Below, piece by piece: positions 1 to 64,000 of a stretch of DNA of 64,000 bases. Position 1 is the first letter of the stretch. The number at the start of each line of letters is the position of its first letter. Source of the stretch: Gordionus sp. m RMFG-2023 (lineage: Eukaryota > Nematomorpha > Gordioida > Chordodea > Parachordodidae). The position numbers were made by a program, and so were the translations under genes. The stretch covers positions 34,511,366 through 34,575,365 of the forward strand of contig NC_088777.1 in NCBI RefSeq assembly GCF_954871325.1. Reading direction: 5' to 3'. The notes beneath the pieces are model-generated. The model was given only the letters and a program-made list of their open reading frames with translations, was not told where the DNA came from and did no database searches.

Positions 1-2226
1 AAATTCAGTGAGGATGTATCATAGATAGGTGACAATTGTCATAATCGTTATTTTTGAACTTTTTTCAAATTTTTAAAGCAAATAGCTAAAAATATATATT
101 CTAAACATGTTAAATTTAAAATTTGTGAGGATGTATCATAGATAGGTGACAATTGTCATATCGCTATTTTTGAACTTTTTCAAATTTTTTTAAAGGAAAT
201 AGCTAAAAATATATATTCTAAACATGTTGAATTAAAAATTCAGTGAGGATGTATCATAGACAATTGTCATAATCGTTATTTTTGAACTTTTTTCAATTTT
301 TTTAAAGGAAATAGCTAAAAATATATATTCTAAACATGTTAAATTAAAAATTCAGTGAGGATGTATCATATATAGGTGACAATTGTCATAATCGCTATTT
401 TTGAACTTTTTCAAAATTTTTTAAAGGAAATAGCTAAAAATATATATTCTAAACATGTTAAATTAAAAATTCAGTGAGGATGTATCATATATAGGTGACA
501 ATTGTCATAATCGCTATTTTTGAACTTTTTCAAATTTTTTTAAAGGAAATATCTAAAAATATATATTCTAAACATGTTAAATTAAAAATCCAGTGATGAT
601 GTATCATAGATAGGTGACAATTGTCATAACCGCTATTTTTGAACTTTTTCAAATTTTTTTAAAGGAAATAGCTAAAATTATATATTTTAAACATGTTAAA
701 TTAAAAATTCAGTGATGATGTATCATAGATAGGTGACAATTGTCATAATCGCTATTTTTGAAATTTTTCAAATTTTTTTAAAGGAAATATCTAAAAATAT
801 ATATTCTAAACATGTTAAATTAAAAATTCAATTGTCATAATCGCTATTTTTGAACTTTTTCAAATTTTTTTAAAGGAAATAGCTAAAATTATATATTTTA
901 AACATGTTAAATTAAAAATTCAGTGATGATGTATCATATATAGGTGACAATTGTCATAATCGCTATTTTTGAATTTTTTCAAATTTTTTTAAAGGAAATA
1001 GCTAAAAATATATATTCTAAACATGTTAAATTAAAAATTCAGTGAGGATGTATCATAGATATGTGACAATTGTCATAATCGCTATTTTTGAACTTTTTCA
1101 AATTTTTTTAAAGGAAATAGCTAAAATTATATATTTTAAACATGTTAAATTAAAAATTCAGTGATGATGTATCATAGATAGGTGACAATTGTCATAATCG
1201 CTATTTTTGAATTTTTTCAAATATTTTTAAAGGAAATAGCTAAAAATATATATTCTAAACATGTTAAATTAAAAATTCAGTGAGGATGTATCATATATAG
1301 GTGACAATTGTCATAATCGCTATTTTTGAACTTTTTCAAATTTTTTTAAAGGAAATATCTAAAAATATATATTCTAAACATGTTAAATTAAAAATTCAGT
1401 GAAGATATATCATAGATAGGTGACAATTGTCATAATCGCTATTTTTGAACTTTTTTAATTTTTTTTAAAGGAAATATCTGAAAATATATATACTAAACAT
1501 GTTAAATTAAAAATTCAGTGATGATGTATCATAGATAGGTGACAATTGTCATAATCGCTATTTTTGAATTTTTTCAAATTTTTTTAAAGGAAATAGCTAA
1601 AAATATATATTCTAAACATGTTAAATTAAAAATTCAGTGAGGATGTATCATATAGGTGACAATTGTCATAATCGCTATTTTTGAACTTTTTCAAATTTTT
1701 TTAAAGGAAATAGCTAAAAATATATATTCTAAACATGTTAAATTAAAAATTTAAGAGGATGTATCATAGATAGGTGACAATTTTCATAATCGCTATTTTT
1801 AACATTTTTTAAAGAAAATAGCTAAAAATATATATTCTAAACATGTTAAATTAAAAATTAAGTTAGGATGTATCATAGATAGGTGACAATTTTCATAATC
1901 GCTATTTTTAACATTTTTTAAAGAAAATAGCTAAAAATATATATTCTAAACATGTTAAATTAAAAATTAAGTTAGGATGTATCATAGATAGGTGACAATT
2001 TTCATAATCGCTATTTTTAACATTTTTTAAAGAAAATAGCTAAAAATATATATTCTAAACATGTTAAATTAAAAATTAAGTGAGGATGTATCATAGATAC
2101 GTGACAATTGTCATAATCGTTATTTTTAAACTTTTTCCAATTTTTTTAAAGCAAATAACTAAAGATATATATCCTAAACATGTTAAATTAAAATATCAGT
2201 GAGGATGTATCATAGATAAGGGACAA
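1..2226 (+). repeat. ~117 bp tandem repeat array (array A1)
   Basis: About 19 head-to-tail copies of a 112-119 bp unit run from the window edge to about 2226; the left end lies outside the window. Each unit reads: GTGAGGATGTATCATAGATA, the palindrome TGACAATTGTCA, a T-rich stretch, then AACATGTT and an A/T tail. Some copies lack a few bases. The last three or four copies (from about 1750) form a shorter, more uniform subgroup, suggesting local amplification. The same unit in the same orientation fills the left arm of the foldback element at 9467-11980, so this array is probably the inner part of another such element cut by the window edge, not a free satellite. No coding capacity. Confidence 0.95.
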
Positions 2227-3159
2227 AAAATGTTATTATATATACGAGTAGTAAGGTACATAATAATTTTTGAGTGATAAAATGAGATGCTAATATATTT
2301 CTTGTAATTTTAATTTATAAAAAAATTCTTAAATATGTTATTGTCATAGACTGGGTCAGAAAATCAACTATCACATAAACTCATCTATGTTTTATTCATA
2401 TTATATTTTTAAGTTTAAGGATATTAAAATATTTCCTCTTTGAAGTTTCTAGTTAGGATAAAATTTACTTGGCACATCTTACAATGATATTTATACCATG
2501 TTTTTTTTTCGAGAATAAATTTTATGCGATATCTCATGAAGGAAATTACATATCATTGTACAGAGAAATAACTTTGTATAAATTATCTGCACCAATATCT
2601 TTTATATCAATCTCTATCGATGACATTTTAAATTATATTGGAAACTAGATTGTGTAGATTTCTAAATATTAATTTAAAGGATTAAGATTTTAGAATTAAT
2701 TATAAATATATCTTAATAATTTTTATATGCATTTAATATTTAAAATCTCTCGTTTTAAGCCTATTTAGCAAGAAAAATATTGACTAATCCTGAAATTACG
2801 ATAATAGATATCTATACCTTTATATAATCTATGAGAAAAATTGCTCTCATAATATTCTTCTTAATAAAATAGTGAATAATTAACGCCTGAAAAAAAGTAT
2901 AGCGCTTTATAACATGGTTCAAAGTTAATCCCAGTATCAATTTTAATGTGTAATTTTTCTCAAGTGTTTAAAATTCTAAATCTTAATATCAAAAACTATT
3001 TTAGTTATCAATTTAAAGTCAAATAATATTAAAACACTAATATTCTACAGTATTCATAAAAAACAACAGCCTGAAACAAGAATAGTAAGCTCAAAACATC
3101 TTAAATATTTGATACATTTATAGTTTAAATATTTTTATTTAAATTATATATATTTATTA
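2227..3159. other. AT-rich stretch without recognisable gene
   Basis: No credible reading frame or RNA gene. Around 2660-2750 the sequence resembles 45100-45190, which is inside the hAT derivative at 43511-45286, so at least part is transposon flank or terminal sequence. Confidence 0.5.
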
Positions 3160-3202
3160 ATGTACAAAAAATTTAATTTAACAATATATATAGATATAAA
3201 AA

Positions 3203-6200
3203 TTATGTATAAAATTTATTATTCATGATATTGATATCCCATGAATTTAAACATAAACACTGTTTAAGTGTTTCGGAGGCCATGCGATTTCTTTTCTTTG
3301 TTACGGTGTCCACCCCTCTTGAGAAGACACGCTCGCTCTCAACGGATGTACTTTGCTGCGACAAAAAATCTTTAGCCATCATGCAAAGGTACGGAAAACG
3401 CTCAGAATTACAGCTCCACCAATCCAACACTGTAGTCGTTGCTGAGACTACTGGATCAGCTAGGTATTCGGCGATCTCGTTCACCATTGGAACTAACGAG
3501 GCTTTCCTAAAAATATAAAATAAATTATTAAAATTAAATATATCAACTTTGAGAAAATTTAAAATAGTTATAGAATATTAAATATATACCTTCTCAGACT
3601 ATTTAAGATAGTTATTGACATCATTTCACAATTATCGTCTTTTTCTGATATTTCTGGGGATATATTACACCGGTATTTACCATATAAAGCAATCAATTTT
3701 TCATAATAACATTCTTTGTTCATCCATAAAGGTATGAATGTTTTCTTGATACGTGGATCAAGAAAACTACACACATATATTTCGAAATTGTCCATAATAT
3801 TGATATATTTTTGGCATTTAGCCAACATAGATCTAGACGATTCTCCTATAACATTATTATTACTGGTTTCAATACTTGTTACCAGTAATATTTGAATCGT
3901 ATCTAAATATAGTGCATACATCCCTATTGTAGATGTATTCGTGCTTATCTCGAACGTTATTTTATAAAAAGGATATAAAAAATCCTCTATATCTTTTAAC
4001 ATTCTACTCTCATCTGTATTAATGTAAAAATTTTCATTGATACATCTTTTCCCCATTTTAACAATAGTTTCTAAATTCTATAAATCAAACAGTAAAAAAA
4101 TTAAATATTAATATTAATACCTTATTAATTTTACTAAGCATGAGATACTTTGAATTCCACCTAGTTGACACATCTAATGGAATTTTGCAATTACAAATAT
4201 CAACAAAATCCTGCATCAAGGAAGGACTTTTATGAATTTTTTTCACCAACATCTCAACTTTTTCTAAATCTGTTGAGATTGTTGGCAGTCCTTCTTGTAC
4301 AATCAAATTAATAATGTGGGCAAGACATCTAATTGTGTTAAAATTTTGGTTATATGTCTCACGAATTAAAGGAATTATGAGCTTTCCCGCCGAAAGCATG
4401 TTCGATCCATTATCATGGGTAATGGATGATATTTTATCTATTATTTTGTACTCTGTCATTATTGATAATAATAATTCTTTAATATCTTCACCCGTGTGAG
4501 GGTGGGCAAATTCCGTAATTGATAATAAGGCATTAGTTATATTCCATTTATCATTTATATAATGGACCGTTATGGCGCAATAACTTATTAAATTATTGCT
4601 GGTCCATATGTCTGTTGTTATTGCCATCTTATTTTTATAATTATGGAAGGAATTCATAATATTTGTTTTAGCCTCGTTATATATATTGTTTAAATATTTC
4701 ATAGCAGTTTGCCTGCACCAAACTTTGGAGGTGTTGTTTAAATATGTAAAGATGTCTTTAAAATTTTTACTATCATACGTTCTAAATGAAATATTTTCAT
4801 TGATGATATATTTGAGTATTAATTTATTTAAATGAAAATTATCGTCTGTTGTAAGTTTTCTTGCCCCTATAATAGAATCAGGCAAAGGTGGCGAATCATT
4901 GATTACTTCAGGATGTTTGGTTAGAAGATGTTTGCGCAAATTGGCTAAAATAAATTATATATATTATTAAATAAATTATATATATTATATATGTCGTATT
5001 TGGGATATGGAATCATGTGAGATTCGGAATCCCAACGTTGGGATTCAAGATCTTGAATCCCCACGTTTTATTCGGGATCTTTTTGTTTAAATATTTTTAT
5101 TAAAATATTTAAAAAATATTCCGAATCCCCATGAATAAAAAATAAAATAATATAATTACTTTTTCTTCTCTTTTTTACGGCTGGCACCACATAATTAAAA
5201 GGCCAAAATAAGGGATTTAAAAAGGGAATTTAAAAAAAAGTAAATAGTATAAAATTAAGGCATATAATGAATGAAAAGGGATGAGGTTAAGACATTTTTG
5301 TTTTAGAAAATATTAAAAAATATATTTATAAAAAATCCGAATTATTGCAACAATTATTCAATGCAATATGGCATTTCATTGAACATTTAAGCAGGGATCC
5401 AAACATTTATAACGGTTCAGTATATAAAAAATTATAATGGTTTATTTTTCTGGATGTAATATTGAGTTAGCCGTTCTAAAATATCAAATATGAATAAGGA
5501 AAAATACTATGTATCTTTAGGTTGAGACAAATAAGGTCAGACTCATTTAGAGATTGTTAAAACTTAATTATTTATAACAACGAACAAATTTTAAGTTGAG
5601 ATTATCAAAATGTTTTTTTTTAAAAAAAGCTAAGGACCAATATATATTTTTATTTAGTTTTTATATTTTTTTTTTACATATTTTTATATAGTTTTAATAT
5701 TTTAGTGTTTTATCATATTTTTTTAAATTATAACAATATCAATATTATCAAAATAAAATTTTAAAAAATAAAACAAATAACAATGGCAATATTTAGAAGT
5801 TTTGGAAGCAGGAAAATTTATTTTCTTTTTTGAGAAAATTAGAGAGTAAAATTTTGTCAGCCCAGGCAAATTCTGTTTCTAGTGAAAGGCTATTTTTCTG
5901 TAGCCAATCGCCTATTAGAGGAAAGGCGTACACAATTGAAATAAAAAAAATAGACATTCTTCTTTTTCTAAGTAAAAATTTGGATTTATAATATGTATTT
6001 ATTTTTTGTTATTATGGATTATGGAATTAAAGAAATAAATAAAATAAATTCAATAAAGTGAAAAAATTATAGCATTAAAGTTTTGAAATATTTAAAAACA
6101 CCGTGAATTTTCGGGCGTGAAACAAAATATTGCCTTTGAGTATTTAATGATTTAAAGCATAAAAGTAATACAATATTAATTATCTCTAAAAAATAAAATT

Positions 6201-8750
6201 TTCTGGTGAAAATATAATTTAATTGTTTTTTTTTAAAAAAGATTCCGAATCCCCTTAAATATTTTTTTAAAAAAAATTTATTTTTGTTATAAATATCTGA
6301 ACCAGGAGGTTCCAGCAACACAAATTTCTGTAGAAAGGGCTTTTTGTGTTATCGTCACTACGAACAAAAAGGAATCTATTTATACTTGAAAATATATAGC
6401 TTATATGTTCAAATAAATATTTAAAAATGAGTTATTTTGAATCTTATATATTTTTTTATATATAATTCATAAATGCTTATAATAAAAATAAATTAAAAGA
6501 TGGTGTTGCTTCAATAAAAAAAAATTTCTAACCGTAATGAACCTTTATAATTAGCTGAACCGAACGGAACCTTTATATAAATTCCTTCTCAAGCACCGTA
6601 ACCAAAACGTAACTATTATAATTTTTTATATACTGAACCGTAACCAAACTGAACCGTTATAAATAACGGTTCGGGTCCCTGCTTAAATGTTGCAATAATT
6701 CGGATTTTTTGTAAATATATTTTTTAAAACAAAAAAGCCTTAACCTCATCCCTTTTCATTCATTATATTTCTTAATTTTATACTATTTACTTTTTTTTTA
6801 AATTCTCTTATTAAATCCCTTATTTTGGTTTTTTAATTATATGGTGCCAGCCGCAAAAAAGAGCATGGGGATTCGGAATATTTTTAAAATATTTTTTTTA
6901 AAAATATTTAAAAAAAAAGATCCCGAATAAAACGTGGGGATTCAAGATCTTGAATCCCCACGTTGGGATTCCGAATCCCACATGATTCCCCAATACGACA
7001 TATATATTATTAAATAAATCAAAAGAAACTATATTCTAAACCCTGCCTCCTTTCGATTATTCAAACATTTGAATGTTGATGCATAATGCACTAACTAATA
7101 AAAATTTTAATACTGATATATTGCCTATCATTAATGTTAAGCCCGATTTGATCGATTTTTAAAAAGACCTGAATAATATTATGTAATCATGGAGATTTTA
7201 TAGATGACAGATAGGTTTTTATTTTACCAAATCTCGAGGCTTACTTATTATTTTGCTAAAATCCTAATTTGGCCATTTTTAAGAAATCGAAAGGGGTCGG
7301 CCGAAAAGTGATTGATTTGACAATGACCCTACAAAGAAGTATTAAATAATACTAAGAATTAATACCTATTTTGTTGTTAATAAGCTAAGTTACAATCAGA
7401 AATTAATAAATAAAATATATCAGAGGGCTAGATCGTATTTTAATTTTTTTATATATACCACCGGGCTGGGCCTAAAATTATTTATAAAAAAATATCCGAA
7501 CAGGACCGGCCATATATATCAAATTAAATATTTAAAATCGCTTTTATTAGCTAAAAATCTATTATAAATATAATATATTTTAAAAAAATCCGGGCCGGGC
7601 TAGCCGTATATTGTAAATTAAATATTTGTAATACCTATTATTAGCTATAAAAATCTATTATAAATAGAACTGTATTTATATTGATATAAAATTTATAAAA
7701 ATATTATTTAAAAATATCCTAAATAAAAAAATATATGTATATTATTTTAAAAATAAAATAAATTAACCAATCACAAAAGAACAATAATATATCAAAAAAA
7801 AATAACATAAAAAACATTTAAAAAAATAACAAAAAAATTCAATATAAAAAGAAGTCCGAGTCAAAAAAACGACCCAAACTCTGGGTCGGGGTCGCGACGT
7901 TTGAACAACATAATAATGAGCCCCTCCAAAAAAATAGTAACCTAACTTAATATTCTAAATAATTAATATTAAGTATAAATTATTACCTTTTTTGAAAAAT
8001 ATAGCCAGGTTTATATATTGAATATATTTTCTATATTTTAATTAGGTTTAAAATAATAAAAAATTAGAGTAAAAAATAAAAAGATAGGTAAATTTAGCAC
8101 TTAAATAAGATAAAATAGGCCATTATGAAGTAATAATTAAATCTTTATAAGCAAATATCGCAAAATTGACAGAGCTGTACCGTCATAAAAATTAAAATTT
8201 TTTTAATTTAGTTTTTATTTTTTTATATATTGAAAATAAATAAGTTATTATCCACTTTTAGCTTAAAAATATTTAAAAACTGGAGGAAAACAAAACAATT
8301 CTAGACCAACATTAAAATCCTAAAAACCCCGAAATATTTTATGTTTTTTTAAATATTAAAAAACATTACTGCCATCATAAGGAATAATTTCTTTTTAAAT
8401 TTGAAAATTTAATTTAATGTAACTATATAAAAACAAAAATTTATTAAACTTGTAGCGGTAGTGGAACGATATATTTTTTCGCAATGATTGCATTTTTTGT
8501 GTGATTTATTTGGACTATAATTATAATTTGATTTAATATTGAAACTACTATTAATCGCAGAAGAATTTAAATCCTGTTCTATTAGTGAATCCGAAAAAGG
8601 CTCCAACTAAAATTATAAATATATTAAAATAAAGGTTATAATTGCATAAAATCGAAATAATATCATAAAGGTTTATGGTTATTGATTTACTTGATTTTCT
8701 CTATCATCTTGAGTTGACCTTGATGGCGTAGAACTTGAACTTTGTGACAT
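3203..8750 (-). CDS. hAT-family transposase (5 exons, 610 aa)
   Basis: Spliced minus-strand exons: 8750-8691, 8606-8450, 4944-4121, 4077-3590 and 3506-3203. All introns are GT-AG and the joined length, 1833 nt, is an exact multiple of three: 610 residues plus stop. Seen in the protein: a BED-type zinc finger (C59, C62, H78, H83); the hAT RNase H-like core with first aspartate D184 in TTDIWTS and second D250 in THDNGSNM; the C-x2-H motif at 279-282 (RCLAHIINL); TRWNS at 334-338; a tryptophan pair at 539-540; and the C-terminal dimerisation/catalytic segment SVESERVFS with E568. Length and order match active hAT transposases, where the three acidic residues cut DNA at the element ends and create 8 bp target duplications. 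The start codon was chosen because ATG at 8750 opens an exon with a consensus donor and gives an N-terminus ahead of the BED finger. Function is inferred from motifs; activity is untested. Confidence 0.88.
5851..5991 (+). pseudogene. hAT transposase C-terminal relic 1
   Basis: A 46-codon open stretch ending in TAA holds the hAT dimerisation signature: ANSVSSERLF followed by KNLDL at the end, as in the usual ending with a conserved leucine-rich tail. Nothing upstream in this frame can be followed. It is a fragment of a transposase unrelated in sequence to the intact one at 3203-8750. Confidence 0.7.
6309..6389 (+). pseudogene. hAT transposase C-terminal relic 2
   Basis: A short + strand frame reads VPATQISVERAF, the hAT (S)xER-F signature with its usual preceding 'PAT', then ends at TGA after 26 codons. 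Different family from relic 1 at 5851-5991. Confidence 0.6.
7020..8400. other. rest of transposase intron 3, AT-rich
   Basis: No gene seen. At 7450-7620 there are dispersed GGGCTGGGCC, GGACCGGCC and GGGCCGGGCT words in a T/A background, the same style of subterminal word cluster seen at 27390-27490, 47785-47940 and 53942-54165, so a decayed GGCC-word MITE is likely here. At 7855-7900 there is an isolated GGGTCGGGGTCGCGAC stretch resembling the tip of the 9467 foldback. Confidence 0.4.
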
Positions 8751-9174
8751 CACACTAAGAAAAGTTTTATATAAAAATAATATTTAAGAAATGTTTTAAA
8801 TTGGACAACTTTTATTAATAAAATTTATGTTAATAATATTAAATTATAATTTTAAAAACAAAAAATGAATAAAATAAAAAAATTTAGATTTATACCCCTA
8901 AAAATAATAAAAAAAAATTTGGAAAGTTAAAAAAAATGATTATTAATCATATCCCTATCCCTAACAATGAAGAAAAGAAAAAATCTCAACAAATTTGCCG
9001 TCTAGCTGGCACCACTAAAAGTAAAATAAAATATCTTTTATAATTTTAGAATTTAAATAGTCACTTCACTTCCATATGGAATTTTTAAACTAATAAAACA
9101 ATAAATTTTTTAAATAAGTATTTGCGATTCCGGATGCATTTTTCAATTAAAATATGAATTTTTTTAAATATAAT

Positions 9175-9466
9175 TTAATAATTTAGGCGAGCTATATTTT
9201 TCATAAATGTAGTGTTAAGTCGAGTTTTTTTAAGTCGTACTGTAATTCTGAGCGTTTTCCGTACCTTTGCATGATGGCTAAAGATTTTTTGTCGCAGCAA
9301 TACATCCGTTGAGAGCGAGCGTGTCTTCTCAAGAGGGGTGGACACCGTAACAAAGAAAAGAAATCGCATGGCCTCCGAAACACTTAAACAGTGTTTATGT
9401 TTAAATTCATGGGATATCAATATCATGAATAATAAATTTTATACATAATTTTTATATCTATATATA
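9175..9466 (+). pseudogene. inverted copy of hAT transposase 3' end
   Basis: Reverse complement of about 3186-3420, nearly base for base, including the SERVFS region, the KKRNRMASETLKQC stretch, the stop codon and ~35 bases past it. A 2 bp difference after the CAGCAA codons breaks this copy's frame. Similarity stops at a TATATATA tract exactly where the foldback TAGTGTTG terminus begins at 9467. It lies opposite to the intact transposase, so the locus from 3186 to 9466 is bounded by inverted copies. Confidence 0.9.
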
Positions 9467-9599
9467 TAGTGTTGTTAAAACGCCGCGAGTCGCGACCCCG
9501 ACCCAAAGCTCGGGTCGTTTTATTCGACTCCGACTCAAAGTTTGGGTCGTTTTTTTCGACTTCGACCCGAGTTCAAGCCGAAAAAAACGACCTCGACCC

Positions 9600-9862
9600 A
9601 AAATATGGGTCGTTTTTTACGACTCCGACTCAAAATTTGGGTCGTATTTTTCGACTCAAATTTGAAATTTGGGTCGTATTTTTCGACTTAAACTTGAAGT
9701 TTGGGTCATATTTTTCGACTCAAACTTGAAGTTTGGGTCGTATTTTTCGACTAAAACTTGAAGTTTGGGTCGTATTTTTCGACTAAAACTTGAAGTTTGG
9801 GTCGTATTTTTCGACTCAAACTTGAAGTTTGGGTCGTATTTTTCGACTCCAACTCAAGGTTT
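9600..9862 (+). repeat. ~32 bp subterminal tandem repeat, left arm
   Basis: Seven to eight copies of a 32 bp unit containing TTTGGGTCGTATTTTTCGAC and CAAACTTGAAG. It gives a long repetitive open frame by chance, which is not a gene. Mirrored at 11585-11847. Confidence 0.9.
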
Positions 9863-10204
9863 GGGTCGTTTTTCTGACTCAGACTCAAACATCGGGTCGT
9901 TTTATTCAATCCGACTCAAAATATGGATCTTTCTTTTTAAAGACGACTTAAAGTTAGGGTTGCTTTTTTTCACCCTTAACCCAATATCTAGATCATTTTT
10001 TTTGACCAAAAGTCAAATAACATTTAGTATATATTAATATTATAGGCGGGAAAGTTACTTAAAGCTTCTTTAAATTATAATGCTCTGGATTAACTATTCA
10101 TCATAGTTATTTTTTAAAATTTTTAAGTGAAGATGCACCATAGAAAAGAGCCATTTGTTATGATGCTTATTTTTGAACTTTTTTAAATGAAATAGATGAA
10201 AATA

Positions 10205-11250
10205 TATATTCTAAACATGTTAAATTTAAAATTTGTGAGGATGTATCATAGATAGGTGACAATTGTCATAATCGTTATTTTTGAACTTTTTTCAAATTTT
10301 TAAAGCAAATAGCTAAAAATATATATTCTAAACATGTTAAATTTAAAATTTGTGAGGATGTATCATAGATAGGTGACAATAGTCATAATCGCTATTTTTG
10401 AACTTTTTCAAATTTTTTTAAAGGAAATAGCTAAAAATATATATTCTAAACATGTTAAATTAAAAATTCAGTGAGGATGTATCATAGATAGGTGACAATT
10501 GTCATAATCGTTATTTTTGAACTTTTTTCAATTTTTTTAAAGGAAATAGCTAAAAATATATATTCTAAACATGTTAAATTAAAAATTCAGTGAGGATGTA
10601 TCATATATAGGTGACAATTGTCATAATCGCTATTTTTGAACTTTTTCAAATTTTTTTAAAGGAAATATCTAAAAATATATATTCTAAACATGTTAAATTA
10701 AAAATTCAGTGAGGATGTATCATCATATATAGGTGACAATTGTCATAATCGCTATTTTTGAACTTTTTCAAATTTTTTTAAAGGAAATATCTAAAAATAT
10801 ATATTCTAAACATGTTAAATTAAAAATTCTTGTCACCTATATATGATACATCCTCACTGAATTTTTAATTTAACATGTTTAGAATATATATTTTTAGCTA
10901 TTTCCTTTAAAAAAATTGAAAAAAGTTCAAAAATAACGATTATGACAATTGTCACCTATCTATGATACATCCTCACTGAATTTTTAATTTAACATGTTTA
11001 GAATATATATTTTTAGCTATTTCCTTTAAAAAAATTTGAAAAAGTTCAAAAATAGCGATTATGACTATTGTCACCTATCTATGATACATCCTCACAAATT
11101 TTAAATTTAACATGTTTAGAATATATATTTTTAGCTATTTGCTTTAAAAATTTGAAAAAAGTTCAAAAATAACGATTATGACAATTGTCACCTATCTATG
11201 ATACATCCTCACAAATTTTAAATTTAACATGTTTAGAATATATATTTTCA
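10205..11250. repeat. ~117 bp arrays, head-to-head (array A2)
   Basis: Left half (to about 10828) has five to six copies in the A1 orientation; right half (from 10829) has three to four copies inverted. Palindromic cores TGACAATTGTCA and AACATGTT are kept in nearly every unit; a few copies read TGACAATAGTCA. Confidence 0.95.
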
Positions 11251-11584
11251 TCTATTTCATTTAAAAAAGTTCAAAAATAAGCATCATAACAAATGGCTCT
11301 TTTCTATGGTGCATCTTCACTTAAAAATTTTAAAAAATAACTATGATGAATAGTTAATCCAGAGCATTATAATTTAAAGAAGCTTTAAGTAACTTTCCCG
11401 CCTATAATATTAATATATACTAAATGTTATTTGACTTTTGGTCAAAAAAAATAATCTAGATATTGGGTTAAGGGTGAAAAAAAGCAACCCTAACTTTAAG
11501 TCGTCTTTAAAAAGAAAGATCCATATTTTGAGTCGGATTGAATAAAACGACCCGATGTTTGAGTCTGAGTCAGAAAAACGACCC

Positions 11585-11847
11585 AAACCTTGAGTTGGAG
11601 TCGAAAAATACGACCCAAACTTCAAGTTTGAGTCGAAAAATACGACCCAAACTTCAAGTTTTAGTCGAAAAATACGACCCAAACTTCAAGTTTTAGTCGA
11701 AAAATACGACCCAAACTTCAAGTTTGAGTCGAAAAATATGACCCAAACTTCAAGTTTAAGTCGAAAAATACGACCCAAATTTCAAATTTGAGTCGAAAAA
11801 TACGACCCAAATTTTGAGTCGGAGTCGTAAAAAACGACCCATATTTT
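11585..11847 (-). repeat. ~32 bp subterminal tandem repeat, right arm
   Basis: Reverse-complement partner of 9600-9862 with the same copy number and spacing, showing that the two arms were homogenised or duplicated recently. Confidence 0.9.
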
Positions 11848-11989
11848 GGGTCGAGGTCGTTTTTTTCGGCTTGAACTCGGGTCGAAGTCGAAAAAAACGA
11901 CCCAAACTTTGAGTCGGAGTCGAATAAAACGACCCGAGCTTTGGGTCGGGGTCGCGACTCGCGGCGTTTTAACAACACTAAGCCACCTT

Positions 11990-12112
11990 AATAATCTTTT
12001 GCTTGTTCCGGTAGTCTCAGAAACCTGTGGATCATTTGGACCCCAAGTCCTAAAATTATTCAAAACAATAGGGCAAAGGTTACATTTAATCACAGGTGAT
12101 CCAAAAAAGACT
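11990..12112 (+). pseudogene. retroelement C-terminal remnant
   Basis: The + strand encodes VPVVSETCGSFGPQVLKLFK followed by a basic stretch. From memory this resembles the extreme C-terminal segment (a 'ETxGxFG..' motif) of reverse-transcriptase elements common in invertebrates, the same class as the piece at 40421-40907. It starts immediately outside the foldback terminus, so the foldback landed in it. Fragment only; no function. Confidence 0.45.
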
Positions 12113-12257
12113 TCTACCTACGACAAAAAATATAAATCAAAATTTGTCGACCCAAATGTATATACATGGGTCATTAAGCCCCGCCGACCAAACCTAAATA
12201 CATTATTTTACCTAGAATATTGATTATATAATTTTAATAAATAGTTATATCATTTTT

Positions 12258-13454
12258 TTTAAAAAAACCTTAAAAATAAAATAATTACTGGAATATATTA
12301 TTTAGATTTATGCAATATATATTTTTAAAAGTAATTAGTTACTTTAACAATACTAATCTTTTCGTCTCTTTTTTACGTGTTTTTAGGAAAGCTATTTTTT
12401 TCTTCTTTGAAAACAGTTTTGAGTTAAATTTTTAACGAGTATATTTTTGATATTATTACAAACTACTATTATTTTAAGATATAATATACTAACTAAAGGT
12501 GGTGCGAAAATAATATATAAAATCTTAGTTGTTTTCATCATATCACTCTGATTCTTATTTTATAGTTATAAAATGTTGCATTTCTAACATGGCATCCTTG
12601 TCGTATAAATAACTCAAGGCTTCAATATATTTGCATAATTTCTTCTAATTATTTTTAGTGTTCTTGTTTTATCAATTTATCTAACATAATAAATTTTGAT
12701 ATGAGTTAACTTCGTGAGTGTCATGGCTATGACTGCAAATTAAAAAGCATCTGTTATTTGTGTGATGTAATTTAATATTATTACTACAACTACTGAGAGC
12801 ATAAGATTGCATATTTTAGATACGCAATAATGCTCAACTTGTAGTCATTTATATATCATTAAAAATGAAAGATAATCTTTTAGAAATTTAATATCTTACA
12901 ATAATTTTCTCGATTACATCTAGCTTCCATCATGTCATCTAAGAGGAAGCTCTAACCGACATGTAGTTTTATGATATTGGTCGTTTACAATCTCTTTCAA
13001 GAATTGTTGATTTGGTTAGGCCTATATCTTCCTTATTAGTCTATTCTATAAAACATTGTCTTATAATAGTTTCATGACCTTTTATCAATGTAAGTTGCTA
13101 AGAATTATATTATATCAATTGAGGCATATAAAAAAATTAATTACCCATTTTATACTGTAATTAATAGATTTTGTATTAAAAAATATTATTTTTAGAAATG
13201 TCTTGTATAGTTTTAATTATTTATATTACAGTTTATTTTGTATGCATAATAATAAATGAAAAAATATGAAATTCAGAAAAATTGTTCAGAGTTAGCAAAT
13301 TTTAATAAAGTATAATATATTAATATAAAATCTCGATGAAAGCCGGGCAAAATCGGGCCGAAGGCCCGCAAATTAGTGAGAATGAGGGGCGAAGCTCTCT
13401 TAAAAGTTTTTTTAGTTGAGCCCCCTGAGATTGTAAAGGCTAACGACGCCCCTG
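12258..13454 (-). repeat. hAT-like repeat copy, left arm of a large inverted pair
   Basis: Reading the minus strand from 13454: CAGGGGCGTCGTTAGCC, then a CCCCCTGA-type GC-rich tip, followed by about 1.1 kb of AT-rich non-coding sequence. The same sequence lies at 17975-19180 on the + strand and a partial third copy at 57045-57528. The tip is of hAT type (compare 56212). The next eight bases outside the tip are CTAAAGAG; no matching duplication was found on the other side. Its outer part holds an internal AACAATACTA (ending 12355), resembling the terminus of the TAGTGTTG group. Confidence 0.8.
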
Positions 13455-15655
13455 CTAAAGAGATAAAACTGTATAATTTAATAAAATATTTTAAATTATC
13501 TATTAAGAGACAGTAATAAATTGATTTTCGTTGATGCTAGTGTCTTCTTTTACTAATCTAAATTTATCCTGTTCTCCATAAGTAAAATTTATTTAGAAGA
13601 ATTTTTAAATATACGTCATAAAATTCAAAAGAAATTTTTAGATATAATTATTGTTCCTTTATGGGAACACAATTAATTAATTTTTATGTGTTTTAATTTT
13701 ATAGTGTTTTAAATTTATAGTGTTTTAAATAAATAATTTTTTTAGATATTATAAAAGAGATTCAGAACCAACTGGGCTTCTTAAACTATTGAAAAACACT
13801 AATTGTTTACTTTATTGTTCTTCATCTTAAATTGGTTATTTTTGCCTGACACCTTAAAGACAGATTGGATAATTTCATAATCACACATCACGCGAGTGTC
13901 GTAATTGAATAAAAATATTGAGTTGTATTTTTAGATTTGTAAAATTATTTTATTTATAGTTAAGTCATTATGATTTTAAAATTTTATGTCTATCGCGTTA
14001 GTTTTATATTTTTAGATTTGTAAAAATTATTTTAAGTTTAGTCATTATATTTTACGATTTTTGAGTTATTTTTAGTGTAATTTTTTAATTATAATTATTA
14101 TTCGCTTCCCTATATAAGGGAGGAAAAAATTGTAATATTTTAATTGATATTTTTTGTGTTTATAAAATCGTAATTTTTTTTAATTCATATTTTTTTGGTT
14201 TTATAAAATTATAAATTTTGAATTCGAAATTATTTTTGCGTTGTAATTTTTCATTGATATTATTTTAATAATAAAGTCCGGAGTTATATTATTTCTGTGT
14301 AATACGGCAAAACGTTAAAAGTGAGGTCTGATAAGAATTTACAGCCTTCCAAACAGGAGGACAACACGTTAAATTTTGAACTGTTAGACTCAGTTAAATT
14401 TTAAAATGCATATAACAGCAGTATCTGCATGACGGAAAACTGGAATCAAACCTAGAAGCCGCAAAATTTTACGCATTTATTACTGTTTCTGATTATAATA
14501 ACCTAAATATTAAGCTCTTAGCTATTTTAAATGATTAGCAAATACTATGAATTAATATAGACATTTATTAAAATTAATATAATCGTTATAAATAATAATT
14601 AGGAAATTATTATAAAGGATAGTTTTTTGTCTTGTAGCAATAATATTTTTTGTAGTTATTATGATAAATGTTATTTAAAAAAATAAATTCTGTGTTTGGC
14701 CGGAAACCATTATTTTAAATGACTATGATTGTATGCAATATATAGATTTTGTTGATGTTTACTAATATCAATGCAAATATATTTTTTTAAAATAATAAAG
14801 TAAGAGCCTTTCAGACAAAATTTTTAAATAAAATTTATCGTATGTATCCATTAATTTAAATATGATCATGCTAAATTTGATCATTTAGACCCATATAAAG
14901 GGTCATAGCTCTTAAACCCACGTTCATCCTAGTCTAAGATTTTACAAATTAAAAGTAGTATGATATACATCTACAGAAAATTTTCTTTTTTTAAAAATAC
15001 CTTATTTGGCCATTTCCGGTTTTTAAGTCTTCCAGTATTTTTGTAATAATTGGTCTTTTATATTATTATATATGTCATATTAATGACTATTAGGCCATAT
15101 AATGAAATTTAAATTACTGCTTGAACTTATTTATTTCTTGAGATATTTTAAAATTAATGTTGTCAAAAATGTACCATTTTCCAGATCTTTAAACCCTTAT
15201 ATCTTAACTAGTAATTGGGGTATGGAGGTAAAATTTCATTTTTTTCTTAATTATAATATATACTTCCAATATACATTTAAAAAATTTTTAGAGGGGTTTG
15301 TTTGAAAATTGACTTTTCATAGTTGATTTGATATGGAATTCACCATATATATTATACTAGATTCACAAGAATTAATATTTTTTTTAAAAATTCTCTTTAA
15401 AATACTTTAATTTTAAATCAGAACTTATTTTCCAATTTTTGATAATCTATTATATTCCCAAACATGACATTATAATATTCGATTTTTCTTTTCACTCTCA
15501 TTTCTTTTTATTTAAATAATATTAAATTCAATACCATTTGTTTCTCCTAATTTAGATTGCTTTATTATTAGTAAAAATCAAACATATTCCAGAAATAGTT
15601 AAGCTTTTAAATGTAGTTCATATATTTAAGACTAATATACATGTTAACATTTCCA
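13455..15655. other. AT-rich decayed DNA between inverted repeats
   Basis: No gene. Around 14100-14280 a TATATAAGGG box is followed by AT-rich sequence and AATAAAG, an arrangement that could be the promoter and poly(A) part of a long terminal repeat, but no partner copy is visible, so this is only a suggestion. Confidence 0.3.
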
Positions 15656-15659
15656 AATT

Positions 15660-17960
15660 TTCTTTTGATACGTTCTTCCCAATATCCTTTAATTATCTCC
15701 GCTTATTGAACTTTGTCATGCTCCAGTATCCTAATACGGGCAATATCCCTATCCGATTCCCATATTGCTTCTATCGGGATTCAAACGGCTTGAGCTCCAT
15801 CACTAAAATATTTGTATCCTTTCTACATGCGCTCCTTGAGATGCCTCATCTTTAGCCACATGAGCGTTAGCTTACCTTTTTCTCTTAAGATCGGTTAGCC
15901 ACATGTATGGTATAACCATACCAATAGCCAGTTCAGTTCCTGGTTCGGATGTCTAATTTAATTTTCGAACAATGTAGAATTCGATACTCCCTAATTATAG
16001 ATCTTTATATATAATTAATTTCTCGAATATTTGTTATGGTTAACCTAATTACCCTATTCGATCCTTCCTCCGAATTTTGGAAATTTATCTAAGCAATATC
16101 TTAGAATAATAGAACTTTCACCCAATAATACTTTGATCGTAGAGTAAATGACAATATTATCAAGGTTTTTTAAAATATATATCCTCCACTGTCCAAGACT
16201 CGATTATATGGTCCCACTATAGTAAAACCTTTGGCCCTATATTTTTTAGTTATTTATGTGGCATATATGCCCATGTATTACAGTTCACGCAACTCCTGCT
16301 TATGTTTTTGAACGCGGGGCTTCAGTAACGAGTAGAATCGACCAAGGGTTATTATACGGTAAAGTCGATTATAAGAGTCATGACTATCCAAATATTTTAT
16401 TTAATCCAAAAATGACAAAAATAAAAGGATTAATAAATTATTTAGGACACAGTCTTACTTTTAATATCCACTTCATAATCTCTTTGTAACCCCAACTCTG
16501 TCAAAGTTCTCTTGATAATTCTCTACTAATTTTTGCACAATTTCTCGCACTTTGGACATTCCTAATTCTAACTCTTTAACGTCGATCCTTCTCTTTCTTG
16601 GCCATTCCTCTAATACTCCCCATGCTTCTTCTTTCAATATCACTTTCCAAAGTTGCTTCTCTTGCAACTCAATTTAACCAATCTGCGACCCATCATATAT
16701 CACATCTCGATATTTTCATTATATAGTCTACCTTCTTAAGTCTCACTCTTCCTCTATTTAAATTTCTCCTTGATATTTATCATAAAATTCCCAAATTTTT
16801 TCCCTATTACACATAGTTCCTTATCCTTGGGTTGCGATATCTCTCTATCTGCTTCTTCCTCATTTTGAATAAACAATTTTCATACTTGATAAAACACAGA
16901 AGGCAGAGAATATTTATGACAAATTTTATTATAAATAATTTATTATTTCTTTTTACAATTTTCCATTCTATATATATTATTATTTTTATAAATATTTACA
17001 TATATACAAAATAAGAATTTTGTAAAATTAAGATTTATTTTAAGGTCAATTTAAGAAAAGAACAATTTAAGTTAATTTAAAGTTTTAACTTAATTAAAAA
17101 GAAAAGTACGAAAAACTTTATTAAAGTACGAAATAACTTTTTTTAAGGTTACATTATTTACATATTTAACAATACTTATCTATATTTATCCAATCATCTC
17201 CACTATTTAAAGGTAAATTATACTTTATAACGATGCTTCCCCAAAATTATACCATGGGTATATTCGTATAATCTAATCCCATTCAAGCAATGCTTCTACG
17301 TTTCGTTTAATAATCAAGGAAATATAAATCTCCATTTTTTCTTGCTTCATCGATTATATTTCTACTCTTCCTTTCACCATCATCTCAGATTCATCTAACC
17401 GGTGAATAATTATTTCTTCTCCCTTTATCAATTCATGTAAATACTTCTCTATTTAATCCCATCACCGATATTGCCACTCCTATATCAAGCAAAATGTATA
17501 AAATTTCCCCAATCAAATTTAAAAAATCGTGGTAACGGATCAGGTATCATTCTTTCTTGTATCATATTTACACATCTCTCTTCCTCCATTTGACCATGAA
17601 AATGAATTCCTTTGGCCATTTTCAACCGCCCTGCTTCGATCCTCATTGCATTACCAACATATAGTCATAAGTTTCCCCATTCTCTTTGGAATTTCCCATA
17701 CATCTTTATTGCGACCAAATTGTTCACAACCGGCACATCGTAATATTTGCTGGTTTCTCGGACAATATGGTGATATATGACCAAATTCCACATTCAAAAT
17801 ATTTTGTTTCTAGACTATCTCTGACCTTTCGACTTTGCTTGCCACAAATAAAATAAATAATATTTCCTAATCAAAACATCAAAACTCAATCCTATCACCT
17901 TTCGCTTTTTTCCCGAATTCACTCTAAGCCCCAATTCTTGATTATTAGATGATACTAGTC
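15660..17960 (-). mobile_element. Ty3/gypsy-like LTR retrotransposon fossil
   Basis: The minus strand has base composition and short frames unlike the surroundings. Near 17690-17750 it reads a cysteine motif of the gag zinc-knuckle type (C-x2-C). At 16490-16560 it reads VREIVQKLVENYQENF and then DRVGVTKRL, which resembles the start of the reverse transcriptase region of Ty3/gypsy elements. The element is badly broken, old, and lies inside the inverted pair 12258-19180. LTRs were not identified, so the family call is tentative. Confidence 0.4.
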
Positions 17961-17974
17961 TATGCATTAGTTTA

Positions 17975-19180
17975 TAGGGGTGTCGCTAGCCTTTACTATC
18001 TTAGGGGGCTCAACTAAAAAATTTTTATGATGGGCAAAACCCCCCATATTCACTAATTTTTTGCCCAGCATTGGGCCAGATTTTATATTAATACATTATA
18101 CTTTATTAAAATTTGCTAACTCTGAACAATTATTCTGAATTTCATATTTTTTCATTTATTATTATGCATACAAAATAAACTATCATATAAATAATTTAAA
18201 CAATATACATGACATTTCTAAAAATAATATTTTTTAATACAAAATCTATTTATTAGAGTATAAAATCTGTAATTAATTCTTATATATGCTTCAATTGATA
18301 ATGGTTTTTAAAAACCACATAATATAATATAATTCTTAGCAACTGGCAAGAGGTCATGAAACTAATATAACTCTCTGTTACCATTTAGACAATGTTTTAT
18401 AGAATGGACTAATAAGGAAAATATAGCCCTAACCAAATCAACAATTCTTGAAGAAGAGATTATAAACGACCAATATCATAAACTATATGGTGGTTAGAGC
18501 TTCCTCTTAGATGACATGATGGAAGCTAGATAAATTATCGAGAAAATTATTGTGAAATATTAAATATTTCTAAAAGATTATCTTCCATTTTTAATAATAT
18601 ATAAACGACTACACAGTTGACCATTATTGCTTATCTAAAATATGCAATCATATGCTCTCAGCAGCTGTAGTAATTATCCTAACTTACATTGCCACACATA
18701 TAATACATACTGGTTAATTTGCAGTCAGAGCCATGACACTCAAGATGTTAATTCATATCAGAATTTATTATATTAGAATAAATTGATAAAACAAAAACAC
18801 TAATAATCTTTGGAAGAAATTATATAAATATATTGAAGCTTTAAGTTATTTACAAGGAAGGGATGCCATATTAGAAATGAAAGATTTTAACCAGAGTGAT
18901 ATAATGAAAGCAATTAAGATTTTATATATTATTGTCGCACCGCCTTGAGTTGGTATTTTATATCTTAAAATAATAGTAGTTTGTAATAATATCAAAAATA
19001 TACTCGTATAAAAAATTTAACTCGAAACTGTTTTACAAATAAGAAAAAAATAGCTTTCCTAAAAACACGTAAAAAAGAGACGAAAAGATTAGTATTGTTA
19101 AAGTAACTAGTTACTTTTAAAAATATATATTGCATAAATCTAAATAATATATTCCAGTAATTTAAATTTATTTTTAAAGA
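17975..19180 (+). repeat. hAT-like repeat copy, right arm of the inverted pair
   Basis: Begins TAGGGGTGTCGCTAGCC and follows the reverse complement of 12258-13454 to about 19178, with many single differences and small indels, so the pair is old. At 19090 it contains TAGTATTGTTAAAG followed by the near-palindrome GTAACTAGTTAC; the same sequence is at 12325-12355 in the other arm. Confidence 0.8.
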
Positions 19181-22140
19181 GGTAGATTGAAAGAGAAAAA
19201 ATATTTTATGGTAGCTCAGTTAAATTTCGAACGAATTTTAGTAAATATTGATAAGATTATGATACAAATTGTGTAAGAATATAAGATCTTAAATTAAAAA
19301 CAAAGAATTATAAAGATAGCATTCATAGTAGATAAAATATAAAGAAGTTTGTGTTAAAGTTAGTTAAAGATGATAATTTATGAAATTAACAGAGAAGTTA
19401 CTGGTAAACTTAGATAAAATATTTTAGATTTAAGAATTATTTTAAGTTATTAAATAATTGATCACTAGAGATAACTATAAAGAAAAAGAAACATTTAAAG
19501 ATTTGGTAAATAAGATTAGAGACTAAGACGAATATACATTTATTGTTAAAAAATAGTTGATGTTGTAATTAAATTCTTATGGAAGATTTACTTTAACATT
19601 TATTTAAAGGGCTGCGAGAGATAAAACAGCCTCATGGATCTGATATGTCAAGGTAGTAAATTAGGTTGTTGATTAACCAAAAATCTTAATATAGAGAAAT
19701 GGCTTTCGTCATTAGAAAATTTATGCCGCAATCGAGCTCATTTAGAGATCGGATTTTTATTTTTGATTATTAATAAGAATTGAAATCAATTGTGCAACAT
19801 TATTCTAATAATAACAGAAAGAGAAATATGCTTAGAAATATATGTCCCTTGCTTTTCAACAACGTGTGTTGAAAACCTTAATGATTTTAGATTTCATTTG
19901 TTGTTCAAAAACGTGGGTGTGAAAACCATAATGACAGAGTTCAGTGGTTGTTCAACATAGGTATGAAAACTATAATGATTATACTTCATTAGTTCAACAA
20001 AATGTGTGCGAAAAGAGATTATTTATTTCAGAAGTTTTTTATCAAATGATATAAACGGTAAAGAGGAGAAAAAAATAAATAGGTATTATATTTTGTTTTA
20101 AAGACGTGAGCGCCCAAAAGCGTATAAAGTAGGAGGAAATAAAGTTGCAATTTTTTTGAAAAAAAAGATATATTTATATTATGGGTAAATATAGAATTTT
20201 TTTAGATTCAAGATATTGAAGAGAATTTTATATTTAGAGTCAGCTTTAGACATGGTTGACAAAAGATGTGGATTGATAACTAAAGGACAACTACTTGCAG
20301 ATTTTCAAGAAGATATGGGCCTAAGCTTCATTGAGGTAAAGGGGTCGTAGAATTTGATATAAATATATAATTTATTTAGCATACTTTGACTATATATTAT
20401 TATTTTAAGATTTAATTTAGAGAAAAAGTGAGCAAGTATTTCGAAGTTAAGAAATTAGATTATGCAATGAAGAATTAGATTAGAGGCGATAACCTTATAC
20501 ATTAAGACGAAGTGGACATATGATATATTTTATTGGCATATTGAACTATGTAGTTTAAATTTGAGAATAAATGTAAGAAAAAGTGATAAAATAGTTCATA
20601 AGTCATAAAGGGTTATATAGATTATTTTAGGGATCAAGTGAGAATAAAGACAAAGTCGATATTTAGGAACTGTCATAGAAGACCCGAAAGTCTAAAAGAT
20701 ATATACGGTTACAAGAATTAGATGCCAAGAACTAATCAATAATAAGAGAACGTTAAAAATAAGCTACTAGATAGAACAGATGTTCGAGACATTCATGCTG
20801 CATTAATCGCTTACTAATATCGACAATTGTTTACGGAAACTTTAGTCTAAAATACGAAAGTTGACGATCATATAGACCAGGATTCTTGGAAAAATCGTTA
20901 ATAGCAAACAAATTATCGTCAAACGTTTACAGAGATAAAGAGCTAATCGGTTAATACAAAAGAACGTTAGAAATAGGCGACTAGCAAGAACAACTGGTCA
21001 ATACTTTCAAGCTACAATCGTTAATCGTTAACAAAAGTCATCAATCGGTTACATAAATAAAGCGCTAATCCTTCACTACCAGAGAACGTTAGAAACAAGC
21101 AAAGACTAGAATAATTTATCTAGAGAATTCCAAACGCTTTAGAAGAAGCAAAGATGGTAAAGAAAGAATAGTATCAATCGATAATCGTTGACTAGCAATC
21201 GTGGATCGTTTAAAAGCAAGAGTTAATCTGGTTTGTCAATTACTGATATCAAGAACTATAACAGATGATAGGATCCCAGAATTTCAAGCTGTTATCGGAT
21301 ACAAACAATCCTTAGAAGTGAAGAATACCTGACAATGGACAACCATCGTTAGAACATTAAAGAGTAAGCAGAATAGATTTGGTGGAGATACAAGATCAGT
21401 AAAGACAAAATCGAAAGAAGTTGGTCATTCGTTAAGTGGTGGGTCTGACTTCAGTGGAAGGGTGTTGTGATTGTATTATTTTGATTAAAGATCATGTATA
21501 TAAATTTGAATATTTACGGAAAATAGTTTTTTTCTTTCTATAAAGTTGAATATTTAGAGTTGAGGTAAAATTTGAATATATATATTGTTAATAATACGAC
21601 GAGTATTATATTATGTAAATAATGAAATTATTTATATATGGTTTTTTATAGAAAAAGAAGATATTCTTTCTTTCTTTTTTACTTTTATATTTTATTTATC
21701 TTTTATTTTTGGTTATGTTTTCACTTTATATTTAATTATTAGTAATTAATAAAGATTTAAATTTTATTATCTAATTATATTTCTTTATATTTTATTTTTT
21801 AGGTTCAATTTTTTCATTATTTGACAATTATCTGTCCACCCCTTGATCAACTCCTGAATTGGTAACCATATTACCTTTCTCCTTAAATCCTCCTCTCCCC
21901 TGTGTCCCAATCATAAAAGTTTGACCTTTTATTCTCATAATACGACTTCTCCCCAGTTAAACTGGGCATCCATATCAAATATATGCTCAACGCTCCAAAA
22001 ATATTATATTGTGTACCTCCTATTATTTCATGAATTTTAAATTTTCCATCCCCACATTATGAAAAAGTTACGATAAATTTTAAAATTAATTAGGTAAAAT
22101 TCAATAATAAACATATACATAAATTCACGCATAAAAATTT
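19181..22140. other. AT-rich stretch without recognisable gene
   Basis: No frame of note on either strand. 19846-20020 contains three to four imperfect copies (~45-48 bp) of a unit with GTTCAACAAxGTGTG and GAAAACCxTAATGA. The 20640-21430 part is slightly richer in G and C and may be an old coding remnant, but no motif can be read. Confidence 0.5.
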
Positions 22141-22144
22141 CACA

Positions 22145-22555
22145 TAAACAACGGTTTTTTTTCCTACTAATTAATTCCGGTATACAACGGTTATCCCCTA
22201 TATAATTCCCCTACACAATCGTTTTCCCTATAAATTCCTGCATACATTCCTCGATATATATACCGTACACAACGGTTTTCCTTGATATATATCCCGTACA
22301 CAATGGTTTTTCCTAATATAAAACTCCCGTACACAATAGCTCTTACCTTTATAATCCCCGTACAAAATCGTTTTCCCTATATAATTAATGTATACAACGG
22401 TTTTCTCCTATATAATTCCGGTATACAACAGTTTTCATAATTCCGGTAAACGACAGTTTCCCCTATATATTTCATTACACAACGTTTTTCCAACTATATA
22501 ACTCCCGTACACAACAGTTTTTCCCTATATAATTTTCGTACACAATTTATTAGAT
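22145..22555 (+). repeat. ~31 bp minisatellite
   Basis: About 13 imperfect copies of a unit with consensus near CCGTACACAACGGTTTTCCC followed by TATATAATT. Period wanders between 28 and 36 bases. Copies differ by several substitutions each. No relation seen to the other arrays. Confidence 0.9.
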
Positions 22556-24430
22556 GTCTGCATTGTGCGGCCTCTGAAAAAAATTATTTGGACTGGGCAA
22601 AAAAATTATTGGCCAAATTAACACAGAATATAATCGGAATATATAATATTAATTGAGAATAAATTAGCTTTAGTAATTAAATTATATATCTGGGCAGGTA
22701 TAAAAAATCATTTATAAGATATTTTTAAAATATTTTCACAAATTTTTATATAGAAGAATTAAAATATTTTATCCACCAAATGGCGTATTTTAATATTTTT
22801 CATTAAATTTTATATTTCTTAATCAATTTTAATAATTTATTTCAGTTGCTTGATAACATTTATAAATTGATTTACCCTATACAATAAAAAAGGTATTTGC
22901 CTACCATAGTTTAAAATTCTCAATATAAAATGTCAAGATCAGGCAAACCGGAACGACTACGAGAGTGACGGTTCAAGTCCGATTGAACTCGGATTCAAAT
23001 ATGAACGGGGAAAGGGGCTCTATATATTTTTTTGAGATATCATTGGTAAACAAATTTTGTTAATGCTGTTATTATATAAATTTTTATATTACACAACAAA
23101 AGTTATATACTAAGTTTTGTTAAATTTCACAAGAACTAGGTATGGGATGAAGCTTAGCAGTTAACCTAGAGCCAGGGTTAGAGAGATGCGGTTTAGGGTA
23201 GGTCTAATCAAAAACGAATAGAATAATGAATACGAATAATAAATAAATACCAAAATAATTATTTGAAACGAATAATTAATGTTTTAACACAATGTAATCA
23301 TTTGTCATTTCTATTAGTAGCCTATCAATCTTAGAGATGATTAAAAAGATCATTAAATGCATAAAAACTTTTCTATATTAGATCTAATTCTTTCAAAAAG
23401 TAGTATGCGTATGCCTTATAAAGAACCAATAAGAAAATCTGCATTAAAAATTTGCATGATCTATATCCTCAGATTAATAGATTTGTCGTGCAATAAATAT
23501 ATTCTCTCAATATATTTTCATATGAATTATTACATAATATTTAAAAAAATGAACTATACGAATGATTAGATCAAACAAAGATAGTAAATTTTATTATTCG
23601 TATAAATATTAAATCATTCGATTGTTTAAACAAATCGAATAATGTACTCTATTTGATTCCTGGCAGGTAACATATGGGTAGGGTTATACAGTTATGGTAG
23701 GATCGGTTGAATTTTTCCAAAATGGGTTGAAATTATAATTACTTGTTTTTTATGGATCAAATTTTTATTTGGTGAATTTTTTCTATTTTGTTGAATTATT
23801 TAAATTTTTTTAGGATTTAATGTGGAATTTTTTTTCGAGAAAAAATTTCCCCGTAGATTATTTTTCAGAAGAACTATCTACCTGGTGATTTATTAGGTCG
23901 AAGTTTATTATGATTCCCCAGTCAAGATCCTAGCGTCTGAGCTACAGAAAAAGCTGCAAGAAAATAATTTTAAAAAATTTGTATATCAGGATAATTTATG
24001 ACATTATTCTAATATCTTTACGATAATATAAAAAATCAATAATGCTCGAAGCTATTCATGGGATACTCGTATATCACTACCAGACATTTTGATTCTTATA
24101 CTTAATAAAAAAAGACTTATTATTTGAAAACAAGTTTATATTAATCAATATTGCTTTAAATAGATTTTTATAGCAAAAGCATAAATATAGTGTTTGAGAT
24201 AATTTTGGTCTATTTTCAACACTCTTTAAAACGCTTATCATGATATTCTTATCTTTAATATTAAAATCTTCAAATTTTATATTTATAATTGTTAAATTAA
24301 TAAATTGTCTAAAATATCAAAACTTAATATAGAAATTAAATTTTGAGCAAGGTATAACAGTTCATTTTAAAATGAAAACAAAATAATAAATTGAAAAATT
24401 TGTTCTAAAATTATATAACTATGTAGAACG
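22556..24430. other. region 3' of RBM19, no gene seen
   Basis: Includes a segment at 23195-23672 dense in ATTCG/CGAAT words (ACGAATAATAAATAA, ATTATTCGTATAAAT, AATCGAATAATG), like the one in RBM19 intron 10 at 34556-35215. Its right edge reads TTTGATTCCTG, which could be a hAT-type terminus. Remaining sequence is plain AT-rich DNA. Confidence 0.4.
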
Positions 24431-24431
24431 G

Positions 24432-24437
24432 TTTATT
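24432..24437 (-). terminator. candidate poly(A) signal of RBM19
   Basis: AATAAA on the minus strand about 10 bases after the RBM19 stop codon, followed by AT-rich sequence. It is close to the stop, but no better hexamer lies in the next 100 bases. Confidence 0.4.
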
Positions 24438-24446
24438 CTATAAAAA

Positions 24447-24895
24447 TCAAAAATATCGGTCAGATTTTCTTTTATTAACATTTTTCGCGTTTTTCTTATC
24501 GATAGTTTTTGAAGGATTTTTCGGGATTAATTTATCGTCATTTTGAAGATTTTGGGGAAATTTGGGAAAACCAGATTTTTTAATATTTTTAAGGTTTGTG
24601 GGGTATTCGTAAACTGGAACGGATTCACTGGAATGTCTAAAAGATGGCCGCCTTTCGATGGCACCGATTCCTTTTAAAATGACCGATATATCATTGTCAT
24701 TTTTTGATATTATGTCGTCGCGGATAAAATTTTTCGAAGATAATTTTCGAATATCGTATGGCACATCGATTTGGATATAATTATTTGTTTTATCTTCATT
24801 CGCAATTTCATTGTCATTTTTATATTTGATATTGTTTTTTAATGCCTTTATCTCGTTTTGATGAAGATTCGACTCTTGATTTTGGATCATTATAG
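24447..24895 (-). CDS. RBM19: RBM19 exon 14, C-terminal tail
   Basis: Acceptor TTTAATAG at 24896 joins in frame after exon 13. Encodes residues 881-1029: low-complexity, rich in N, K, D and I, ending KRKSDRYF and TGA. No domain recognised; basic end suits a nucleolar protein. Confidence 0.85.
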
Positions 24896-27800
24896 CTATT
24901 AAATATGTTATAAAAAAAATAATTTATTTTCAATCAGAGTCCTGGAACAATTTCAAGAAAAATTATGAAACGAAACAGGGTTATTAGAAAACATTCCCTA
25001 AACAATTTTGGAATGTTCTGAAATTTTTATAAATATGAAATAAAACTTTTATATTACATATTCCAATACTTATAAATGGCTCATATGTAAATAAATTCCA
25101 GTTTGCTTCAAATAACAATACTATAAATATATGAATATCTATCAGATTTAAAATATATTTTTCAAATATATCTAGATACAGATTATATGGATGGCCTTAA
25201 AATGTATCTGAAAATAAATATATCTTTCAAGATAAACTAAAGATATAATAAATCTATTTTTTTTAAATTATAATCATGTAAGGTGTGCATAATACTAAAA
25301 TGAAAAAAGATTATTAAAACTCAAATTGTAATTGAACAATTCATTTTTTATTCAGTTTGATATTTTATTCATAGGCAAAATATATAATTAAGCTATTATA
25401 AATACCATTGTTAACTTTGATTATCACACTCATTTAAACAGTCACACTAGAAGTCTAGTGCGCTGCAAGAAGTTTCATGTTATATTTCATGAATAACATT
25501 TTTTTTATACAAGGATAATGTTTAGATTAAAAACTTTAAATATGTTAAATCACGATATTTATTTTTCAAATGATTAACAAAATATAATGGAGTGTTAAAG
25601 ATTATGCCCTTATCTCATACGAAAATAATTTAAAGCTTAAAAAACCAGATTTTGCAGATTGAAAAAAAAACTATTTAATCAAGGTTTTAGCTAAATAAAT
25701 ATTATCCCTGCCTCGAGATTTTACCAAAAAAGCAAAATAATCTCTCCCATAATGGAGAAAAATTAACTTAGAAACTAAAATCTTCACTTATCCAATTTTT
25801 AAAAATCGGATAATTCGACATTTATGACATTAGTTACACCCACTATTTCTAACTTATTCTATAATTTTTTTTATCTTTCATTTTTGTTAATAAAGTCGAA
25901 TAATTTTTACAATCATCCCTAGCCCATTCCAAAACAAGTCTCCTGCCGTATAAATGACTGCTTGGTTGAAGAGCTTCTAAAGCCCGCGAAGCCTCGACAG
26001 AATTGGCAAATTTTACGAAAGCGAATCCTCTACTCTGATTGGTCGAAGAACTGTTTTTTTTGGTCTCGGGGGCTTTGTCGGAGAATTTTCGAGGCAACCG
26101 GACAGAATCGACATGACCGAACGCCGAAAAAAGTTCACGAATTTCTGAGATATTCGCTTGGAAGGGAACGTTTCTAACCAGGATATTGGTATTGGAGCTA
26201 GTGGCGTTGTCAGTTAGATTAGATGATGTTAATCTTCTAATATTTGGAAGAGGAGCTAAATTATTTAGGGGAAAAAAATATGATGCATTTGGATATAAAA
26301 TTTATTTTTGATATTTTTAAATTCTTAATTATTTTTATGTAACTAAAAAATTTGATCATCAAGTATCGATAAAAATATTTAATTGGTTGATAACAATTAA
26401 ATTTAAAATAACAACAAAAAGAATATACTAAACTTAAAATAAGTAAAATATATAAGATTAAAAAAAATTAGATAAATTAAAAGGCCTTAATACCAATTCT
26501 GGTTATAGATTCATTGACAGAAAATTGAAAAAATTTTCAGCCCTATTTTTTTGGTAGTAAAAAAAGTGAGCAATTTTTATTTACTAAAAGAGAATTATTG
26601 TGGATATTAGATTCGAAAAAACATCTAATTTCTATGAAGAAATGCTCGCAGCCATGATAGGAGAGGGGATTTTAGATTTATAATAACTTTGATAAAAAAT
26701 AATTTAATGTTTGAGAAAGAAATGGGTAACAAATTTGGATGGTAAATCTCAAGAGAAAACCCAGTTAATAAATCTTGAAAAGGAGTTTACAAAAGAGAAC
26801 AATATGAAACTAGATTTTAAGGGTAACCCAAACCAGTTTCAAAATGGCTAAAATTTAATGACATGAAAATGTGAAAAATGTCGGTTGGTAAGAACTCGAG
26901 GGAATGAGGTGTAAAAAAATTGGAAATATTCGGTATCTAACCAGTCCGATTAGGTTGGTTACAAAATAACGCGTTTTCCTATAAAAATAAAACCCAATTG
27001 GAGATGGAACATGAGATAATTTAATATAAAAAATAAAACCATTTTTATAAGAATTAGAACGTAACAACTCCATTTTATGGCCATTGAATTCTTTTCCCTG
27101 TAATTCTTTGAGAGCTAGTGTAGCCAATTGTTCAGTTTGAAAGGTCAAGAAACCGTACCCCATAGAGAGTGTTTCAACTTTTTTTAAAATATTTAAATAA
27201 TAAAAAAACAAGTTTTATTAATTGGCAGAGACCTGCAAATCCGCCCTGAAACGGGCCGAAAAATGGTATGATTTTTATAAATTACTCAGTTGGATAATTA
27301 TGAGCGTTTAATATTCATTTATTGCTCATGTTTTCAATTTCCCTTTGTAAAAAAATTGTAAAATTATACGAAGTAATGAGATTATTTATGGCCGGGCCTA
27401 CAAATAATCAAAAATAAAAGTTATCCTGGCTAAAAAAAATCCCGGGCAAAATTTTTTAAAGATTCCGGGCTAGGTTTAAAATTTTTTTTTTGAGAAATAC
27501 TCCAGCATGTGTAAAGTAGCTACCATATCAATTTAAGAAAATTAGATCAACTTTTATATGGCGAAATTTTACGAAATTTATTGGGTGCGGGTAAAATAAG
27601 TTTTAAAAATAATAATTGCCCTGTTTAACAAATGAAATTTGAAAGATTTCAAATGTTCAAGTGAGGATAAATAATTATAAAACGTATGACATTATTGCAT
27701 TCAAATATAACTTTATTAATATTTTTTTAAACAATTTATACTATATAATCCAAAGCAGAGAAGTAAAATGAGCCCATATTACCGAGTTTTGTAGCAATGC

Positions 27801-30800
27801 TCTAGCATTTTTTTAAAAAAAGGTAGCGGTGCTACTAGCAACACTGTTATTGATATATATTACTATTTCCTCATATTATGCAAACTTGTTTAAAAAATAA
27901 TTATAGTCTGATTTCTTGTGGAGTAATTCTATAAAAAAGGTCATTATTATTATGGATTGTGAGCTTAAATTCAAACTCGCAACTTACTGGAGCTCATTTT
28001 AGTAGTTATGTGGTTAATGCGTACCATAAATATCACTTAAAATCATAAAAAAAGCAATCAATACCTAATCGATAACTTTTCTGCCCGACCCTTTTAATTT
28101 TGATAAAATTTTTCACACTGAGAAAACAACATAAGAAAGCATCGAATCCAAATTTTAGCCTCCAAGTACTTAGTTTCTGAGATATTAATGGTCAAAAGTG
28201 CCAAAAATGACCGTATAGTAAAATACAATTTTTAAAAATTGAGATAAGTTAAAAATAATGATGCTTAAAATAAAAGTTATATATGATTTTGTAACTCTAT
28301 TAAAGGCGATTTATTAGAAATTAAATGTTTATAAAATAATAATCTTGCGGTTTTTTATTAAGTTATAAATTTTGAACCTGAAAACGCCAGGGGTTTCGCT
28401 TTCAGAATTTCTTTGAATTTAATATTTTTTTATTCACTTATATAATATCTATAAGTAAAAAATTTTTAACTTGGGACAGCCATGGGGCTTTTAGTTACGA
28501 TTTAAAAAAAAATTTTTTTTTTAAAATAGATGGCGCTCCTATATAAAATAACGCATTTTTGTTAAAATTATTTCCATTTTTAAACATAAATAATAATATT
28601 TTCCAGCATTAATATAATGAAAAATATTATTCAAGTCGGCAGGCTTTATTATTATTACAAAAATTAAATGTTTTTAAAATAAAATGATTACATTCCTAAA
28701 GATAATTATGATTCCGATATCTCCTGCAGGAAAATATGAATGATAAAAGCCAGTTTTCAACCTGCCTGCTATTAATTAATTTTTATTTTACAAATATCTC
28801 GATATTAATTACATTTTTTTCATAATTATAATGTATAAATATAAATGCCCAAATAATTTTAAAGAATCTAAGTATACTTTAATTACAAAATGAATCTGCC
28901 AAATGTTATGACAAGGAAAACTTAATTTACAAATATTGAAGCGGAAAACACTATATTTCTGATGCTGTAAGTGTTTATCACGAAAAAAATCTAGAAAATA
29001 TAAATTCTGACCGCGAATATGAAATAAATAATATCATCACAGTATATATATCAATAGATACAATCAATATTAATATAACTGAAATTGGATTATCTCCTAT
29101 TATGAAAAAAAACTTACCAAAAAAAGATAGCGAAAATATCAAAAACTATTATAAAACTAATAATTAACAATCCAGAATAGGTTAGAGGCCAAGGAAAGTA
29201 TACAAAGACCTTATTCAGGTCAAATAATTATACCTGTACAATTTTATAAATATATTGAAGAGTCTATAAAAGGTATAAATTTTTCTTATGCCACCATACC
29301 AGAATATGAGGCAGGAGAGATAAGGCTAATTTAGTAAATTTATTTTAACACATGGGACATAAAAAATTCACGCAGTGTTTCCAATAGGTCTAACTAAGCT
29401 CATTACTATAATATATACCAATTTGCAGACGTTTATTGTGGAGAATATAGTAAATCAATGTGATGATCTATTAATCGATAATAGAGAATAAATAATGCGT
29501 ATGTAAAAAAAACGATTGGTGGTCAGAATTTGTACACAAAGTGGATGTAAATAGAGATGAAATGAGAATAAATTTTCTCCATCCTAAAGGAGGAGTAAAT
29601 TCTCTGTTTATGCAGCAGCACCAGATCTCCTTTTCATATCCAAAAATAATATTTTAACAGTAATTTAATTAAAGACAACTGGGTATACTTGTCATTTACT
29701 GTAAAATGAAATTATCAAATACTTAATTTGATGTAAAGCAAGTTATCTTTCATGTAATTTTGCTATAATATTTGCAAAATTAATAAAATTTTTCCAAAAT
29801 TTAAATTTAAATTTTTACATGAAAAATATTAATATAATAGCAGCTAAATAATTTTCATGATAATAATGCTTGAAAATCTTATTATTTATGTTTAAAAATG
29901 GGAAAAATTTAAAAAATAATAATTTTAGCAAAATGCTTTATTCAATATACAAGCGCCATCTATTTTTTATAAAAATATTCATTTATTTTTTTAAAAATTG
30001 TAATAAATTAAAAAACCCATGGTTTTAATAAGTTAAAAATTTCTTACATATAGATATAATATAAGTTAATAATAAAATATCTTCGGAAAGCGAAACACCT
30101 GAAGTTTTTAGATTCAAAATTTATATATATATTTATATTTTCCTCTTTAGCTTTTACCTTTTCTGGTGGTAAGCTCCTACAATATCTCTGTCCACTTTAT
30201 GTTATTCATACTATCTCTTTTATCTAATTTATACTTCTTTATATTGGCTCTAACTTTATGGCCCCATTGAAGTTTTAGCCTTCCTCTTTCACGTTTACCC
30301 ATCACTTCCAAACTCTCAACCTTATTTTCTATGTAGTTCATAGGCCTTCTCATTGTATGCATACCACCTAATTCTGTTTACCATTATCTTAGTCTTATAA
30401 GCACTACCTTTAAACTTCCTAGTATTCTTGTACTTCTCACCTTATCCTTTCTTGTTACCCCAGCAATCATCCTCAGCATTCTCATTTACATAGTTTGTAG
30501 ACTTCTCTCGTCTGATTCCTTGGTTGGCCATGTTTCCGAACTATATAGAATAGTTGGTTGCACTATGGAACTGTATATTGTTCCCTTCAATTTGTGTGGG
30601 GTTCCCTTGATTAATTTTACTCTTCATCTCTTTTTCTATTGTGCCGTTTGTTTCCCAAATATTTGCAGCTTTCAATTTCATTTATATCAATACTCTCTGT
30701 TTCATCTCCTCCTATCACCATATACTCCGTCTTTTCTCTATTTACTTTTAGTCCGTGCTTTTCTAGGATATTTATCCAACTCACCAATCTTTCTTTCATT

Positions 30801-33800
30801 TCATCCTTGGATTAGGCAATTATCACAATATCATCTGCAAATATTATATTCCACGGGACTGTTTGAGGTATAGACTGTGCTAATACATCTATTACTATTA
30901 TGAAGAAAAGTAGGCTGAGAGCTGACCCTTGATGAACTCCCTCGGCTATTGTGAAGCCTGTTGAAGTAACAGTTGTGCTACGGACCATTGGTATGGCCCA
31001 TATACATATCCTGTATTATTCTTAAATATTTTTCGGGAATCTTTTTGTGGCTAGCGCCCTCCAGATATGTTTTCTTGGGATTTTATAGAAGGCCTTTTCT
31101 AGATCGAGAAAGACCATGTGTAGCATTTTGTTCTTTTCCCTGTATTTTTCACTCATTTGCCGAATTGCATGGATAGTATCAGTTGTTGATCTTCCAGGCA
31201 TAAAGCCAAACTGAGTCTCTCCTAGGATTATGTCTCTTAACCTTTTTTCTATTATTTCGTAGAGTTTAAGACAGTGTGACATTAGTTTTATGCCCCTATA
31301 ATTTTGACAATTGTGTGGATCCCCTTTATTTTTGAAAGGAACTAGATAGCTCTGCCTTTATTGAGGGATCTTTTCATTTCCCAGTATTTTATTGTATAGA
31401 TTTGTGAGATGTATTCCATCATCTTCTAGTGCTTTAAGGCTTTCTATTGAAATATCATCTGAACCCCTAGCTTTGTTGTTTTTATGCTTGAGGCATATGA
31501 TTATTTCTTGTTTTGTTATTGGTTGTACAAGATTTTGACATGGGGAGTGTTCATCTAGATGTAGTATGTAGGGATTAAAGTTGAGAAGCTCTTGAAAATA
31601 TTCTTTCCATTTATTCATTATTTCTTTTTCCTTTATTATCAATTTCCCATCTTTATTTTTGATTACTTTCGGAGCTCCGTTTATATCCCTAGAATTTTTT
31701 TCTCGCTGTTTGGCTACATACATGTCATGGTATGCCATAGCTTTGGCCCTAGCCACCGCCTTTGTAGCTATTTTCTTGGATTTTTTGTAATTTGTCTTGT
31801 CATCTGGGTTTTTGGATTTGTACCATATTTTATATAGGGCTTTTTTCTCCCGTATAGTGGTTTGTACCTCATCATTCCACCACCATAGTTCTTTGTATGA
31901 TTTGTTGCCTCCCCTTGTCAAGCCTATTGTTGATTTGGCAGTGTCTATTAATCTGGATGAAAGGTCTGTCCACATTTTTTCACTGACTTGTGAGGAATCT
32001 ATTGTTTCAATGATTGCAAAGGCATCTGCCATTGATTTTAATCTTCCCCATTTAATGCATGGTTCAAGTTTTATCTTGTTTTGAGTGGATTTTTTTGCGA
32101 TGTGTAAATCCATGACTAGTAGCTTGTGTTGTGCGGCAATATCTTCTCCTGGGATGATTTTGCATTCTATTACATCTTTTCCTAGGATGACTTTGCAGTC
32201 TATTACATCTTTTAATCTTCTGCGAGAGATAAGCATGTAATCTATCTGGGTTTTCCTTGCACGACTTTCATATGTTATTAAATGACTGTCCTTTTTCCTA
32301 TAGTAGGTGTTGGTTAAGGCAAGGTCGAAGGCTTGCACAAATTTCGGTACATGCTCTCCTTATCCAAAACCTCCATTATGCCTTTTGTAGCTGTCTCTTG
32401 CTTTTCACACATGCGCTTTTAAGTCACCACCTATTATGACTAGGTCATCCTTAGGGATTTCCATTACAGCTTCATCAAGGATAGCTCTAAAGTCATCTTT
32501 CTCCTCTTCTTTGCAACCCATTTGTGGATCATATACTGAAAGGATGTGTAGTATTATTGACCAATGCAGAGTTTTATCTTCATTAGTCTATCAGAGATCC
32601 TGTTGACTTCTACTACTGAGGAGGTTAGATCTTGACTGAGGATGATGCCGACACCGTTTCTATTGTTAACAATTCCATTATACAATTTATACCCATCTCC
32701 AATCATTAACGTCTTCTGACCTTTCCATTTCGTCTCTTGTATGCACGCTATATCAACTTTTCTCTTGTTCAACATTGATGCCAATTCTCTCGTCTTACTT
32801 TTAAGTGCCCCAATATTCAAACTTGCTAACCTTGTCTTCTTTGCTTTGACCTTTATTTTATTTTCACATTATGGAGGTTTACACCCTGCCCGTCGCTTGG
32901 AGGGAACGCCCTAGCTTTCATATTCATATTTCCATTTGTGTCTTCATTTTTGTTTATTGGACAAGTATCCCTAGCACCCGGCTGTCCAAGCCTGTCGGTG
33001 ACCGGGGTGTCATCTCTAAGCTCCGAAATCCATCTTACCATATGTCTTTACATCAGTCATCGAAGAAAAACCGGAAAATTTTTACATTCCTTACCAGGAT
33101 CGAACCTGGGACTTTCTGTTTCCAAGCCTACATCATAACTCACTAGGCCACCCCGGCGATAGATTCAAAACTTATATAATAAATAAAAACCGCAAGATTA
33201 TTATTTTATAAAAATCTTTAATTTTTAACAAAAGGCTGTTACAAAATGTCATATAACCTTATTTTTAGTATTATTTGTTAACTTATCTTAATCTAGTATT
33301 TTTCGAAAAAGTCATTTTTTGGCACTTTTGACCATTGATATCTCAGAAACTAGTAGTACTTGGAGTTAAAATATTTGATTCGATGCTTTCTAACGATGTT
33401 CTCTCAGTATGCATAATTTTATCAAAAAAGGTAGGCCGATAAGTTATCTATTTGGTATGGAATTACCCATCAATCTAGTTATTAAAATAAAAATATTAAA
33501 ATTATTTAACAATAATACTTGTATTTCATAATTACAAAGAAAATTTTTATCAATCATTTCATTTCTAAGGATGTAAAAAACAGTTTTTTCCCCAATGTTT
33601 TAAATAGTAATTTATAAAAAAATTCCGAGAGATAGAAAGAAAGTTTATCATAAAAAAACTAGGATTGCTAGGATCCCTCTTGTAGGCTATTTTTGCGCAA
33701 ACGTCGCCAAAACTGGCAAACATCTTTTGAAGTTCAAAATTCGTGGTAGAAAAATTGAGATTTTTGACAAACAGAGTAGAACCCATGGTTGTTGAATTGG

Positions 33801-36800
33801 AAATATTAGAAATACTTTCTGTATTCGTTGGGGCAGAATTGTTATTCATATTTTTTTCTGTTTTTGAAGTAATAGGTATATCTGCATGTGATTATTTTTT
33901 TTAATAGGAATATATAAAAAGTAAAATTATAAATAAAATCTTTTATAAACACTAAAGACATTAATTCAATGGTCATAAAAAAAATTCTTTCTTTTTTAAA
34001 ATAATTAAGTAGATAATCAAAGTTTTACAGGAATTCAACCACCTTTTCATGACTTAGATGAAAAAATAGGAACTAAATAATTTCTTTTCTTCCCCGATCT
34101 ATTATATTTTTCTAATATATCTTATATATTTATTTATTTTAAAAGTAATTCTACTATCCATTCATTTATACTCATTCATAATCAATTATTTAAAAATATT
34201 TGACTTCATTATTCAGCCATTAAAAATTAATCGCGTCCATTCATTCATAAGTAAAACTCTTATGAATATAGAGACAATCAGGATTCTAAAAGGAAAATGA
34301 ATAAATTTATGGATCAAGAACGGAACGGTGATTCTAAAACGTTCTGAAAAATAATCATAAATATATATATTTTTTTAAATTACAGTTTGCTTAACATCAT
34401 AAAAACAGTATTTTTGAATCAAATTTAGAACAATCTTAGTAATATTATGAAATAAAAGTTTCACATTTAAATGTACAATTCCAATAAATAACATCATCGC
34501 ATATATGATAATCTTTTAAAGAATATTTTAATGCTTAGATATATACCTACAAAAATAAGAATCGAATATTTGCATTATTCATATTTAGGAATCGAATAAT
34601 TGTATCATTCGTACGAATTGAATAATTCCTTATTTATATTCATACGAATAATAAAAACATTATTCGATTTGATTCGAAATTTAAATTCTTTAAAAATATT
34701 CAAAATGAAAAAAAAATTAGATGAAAGATTCTCAATAATTATTTGAATGAATCAGTAAATATTTCTTGTGCAAGAAAATTATAAAAGGTTTACTTATAAA
34801 AGATTTTTTACTAAACATATTTGGGATTTTGGGTTAAATTTGATCAAAAATCTTCTTTCTTTAAAAAAACCTTTAGATTTTTTTTTCAAACTCTGGAAAA
34901 ATTAGATTCTTATCATTTAAAAAGTGATTTAGAAATGTAAAAAAATAAAAATTCCGTAAGGAAAACATTAAATACTTACAAATAATTTTAATATTTATGA
35001 ATAAGTTTTCATATTTACGAATAATTTCGAAGATATACGATAAATTTTGAATAATATGAAATAATTATTTTATACGAATAATTTAAAATTTAATGGATAA
35101 AATATCGACGAATAATATATTTTCCTTATTAGTATTTGATTCGAATAATTTGGATATTCGTATTTGTAATATACAACTCGAATAAAATAGAACATTGAAT
35201 AACTCGTTTTAGGTATAGTTAGATATAATAGTTGATTTATATTATAATGTAGAGGGCACGAAGCCCGGCTCAAAAGCATGGCCAGCGGGCCTGAATTGAT
35301 CAAAACATTTTTAGAAGTTTTGAAAATATTATAAAGCACAGAATTAAGTAAATTCATATTGATTTCCTTCATAAAAAATTATTACATTGTACAAAATATA
35401 TTGTACAGGCAGTAAAAACTGGATAGAAGATTTTCACGAGTCGGTTCGAGTTTGGCTGATTTCTGTTATGAAGATTAGTAAATACAATATGTATATTAAT
35501 AAAAATAGAAATAAACTGTCCCAGCCGTAAGTATTTTTTTTTTAATATTTTTCTTCTTAGATATCAATAATATTGTGTATTGTTGATTGGTAGGAATTTA
35601 AACAAAGAATTATAATAGATACATATTTTTTAACGGGGAAATATATGGATAATATTAATATATATGTATTTTTTGAGTATTCTTTTTTTTTTGAAGATTT
35701 GTTTTTGTTTTAAATAATAGAAGGAAAATATTTTACGCGGAATAATTTTTAATAATATTGTTAATGAAATAAATAATTTTAATATTTGAAATGTAAAATA
35801 TTTAGTAAGAAATTAGTTAGTAAGAAAATTGAGTTTAAGTTGAGGTCTAAGAACTGAAAGTTGAGATTAAGTTGAGTCTTAGAAGTTGAAACTTATATAT
35901 TTTCTTTCAGGAACACGTTCCAGAATCGAAACTGGGAAGGGAGCTATTATTTGGCTGAAACAATAACGAAAAAAAGCTTTTGTTCCATGTCCCTGGAAAT
36001 AAACAATTCATTCATTCGCATAAAAAAAACCTTTATTATGAATGAGGCAATCGATAGGAGCCCATTCAAGGTAAAGGGGAACATCTTTAAATCTGGTATA
36101 AGCTAAGCTTTTGAAAGCTTTTCTAGCGTCTTGAGGCTCTATGAATTCGACGATACAACTCAGTCCGTAAGATGGAGGCAGAACGAGGCGAGAGATTTGA
36201 CCAAACTTTTCGAAAACACGCCTCATGTCTTCTTGTTTAGTTTCTTATAAAAAATTTTAATTTTTCTTTGAAATATCAACGAAATACATCATAGTATTTT
36301 ACATGGTGATTGGTATTAAGAGAATATAAGCGATAGTATTCTTAGTTGGTTTAAAAAATTGATGAAAGTATTTTATAACTGTCCAAATTTGAGACCGTTA
36401 TCTGCAATGGAAACGAAGGCACTAATTAATACAACTTACAGTAAAATTAGATTATAAATTAACTTTCTTAAAAAAACACTAATGAACATAAAATACTAAA
36501 AATTAACCTGCAGGTAAGTTTTTGACTAGAATGATGGTCTTGCTTCGTTTGAATTCGGCTAAAATTATTTTGCATTTATTTAGGAAAAATATATTAGTCG
36601 AGATATATGATCCAAGTTCAATCGTTTTCATGGACTCGGTCACTTGATTTTAAATTAATTTCGAACAAGATGGAATCTCAACAAAATTTTAAATTCATTT
36701 TGTTTTCCTAATTGATTTTATGAATATTATTATCAAAAATAACCATAAAATTGCATGTTATCCTTCATCACATATATATTTTCTGATTTTACTGTATGGT

Positions 36801-39800
36801 ATTTTTTAACAGTCAAATATAAAAAAAAAATCGGATCGAACCTATATCTAAGATAAAATTTCATATCAGATAATACTCAGATTATTGGGAAAAAATTCTC
36901 GAATCAGATCAGTCGAAAAACAAAATATACATAATATGTCTGATATGCAGGGCACTAGAATTAAATATAAAAAAGTGCATGGTGAATTTAATTTTAAAAA
37001 GACGATTTTTGGCTCCTCTAAATTTTTTTAAATTTATAGATAGTAGTACCTAGAGTAACTAAGAAAAATGTAAAATTTTGAATAAAAAATTAAAATATCT
37101 AATTTTCTTTATGAAATTTTACATGACCAAATATTATAGTTGGATATTATAATATAACCAGCAATTATTAATATAAATTTTATACCATTTAATAATATAT
37201 TTAAGCATTATTTATAATTTTAATGTTTGATTTATTACTTTTGGGAATTTATAAAATTATAAGCGTTAAAAGTTTAAGAAAATTTCGATATTAATTTATG
37301 ACCCTTAGGAAAATAAGCTGTACATAAAGTGTGCTAAAATTATAATATATTCATTTAAGGCGTAAAATATTTCTTATTCGTTTATGGCGGATTATAAAAA
37401 GGTGATTACTTTGAATTCTTTTAATGAGATTAAATTATTCGAGCGAGTGCAAAAAATTTAATCATGAATATCAAGGAATTGTTAAGTTATAATACATCTC
37501 AGGAAACACAAAGTTAAAAGTTTAAAAAAAAAACAAACATTGGGCAGAGATGTTCTCAAAACTTTCCAATCTAACTCCGTTTTCTATGAGGAAGGTTTTC
37601 ATTTCATTCACAACTTCTGTTTCTCCTAGTGCTAATTTAACAGCTGAGCTACTTTTCTTTTTGCTTTGTATATCGTTCTAAAATAAATGGCATATATTTA
37701 TTTAAAAGAGAGAAAAAAATATATCAGTTATGAAAATATCATTCAAAATTATATTTGAATTTCATGGTATCTTGAGATTTTCCTAAAATCAACATATCAT
37801 TAAAAATAAAAAAAATGATATGAATTTTACCAAAAACTTATTAACTTCTAGATCAGAGAGTAAAATAAGAAATGAAACAAAATAAATAACTTCTTCGAGA
37901 TTATTCCCGTATAGTTCTCTTTTATCGACTTTGTATTTTGTCGCCATAACGTTAGCGATGGCCGCTGAATCTACGAAAAGACTGTTCCAATTTTGTGTCT
38001 TTTTCGAGGCGGTGGCCACCTTTTCGGTGTTTTGGCAAGTCTTGTAAGAAGAAGAAGGATCGGTGAGATTATTTACTAGAAAAATATTTAAAGATGATGA
38101 AAAATAATATGTATTTATTATAAAATAAAAAAATATTAGAGGATTTTTTTTCTTTTGATCCTTAAATAACTTTTGGAAAAGAGAGGTGATGAAACTTGAT
38201 TGCTATAATAGCTTGTTAGTAAAATAAATAACAGTTTATACGAAGTAGTGTTAAACGGCTCGATTTTTAATACTTTAGCTAAATTATTATATTTATTTAT
38301 AAATAGAGATCAAATGAAATTATAATGAGAAAATTTCTTTTGTTTTCATATTTTAATATGAAATTTAATTAAATCGATGCCTTTATGATATAAATATATT
38401 TTTAAATAAATTTTAACCTAATAGATTGATAAAAATGCTTTAAATATATATCAGTAAATTATATCAATATATTCACCTATAATATTTTAAAGTATTTGAC
38501 AGTATTTGAGTAGGTCAAATAATTCTTCGGTCAAATGACTAAACTCTGATTAAATTCCTTTAATTAATCCTATTAAATCGCAAAATTATTTAGTATTATA
38601 AAAAAAATAAATGATGAGTTATATAAATAATTACTTGATGTAATTTTTGATATAACTATAACGGAAGTAACCTTTTAAAGAATTTTACTTGTAACTCGTT
38701 ACTTTTCAAAGGTATTTTAAGAGAATTAGATTTAACATATAAATTTATCAAATTAATTTATAATATTATATTTTCATTTATAGATTGGGATGATGATTTG
38801 CAATATTAATTTATAGTTAGATTATTTTAATATTTATATTTACCCTGGTAAATTTAAATATTAAAATTATATTTTTGATAAAAGAATAAAAATAGTTTTG
38901 AATTATTTTCTTAACCAACTACTCCCCTTTTGAATTTTTTTTTTAAAATGAGCCCCTCCCCACCCCCCTTTTATCATAAAAGCGAAAACATAGCATTCCC
39001 ATGTTTTATAAATAGTAAATTGGTCTCAATTAGTTGTTACACGGGTCGTTTTGAGCCGATTTTTTAAAACGGCAAACTCTATATTTTAACAAGAAAAACA
39101 TTGCCTTCGCCTAGATATTTCGATAACATATGTCTAGACCTTTGCTCCTTTTATGAGCAAAATCTTTAAGCTTGATAATTTTCTGGATGAAATATTGAGT
39201 TAGCCATTTTTAAAAATCGCTAAATCGAGTCGTTTAACAACACTAGTCTCAATTTTATAAAAATAGAAGCATTATTTTTCTACAAAAATTTTTATTAAAC
39301 TTTAGAATAGGGGTTACATGGATTGCCATTCTTCCCATTAAAAAAAGTATTATTTAAAAAAGATAGAATGCTTTCAATAGGAGAGATCTGGGGTCGTATG
39401 AGCCCGAGGTTTTTGAGAATTTTGGGGTTTTTTCCAGCGTACTCAACTATAGTGATTAATTTTTTAACTAAATATGAATAACTATATCAATGCATATGCA
39501 GCTATAATTTTTTTAAATATCGGATAACATGTAAAATTTTTATAACACATGGTTTATACCCTAAAAAGTAACTTTTTTAAATGCTGCAATTTATCAAAAA
39601 TAAAAAATAACAAAGGTTTTAATTATCCAATAAATATCTTATATAAAAGATTAATTCCTATTCTAAAAATTATTCATTATTTGTATAAAAAAATATGCTT
39701 AAACTACCATAAAATTAAATTAATTTATTGTAAAAGAAACAACTAACAAATGATGAAATATCATTAATATATTTAATGAAAACCCGTCCTTGTTAGTCGT

Positions 39801-42800
39801 TATGGAGAAAACAAACTTACGTTCTGAAAGATAATCCATACTTTATTTGTTTAAATTGTCAATAAATTTCATTAATTTTTAATAATTATTTTCAATTAAA
39901 GCTTGTTTTTTTATCTATAAAGTAGTTGCAATAATATATATATATTATTGTTTTTAATTCTTATTTATATTAAAAAACAGCATGAAATATAAATCTATAT
40001 TAAAATAACATTTTGAAAAAAAAATTAATATGACATTTAAAAAAACAAGGGGGGGGGCGGAGACAAAGAAAGGGACTCTTATTAAAATCCGAGGAAAATA
40101 GTTGCCTCGAAATACAGCGATTTAAGTTGATTGTAACATTTTAAAAAAGGATTCATGATCATAATTAATTTGAATCTTTTTTAACCTAAAATCATAAAAA
40201 AAATGAGCTTAGTGGGCCTAGGGATCCATTAGTTTGACCTTTCAGCTATAACAATCAGATCAATGTCTGGGTTAAAGGAAAATTAGGAGACACAAGTGAA
40301 ATCAATAAAGTGTTTTCCTCTAAACCAAGGAATGTATGTGGGCCCATACGGTCTTTTCCCATCAGACAGAAATAAGTAGACGGGTTCCAGTAGGTTAGGC
40401 TGTTGGTCAACCCTAATTTATTAGATTATAGAGTTAATAGCCCAATATCGATTGAACCGGCCTTTAGAATATAAACAGCTTAGACCATGTCTACCCTTAG
40501 GGTCGGAGTCTTTTCCTACCCTTTGCAAATGGGGTAGATATATGTCACGACCAAGTCTATATCTTATGGTCACTAGCTCCTCTTCGGATAACAAAAGATA
40601 GATTGGCACTAGGGACAGCTTCAAGCCATTCGTGGCCTGAGTTTTGTCCCAAGTATTTAAGGATTGGAATGTTTTCAAGGGAGGGGTTCATTCCCATCAA
40701 TTTCTTAAAGTTAGACAGAAGGGGGGCCGAGGACTGTGGAAGGATAAAAGGCATAATTTTTTCTTCCATAAGTCGCTGGTATAGACTATCTCTGCCCCTC
40801 AAAAGTTTAATTATTATTCCTCGCTTTAAAGCTGATAAAGCTAAATTAAGAGGGAGAAACTCTAAACCACCTTTCTTGTCATATTTAAAAATGATCATAT
40901 TTCGCAACTTGAAAGCGCCTAATTTGAAAGCTCATCCTTCCTCAAATTATTTACGGAAAAATTAATATAAGTATAATTGTTTTTTAATATTATTTTTATA
41001 GCATATAAATAACTAAGTGAAATAAAATGTGATATATTATTAATTCAATATTATCAAGTTAATTATATTGACATTTCCCTTAGGGCTAGCATGCTTCCAG
41101 GTCTCCCCTAAATCTTTAATTCTAAGACAATCGATAAGCGTAAAATAGATCATTTTTTATATTTTGACCTTTGATATATCTATGAAAAATATAAACGCTA
41201 GGATGCTAACGTTTAGACCATGTTATAGTTACATGTACTTGTTTGTATAAAAATTTTCGCCCAAATCCCAAGGGGTTCATTTAAAAATAATGTTTTCTAT
41301 AAAATTTAATGTAAAGATCAAATCAATCTTATTAATAAATGATGACCTTATGGGGGGTCTTAATATTAAATTTTTAGTCATTTTATTGATGAGATTAGAT
41401 AAAATCGAGAATTATTCTCTCTACTTAAAAACGGGAATAGTCGTCATAAGGCTTGTTGAAAGGGTACATGTTGTTTACTCAAAACCCATCAAAGTGATAA
41501 AATTCGAAATATCTAACCATTGTGGATGTTTTCTTTGGGTTCATGGGAGGGAATCAAATGAAGCATTCTTCCCATAAAAATCGTTCCGTCCAGCTCCAAA
41601 AAGGCTTCTTGTGCTTGTACTGGCAGCAAAAAGGTTACAAAACCGAAACCTTTTATTCGTTGGTTTAGTTTGTCCAAAGGGAGGTTAACTTCAATCAGGC
41701 GACCATACCTAATACAAATTATTTTTTAAAAAATCAATTCTTACATTATTTCTCTCATTTTTCTTTACCTTTCTTTTTTCTCATCTTTCTCTCTGATTTC
41801 AAATAATCATAAAACTTTCACTATTTTTTTAAAATATTTTATATCAAAGAATTAATTAACCTTTTCCTATAAAAAATACAACCAAAAATAATCAATTTCG
41901 AGAATTGTTTTATAGGCTTAATCACTATATACGTAATTATCACTCGGCTTATATATATTATTATGTGTTAAATGAGGGGCTAGGTTTTTGTAAAATAATG
42001 GCTTAATTACTTTTTAAGTGGGAATAAAAAAAATTATAGGGAGAAATGTGTCATGACATGAGGGAACGTTAGATTCCCCGCGCGTGAATAAAACTTATGA
42101 TTTAAAGTACAAACTTAATAGAATATTTTTGCAAACTTAAAAAATAATCTGATTATGTTAATCCTTTCAAATTTCAATTAACGGTAATATAAACAACTAA
42201 ATTAAATTTATAGAATCTTAAACTTGTACATCGTCCTAGCGAGCTCGACTATATTAGTTGTTACGAATTTAGTGAACGCGTCAAAGAATTTAAAATGAAA
42301 TTCGCATAACTCATATGTGTTCATTTAAAATATTACATGAATAACATATGATTCCCAAATTTAGTTCAGTAAATTAGTTATAATTTAAGTTATGCACTTT
42401 GGATCTTATGCTCACTCTGAACTCTAAAAGATCATCATTATATCCTATAAATCTGATTAAAATAATATTTATACATGATAATTATAACTGAATAAAATTG
42501 CGAAATTAAAATTTAATTTGAATTTGCATAAATTTTATTTAATGTCACAAATAAATTTCTAACTTTAATTAAAAAATTTAATCAAGAAAAATATCTGACC
42601 CCGCTGCGATACCAATTTTAGTGGCCGTTATCGTTATAAAAAAAGAAACGCCGCAAGGCTTTCGGCGCAAAGATATAAGTATACTCATATTAACGTTCCA
42701 TCATATTTTTGTCCTCTATACTTATTAGAAATTGTAAAAATAAGTTTACTTTTTATTTTTAGGCTTATATTTTTTTGTCATTGGAGAAATTCTTAAGAAT

Positions 42801-45800
42801 TGAATCATAATCGCTTTATTAACGAGAGAAAAATTTCCATTTCTTGTATTTTATATTTATCTATTTATTTAGTATGATAATTCTTAGCTTATTCATGGCA
42901 GTAATACTTTATTTACAATCATGTGCTAAACAGGAATGAAGATGGGTGTAAGTAATTTCATTTAAAAAAAATTGACATTTTTTAAAAATTTGCATTTTTA
43001 TTTTGGGGCTATAAATTTTCAAGAACCTAAAGACCCTCACATGCCCTTGAGTATGCTGGCCCTTGTATTATGCCAGTGAGTCTAATGTATTACTAATAAA
43101 ATGCGCGCATTAAATCCATGATCCAAATAAACTCTTTATTATCTATAATATATATATAAAAGCTGTGCCACACTCACAGTGTCACAATTTATAATATATA
43201 TTTTAAAAATCGTGAATTTTGAAAAGCATCTGTGGCCTAATCGGCAAGAGAGTCGCTTACAAATCTGATGGCCCTGGGTTGGAATCCCAGCAAAGATCTT
43301 TTTTTTCTTAATCCAACTTGGTGGTTTCGTCCTTTCGGATGGGCATTAACTAAATTCCCATTGGGCCTGAAAATGTTGTCATTTGCAGACCTCTGGTGGT
43401 AAATGCATGGGAAAATAAAATTGGTAGACGCATATCATTTATAAATGGATTCTTTAGCAGAGGTAAAATTCATTATGATCTGCTGTTTCGATGTCATAGT
43501 GACTAGAGGTCAGTGTTGTTAAACGCTACTTTTAAAAGTAGCGCGCTATAGCTACCGCTATCGTTTTCAAATGAGTAGCGCGCTATTAGCTACTTTAAAA
43601 AAAAAGACGCTATTTTGATTTTTTTAAAAAATATTATTTACGTAACTTTATTTCCACAAATAAAATATTGGTGTAAAAACATGGCTATAATTTGTTACAT
43701 ATATATATATAATTTATTTATTATTGCACTATAATAATAATAACATTTCGGTACTCTCATCCCCAAGTCTAGAGAGACCATCAGAAAGTATAAAAATCGT
43801 TCAGCACTAGCACTTGAGGGCAACGCAGTATTAAATTTAATAAACCCACTTTTATATTAAAAAAATTATCAAAAATATTTAAATGTTTTAGATTTAAAAA
43901 AAGCATCTAGAGGTTCAATAATATTATTATTATTTATCAAAAAAATCGTCTATGAAGGCCGCGGTTTCGATCTTTCTTTAGTATTAGTATCGTGGTTAGG
44001 CATGGCATTTTTTAACTTTACCATCAGCCTATCAAGTTGCCCTTTAGATTCAGTCAAATTAATGTATGGTTAATTTAACTTGAAACTAGGATGAACGATA
44101 GCAACTATTACATTATCATCATCATACAGATCTGGAAATCTAATTTATATAAAGCGATTGTATTTATTATAAAAAAAGAAGAATACCTTTTTAATTTTCA
44201 AAATTTAAATTTATCTGAGATTTAGATTCATTTTAAAAAAATATTAAAAAGCATTAAATTATGGTAAATAAAGATTTTAAAAATATAATTATTATACACA
44301 AGGTAATTAATAATATATTAATTTTGAATTTTTATAACTATATATTAATATTATACATTGAGTTGTAAATAAAGCCAGTTTAAATTATGGCTAATCAAGC
44401 AATAAATCATTCATTTTATATAAATAATAGAAAATAAAAAAAAAGTTTTGACCTTTTCTCAATGTCTTGAACAGTATCTATTATAAAGTTCATTATGACT
44501 TTGACAGCCAATTTTTGAGATACACCGGGTGTTGATGAATCCAAATTGCTCAATTTTGTTTGAATTAAATTTGATTTGGAAGTGGATGTATCTTCTTCCA
44601 TTACCTCCAAAACTTTTGAGATATTTTTTAATCTCTTTATAATTTGAGGTGTGAACAGTCTAAAATTATAACAGTAATACTTAGAATAAGGAGATAAGTA
44701 AATAAAAATGATTGAAAAAACTATTTTAAAATGTTTTAAATTTTTTAGATAAAATTTATTAATATATAAAAAAAAAGATTAATCTTTGATTTAAAAATTA
44801 AGGATTAGCCTACACATTGATATTAAATTTGTTTTATATATTACTAAATGTTTTTTGAAATTAAAGCTGCTTGTATGATTTGAGGATAAAATTTTGCGAC
44901 ACATCTTGCATCGAAACCGATATCCAGTAGTAATTTTTTCTTCAAGATTAAAGTATTTTTTTAATTTTGAGAAAGGATAATCTATATTTTTCTCCTTTTC
45001 CAAAGAAATTTCGCTATTTCAACAATCTCACACATTTTTAATAACTAGATTTATAATGCTAACTAAATTTATAATGTATATTTTTAAATATAAATTTCAA
45101 AATTAAATTAAAGGATTATAATTTTAGATTTAATAAAAAATATATTTTAATAATTTTTAGATGTATTTATTATGTAAAATTGAAAGTATTTCTAAATTAG
45201 TAGCGAGCTACCGCTATCGCTATTTTCTAAAAAAAGTAGCCCGCTAAAGCTACTGAAAAAAGTAGTGCGCTATTTTAACAACACTGCTAGAGGTCTGCTA
45301 GTGCACTTGCCTGCTCATTTATTTAAAAATTTTGTTTAACTTGCCTGTCCTATGTTTAAAAATTATTATATTGGTTGATTTGGCTCTTATGTATTATTTT
45401 AATATTTTTTACACTTATAAATTATGAAATTTATATATATAAGCCGTGTCATACTCACAGTGTCACAATTTATATATATTTAAAAAATCGTTAATTTTGA
45501 AAAGCAACTATGGCCTAATCGGCATGAACTTCGCCTACAAATCTGATGGCTTTGGGTTCGAATCCCAGCAAAGATCATTTTTTTTCTTCTTAATCCAACT
45601 TGGTGGTTCCGTCCTTTGGGATAATTTTTAGGCCCAGCCCGGGTATATTTAAAATAATTAAAATATGGCACTTGTATAAAAATATATTCTCTTAAAATTA
45701 GGATCATTTTGAAGAATGCATCCATCATGAGAAGATGCAAACTTATTCTAAAGTCCGTGGATAACAATTTACCAAGGAGTGCTTTGTGGCTTACATTGTA

Positions 45801-48800
45801 AATAAAAAAACCTTTAAGGAAGGATCCATTCCCACATTCTAATAAATATGTACATTTTATATGATCACTAGCTGATGTCCCACAAGAATGGCAAGGAATT
45901 AGTATTCTACTTAATTTGATGATGGATAAATTGAATAAGCCTATATGAGGTGTGAATCAGAAATTTACCTTATTTTGATGAGTTAATTCCAAAATTTTAT
46001 AATTGTTAATGAATATATATATACTTATTGCATTCAATAACAAATATTTGAAACATGTTTGAATATACTTTTTTTAAATTATATTAATTTCTTTATTTTT
46101 TATCATTTATGTACTCAATAAAAAATTTAATCTTGGATGAGGGTTTTGTATATTGTTATTATGGAAACATATTTTGGATATGGACTTAATAGAATGAGCC
46201 TTTTAAAATTGGCTTCAAGAAAGTGAAAACCAACTATTTTAGGAAGAGTATCTCAGATTGTTACATCATCAAGATACGAAAAATTTATATCCATATCAAA
46301 TTTATATTTAAGATAATAGATAAGATAATGAATACCAAGGTAAAATAAACAAGGACTGTAATTCCTGCTGGATCCTTTCGTCAGAATCTATGACATGTGG
46401 GCTGAATAAAGAAGTTTTAATGTTGCAGTTGTCTCTAGGAATTTTGAATAAACAGGAAATTTGGGATAAAAACAATTTATGACTGTTATTGAAAGCATTT
46501 TTAAAGTATACTTTATAATAGCCATGTCAGGAGGAGGATTTTAGATATAATATAAATTCGTGTTGTTAAAAAGCCGAGTTTTTACGGCTCTGACCTCGCT
46601 TAGGCTCAAATAACGATTATGACAATTGCTACTTGTCTATACATCTCATTGAAGTTTTATTTTAACATGTACGCAATCTATATTTTTGCCCATTTGCGTC
46701 AAAAAACTTAAAATAACGATTATGACAATTGTCACTTTTCCATGGTACATCTTCATGAACTTTTAATTTAACATGTTTACAATATATATTTTTACACATT
46801 TGCCTTTAAAAAATTGGAAAAAGTTCAAAAATGACGATTATGACAATTGTCACTGTCCTATGGTACATCTTCAATTAAATTTTACCCATTTGCCTTTAAA
46901 AAATTGAAAAAGTTCAAAAATGACGATTATGACAATTGTCACTTTCCTATGGTACATCTTCACTGAAATTTTAATTTAACATGTTGCAACCTATATTTAT
47001 ACCCATTTGCACCAAAAAATTATATAAACTTTAAAAATAAAGATTATGACAATCGTCACTTATCTAGGGTACATCTTCACTGAAGTTTTATTTAAACATT
47101 TTAGCAATACTTATTTTAGCCCATTTACATCAAAAAAATTATAAAAACTTTAAAAACAACGATTATGACAATTGTCACTTTTATATGTTACATCTTAATT
47201 GAAATTTTAATTTATCATGTTAAAAATACATATTTTTGTCCATTAGCGTCAAAAAAAATCTAATATACGTTTAAAAATATTGATTATGATAATTGCCAAT
47301 TTTCCAAGGAACATCTTCATTGAATTTAAATTTAACATTTATAATATAAATATTATTTTACCCTTTATCTCAAAAATGTTAAAAAATAACGAATATGACA
47401 ATTGTCACATTAAAATATTTTCGTTAATAAGATCATATAAAATAACTTTAAAGAGATATAAAATTTTTAAAAAAATTATTTAGAAAAAACCACATCTTTT
47501 AATATACTAAAAAAATAGATAATTTTACAAAGATGCTAAAAAAAACTATAAAAGATTTAGCTAAAAGATTGTTTATTTATAATAAAATTCTCAAAAGAAT
47601 TACTCAAAAATGATTTATTTACAAAGAAGATTTAAAATTCTTATCAAATCAAAATATGTTCAACAAAATGTATATATATATTATAAGGTAAAATCTTTGT
47701 AGATATTGAAGATAGAAATATCAATAAGAACTTAAACGATTGAAAGATGGTTGTTAGACCAAAAATAACACTAAAAAAGTCTGGAACGGGCCGGCCCTGA
47801 ATATAAAAATCACGGACTATGCCTAAATATTTTTAAAAAATTCCTTGCCAGGCCTAATTTTTTTAAAAATAGGATCCTGGACGAAATTTTTTTATTTTAA
47901 AAATTCGGGCAATGCAAAATACCTCTGCAGCTATCTGATATTAATATTTAAAAAAACCACATTTAAAAATTCATAAACAATACTTAATATTAATATAAAC
48001 CACCTTTAAAAATGTTTAATAAAAAAAATTAATTAATATTTACATCAAATTCTATGAAAAAATAAAGAAATAAAATGTTGAGTTAATGAAAGATTACATT
48101 GTGTGACAAGAAAAATGGGAGAAGAAAATAAAAACAAGTTTTGGTGCAGAATTTGACGCTGAGTTCGAATCCGTTTTCCAAATTTTCCCTACACGTCAAG
48201 TTTTAAAAATATTACCGTATAAAGACAACTTTTCGAAATCTCAAAAATGGTAAAATTTAGGTCTTTATACGGATATATTTTAAAAAGTATCGAATAAAAA
48301 TCACTGAAAATTGGTTATATTTCTTTATAAATTTACTAATTTTTATAATTTTTTTATCGATTGGTTTTTGAGAAAAATGGTAAAGAATTTCGTTTTGGGG
48401 GTCTTAAGTTTTCAATTTAAATTACTATCAAAATTATTAACTTTAGAAGATAAATTTTATATAATTTTGCTTCAAATATGCTCAAGATTATATATTAATT
48501 CTAATTACGTTTCAAAAGTACTCTATGCCATGAAAATTCAACCAAAATCTATAAATTAAAAAAGTCGGTACAGATATTTTCGAACTTTTTAATTTGTACA
48601 CTTTTATTGAATTTTCTTTGCATAAAGCATTTTTAAAGCAAAATTATGGTAATATTTATCTTTTTTAGTTGTATTTAGTAATATTTTATGCATTTATGAT
48701 CAATTTACACCAAAATCAGATATCTGTACCCACTTTTTTTAATTTGTACTCTTTTTGAATTTAGCATTTTTGAAGCAAAATTCATTTAAAATGCAATAAT

Positions 48801-51800
48801 TGGTAATTTTTTCATATTTTTTATTAATATTTATCTTTTTTAGATGTATTTAAGAATATTTGTTTTTTTAATCAATTTATATCAAAATATATGATTTTCC
48901 AAGGAGTAACGAGTAGGAAGAAAGGAGAATAATTTTTTTTTCGTGCTTAATTTTTCATATACATTTAATTTCTTTCATTAATTTTTTTTTCAAATTGGAT
49001 TTTAAATATTATTCAAATTCCCTCCTTATATAATATTCTATAAAAAATTAATGCCGAGGTCCCCTTGTTTAAAATGTGTCTCTAAATTTTGTTACATCTG
49101 TGAGGGCTATATATTGCCCGCACAAAAATGTCCAATTTCTCCAATCAAAGGATTTATGAAATTTATTACAATATTCCACTCTGCAATTTGGATAAACCAT
49201 TTGCCCCTAATTACAAATGTAAAACATGTTATAATTCTTTTAGGGTAAATGGAAAACTGTCATTTTTGCCTTATTCGAAACCTGCATTTTGGCAGGTAGC
49301 AAGAAATCATTTGTGGGAAATATATTAAATGTAAGCTATATTAAAAAAGATTTTATAAATAAAGGTAAATTTAAAAAATATAGGTTGTTAAAAATTGAGT
49401 AAGGATTTTATAAAAAAAATTTATAATAATAATAAGGAAGATTTGCTGCAAAAATTAAGATATGTTTTTAGTTATAGGGATCATTAGAACCGAAGTTATA
49501 AACCTTCAAAAAGTGCTAGAAATGACTTTTTGGCCACTTTAACCTAAAATAAATAAAAAAAAACTGACGTGCTAGAAAAAAACTGACAGCGGATTTAGAA
49601 TATGCATAAAAAACTGTCTTAAAACATGTTTATTTTATATTCTCCCAAAAAATCAAGTCGAAATTTGTCACACAGTGTTATTTATCTAAATATCTTTAGC
49701 TTAAAAGAAAAAATGATTTATATTTTAATTTATATACCTATAAAATAAAATAGCATGTACAAATAAAATTTAAAAACAAAAAAAATATTAAAAAATATAT
49801 ATGAGGGGTATAATTTATTTATAAATTCTAAATTTGTGTTTTTTTTTATTTATAGCATGAGTATATAAGCATAAATAATATAAAATAATAATTTAAAAAA
49901 TTACATTAAACAAATTCTATATAATAATAAATAGAAAATATAAAAAATGAATCAATGCTTTTTTATGTTATTTTTTTATAGCTGATTTTGATTATTTAAT
50001 ATCCAGTCTTTTTTTTTAAATGAATATTTTTAAAGTGGGTGTTATACTCAAAATGATTAAGCAACTTGTGAATGAGTTTTGCCTAAATAACAATTATTAT
50101 CGTCAGGTATAAAATATACTTTTTGCAATTTCATAATGCGGGTAGAAAAAAACAAGAGTCTGCCATACCGAAACAATGTGTCGTAGATCTTTTTTAATTA
50201 TGAGATCTTACTTTTGGCTTGAGCCTCAGTCAATTTTTTGACTCAAAAACAAGCTGAATTTAGAGCTAAGCATGGCTCAGATGTTTAAAATTAAATTTAG
50301 GCCAAAAGTTGGCTTGAGCCAAGTTATGAGCTGATTCGAGTCAATTTTCGACTAAAAACTGGCTGAGTTTAGGGCTTTGCCGGCTTGGCTCAGCTGTTTA
50401 GCAACACTAACACTAATCTTAAATAAATAAATTTCGCCTCAATAATCAGCTTGAGCCTGAGCTGAATTTTTGGCTTAAAAACTGGCTGAGTTTTTGGCTA
50501 AGCCAGCTTGGCTAAGCTGTTTAACAACACTGATATAAATGGTACATGAAGCGATTTTGCCTTATCCCTTAACACCAAATCCTAATTGATATGTATACTT
50601 TATAAGTTAATACCCGACCATGAGTATTGTACTGTGGCAATTATTTTTGCTAAATAGCCCATTGCAATGGGTTTATACCACCACAGTGTTTGTGAGATAA
50701 TCAAGTTTACTCCCATAATTGATTCGAATCTATGATGGCTAAGAGTATTTAGGAAGGTTTTTAAAACATTTAAATGATTCTGATGAATGCTGATTTTATA
50801 CGAAGAGGGAGGGCAAAAACTATTGCGTCTGGATGTGGAAAATTTGTTAAAAGAATTGATAAATATCATAACTCACAAATCATATTTTTTTTATTCTATA
50901 TTTTTCATAATATATTTGGCCTTTTCTCTAAAAATTTGTAGAAATCTTGGAAGAATGAATATGGATTATCTATCCTCTCATTTGACTATTCTGATTCATC
51001 CATCGTCATATGAAAGTAGTTATTATTTATCCATAAGGTGAAAATTCTGATTCCCTTTCATACAAGCTATCAGCTAAAATTAAGATAAGATTCCATGATA
51101 TGTTAGTGTAAAATTGAATATCGTTAAAAAGATATTTTATTTTAGATAAATAGAGATTCTATGTTACCCTAGCGCAAAATTAAATTTCATTATCATTATA
51201 CTTTAATGGAATCCAGAGTTACTATATTCTAGTAAACATCATGTTAGGGTCAGTAATGTTTTTGAAAAAATATTGATCAACCTGATATTTTTTAAAAACC
51301 AATCCAATATGATATTTATAGTTTTGGGTTATTTATAATACATTTGGCTAGTGTTATTAAATGGCTCAATAGTCTAAAAATTTAACTAACGATTTTAGCT
51401 AAAATAAATTACAGAGATTTTGCCCACAGTGGTAGATAGGATAGGTGTGAATATTTATTGGCAAAATTTCAAGGGGGTAGTTATTGTAGCAAAATAATGA
51501 TCCAACCATTTTTTTAAATATGTTAAATGAAGGAATTTAACAACATTCAACCATAAACATTGTACATAGTTTAAATGAAATAACTTTTGGAGAATAAAAA
51601 ATACACATTTTTACCATTATCAAAGTTAGTTAGTTCTTTGAATTGAAAATTGATTTTTTACAATATTGGTTAAAAGATAGAATAAAAATAAAACAAATAT
51701 CGGATTGGGATATCAGATCAATTTGTAGTAAAATTGGAAGATATTGGATCTGATAGGCAAAAAATTTGGCAAAGGCCTTTGATATTTATTATTAAAAAAA

Positions 51801-53190
51801 TTATAAATAATGTTACTTTGAAAATAACTTTTCTATATCATCTTCAGTGCAAATATATGGAAGATTCCTCAAGAATATCCTTCCACTATCTAGTACAGAT
51901 GGTACATAATTCATATTTGGATAATTTTCATTTCCTTCCCTCCTTCCATCAATATTAATTTCAATTTTAAAAGATTCTTTGCAGTTATAATTAGTAACCT
52001 CAGATTGTTTGATTTTCAAAATTTTTGTTTTAGCAATTCTCTCCATTTCTACAAACCTATTCTTGAGTAGTGTTTTGTTTCTTAGCAAGGCAAATTCAAG
52101 AGACACTTCATCTGTGAATTCAACCATAGCAATATATGAACCAATACTCTTTTTGGCAGATTTTATTTTCTCATCATTTTTTTTATAAATTCTAACTAAT
52201 TTCACACTTTGAATGTGATCTTGAGTAATTTTAGGCTCAAAAAATTTGAGAATTTGATTCTTGGTGACCTTGTTAGGCAAGTTAGATAGCTTTGCAATGT
52301 GCCTCTGTTGTATGATTGTTTTGGGTTTTCCAGAACTATTCAAGAAAAGAGGCATACATTTTTGGTGATTATCAATATCTTTATCTGGATTGGATTCAAT
52401 GTTAATGTTATCAGCTCTTAAAAGATCACACTTTATATAGTTATTATCATGCAATAAAACTTCTATTGGATTTGATATATTATTATTGTCAGATATCTTT
52501 TGCCTTTTAATTTTTTGTGACATATATTTTTTGTCAGAAATTTTTGTCATTTCATTATTAAGTGTAGTTTGTAATGAGTGATTATTGTTATATTCTATAA
52601 AAATGGAATTATAATTGCATATAATTAAATTACTATCATACCAATACCAGATGATATTTCTATTATATTATTAATCTTAGGTTCAATATCAAATTTCTAA
52701 ATATAATGAAAATTAATAATGAAAAAAAATTATAAAGTACTTTAATAATAGATTGTTTGTGAAATGCTGAACTATCTTTGGAATATCTACTCCAGGAACG
52801 TGGTTTGGATGTATCCTTCAAATCTGATGCTAACTGAACTTGAATTCTATATAATAAAAATAAATTCTAGTTTATAAAAGTTTTATAGACATACCTTGAG
52901 GTGTTTATAAAGGATTTATGAAATTTTTTAATGGCAAGAGCTGCTTGTTCATCATTTAAAAAGCCAATAAAAGCAAACTTTCTAAATTTTCCATTAGTTG
53001 CAAATTTTAATTGTAAATCTGTTATCTAAATATATTAAATAAGCAATAATATTAAGTGGAATTAATACATTTTAAAAGTAGATAAATATTTTAAATTACA
53101 TACCAATCCTTGAGTGGCAAATAATTCTTTTAACTTTTCAGGATTTTGTCCTATATAATCAGGTAAATTCTTTATAATTATTCTAGACAT
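24447..53190 (-). CDS. RBM19: RBM19/Mrd1-type six-RRM nucleolar RNA-binding protein (14 exons, 1029 aa)
   Basis: Exons on the minus strand: 53190-53104, 53025-52895, 52846-52741, 52696-52642, 52594-51817, 41708-41518, 38075-37891, 37677-37539, 36558-36508, 36243-36031, 33881-33660, 27177-27040, 26255-25911, 24895-24447. All introns are GT-AG and the sum is 3090 nt in one frame. The protein starts MSRIIIKNLP, as family members do. RRMs lie at about 2-80, 224-312, 363-440, 564-640, 679-757 and 789-878, with RNP1-like KGFGFVTF in RRM3, GYGFLTF in RRM5 and RGFAFVKF in RRM6; the conserved spacer QNWNSLFV...SAVKLALGET precedes RRM4. A basic, N/K-rich tail follows (881-1029). Known role of the family: nucleolar, binds pre-rRNA in the small-subunit processome and is needed for early cleavages leading to 18S rRNA. 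Six RRMs and 1029 aa fit animal RBM19 (human 960 aa) better than five-RRM fungal Mrd1. The gene is stretched to 28.7 kb by transposons in its introns, the longest (10.1 kb) being intron 5. Confidence 0.95.
24896..25910 (-). other. RBM19 intron 13
   Basis: AT-rich. 24930-25150 shows patchy similarity to 34320-34520 in intron 10 (GAAACGAAACAGGG / CGGAACGGTG, CAGTTTGCTT), suggesting two old copies of one repeat. Nothing else seen. Confidence 0.4.
25911..26255 (-). CDS. RBM19: RBM19 exon 13, RRM6
   Basis: Residues 766-880. A Ser/Asn-rich linker, then RRM6: RNP2 ILVRNVPF, RNP1 RGFAFVKF, and the end RRLVLEWARDD typical of the last RRM of the family. A ~15-residue insert (KAPETKKNSSSTNQS) sits before RNP1. 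Donor GTAAAAAT at 25910. Confidence 0.95.
26256..27039 (-). other. RBM19 intron 12
   Basis: AT-rich, no transposon recognised. Confidence 0.5.
27040..27177 (-). CDS. RBM19: RBM19 exon 12, second half of RRM5
   Basis: Residues 720-765: RNP1 MGYGFLTF and the closing GKEFNGHKMELLRS. Acceptor AAAAAAAG, donor GTTTTATT. Confidence 0.92.
27380..27495. repeat. GGCC-word MITE remnant in RBM19 intron 11
   Basis: ATGGCCGGGCCTAC, TCCCGGGCAAAA and TTCCGGGCTAGG words in a T/A background; same style as 53942-54165 and 47785-47940. Ends are not resolved. Confidence 0.45.
27788..27846. mobile_element. terminus of a GTAGC-word hAT element
   Basis: Ends GGTAGCGGTGCTACTAGC then AACACTG; compare the GTAGCGCGCTA words and AACAACACTG end of the complete copy 43511-45286. 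The other end was not found, so this is a one-ended remnant. Confidence 0.5.
30177..32820 (-). pseudogene. LINE endonuclease-reverse transcriptase ORF (broken)
   Basis: In order on the minus strand: 32820-32554, endonuclease start (IACIQETKWKG, then GVGIILS); 32540-32340, IIGGDLKAHV with a TGA stop soon after; 32338-31358, the 326-codon stretch with the end of the endonuclease (TQIDYMLISRR, QHKLLVMD) and the start of the RT (KARGSDDISIESLKAL); 31282-31022, RT motifs FGFMPGRSTTDTIHAIRQ and VFLDLEKAFY; ~30920-30830, EGVHQGSALS and the catalytic FADD, then a TAA; 30799-30617, GLKVNREKTEYMVIGG; 30362-30177, C-terminal KRERGRLKLQWGHKV. At least two stops and two frame changes. The endonuclease is of the type often mis-annotated as 'craniofacial development protein 2-like'. 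Confidence 0.9.
33090..33159 (-). repeat. tRNA-like head of the LINE
   Basis: Minus strand: box A-like GGGGTGGCCTAGTGAG and box B CCCAGGTTCGATCCTGG (a five-pair T arm with the TTCGATC loop). No matching acceptor stem, so not a working tRNA gene. It lies inside the LINE's target duplications and starts at the very first bases of the unit. Confidence 0.85.
33660..33881 (-). CDS. RBM19: RBM19 exon 11, linker and first half of RRM5
   Basis: Residues 646-719: Asn/Ser/Thr-rich linker, then STLFVKNLNFSTTNFELQ (RNP2 LFVKNL). Acceptor CATGCAG, donor GTTTTTTT. Confidence 0.93.
33882..36030 (-). other. RBM19 intron 10
   Basis: 34556-35215 is dense in ATTCG/CGAAT words (AATCGAATAATTG, CATTCGTACGAAT, ATTCGTATTTG), like 23195-23672: probably a decayed MITE of that word family. 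35245-35300 has a small GC-rich patch (GGGCACGAAGCCCGGC). Other parts are featureless AT-rich DNA; a minus frame of 100 codons at 35070-35372 overlaps the word repeats and has no recognisable motif. Confidence 0.45.
36031..36243 (-). CDS. RBM19: RBM19 exon 10, main part of RRM4
   Basis: Residues 575-645: FGQISRLVLPPSYGLSCIVE, then ARKAFKSLAYTRFKDVPLYL and EWAP, a nearly diagnostic RBM19/Mrd1 stretch. RNP1 is degenerate (GLSCIVEF), as is usual for this RRM in the family. Confidence 0.96.
36508..36558 (-). CDS. RBM19: RBM19 exon 9 (51 nt micro-exon), RNP2 of RRM4
   Basis: Residues 558-574: EFKRSKTIILVKNLPA. Too short to stand out alone, but both splice sites are consensus (TTTTAG / GTTAATTT) and it supplies exactly the missing piece between exons 8 and 10. 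Confidence 0.92.
36559..37538 (-). other. RBM19 intron 8
   Basis: AT-rich, no feature recognised. Confidence 0.5.
37539..37677 (-). CDS. RBM19: RBM19 exon 8, conserved spacer before RRM4
   Basis: Residues 512-557: SSSAVKLALGETEVVNEMKT and FLIENGVRLESF, matching the family's SAVRLALGET...FLxxNGVxLxSF segment. Acceptor TATTTTAG, donor GTTTGTTT. Confidence 0.94.
37891..38075 (-). CDS. RBM19: RBM19 exon 7, spacer between RRM3 and RRM4
   Basis: Residues 450-511: KKTQNWNSLFVDSAAIANVM and ATKYKVDKREL, the conserved 'WNxLF...A..A..Y.V.K' region. Acceptor TTTTCTAG, donor GTTATTTA. Confidence 0.94.
39023..39253. mobile_element. 215 bp hAT MITE with 8 bp target duplication
   Basis: Element 39031-39245 lies between direct copies of GTCTCAAT (39023-39030 and 39246-39253). 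Left tip TAGTTGTTACACGGGTCG, right tip CGAGTCGTTTAACAACACTA; the left tip has lost the middle GTG of the group consensus TAGTGTTGTTAAA. No coding. It carries single GGGTCG and GAGTCG words, so belongs to the GTCG-word group. Confidence 0.92.
40421..40965 (-). pseudogene. retroelement remnant, region downstream of the RT domain
   Basis: The minus strand encodes segments with the recognisable signature (H)xWLEAVPS, RYRLGRDIYLPH, KGRHGLSC and GRFNRYWAINSI, a region found C-terminal to the reverse transcriptase in a class of elements common in invertebrates. The 11990-12112 scrap resembles the still more C-terminal part of the same class. GC content is higher than the surroundings. Broken; embedded in RBM19 intron 6 on the gene's own strand. 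Confidence 0.6.
41518..41708 (-). CDS. RBM19: RBM19 exon 6, second half of RRM3
   Basis: Residues 386-449: YGRLIEVNLPLDK, RNP1 KGFGFVTFL, LDGTIFMGRMLHLIPSHE. Acceptor TGTATTAG; donor GTTAGATA. Separated from exon 5 by the 10.1 kb intron 5. Confidence 0.95.
41709..43140 (-). other. RBM19 intron 5, left part
   Basis: Mostly AT-rich. At 42600-42623 the minus strand reads TGGTATCGCAGCGGGGTCAG, like a tRNA-Met-type primer binding site, next to GCCGCAAGGCTTTCGGCG at 42650-42667; this may be the edge of an old LTR element, but no LTR pair was found. Confidence 0.3.
43150..43345 (+). repeat. tRNA-derived SINE-like unit, copy 1
   Basis: Leader GCTGTGCCACACTCACAGTG, then a tRNA-like part 43226-43297 with box A GTGGCCTAATCGGC and box B TGGGTTGGAATCCCA, a poly(T) run and TCCAACTTGGTGGTTTCGTC. 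T arm pairs perfectly; no acceptor stem, so not a functional tRNA. A second copy is at 45435-45622 in the same orientation. Confidence 0.8.
43503..45294 (-). mobile_element. hAT deletion derivative, GTAGC-word family, with 8 bp target duplication
   Basis: Element 43511-45286 sits between direct copies of CTAGAGGT (43503-43510 and 45287-45294). Tips are CAGTGTTGTTAAACGC and TTTTAACAACACTG; just inside, AGTAGCGCGCTA, GCTACCGCTATCG words form small hairpins on both sides. The minus strand keeps only the front of a transposase: a BED-type finger (45003-44791, C-x2-C and FKKHL) and a second exon (44641-44416) with SQKLAVKVIMNFIIDTVQDI, the segment that precedes the catalytic core in hAT proteins. 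The catalytic core is absent, so it could move only with help in trans. Confidence 0.93.
45435..45622 (+). repeat. tRNA-derived SINE-like unit, copy 2
   Basis: Matches copy 1 from the GTGTCACAATTTATA leader to TGGTGGTTCCGTCC. tRNA-like part 45503-45576 with box A TATGGCCTAATCGGC and a perfect box B GGGTTCGAATCCC. The hAT element 43511-45286 lies between the two copies but did not split one unit: both are complete. Confidence 0.8.
45640..46550. other. RBM19 intron 5, unassigned
   Basis: Starts with an isolated TAGGCCCAGCCCGGGTA word patch (45629-45646). The rest is AT-rich; a decayed coding segment is possible near 45690-45830 but carries no motif I can name. Confidence 0.35.
46559..47415 (+). 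mobile_element. one-ended array element (array A3)
   Basis: Tip CGTGTTGTTAAAAAGCCGAG followed by a GGCTC-word tip, then about seven copies (90-118 bp) of a unit with CGATTATGACAATTGTCAC, GGTACATCTTCA and AACATGTT. It is intermediate in sequence between arrays A1/A2 and A4. Copies decay away from the tip. No right terminus and no target duplication were found. Confidence 0.8.
47785..47945. repeat. GGCC-word MITE remnant
   Basis: Words GAACGGGCCGGCCCTG, CTTGCCAGGCC, GATCCTGG and a tip GGCAATGCAAAATACCTCTG; the tip TACCTCTGCAG recurs at 54149-54157. Confidence 0.5.
48563..48893 (+). repeat. imperfect tandem duplication of ~160 bp
   Basis: Two neighbouring copies share TTTTAATTTGTAC, GCATTTTTxAAGCAAAATT, TATTTATCTTTTTTAG and TTTATATCAAAAT. 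No link to other arrays. Confidence 0.65.
49051..49330 (+). pseudogene. cysteine-rich transposon-associated ORF remnant
   Basis: The + strand encodes CLKCVSKFCYICEGY early and PNYKCKTCYNSF and KPAFWQVARNH later. This order (C..C, FCxIC, then W/F-P..C..C, then (P)xxW....H) matches a protein family widespread in invertebrate genomes and associated with mobile DNA. The piece is broken and lies in RBM19 intron 5 opposite to the gene. Family name not assigned. Confidence 0.45.
50200..50534. mobile_element. two termini of a GGCTGAGCC-word hAT family
   Basis: GGCTTGAGCC, GGCTGAGTTT, GGCTCAGCTG words end at GTTTAGCAACACTA (about 50409), and a second series ends at GCTGTTTAACAACACTG (50532). Both are right-hand ends. 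A left-hand end of the same family is at 62473. No pairs with target duplications found here. Confidence 0.6.
50535..51816. other. RBM19 intron 5, right part
   Basis: Nothing recognised except a lone tip GTGTTATTAAATGGCTC at 51353. Confidence 0.4.
51817..52594 (-). CDS. RBM19: RBM19 exon 5, RRM2 and first half of RRM3
   Basis: Residues 127-385. A basic, Asn-rich linker; RRM2 at 224-312 (AKLSNLP... IAMVEF), divergent; then RRM3 start SGRIFLRNLPYICTEDDIEK. The open frame is interrupted only by the donor GTAACATT. Confidence 0.95.
52642..52696 (-). CDS. RBM19: RBM19 exon 4 (55 nt)
   Basis: Residues 109-126 (KFDIEPKINNIIEI...) in the linker after RRM1. Supported by TATATTTAG acceptor, GTATGATA donor and exact phase fit on both sides. 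Confidence 0.8.
52741..52846 (-). CDS. RBM19: RBM19 exon 3, end of RRM1
   Basis: Residues 73-108: RIQVQLASDLKDTSKPRSWS, equal to the family's RITVEF...DPxKPRAWS. Acceptor TTATATAG, donor GTACTTTA. Confidence 0.94.
52895..53025 (-). CDS. RBM19: RBM19 exon 2, core of RRM1
   Basis: Residues 30-72: LKFATNGKFRKFAFIGF and KKFHKSFINTS, a near match to animal RBM19 (RKFGFIGF, HFNKSFIDTS). RNP1 is KFAFIGF. Confidence 0.96.
53104..53190 (-). CDS. RBM19: RBM19 exon 1, start of RRM1
   Basis: ATG at 53190 gives MSRIIIKNLPDYIGQNPEKL; the MSR start placed directly on RNP2 is characteristic of the family, which fixes the start. Donor GTATGTAA at 53103. Upstream to 53445 is AT-rich with no clear TATA or initiator; promoter not identified. 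Confidence 0.95.
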
Positions 53191-53437
53191 GCTAGAATTA
53201 TAAAGTCTCCAAATATAGTATACTTAAATTTTGTTATAATAATATTGAAATCATCACTAACTGTCAAATATAATGTGATATCATTCAATGACATGTTGAA
53301 AGAAGCAATATCAATGTTTCGATTTTTATATGAGTATTTGTAATTGAATGCAAAATTTAACTTAAATATTGTATAAAGATATAAGTTTTAAAAACTTCTA
53401 ATTTTAATATTTGGCTAGAACCACACTAAGATTTTTC

Positions 53438-55477
53438 ATTAAGTTCAGGCGCATACGCAGGAATTTGGTCTGGGGTGGGGGTGGGGGGGGGGGGGGGATA
53501 AATTAATTTTTTAAGAAATATTATTGTTTTTTAAAAATATCAAGCATAAATTTATCAGGACAAATAACTATTTCTAATACACAATTTTAAATTAATGTGA
53601 ATTATAAAAAAATTATATGTAAAGAATCACTTAAATGACCCAAAATAGAAATTTGAATTTTTTGAGCTTTAAAATTTATATATAAAGTATAAAAAATTTA
53701 AACGTTAGAAATATAAATAATACACAAAAAGCTTAGGGAATAATTGTATTTTGTATGTTATATATTTACAATGTAACATCCAATCTTCGTTGGAATTGAG
53801 CCAATGTTATATATATCATTGGATTGAGCTAATTTTCCAATTATCTCATCCTTGCTTGCTTATTGTCAAATGCCTATGAATATTCAAAAGATCCAAACCT
53901 TTCAATCTACTTTCAAAAGTTGTACTTCTTGGTATGTTTTTCAGACCTTCAGGCCCGGCCCTCGGGCTGGGCAGTATGGCCGGGCCCGAAATTTTTAAAA
54001 ATAAACACCCGAGCTGAGCCTGAATTTTTTTAAAAAAATATCTAGGCTGGGCCTGAAATTTTTTTTTAAAAATGGCCGGGTCGGGCCTGAAAATTGAGCT
54101 TAGCCGTAAAAATCTTTAAAAAAATCCGGGTCGTGCCCTGAAAATGGTACCTCTGCAGGGCTCTGTTATTCTTCTTAAAAAAAGAGAATGTTCTCTCATT
54201 AGTTTACTATTGGGAAGAGTTGCTAATATATATAAACCCTTTTAATACATTGGGAATATAATCTAAAATGTGTTTGAAATAATGCAGAGCATCCATAGCA
54301 TTTTTTGGGATTGTATCAACCATAGTTAATCTTATAAACATAGTTATTCAGCTAATAAGGCATCATAAAATACTTTAACATCTTCATGATAAAAATCCAA
54401 CAAATATTTTTTTTTCTATCACCATCTCAAAAAGGTTGGGAAGGCTTTTATGGAAATAATATTTGCAGATTGGTAAGTGTTAATGAATTAAAAACCATTC
54501 ATTTATTTGGTTTAATGTGCATCTAAGATATACTCTTCTACTGATCCTATATTATTGTTTTAACTATGAGTTTGTCTTGCTGCAAGTCGAGTGAGACAAA
54601 TTTTAAACAGGTATAGCTCTGCTTTTGATTTAACAATAACATATAAAATATGAAATTCTTCATAAACATTAGCCCTAATTTCCTTGAATTCTAATAAAAT
54701 GCTCTTCGCTATTCTCATCTTCTTAATCAAGTCATCATGCTTTTGAAAAGTAATACATAAAATAGTTGTACATTAATGAGAAAAAAATTTGGAATAAGCA
54801 TTGAATCCAATAATTTTCTTGCTTCTAAGGAAAAATTTCTTTCAGGCCATTGTGATAAGTCAGTAATAGCAAATAATCGGCTCTTCTAACTCCATAAAAG
54901 CTGTTACTGCTTGATGGCGGAGACTATCTCGTAGAACAAGGTTGCAATTTCTTTCTCCCTGTTGGACAATTTCAGAATAATTATTATTTGACTAGAAATT
55001 TAAAAATGGTAGATAAATATTACGCCACTAAATTTGAAAATAATTAGATAATATTAAGCCGGAAAACTTGAAATCGAAATTAATTGATAAACCTAGTGAT
55101 GAATGTGATAATAAATGTAATAAAATATATATTTAATATGAGATAGGAATAAATATTAACAAATATAAATTAATATAGTACTGTGTAAATTTAATTCAAA
55201 CATTTCCATATTTATTAATTTATTTGAAAATAAAATTATTTGACTTGTAAAAAGTTGTTAAAATAACATATTTATATATTCTTATCAATTTTTACAAGTT
55301 AAAATTTTTATTTACAAACGAATTAAAAAATATGGAAATGTTTTAAATTAAATGTGCACAACACTCTAAACAAAAATATTTTTGAAAAATATATCCGGCA
55401 TCTGCATCTTTTGGCTTGGGGGGGGGGGATTTGTCCCCCAGCCCCCTTCCCCCGCTGCGTACGCCAATGATCAAGTT
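53438..55477 (-). mobile_element. hAT relic of the zf-MYM/DUF4371 type with target duplication
   Basis: Element 53446-55469 (2.0 kb) is flanked by ATTAAGTT (53438-53445) and ATCAAGTT (55470-55477), 7 of 8 identical. Tips: CAGGCGCATACGCAG and CTGCGTACGCCAATG. Long G runs follow the left tip (about 53470-53500) and precede the right tip (55420-55445). The minus strand has transposase scraps: FKEIRANVYEEFHILY and RLAARQTHS (54570-54700), and the C-terminal RSTTFESRLKGLDLLNIHR (53860-53935). Many stops and frame changes; a GGCC-word insert (53942-54165) interrupts it. Lies just upstream of the RBM19 start. Confidence 0.85.
53942..54165. mobile_element. GGCC-word MITE nested in the hAT relic
   Basis: Left tip CAGACCTTCAGGCCCGGCCC, right tip GTGCCCTGAAAATGGTACC then TCTG; inside are GGGCTGGGC, GGCCGGGCCC and GGTCGGGCC words. 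The relic's reading frame is readable on both sides, which shows the insertion, but a target duplication is not clear. Confidence 0.65.
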
Positions 55478-55479
55478 AA

Positions 55480-56205
55480 TAATTAATATTACTTTTATTA
55501 ATAAAATTAACTTCTTATTTATTAAAATTAATCCTTAACTCTGTGATATTTTATATTCATAAATATTAATGGACTTCCACACCGGAATGGAAGCATATGT
55601 CAAATTTCGAAGAAGAATTGTCGCAGAAAAATGATCTCTATAAAAAATACAGTCCAAAGATTTATAAAAATTTGAATTATATTCATATATATTTTTTAAT
55701 TTGTGTAGAATATCAATAGTATTAAATTTGTTGCATATATTTTAGAATATAATATAAATAAAATATTTATTCATATTCGTAATAAAGCAAAAAATATATA
55801 TTTTTTTATATTTTTTATATATAAAAATCGTAGCCTAAACCCACTTTTCACCAAATTTTTATGCAATACGCTATTAATGTTGATTAAAAAAAATTGAAAA
55901 ATAATAGTGAACAAATTAATGTTATATCTAAAAATATTTTGACAAACTAGCGTTGGCAATATATTATTCGTCATTTTTTTATAATAAAGATATAACATAT
56001 CTTGAATTTTTAACGAAACTATCTAATGTTAGAAGAGAATTGTTATAAAATTTTCTCCCATTATATTGCATGGACGTCATCAGTCTTAACAATCTCGAAA
56101 AAATTTTTAAATTATTTTCAAAATTACCTCCTTCTTTTTAGCTAATATGTTATCATATAATATCATCTTCTTTTTTTTTTAACCTAACATTATCAAAATT
56201 ACATA
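55480..56205. other. AT-rich spacer without recognisable gene
   Basis: No credible frame, repeat or RNA gene seen. Confidence 0.5.
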
Positions 56206-56211
56206 GGGTAC

Positions 56212-57528
56212 TGTGGCGTCGCTAGGGAGAACGCGCAGGGGCTCGAGCCCCCTGAAGCAAAATTAATGGTATCTTAACCCCTTAAATTAAAAATAAATTT
56301 TTTGATTGTCCCTGAATGATTTCTTTTATAATTCTATTAAGAAAAATATAGATTTAATTTTATTATTTAAAAATTAATAAGACTATCTAAATATTTATTA
56401 AATGAATACTATTTTAAATATTAGATATAATTAATACATATACATTATATTTTCAATGTCAGCTAGCAATCAAATTTTGTGTTAAAAATAGAATATCAAT
56501 AACACTCACTAAATATTAATTTAGCATTAACAGTTGAAGTTTAATTGACTATTATTATTAAAATTATTTTATAACCCTTATTAAATAAATATAATCATTT
56601 ATTAATTGAAAACTAAAAAATTTAATATTTTAGCAGAGTTCAAAATGACTAATCAACTGTATATTTATTTTTAAAATTTATTATCATACCCATTCCAATG
56701 ATATATATAACTTATATCATTCTGTTGGAATTGAATTATTTCCACTTTTATCACAGATAATTATTACACCTTTTTCATTGATTATCATTTTATTTTAAAT
56801 CATAATTTAAATTTTATTATATGAGAAATTACATTTTTATTTTTAAAGATAAATTACATTTTTTTATCTCTTTATATATCATTTTTTTAAAACAATAATA
56901 AAAAAAAATAACTAATACAAATTGATGTATATAAAAAAATGTTAATATAAAATTTTCACCGATTAAATTTAAATACAAATTGATATATAAAAAAATAAAT
57001 CAATTGCCAAAATAAATAATAAAATAACATCGATCAACATATTCAACAGCATCCTTGCCGTCTAAATAACTCAAGGCTTCAATATATTTGCACAATTAAT
57101 TCTTCCAAAGATTTTGAGTGTTTTTATTTTATCAATTTATCCAACATAATAAATTCTGATACTAGTTTACATCTTGAGTGTCATGGCTATTATTGCAAAT
57201 TAACTTTAATCTATTATTTGTGTTTATTGCTATGTAATTTAAGATTATTAATACAACGGCTGAGAGGATATGATTTATTTTAGATAAACAATAATGGTCA
57301 ACTGTGTAGTCGATATATTGTAGATCATTTAAAATGGATGATAATCTTTTAGAAATTTAATATCTCACAATAATTTTCTCGATTACTTATCTAGCTACCA
57401 TCATGTCATCTAAAAGGAAGCTCTAACCACTTAATAGTTTTATGATTTAGATAGGTCGTTTATACTTTCTTCTGCAAGAATTGTTGATTTGGTTTAGGCC
57501 TAGAAAATATTTCCTTATTGGTCCATTC
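56212..57528 (-). mobile_element. third copy of the 12-19 kb hAT-like repeat, interrupted
   Basis: Left tip CTGTGGCGTCGCTAGGG followed by GGGGCTCGAGCCCCCTG, a small palindrome. 57045-57528 matches 12590-13050 closely (ATAACTCAAGGCTTCAATAT, GTGTCATGGCTAT, AATTTTCTCGATTAC). The match breaks at 57529, where another element's TAGTGTTG tip begins. Since the tip at 56212 and that at 13454 are both CGTCG(C/T)TAG-type, they are probably the two ends of one family. Confidence 0.7.
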
Positions 57529-57760
57529 TAGTGTTGTTAAATGGTTGATTTTATCGACCACGACCCCGAGTCGAAGTCGTAAAAATTGGCCCAACCCAGA
57601 GCTAGGGTCGATAAATCAACCACGACCCAGCCCGACCCATTGGGCCTGTTGAGCCGACCCGGGTTGGCATACTGGGTCGGCCTGCTGGGTCGACTTGTTG
57701 GGTCGGTCTGCTAGGTTGGCTTGCTGGGTCAATTTGTTGAATATATAGAAAATTAAACAA
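57529..57760 (+). mobile_element. one-ended GTCG-word element with 13 bp repeats
   Basis: Tip TAGTGTTGTTAAATGG, then GACCACGACCC words and about five copies of a 13 bp unit near TGGGTCGGCCTGC (57665-57735). The 8-mer outside the tip is GTCCATTC; no second end with this duplication was found. Confidence 0.7.
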
Positions 57761-58423
57761 GTTTGTTTTAATCCGGGTTCATTGTTTTTGATATTAGAAA
57801 GATGTTTTTTAAATTTATTTATAAGTAAATAATAACTTTTTATATCTTCTTATCTTATCTATCACATTGGTCATAGATCTGCCGAAAGTTAGCGAATGTG
57901 AATTATAAGGAGGCCCACCCTCCCTATAATTTTGCTGAATTTTTTTTCTCAGGGATACCAACACTTGTACAGATGTATATTTATCAAAATGAGTGGAATT
58001 ACGCCCTATCCAATTTGTAGTTCTAGAGTGAGGTATAGTTATGGGTGTGAGGTAAGAAAATAAAAACTATTCTTCTAAATACAAAATAGCTATTAATTAT
58101 TTAGTTAAAAAAATTTCATTTTAGATATCGTATTTTAAACTAAATATTATGTAATCAGTAAAATACATATGACTTGATATATTTTCCTTTCGTTATATAT
58201 TCTTAACTTCACTTTGTAATCGGAAAAAATTATATTTTGCTTCTCATAATTTTTTTCTAACATCAAATTTATATACCTTTATCATACTATTTGGGTCTAT
58301 AAGGTAAGGTGCCTAGTCATTAGTGTTGTTAAAAAGTCGAGTTCTTACGACTTGCGACTCGAGTCGTAGTCGTAAAAAACGGCTCCGACTCAAGCCGATC
58401 AAAGAGCCGAATGAGCCGACTCA

Positions 58424-58506
58424 CTTAGTAGGCTCGCTTAGTCGGCTCGCTTAGTCGGCTCGTGTAGTCGGCTCACTTAGCCGGCTCGCTTAGTCGGCTC
58501 GTTGGG
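58424..58506 (+). repeat. 13 bp subterminal tandem repeat
   Basis: Six copies of AGTCGGCTCGCTT with one or two changes. Right arm has only about two (61330-61365). Same period as the array at 57665-57735 of a sister family. Confidence 0.9.
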
Positions 58507-58681
58507 TCTGCTCAATTTTTTTGTTTTTTTATAAAATCTGGTAAATTGCTAAATTTTGGGGAAATGATTAATGTGAACAAAATTATAATAAGAATATGTT
58601 GTTTTAGTTTTTCGTATTTTTTTGGCATAAATGGGTTAAAATAAGTATTGCTAAGGCTAACATGTTTAAATAAAATTTTAG

Positions 58682-59035
58682 TGAAAATGTACCCTTGATA
58701 AGTGACAATTGTCATAATCGTTGTTTTTAAAGTTTTTTGTATTTTTTTGATGTAAATGGGCTAAAATAAGCATTGCTAACATGTTTAAATGAAATTTTAG
58801 TGAAAATGTACCCTTGATAAGTGACAATTGTCATAATCGTTGTTTTTAAAGTTTTTTGTATTTTTTTGATGTAAATGGGCTAAAATAAGCATTGCTAACA
58901 TGTTTAAATAAAATTTTAGTGAAAATGTACCCTTGAGTTTTTAAAGTTTTTCGAATTTTTTTGACGTGAATGGGCTAAAATAAGCATTGCTAACATGTTT
59001 AAATGAAATTTTAGTGAAAATGTAACCTAGATACA
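58682..59035 (+). repeat. ~119 bp array, left arm (array A4)
   Basis: Three to four copies oriented like array A1: GTGAAAATGTACCCTTGATA, AGTGACAATTGTCATAATCG, AACATGTT. Same order of blocks and the same palindromic cores as A1, but diverged elsewhere. Confidence 0.93.
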
Positions 59036-59944
59036 GGGTTTCCCATTCTAAATAAGAAAATCATAATATTTTTTTAATTTTTGTCAATTTTTCTTTAACT
59101 TTTATTTATTTTAGTTATTCCTTTTTAATTTTTTCTAAATTTTTGCGATTTCATAACGTTTTTTTTCTTACTGTATCTTTTCTCAATTTATTTCTAACCT
59201 TTTGTGATTTTCTTTACTTTTATTTTTCATACTATATTACGTTTTTTTTCATCATAGATACAGATATAATATTCTTTATATGATTTATACATTTTAATCT
59301 TTTGTATATATTTTAACCTTTTCAATCTGGTCATTTTTAATCTTTATTTTTTTGAGCATTTATCTATTTTTTCTTCTCATTTTTGATAATTATTTTTTGA
59401 AATTATATTTAATGTTTTTGGCAGACAATATAACAATTGCTAAATTATAAATTAATTGTTTGGTTTACCTTAACTGTAATACCAAACGATATTTAAATTA
59501 ATAAAATATAATCATTTTTAAATTCTTATTTTTAAAATTATCAAAAATGAGAAGAAATAAAATTGAGAAATGCTCAAAAAAATAAAGATTAAAAATGACC
59601 AGATTGAAAAGGTTAAAATATATACAAAAGATTAAAATGTATAAATCATATAAAGAATATTATATCTGTATCTATGATGAAAAAAACGTAAATTGTTAAA
59701 AAAATAGACCTAAATTTATAAATTGAAGAAAAATAAATTGAGAGAAGATATAGTATGAAAAATAAAAGTAAAGAAAATCACAAAAGGTTAGAAATAAATT
59801 GAGAAAAGATACAGTAAGAAAAAAAACGTTATGAAATCGCAAAAATTTAGAAAAAATTAAAAAGGAATAACTAAAATAAATAAAAGTTAAAGAAAAATTG
59901 ACAAAAATTAAAAAAATATTATGATTTTCTTATTTAGAATGGGA

Positions 59945-61165
59945 AACCTTGTATCTAGGTACATTTTCACTAAAATTTCATTTAAACATGTTAGCAATGC
60001 TTATTTTAGCCCATTTACATCAAAAAAATACAAAAAACTTTAAAAACAACGATTATGACAATTGTCACTTATCAAGGGTACATTTTCACTAAAATTTCAT
60101 TTAAACATGTTAGCAATGCTTATTTTAGCCCATTTACATCAAAAAAATTCGAAAAACTTTAAAAACAACGATTATGACAATTGTCACTTATCAAGGGTAC
60201 ATTTTCATTAAAATTTCATTTAAACATGTTAGCAATGCTTATTTTAGCCCATTTACATCAAAAAAATACAAAAAACTTTAAAAACAACGATTAAGACAAT
60301 TGTCACTTATCAAGGGTACATTTTCACTAAAATTTCATTTAAACATGTTAGCAATGCTTATTTTAGCCCATTTACATCAAAAAAATTCGAAAAACTTTAA
60401 AAACAACGATTATGACAATTGTCACTTATCTAGGGTACATCTTCACTAAAATTTCATTTAAACATGTTAGCAATGCTTATTTTAGCCCATTTACATCAAA
60501 AAAATACAAAAAACTTTAAAAACAACGATTATGACAATTGTCACTTATCTAGGGTACATCTTCACTAAAATTTCATTTAAACATGTTAGCAATGCTTATT
60601 TTAGCCCATTTACATCAAAAAAATACAAAAAACTTTAAAAACAACGATTATGACAATTGTCACTTATCAAGGGTACATTTTCACTAAAATTTCATTTAAA
60701 CATGTTAGCAATGCTTATTTTAGCCCATTTACATCAAAAAAATTCGAAAAACTTTAAAAACAACGATTATGACAATTGTCACTTATCTAGGGTACATCTT
60801 CACTAAAATTTCATTTAAACATGTTAGCAATGCTTATTTTAGCCCATTTACATCAAAAAAATTCGAAAAACTTTATAAACAACGATTATGACAATTGTCA
60901 CTTATCTAGGGTACATCTTCACTAAAATTTCATTTAAACATGTTAGCAATGCTTATTTTAGCCCATTTACGTCAAAAAAATTCGAAAAACAACAACGATT
61001 ATGACAATTGTCACTTATCAAGGGTATATTTTCACTAAAATTTCATTTAAACATGTTAGCAATGCTTATTTTAGCCCATTCACGTCAAAAAAATTCGAAA
61101 AACTTTAAAAACAACGATTATGACAATTTTCACTTATCTATGGTACATCTTCACTAAAATTTTAT
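59945..61165 (-). repeat. ~119 bp array, right arm (array A4)
   Basis: About ten copies, inverted relative to the left arm, spaced 113-119 bases. Copies are almost identical to each other; the last copies toward the tip are more diverged. Confidence 0.95.
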
Positions 61166-61445
61166 TTAAACATGTTAGCCTTAGCAATACTTATTTTAAC
61201 CCATTTATGCCAAAAAAATACGAAAAACTAAAACAACATATTCTTATTATAATTTTGTTCACATTAATCATTTCCCCAAAATTTAGCAATTTACCAGATT
61301 TTATAAAAAAACAAAAAAATTGAGCAGACCCAACGAGCCGACTACACGAGCCGACTCGAGTCAAACTCGTTTTATCGACTAGAAACTAGGCTTGAGTCGC
61401 AGCTAAGTCGACTCGGCTTAGCCGTTTAACAACACTACTAGTCAT

Positions 61446-62040
61446 GATGAATATTAATCCTATACGGATGTATAAAATAACATTATCATAAAAAATAAAA
61501 TTTTATCGGTAAGATATAGTTAATTTAGAAAACTAGAAAACATTAATTTAGAAATTAACATTCAAGAGAGTAATATATATATTTTATTTTTTTGTTATAA
61601 AATATCTATAAATAATCAAAAAGGGTGTAACAAAATGCCAGAAAAATATCTTAAAAGGAAAAAAATATTTTGAAAAAAATTGATATTTTTTTTAAATTAT
61701 AAAATGATGTGAAGTTTTATTTTGTTCCTCTGTTTACATTTTCGTTCGAATAAAGAAAATTTTCTTTGCAGCCCGATATATAAACCAACATATTTTTATT
61801 TTAAAATATAATATTTTTATAACTTTTATATAATAATATGTTGTGATGATTTAATGAAACATATTGACCATATTTTTCAGTTTTATAAGTATTATTGAAA
61901 TTTCTTTTATTTCTTTTGTTGTACATTTGTAAAGATTATAATTATATATGCATGTGTTTAAATTACTTTTATTAAAATTAAATTTTTATTACTTTTATTA
62001 ATAAATTTTTTTTAATTTTAAAAAATTGATTACTTTTATA
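61446..62040. other. AT-rich stretch without recognisable gene
   Basis: No frame or repeat of note. Confidence 0.5.
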
Positions 62041-62044
62041 AATT

Positions 62045-62370
62045 ATGGATCAGGATGACATTATTTTCACCCCATCAGACAGTTTATCATTCTTGGATGA
62101 TTCCACAAATTTCTTTGAATCTTCATATTGAATAGTCAATCTCAATTTGGTGAAGATCTTCGTAAATTTATATTTCTGTTAGCTATGTTATAAAATCATA
62201 TAAATGATAATTTTTTAAAGATATTAGATGAAAGTTTGATCCCGTTGAAATCTAGCAATGATCTTTGCAAAAAAATATTTGTGAAAACACCGAAGAAAGG
62301 GCATAGGAAATGCTCCCTGTGTAGTAGAACATATTGCATAAGTACATCAACAAGTAATTTTATTTTAATA
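62045..62370 (+). pseudogene. 5' exons of a hAT transposase (BED finger)
   Basis: ATG at 62045 opens MDQDDIIFTPSDSLSFLDDS to a TGA at 62128; a second frame (62236-62365) encodes KKGHRKCSLCSRTYCISTST, with C-x2-C and the STSTSN spacing of a BED finger, and stops before the two histidines. Layout (short acidic exon, then a BED exon) mirrors the intact transposase at 8750-8450. No catalytic part follows, because a GCTGAGCC-word element tip begins at 62473. Confidence 0.65.
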
Positions 62371-62472
62371 TATAAAAGACGTAAAATTATTAGGCCGAAA
62401 ATTTTTAACGAAAGATGATTATAATTAATATTTTTTTTACCTTGTTTAACCTTTGTTTTTAAATAATAAGAT

Positions 62473-62590
62473 TAGTATTGTTAAATAGCTGAGCCAAACC
62501 AACTTAGCCCTAAACTCAGTCAGTTTTGAAAAATCGACTCAGACTCAAGTCGGCTCAGTAGTTGGCTCAAGCCGACTTTTGAGCAGAAAT
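62473..62590 (+). mobile_element. left terminus of a GGCTGAGCC-word hAT element
   Basis: TAGTATTGTTAAATAGCTG followed by GAGCCAAACC, CTTAGCCC, AGTCGGCTCAG and GGCTCAAGCCGAC words. No partner end found downstream. Confidence 0.55.
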
Positions 62591-62734
62591 TTATTTATTT
62601 GTGAATAAGAATTTTAATATTATAATGATGTAGAAATTGTGTGCCATCTCTATTTTGAGGGAAAAAATTTAAGCTAGCTCGATGAGCAACATGAGTGAGC
62701 TAGCTAAATTTGTTCCATAACTTTTAGATGGCAC

Positions 62735-62825
62735 TATACCCCTGGCCCGAACCCTATTTTTTAAAAAATAATTTCGATTAGGGCCTAATATATTTTTTCC
62801 GAACAGGGTCGGGCTTAAATTTTTA
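62735..62825. repeat. GGCC-word MITE remnant
   Basis: CCCCTGGCCCGAACCC, TAGGGCCTAAT and CAGGGTCGGGCTT words in an AT background. Confidence 0.45.
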
Positions 62826-63139
62826 TCTTGCGATATCATTACATTTTGTCAAATAAATTGATATATTTAATTCTTGTTAGAAGCCAGGCGCTATTATTCT
62901 TTATAGAATATATTTTTTATTTTAAATATGGATATAACAAAATTTTAGAGAATATTACATCATATATTTTTATTATTTAAAATAAATTTCAAAATGTAGA
63001 TATTTTATACAGATTATAATATTCAAAATTTTTACTGTATAAAAACTCTAAAAAAAAGTAATTTAACAATTACATAAAATATAAGTGATTCTTATGCAAA
63101 TAATGATAAAAATAAGACGATATTTTCAAATATAAATAT

Positions 63140-63730
63140 ACACAGTACTTTGTATTTGACCGGTCAAATACGAAAATTCAAATAAATGTTTTTTTTAAGT
63201 CAATATTAACTTTATTTTGAATATAATAGTAGTCAATTTTTTAAATTCATTGTAATTCAATAACTAACGTTTAGCTCTCAGTAGTGTTCTGATTCATATT
63301 CAATATTATCATTTTCTTTAATATTTTTAATCGATTTTCCTGGTGTCAAGATCTTCAATCGATTTCTATTTTTGTAAGAATATCCCAAATCAACCTATTT
63401 CTTTCTAAAAAAAATAAAACTAGGAATTGGTGGTCTCTTATTTGGGCATGGTTGGCATACGGAATTGATTATTTCTTACGGAAATTACTGATTACCATGT
63501 AACTATTAAACATCTCGTTTATACTTCTGAAATTAATTATATCACTTAAAATAATTTAGTCACAACCACCTTCGGGGACCTAAAAATAATGCATTATGAT
63601 GACATGTATTTATATCATTTTTCTCTTTTTAAACATATTTTTAATATTTTTTCTTCAGATTTTTTTTAGAGTATTTGACCAGATCAATTGACTGAATTTG
63701 ACTTGTCAATTGACCGAATTGCCAACCCTG
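63140..63730. mobile_element. TTGACC-word hAT MITE remnant
   Basis: Right tip reads TTGACCGAATTGCCAACCCTG (reverse: CAGGGTTGGCAA, a common hAT terminus), preceded by GACCAGATCAATTGACTG words; about 550 bases to the left lies TTTGACCGGTCAAATA. No target duplication seen. Confidence 0.45.
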
Positions 63731-63859
63731 ATTAATTGCATAAATTTTATGAGTTAATACAAAAATTATATAAATGTTATAATTAAGAATTCATTTTATG
63801 AAAAAATTTTATGAGGTTACTTTTCTTTGAGATTTGGATAATTCATTAAGAATCAAATT

Positions 63860-64000
63860 TTTATCTATAATAATCTCCTAAATATTTAATAGGGTTACAT
63901 TTAAATGTTTTTTACCGGTGGTATCTCTAAAATAAGTTTTTAACCTTTTTAAAGTTGAAAAAGATCTTTCATTAGTGAAGATACGAATTGGTAGGGAAGC
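63860..64000 (-). pseudogene. hAT transposase C-terminal segment at window edge
   Basis: The minus strand reads LPIRIFTNERSFSTLKRLKT then YFRDTTGKKHLNVTLLNI, the dimerisation end of zf-MYM/DUF4371-type hAT transposases (compare RSTTFESRLKGL at 53.9 kb). The protein continues past the window edge, so intactness is unknown. Confidence 0.75.

Follow-up and report, generated by a model that had tools for sequence, protein, structure and literature searches.

The four tandem arrays noted in this DNA of the hairworm Gordionus are the arms of hAT-type DNA transposons, not a free-standing satellite. The evidence makes it probable that a hAT family carries arrays of a 119-bp unit as its inverted arms, with each unit holding a conserved site that is a putative internal protein-binding site. 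The window, by which we mean the whole stretch of 64,000 nucleotides analyzed here (contig NC_088777.1 of Gordionus sp. m RMFG-2023), holds the elements and arrays listed in Table 1.

Arrays in the window and in the genome

The original prediction of one repeat unit of ~117 bp in four arrays (1-2226, 10205-11250, 46608-47415 and 58682-61165) was borne out at about these positions, with a shared unit of ~119 bp. We found that arrays 2 and 4 each consist of two arrays that are inverted relative to each other, and that array C is oriented opposite to the remaining left-arm arrays. The sequence TGACAATTGTCA occurs 35 times in the window, every time within the arrays, and the second core, AACATGTT, occurs 49 times, three of them outside the arrays (46052, 49223 and 49623); GACAATTGTCATAATCG at up to 3 mismatches was found at 46 places versus 0.17 expected. 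The arrays are homogenized inside single elements, as revealed by a comparison without A_797 and with the tail of C_46853 masked; one unit count excluded units of fewer than 80 model columns.

Across the Gordionus genome, the 119-bp unit is present at more than 20,000 places, and exact pairs of the two cores number 10,538 (control, 0). The 19-mer core had no exact match in the viral_contigs and genome_contigs collections, neither of which holds eukaryote genomes as such, and literature searches with the core strings returned titles unrelated to the topic. The open reading frame at 51813-52667, with an RNA recognition motif, gave no match at E 0.001 when tried as a marker of the host.

Table 1. 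Elements, arrays and transposase-related features of the window
Feature	Position	Strand	Description
Element AB	-952 to 11980 (C3:34510413-34523345)		12,933 bp, transposase-bearing hAT element
Array 1 (A)	1-2226	+	Left arm of element AB, 119-bp units
Transposase gene	3203-8750	-	Five predicted exons, 610 aa
Inverted copy of transposase 3' end	9240-9466	+	98.7% like 3185-3413
Inverted duplicate of AB right arm	9467-10829	+	Contains a tip, a GTCG-rich zone and an array with 119-bp units
Array 2, left part	10125-10829	+	Inside inverted duplicate of AB right arm
AB right arm	10830-11980	-	Array reaching 11322, then a GTCG-rich zone and, at 11980, the end-1 tip
Array 2, right part	10830-11322	-	AB right arm
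Element C	46558-50532		Exact 8-bp TSD ATATAAAT at 46550-46557 and 50533-50540
Array 3 (C)	46606-47409	-	One-sided, close to left tip of element C
Element D	58321-61437		Exact 8-bp TSD CTAGTCAT at 58313-58320 and 61438-61445
Array 4, left part	58606-59033	+	Left arm of element D
Array 4, right part	59951-61229	-	Right arm of element D

Place of the arrays in hAT elements

Arrays 1 and 2 were found to be the opposite arms of the single element AB. Its left tip, TAGTGTTGTTAA, lies 952 bases ahead of the window start and is directly preceded by AGCCACCT (locus L009), and its right tip is followed by AGCCACCT at 11981-11988, which together form an 8-bp target-site duplication (TSD). This duplication had been predicted correctly before the upstream DNA was read, whereas the tip position predicted from the arm alignment, -760, was wrong. 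Within the right end, 9467-10617 is 100% complementary to 10830-11980, and the inverted segment at 9240-9466, which copies the 3' end of the transposase, finishes in TATATATA before joining an internal end-1 tip. We rejected 9467-11980 as a separate transposon, as its flanks, TATATATA and AGCCACCT, do not match; this segment is the AB right arm with its inverted duplicate.

The transposase gene between the AB arms is predicted to be intact and has the span and length originally proposed (exons 8750-8691, 8606-8450, 4944-4121, 4077-3590 and 3506-3203). The predicted protein contains the hAT C-terminal dimerization domain (Dimer_Tnp_hAT, 4.9e-22), an N-terminal BED zinc finger (zf-BED, 1.9e-6, 28.2 bits with a cut-off of 20.6) and a match to hAT-like_RNase-H (1.6e-4) that, at 22.3 bits, falls below its cut-off of 27. 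Four Hermes-type PDB sequences match the protein, one of them spanning residues 176-602. A TSD of 8 bp is usual for hAT elements, and the Gordionus elements combine such TSDs and short terminal inverted repeats (TIRs) with a BED finger, a dimerization domain and an RNase-H-like core. Their long inverted arms with tandem repeats are also those of foldback transposons of the Tetris/Galileo type.

Three further transposase-bearing copies have exact TSDs, at C2:29833303-29848156 (CACCACGC), C1:16159601-16173098 (GTCATGGG) and C2:53666293-53679167 (TAATAAAA), as do the array-bearing loci L010, L015, L026 and L025. In all, 10 array-bearing elements have an exact 8/8 TSD, with 7/8 in L014, and the exact-match frequency of random 8-base flanks is 0.000235. 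The TSD-bounded elements have TAGTGTTGTTAA-type tips at both ends, some with one or two changes; variant tips are present at the left of element C (TCGTGTTG), at the left of L014 (TAGTATTG) and in L025 (TAGTGTTGCG). No trustworthy TSD pair was found in 14 of the 19 array loci examined: a loose tip search (at most 4 changes, 108-828 pairs per locus) gave no pair in L020, L023, L027 and L012, and the pairs that it gave in L016, L021, L024 and L028, together with extra ones in L025, had poor tips and were not trusted.

The full elements measure 12.9-14.9 kb (four measured) and run from the 8-bp duplication through the tip TAGTGTTGTTAA, GTCG-rich short repeats, an array, the five-exon BED/hAT gene, the inverted array and a second GTCG zone to the second tip. 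Besides AB, four transposase-bearing copies were found to have inverted arrays, and the order + then - held in two-array loci of three sets (7/7, 4/4 and 4/4, one 4/4 set including two loci whose - side was a single unit) as well as in AB and D. In shorter copies, the tips remain together with one array or two. In particular, element D is a non-autonomous foldback whose arms are identical in 999 of 1,027 aligned columns, the outer 200 bp only in about half, and L014 is a 3.75-kb element with 30 nhmmer hits that consists almost only of tips and array.

Transposase places and tips were also associated. Where identity to the transposase was 60% or more (C1/C2), an exact end-1 tip lay within 12 kb 5' in 10 of 14, compared with 1 of 14 on the mirror side, none of 11 places below 60% and 73 of 20,000 random places; the 60% line was set after the table was seen. 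The main exon is present at 97% identity or more and without stops at 17 places, the window's own included. A tblastn search found transposase relatives beside arrays at 6 of 19 loci (L016, L017, L019, L022, L024 and L028), but these were not counted as one element with the arrays because no TSD ties them together and the pieces at L024 and L028 lie in both orientations.

Conservation of the first core

A set of 20 genome loci was picked by a non-core 19-mer. In their consensuses, the first core had 0/240 changes versus 104/1280 elsewhere in the unit, and the 19-bp block containing it 1/380; in the pooled units, 6.4% of block positions were changed versus 16.3% elsewhere. In the diverged array 3, the block GTGACAATTGTCATAATCG had 9/152 changes compared with 176/753 elsewhere (P 7e-8) and 46/224 in the neighboring complex sequence (P 4e-5). 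Array 1 and the right-hand part of array 4 likewise showed conservation of the first core. The difference was not significant in the left part of array 4 (6/36 vs 82/410, P 0.41) or of array 2 (6/72 vs 93/654, P 0.11), and a 19-column invariant run in the window's three consensus lineages was marginal (P 0.055; A_797, C_46853 and minus-strand B rows left out). The block contains a CpG, a dinucleotide that is usually mutable.

The conserved site is the asymmetric GTGACAATTGTCATAATCG, which is more than the dyad alone. From the column counts of the array-wise core test, the TAATCG flank in array 3 had 3/48 changes and the palindrome halves 4/48 and 1/48, while the next flanks had 14/48 and 11/48; the TAATCG flank had 1/120 changes in the 20 locus consensuses, and the best 12-base windows in the genome units were centered to the right of the dyad. 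Conservation was thus neither confined to the palindrome nor symmetric about it, contrary to the dyad symmetry first proposed. That one 17-19-bp stretch per unit was kept while the rest drifted suggests that it is needed by a protein.

The second core and the spacing

The claim that the palindromes change less than other parts of the unit held for the first core, apart from the two sub-arrays; for the second core, the results were weak and mixed. It was changed in 9.4% of pooled positions versus 16.3% elsewhere (P 1e-11) and in 4/160 versus 104/1280 positions of the locus consensuses (P 0.004), and the adjacent columns 113-119 were changed in 11.8%. It had fewer changes than the average column but not many fewer than its neighbors, and is only mildly conserved. 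In array 3 it showed no conservation (12/59 vs 173/846), and in genome units not picked by cores AACATGTT was exact in 50 of 137, ranking 52 of 108 8-mer windows. Both cores ranked first, the second with 0/176 changes, in a 22-locus set that was selected mainly with the core pair and favors AACATGTT.

A kept spacing between the two palindromes had also been proposed. Of 312 core1-to-core2 spacings, 55% were at the mode (sd 5.1), as were 72% of 315 core2-to-next-core1 spacings, compared with 92% of 343 for a non-core anchor to core 1; therefore, the spacing between the cores is not specially kept. The T5 repeats in the unit would account more simply than helical phasing for the ~10-bp deletions behind a shorter spacing class seen among the units.

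Discussion

We propose that the 17-19-bp site of each unit would be an internal binding site for the BED finger of the transposase or for a DNA-binding factor of the host, and would have been multiplied within the arms by tandem duplication, where the extra copies of the site might bring some gain in transposition; the shorter elements were presumably mobilized in trans. The original idea of a selected site bound by a transposase or host factor survives in its constrained site and in the union of arrays and transposase within one TSD-bounded element, but its dyad is not supported as stated. The short GTCG repeats at the AB and D tips look more like ordinary hAT subterminal repeats than the 119-bp units do, although element C has none in its outer 120 bases. 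These tip repeats were counted against our explanation, as was the coreless element at 43511-45286, which has a similar tip and is flanked by an exact TSD of its own. The distance from tip to first core is ~56 bp in C, 306 and 382 bp in D and ~790 bp in the AB right arm; this variability counts against our explanation, the subterminal repeats of Hermes requiring precise placement relative to the tip (PMC10368747).

The block may instead be bound by a host factor and not by the transposase, the arrays being enhancer, insulator or architectural sites for the element, and we give this somewhat less than an even chance. The unfixed tip-to-core distance agrees with it, as does the presence of the same block in locus consensuses of subfamilies with differing tips (D, C, L025 and AB type) and beside diverged transposase relatives; at L028, the array core is intact, while the relative shows ~42% identity and differs in the C-terminal half of its finger. 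However, the L028 gene and array are perhaps not one element, given relatives in both orientations there and at L024, and BED fingers can bind quasi-palindromic repeats, cooperative binding of two BED domains to a pair of such repeats being described for Hermes (PMC10368747). Doubtful is the most far-reaching reading, in which the element's own BED transposase would recognize the block as an internal site, repeated several to tens of times in each arm; the arms would serve as arrays for loading transposase, and the more than 20,000 sites would be a satellite box bound by a still-moving transposase, a forerunner of a CENP-B-box-like arrangement.

It is unlikely that tandem duplication and gene conversion in the transposon yielded the arrays as a by-product, with a functionless block kept through recent shared sources or differing mutation or recombination. 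Homogenization within elements fits this account, as do the marginal result in the three window lineages and the two sub-arrays without significance, but the block stands out in the diverged array C and in the 20 loci chosen without cores, exceeds its neighboring complex sequence and keeps a CpG. Highly improbable is the view originally taken, in which a satellite retains a pair of dyad-symmetric protein sites: both cores are frequent, exact pairs are numerous genome-wide and both cores head the 22-locus ranking, yet AACATGTT is middling in rank and unconserved in array C, first-core conservation extends to one side, the spacing is kept no better than elsewhere and the arrays sit in transposons.

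Satellites are thought to arise in transposons, but the mobile source and its enzyme are often missing, as in Tetris according to its description (PMC4079207). In one Gordionus genome, elements that carry a transposase and inverted satellite arms occur together with short tip-and-array copies and the unit at its many genomic places, and a short box is kept in the array lineages examined. Two questions become testable: whether satellite-like arms aid transposon movement, and why short satellite boxes persist.

Comparison with known systems

Satellite-armed transposons are already known (Tetris and Galileo), and our search of the literature on hAT satellites and foldbacks found no satellite-armed hAT case. 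The CENP-B box, a 17-bp sequence that alpha satellite monomers keep and to which a transposase-derived protein binds, resembles the Gordionus block as a short box kept in repeat units. CENP-B is a domesticated host protein from a superfamily other than hAT, whereas the Gordionus transposase is still inside the element and its binding putative. The transposase of Galileo is a THAP-domain protein of the P superfamily, in contrast to the BED/hAT protein of Gordionus. Galileo of Drosophila has tandem repeats in its TIRs that are said to hold additional transposase binding sites (PMC4079207); the likeness, tandem repeats within inverted arms, is one of structure, and in Gordionus the binding is only putative.

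Tetris, a foldback transposon of Drosophila virilis, is likewise similar in structure: as described in PMC4079207, its inverted arms are long and consist of an outer domain and, further in, AT-rich tandem repeats; their copy number varies, the TSDs are of 8-10 bp, and the arrays are able to grow into satellites. Its tandem unit is ~220 bp compared with 119 bp in Gordionus, and that account (PMC4079207) gives its transposase as not found and its superfamily as inferred (Mutator suggested), whereas the Gordionus arms enclose a hAT transposase predicted to be intact. Hermes and other hAT elements share with the Gordionus family a short TIR, subterminal repeats and a transposase with a BED finger; as far as Hermes is described in PMC10368747, its scattered short motifs lie at a fixed distance from the tip, whereas Gordionus has 119-bp tandem arrays at varying distances.

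Arrays within the window

As the original prediction held, four arrays share one repeat unit, and Tandem Repeats Finder and nhmmer confirmed these arrays; the four array places stood, but arrays 2 and 4 were each found to comprise two arrays in inverted orientation. The first core, TGACAATTGTCA, occurred 35 times in the window, only within the arrays, and the 17-mer GACAATTGTCATAATCG had 46 window places at up to three mismatches versus 0.17 expected from shuffling. Additionally, arrays across all loci contained a second class of unit spacing shorter by approximately 10 bp (108-110), probably resulting from slippage between T5 repeats.

The 119-bp arrays are transposon arms. Tips of the TAGTGTTGTTAAA type with up to two changes were paired by their 8-base flanks, which revealed three exact flank pairs in the window, while the exact-match frequency of random flanks was 0.000235. 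The pair of element C, ATATAAAT, was the weakest of the three because it contains A and T only. Arrays 1 and 2 resembled the two arms of a single element (AB) with its left tip upstream of the window, and an upstream duplication, AGCCACCT, was therefore predicted in advance. This was borne out in the upstream DNA, where AGCCACCT directly preceded a tip 192 bases farther out than estimated, giving an element length of 12,933 bp. The tip arrangement beside the inverted transposase copy looks like an element inserted into itself or into a sibling.

Table. Features in and around the window (window positions; negative, upstream)
Feature	Position	Description
Window	C3:34511366-34575365	287-Mb assembly
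Element AB	-952 to 11980	encloses arrays 1 and 2
Transposase gene	8750-3203	minus strand; five predicted exons, GT-AG introns
Second transposase intron	4945-8449	long, with nested repeats
Nested inverted arms	4982-5356 / 6684-7010	81%; within second transposase intron
Stray GTCG-rich tip	near 7913	within second transposase intron
Inverted transposase 3' end copy with adjoining tip	9240-9480	98.7% like 3185-3413, TATATATA in both; beside it, end-1 tip joined to TATATATA; tip arm duplicated, 100% identity
RNA recognition motif ORFs	25849-26301, 51813-52667	perhaps host genes with introns
LINE-like reverse transcriptase fragments	31022-32868	RVT_1 in one ORF; relatives among Gordionus proteins
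hAT-like element	43511-45286	tips CAGTGTTGTTAAA, exact TSD (target-site duplication) CTAGAGGT; tip repeats differ (GTAGC-type); without 119-bp arrays
Element C	46558-50532	encloses array 3; exact 8-base flank pair
Element D	58321-61437	encloses array 4; exact 8-base flank pair

Transposase gene and genomic abundance

Joining the five exons, with joins predicted from sequence alone, yielded the same uninterrupted 610-residue transposase as originally proposed. The predicted protein contained a BED finger and a hAT dimerisation domain and matched Hermes structures. A genome search with this protein revealed at least 105 matches, a lower bound since 72 of 4,140 candidates were scored, and the main exon was stop-free and at least 97% identical in at least 17 places, including that of the window. 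The best protein matches of the transposase and LINE fragments were from the nematomorph Gordionus sp. m RMFG-2023 (53-94% identity), and none was identical.

The non-core 19-mer CAGTGAAGATGTACCATAG had 20,846 genome places at up to three mismatches (control, 61), corresponding to approximately 2.5 Mb or 0.9% of the assembly if each place represents one unit. The core 17-mer had 23,511 places at up to one mismatch (control, 1), and the end-1 tip, one of the two tip types, had 260 at up to three mismatches (control, 0).

Other copies in the genome

Nineteen loci on contig C1, picked by the core pair, were searched for tip pairs with duplications. Such pairs enclosed arrays at four loci, three with exact duplications and one (L014) with 7/8 matching bases; a fifth locus, L025, had an exact pair with looser tips among 736 pairs tested there, and no trusted pair was found in the remaining 14. 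Element AB and loci L010, L014, L015 and L026 each had one end-1 tip (TTAAAACGCCGCGAGTCGCG) and one end-2 tip (TTAATCGGCTTAG, with small changes). The L014 element (2785-6537 of that locus; 3.75 kb) was nearly all one array between two tips.

We compared all 25 listed transposase places from C1 and C2 with the first 100 exact end-1 tips. Of the 14 transposase places with 60% identity or more, a line set after the table was seen, at least 10 had one of these tips at most 12 kb away in the 5' direction, versus 1/14 in the mirror direction, 0/11 places below 60% and 73 of 20,000 random places. Four of these transposase-bearing copies were examined by short stretches, and all had a plus array at one end and a minus array at the other. 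Three showed exact duplications (CACCACGC, GTCATGGG and TAATAAAA) and one tip of each type, spanning 14,854, 13,498 and 12,875 bp. The fourth copy had an array that extended beyond the stretch sampled.

The plus-then-minus order was also present in AB, in D, in all seven two-array loci from the tip search and in all four chosen by the non-core 19-mer (L032 and L045 with a single unit on the minus side). An exception was element C, which has only one array, placed close to its left tip and in minus orientation. Two reports (PMC6649704, PMC10380579) describe hairworm mitochondrial genomes as rich in long inverted repeats, and the nuclear Gordionus elements are long inverted repeats as well.

Conservation of the cores

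Since homogenised arrays are not independent evidence, weight was put on array C and on a set of 20 loci selected through the non-core 19-mer. The units of array C were diverged, some being closer to AB and others to D. In this array, the 19-base block, which contains the first core and the flank TAATCG, had 9/152 changes versus 176/753 elsewhere, and in 10,000 column shuffles no window of width 12 or 19 was equally low; the second core, AACATGTT, had 12/59 changes versus 173/846 elsewhere. The first-core or block difference was not significant in the left arm of D (core 6/36 versus 82/410) or, for the core, in the left arm of array 2 (6/72 versus 93/654).

In the 20 locus consensuses, changes numbered 0/240 in the first core, 1/380 in the block and 4/160 in AACATGTT, versus 104/1280 in the remaining non-ascertained columns. 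The corresponding values for pooled units were 5.8%, 6.4%, 9.4% and 16.3%, with 7.5% in the flank TAATCG and 11.8% in columns 113-119. By exact matching, TGACAATTGTCA was kept in 85 of 137 units and ranked 4 of 104 among 12-mer windows (top window, ACAATTGTCATA), while AACATGTT was kept in 50 and ranked 52 of 108 among 8-mers. Both cores ranked first in a 22-locus set (1/264 and 0/176 changes), which was mostly picked by the core pair and hence biased towards both. Two conserved palindromes had been proposed. There is one conserved site, which reaches to the right of the dyad, and constraint on the second core is mild at most.

Putative role of the block and comparison with known systems

Beyond the anatomy, duplications, copies and conservation observed here, the block may be a protein site that was multiplied in both arms by tandem duplication. 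In Hermes, BED domains recognise subterminal repeats, with cooperative binding of two domains to a quasi-palindrome, and these repeats occupy exact positions with respect to the tip (PMC10368747). This mode of binding agrees with the palindromic part of the block; such exact placement does not agree with the variable distance from block to tip seen here. A closer likeness to ordinary hAT subterminal repeats is seen in the GTCG-rich tips of AB and D. We therefore consider a host factor about as likely as the transposase.

In the part of the PMC9659126 table available, several transposon types give rise to satellites and no hAT is listed among them; no hAT family with satellite arms was found in the literature searched, a scope outside which most subscription papers fall. 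According to PMC4079207, Tetris arms contain tandem repeats of approximately 220 bp, its transposase is not known, and its authors cite extra transposase sites in Galileo arm repeats. The elements described here resemble Tetris in having tandem repeats in their arms, with a unit of 119 bp, and differ in that element AB contains a predicted hAT transposase.
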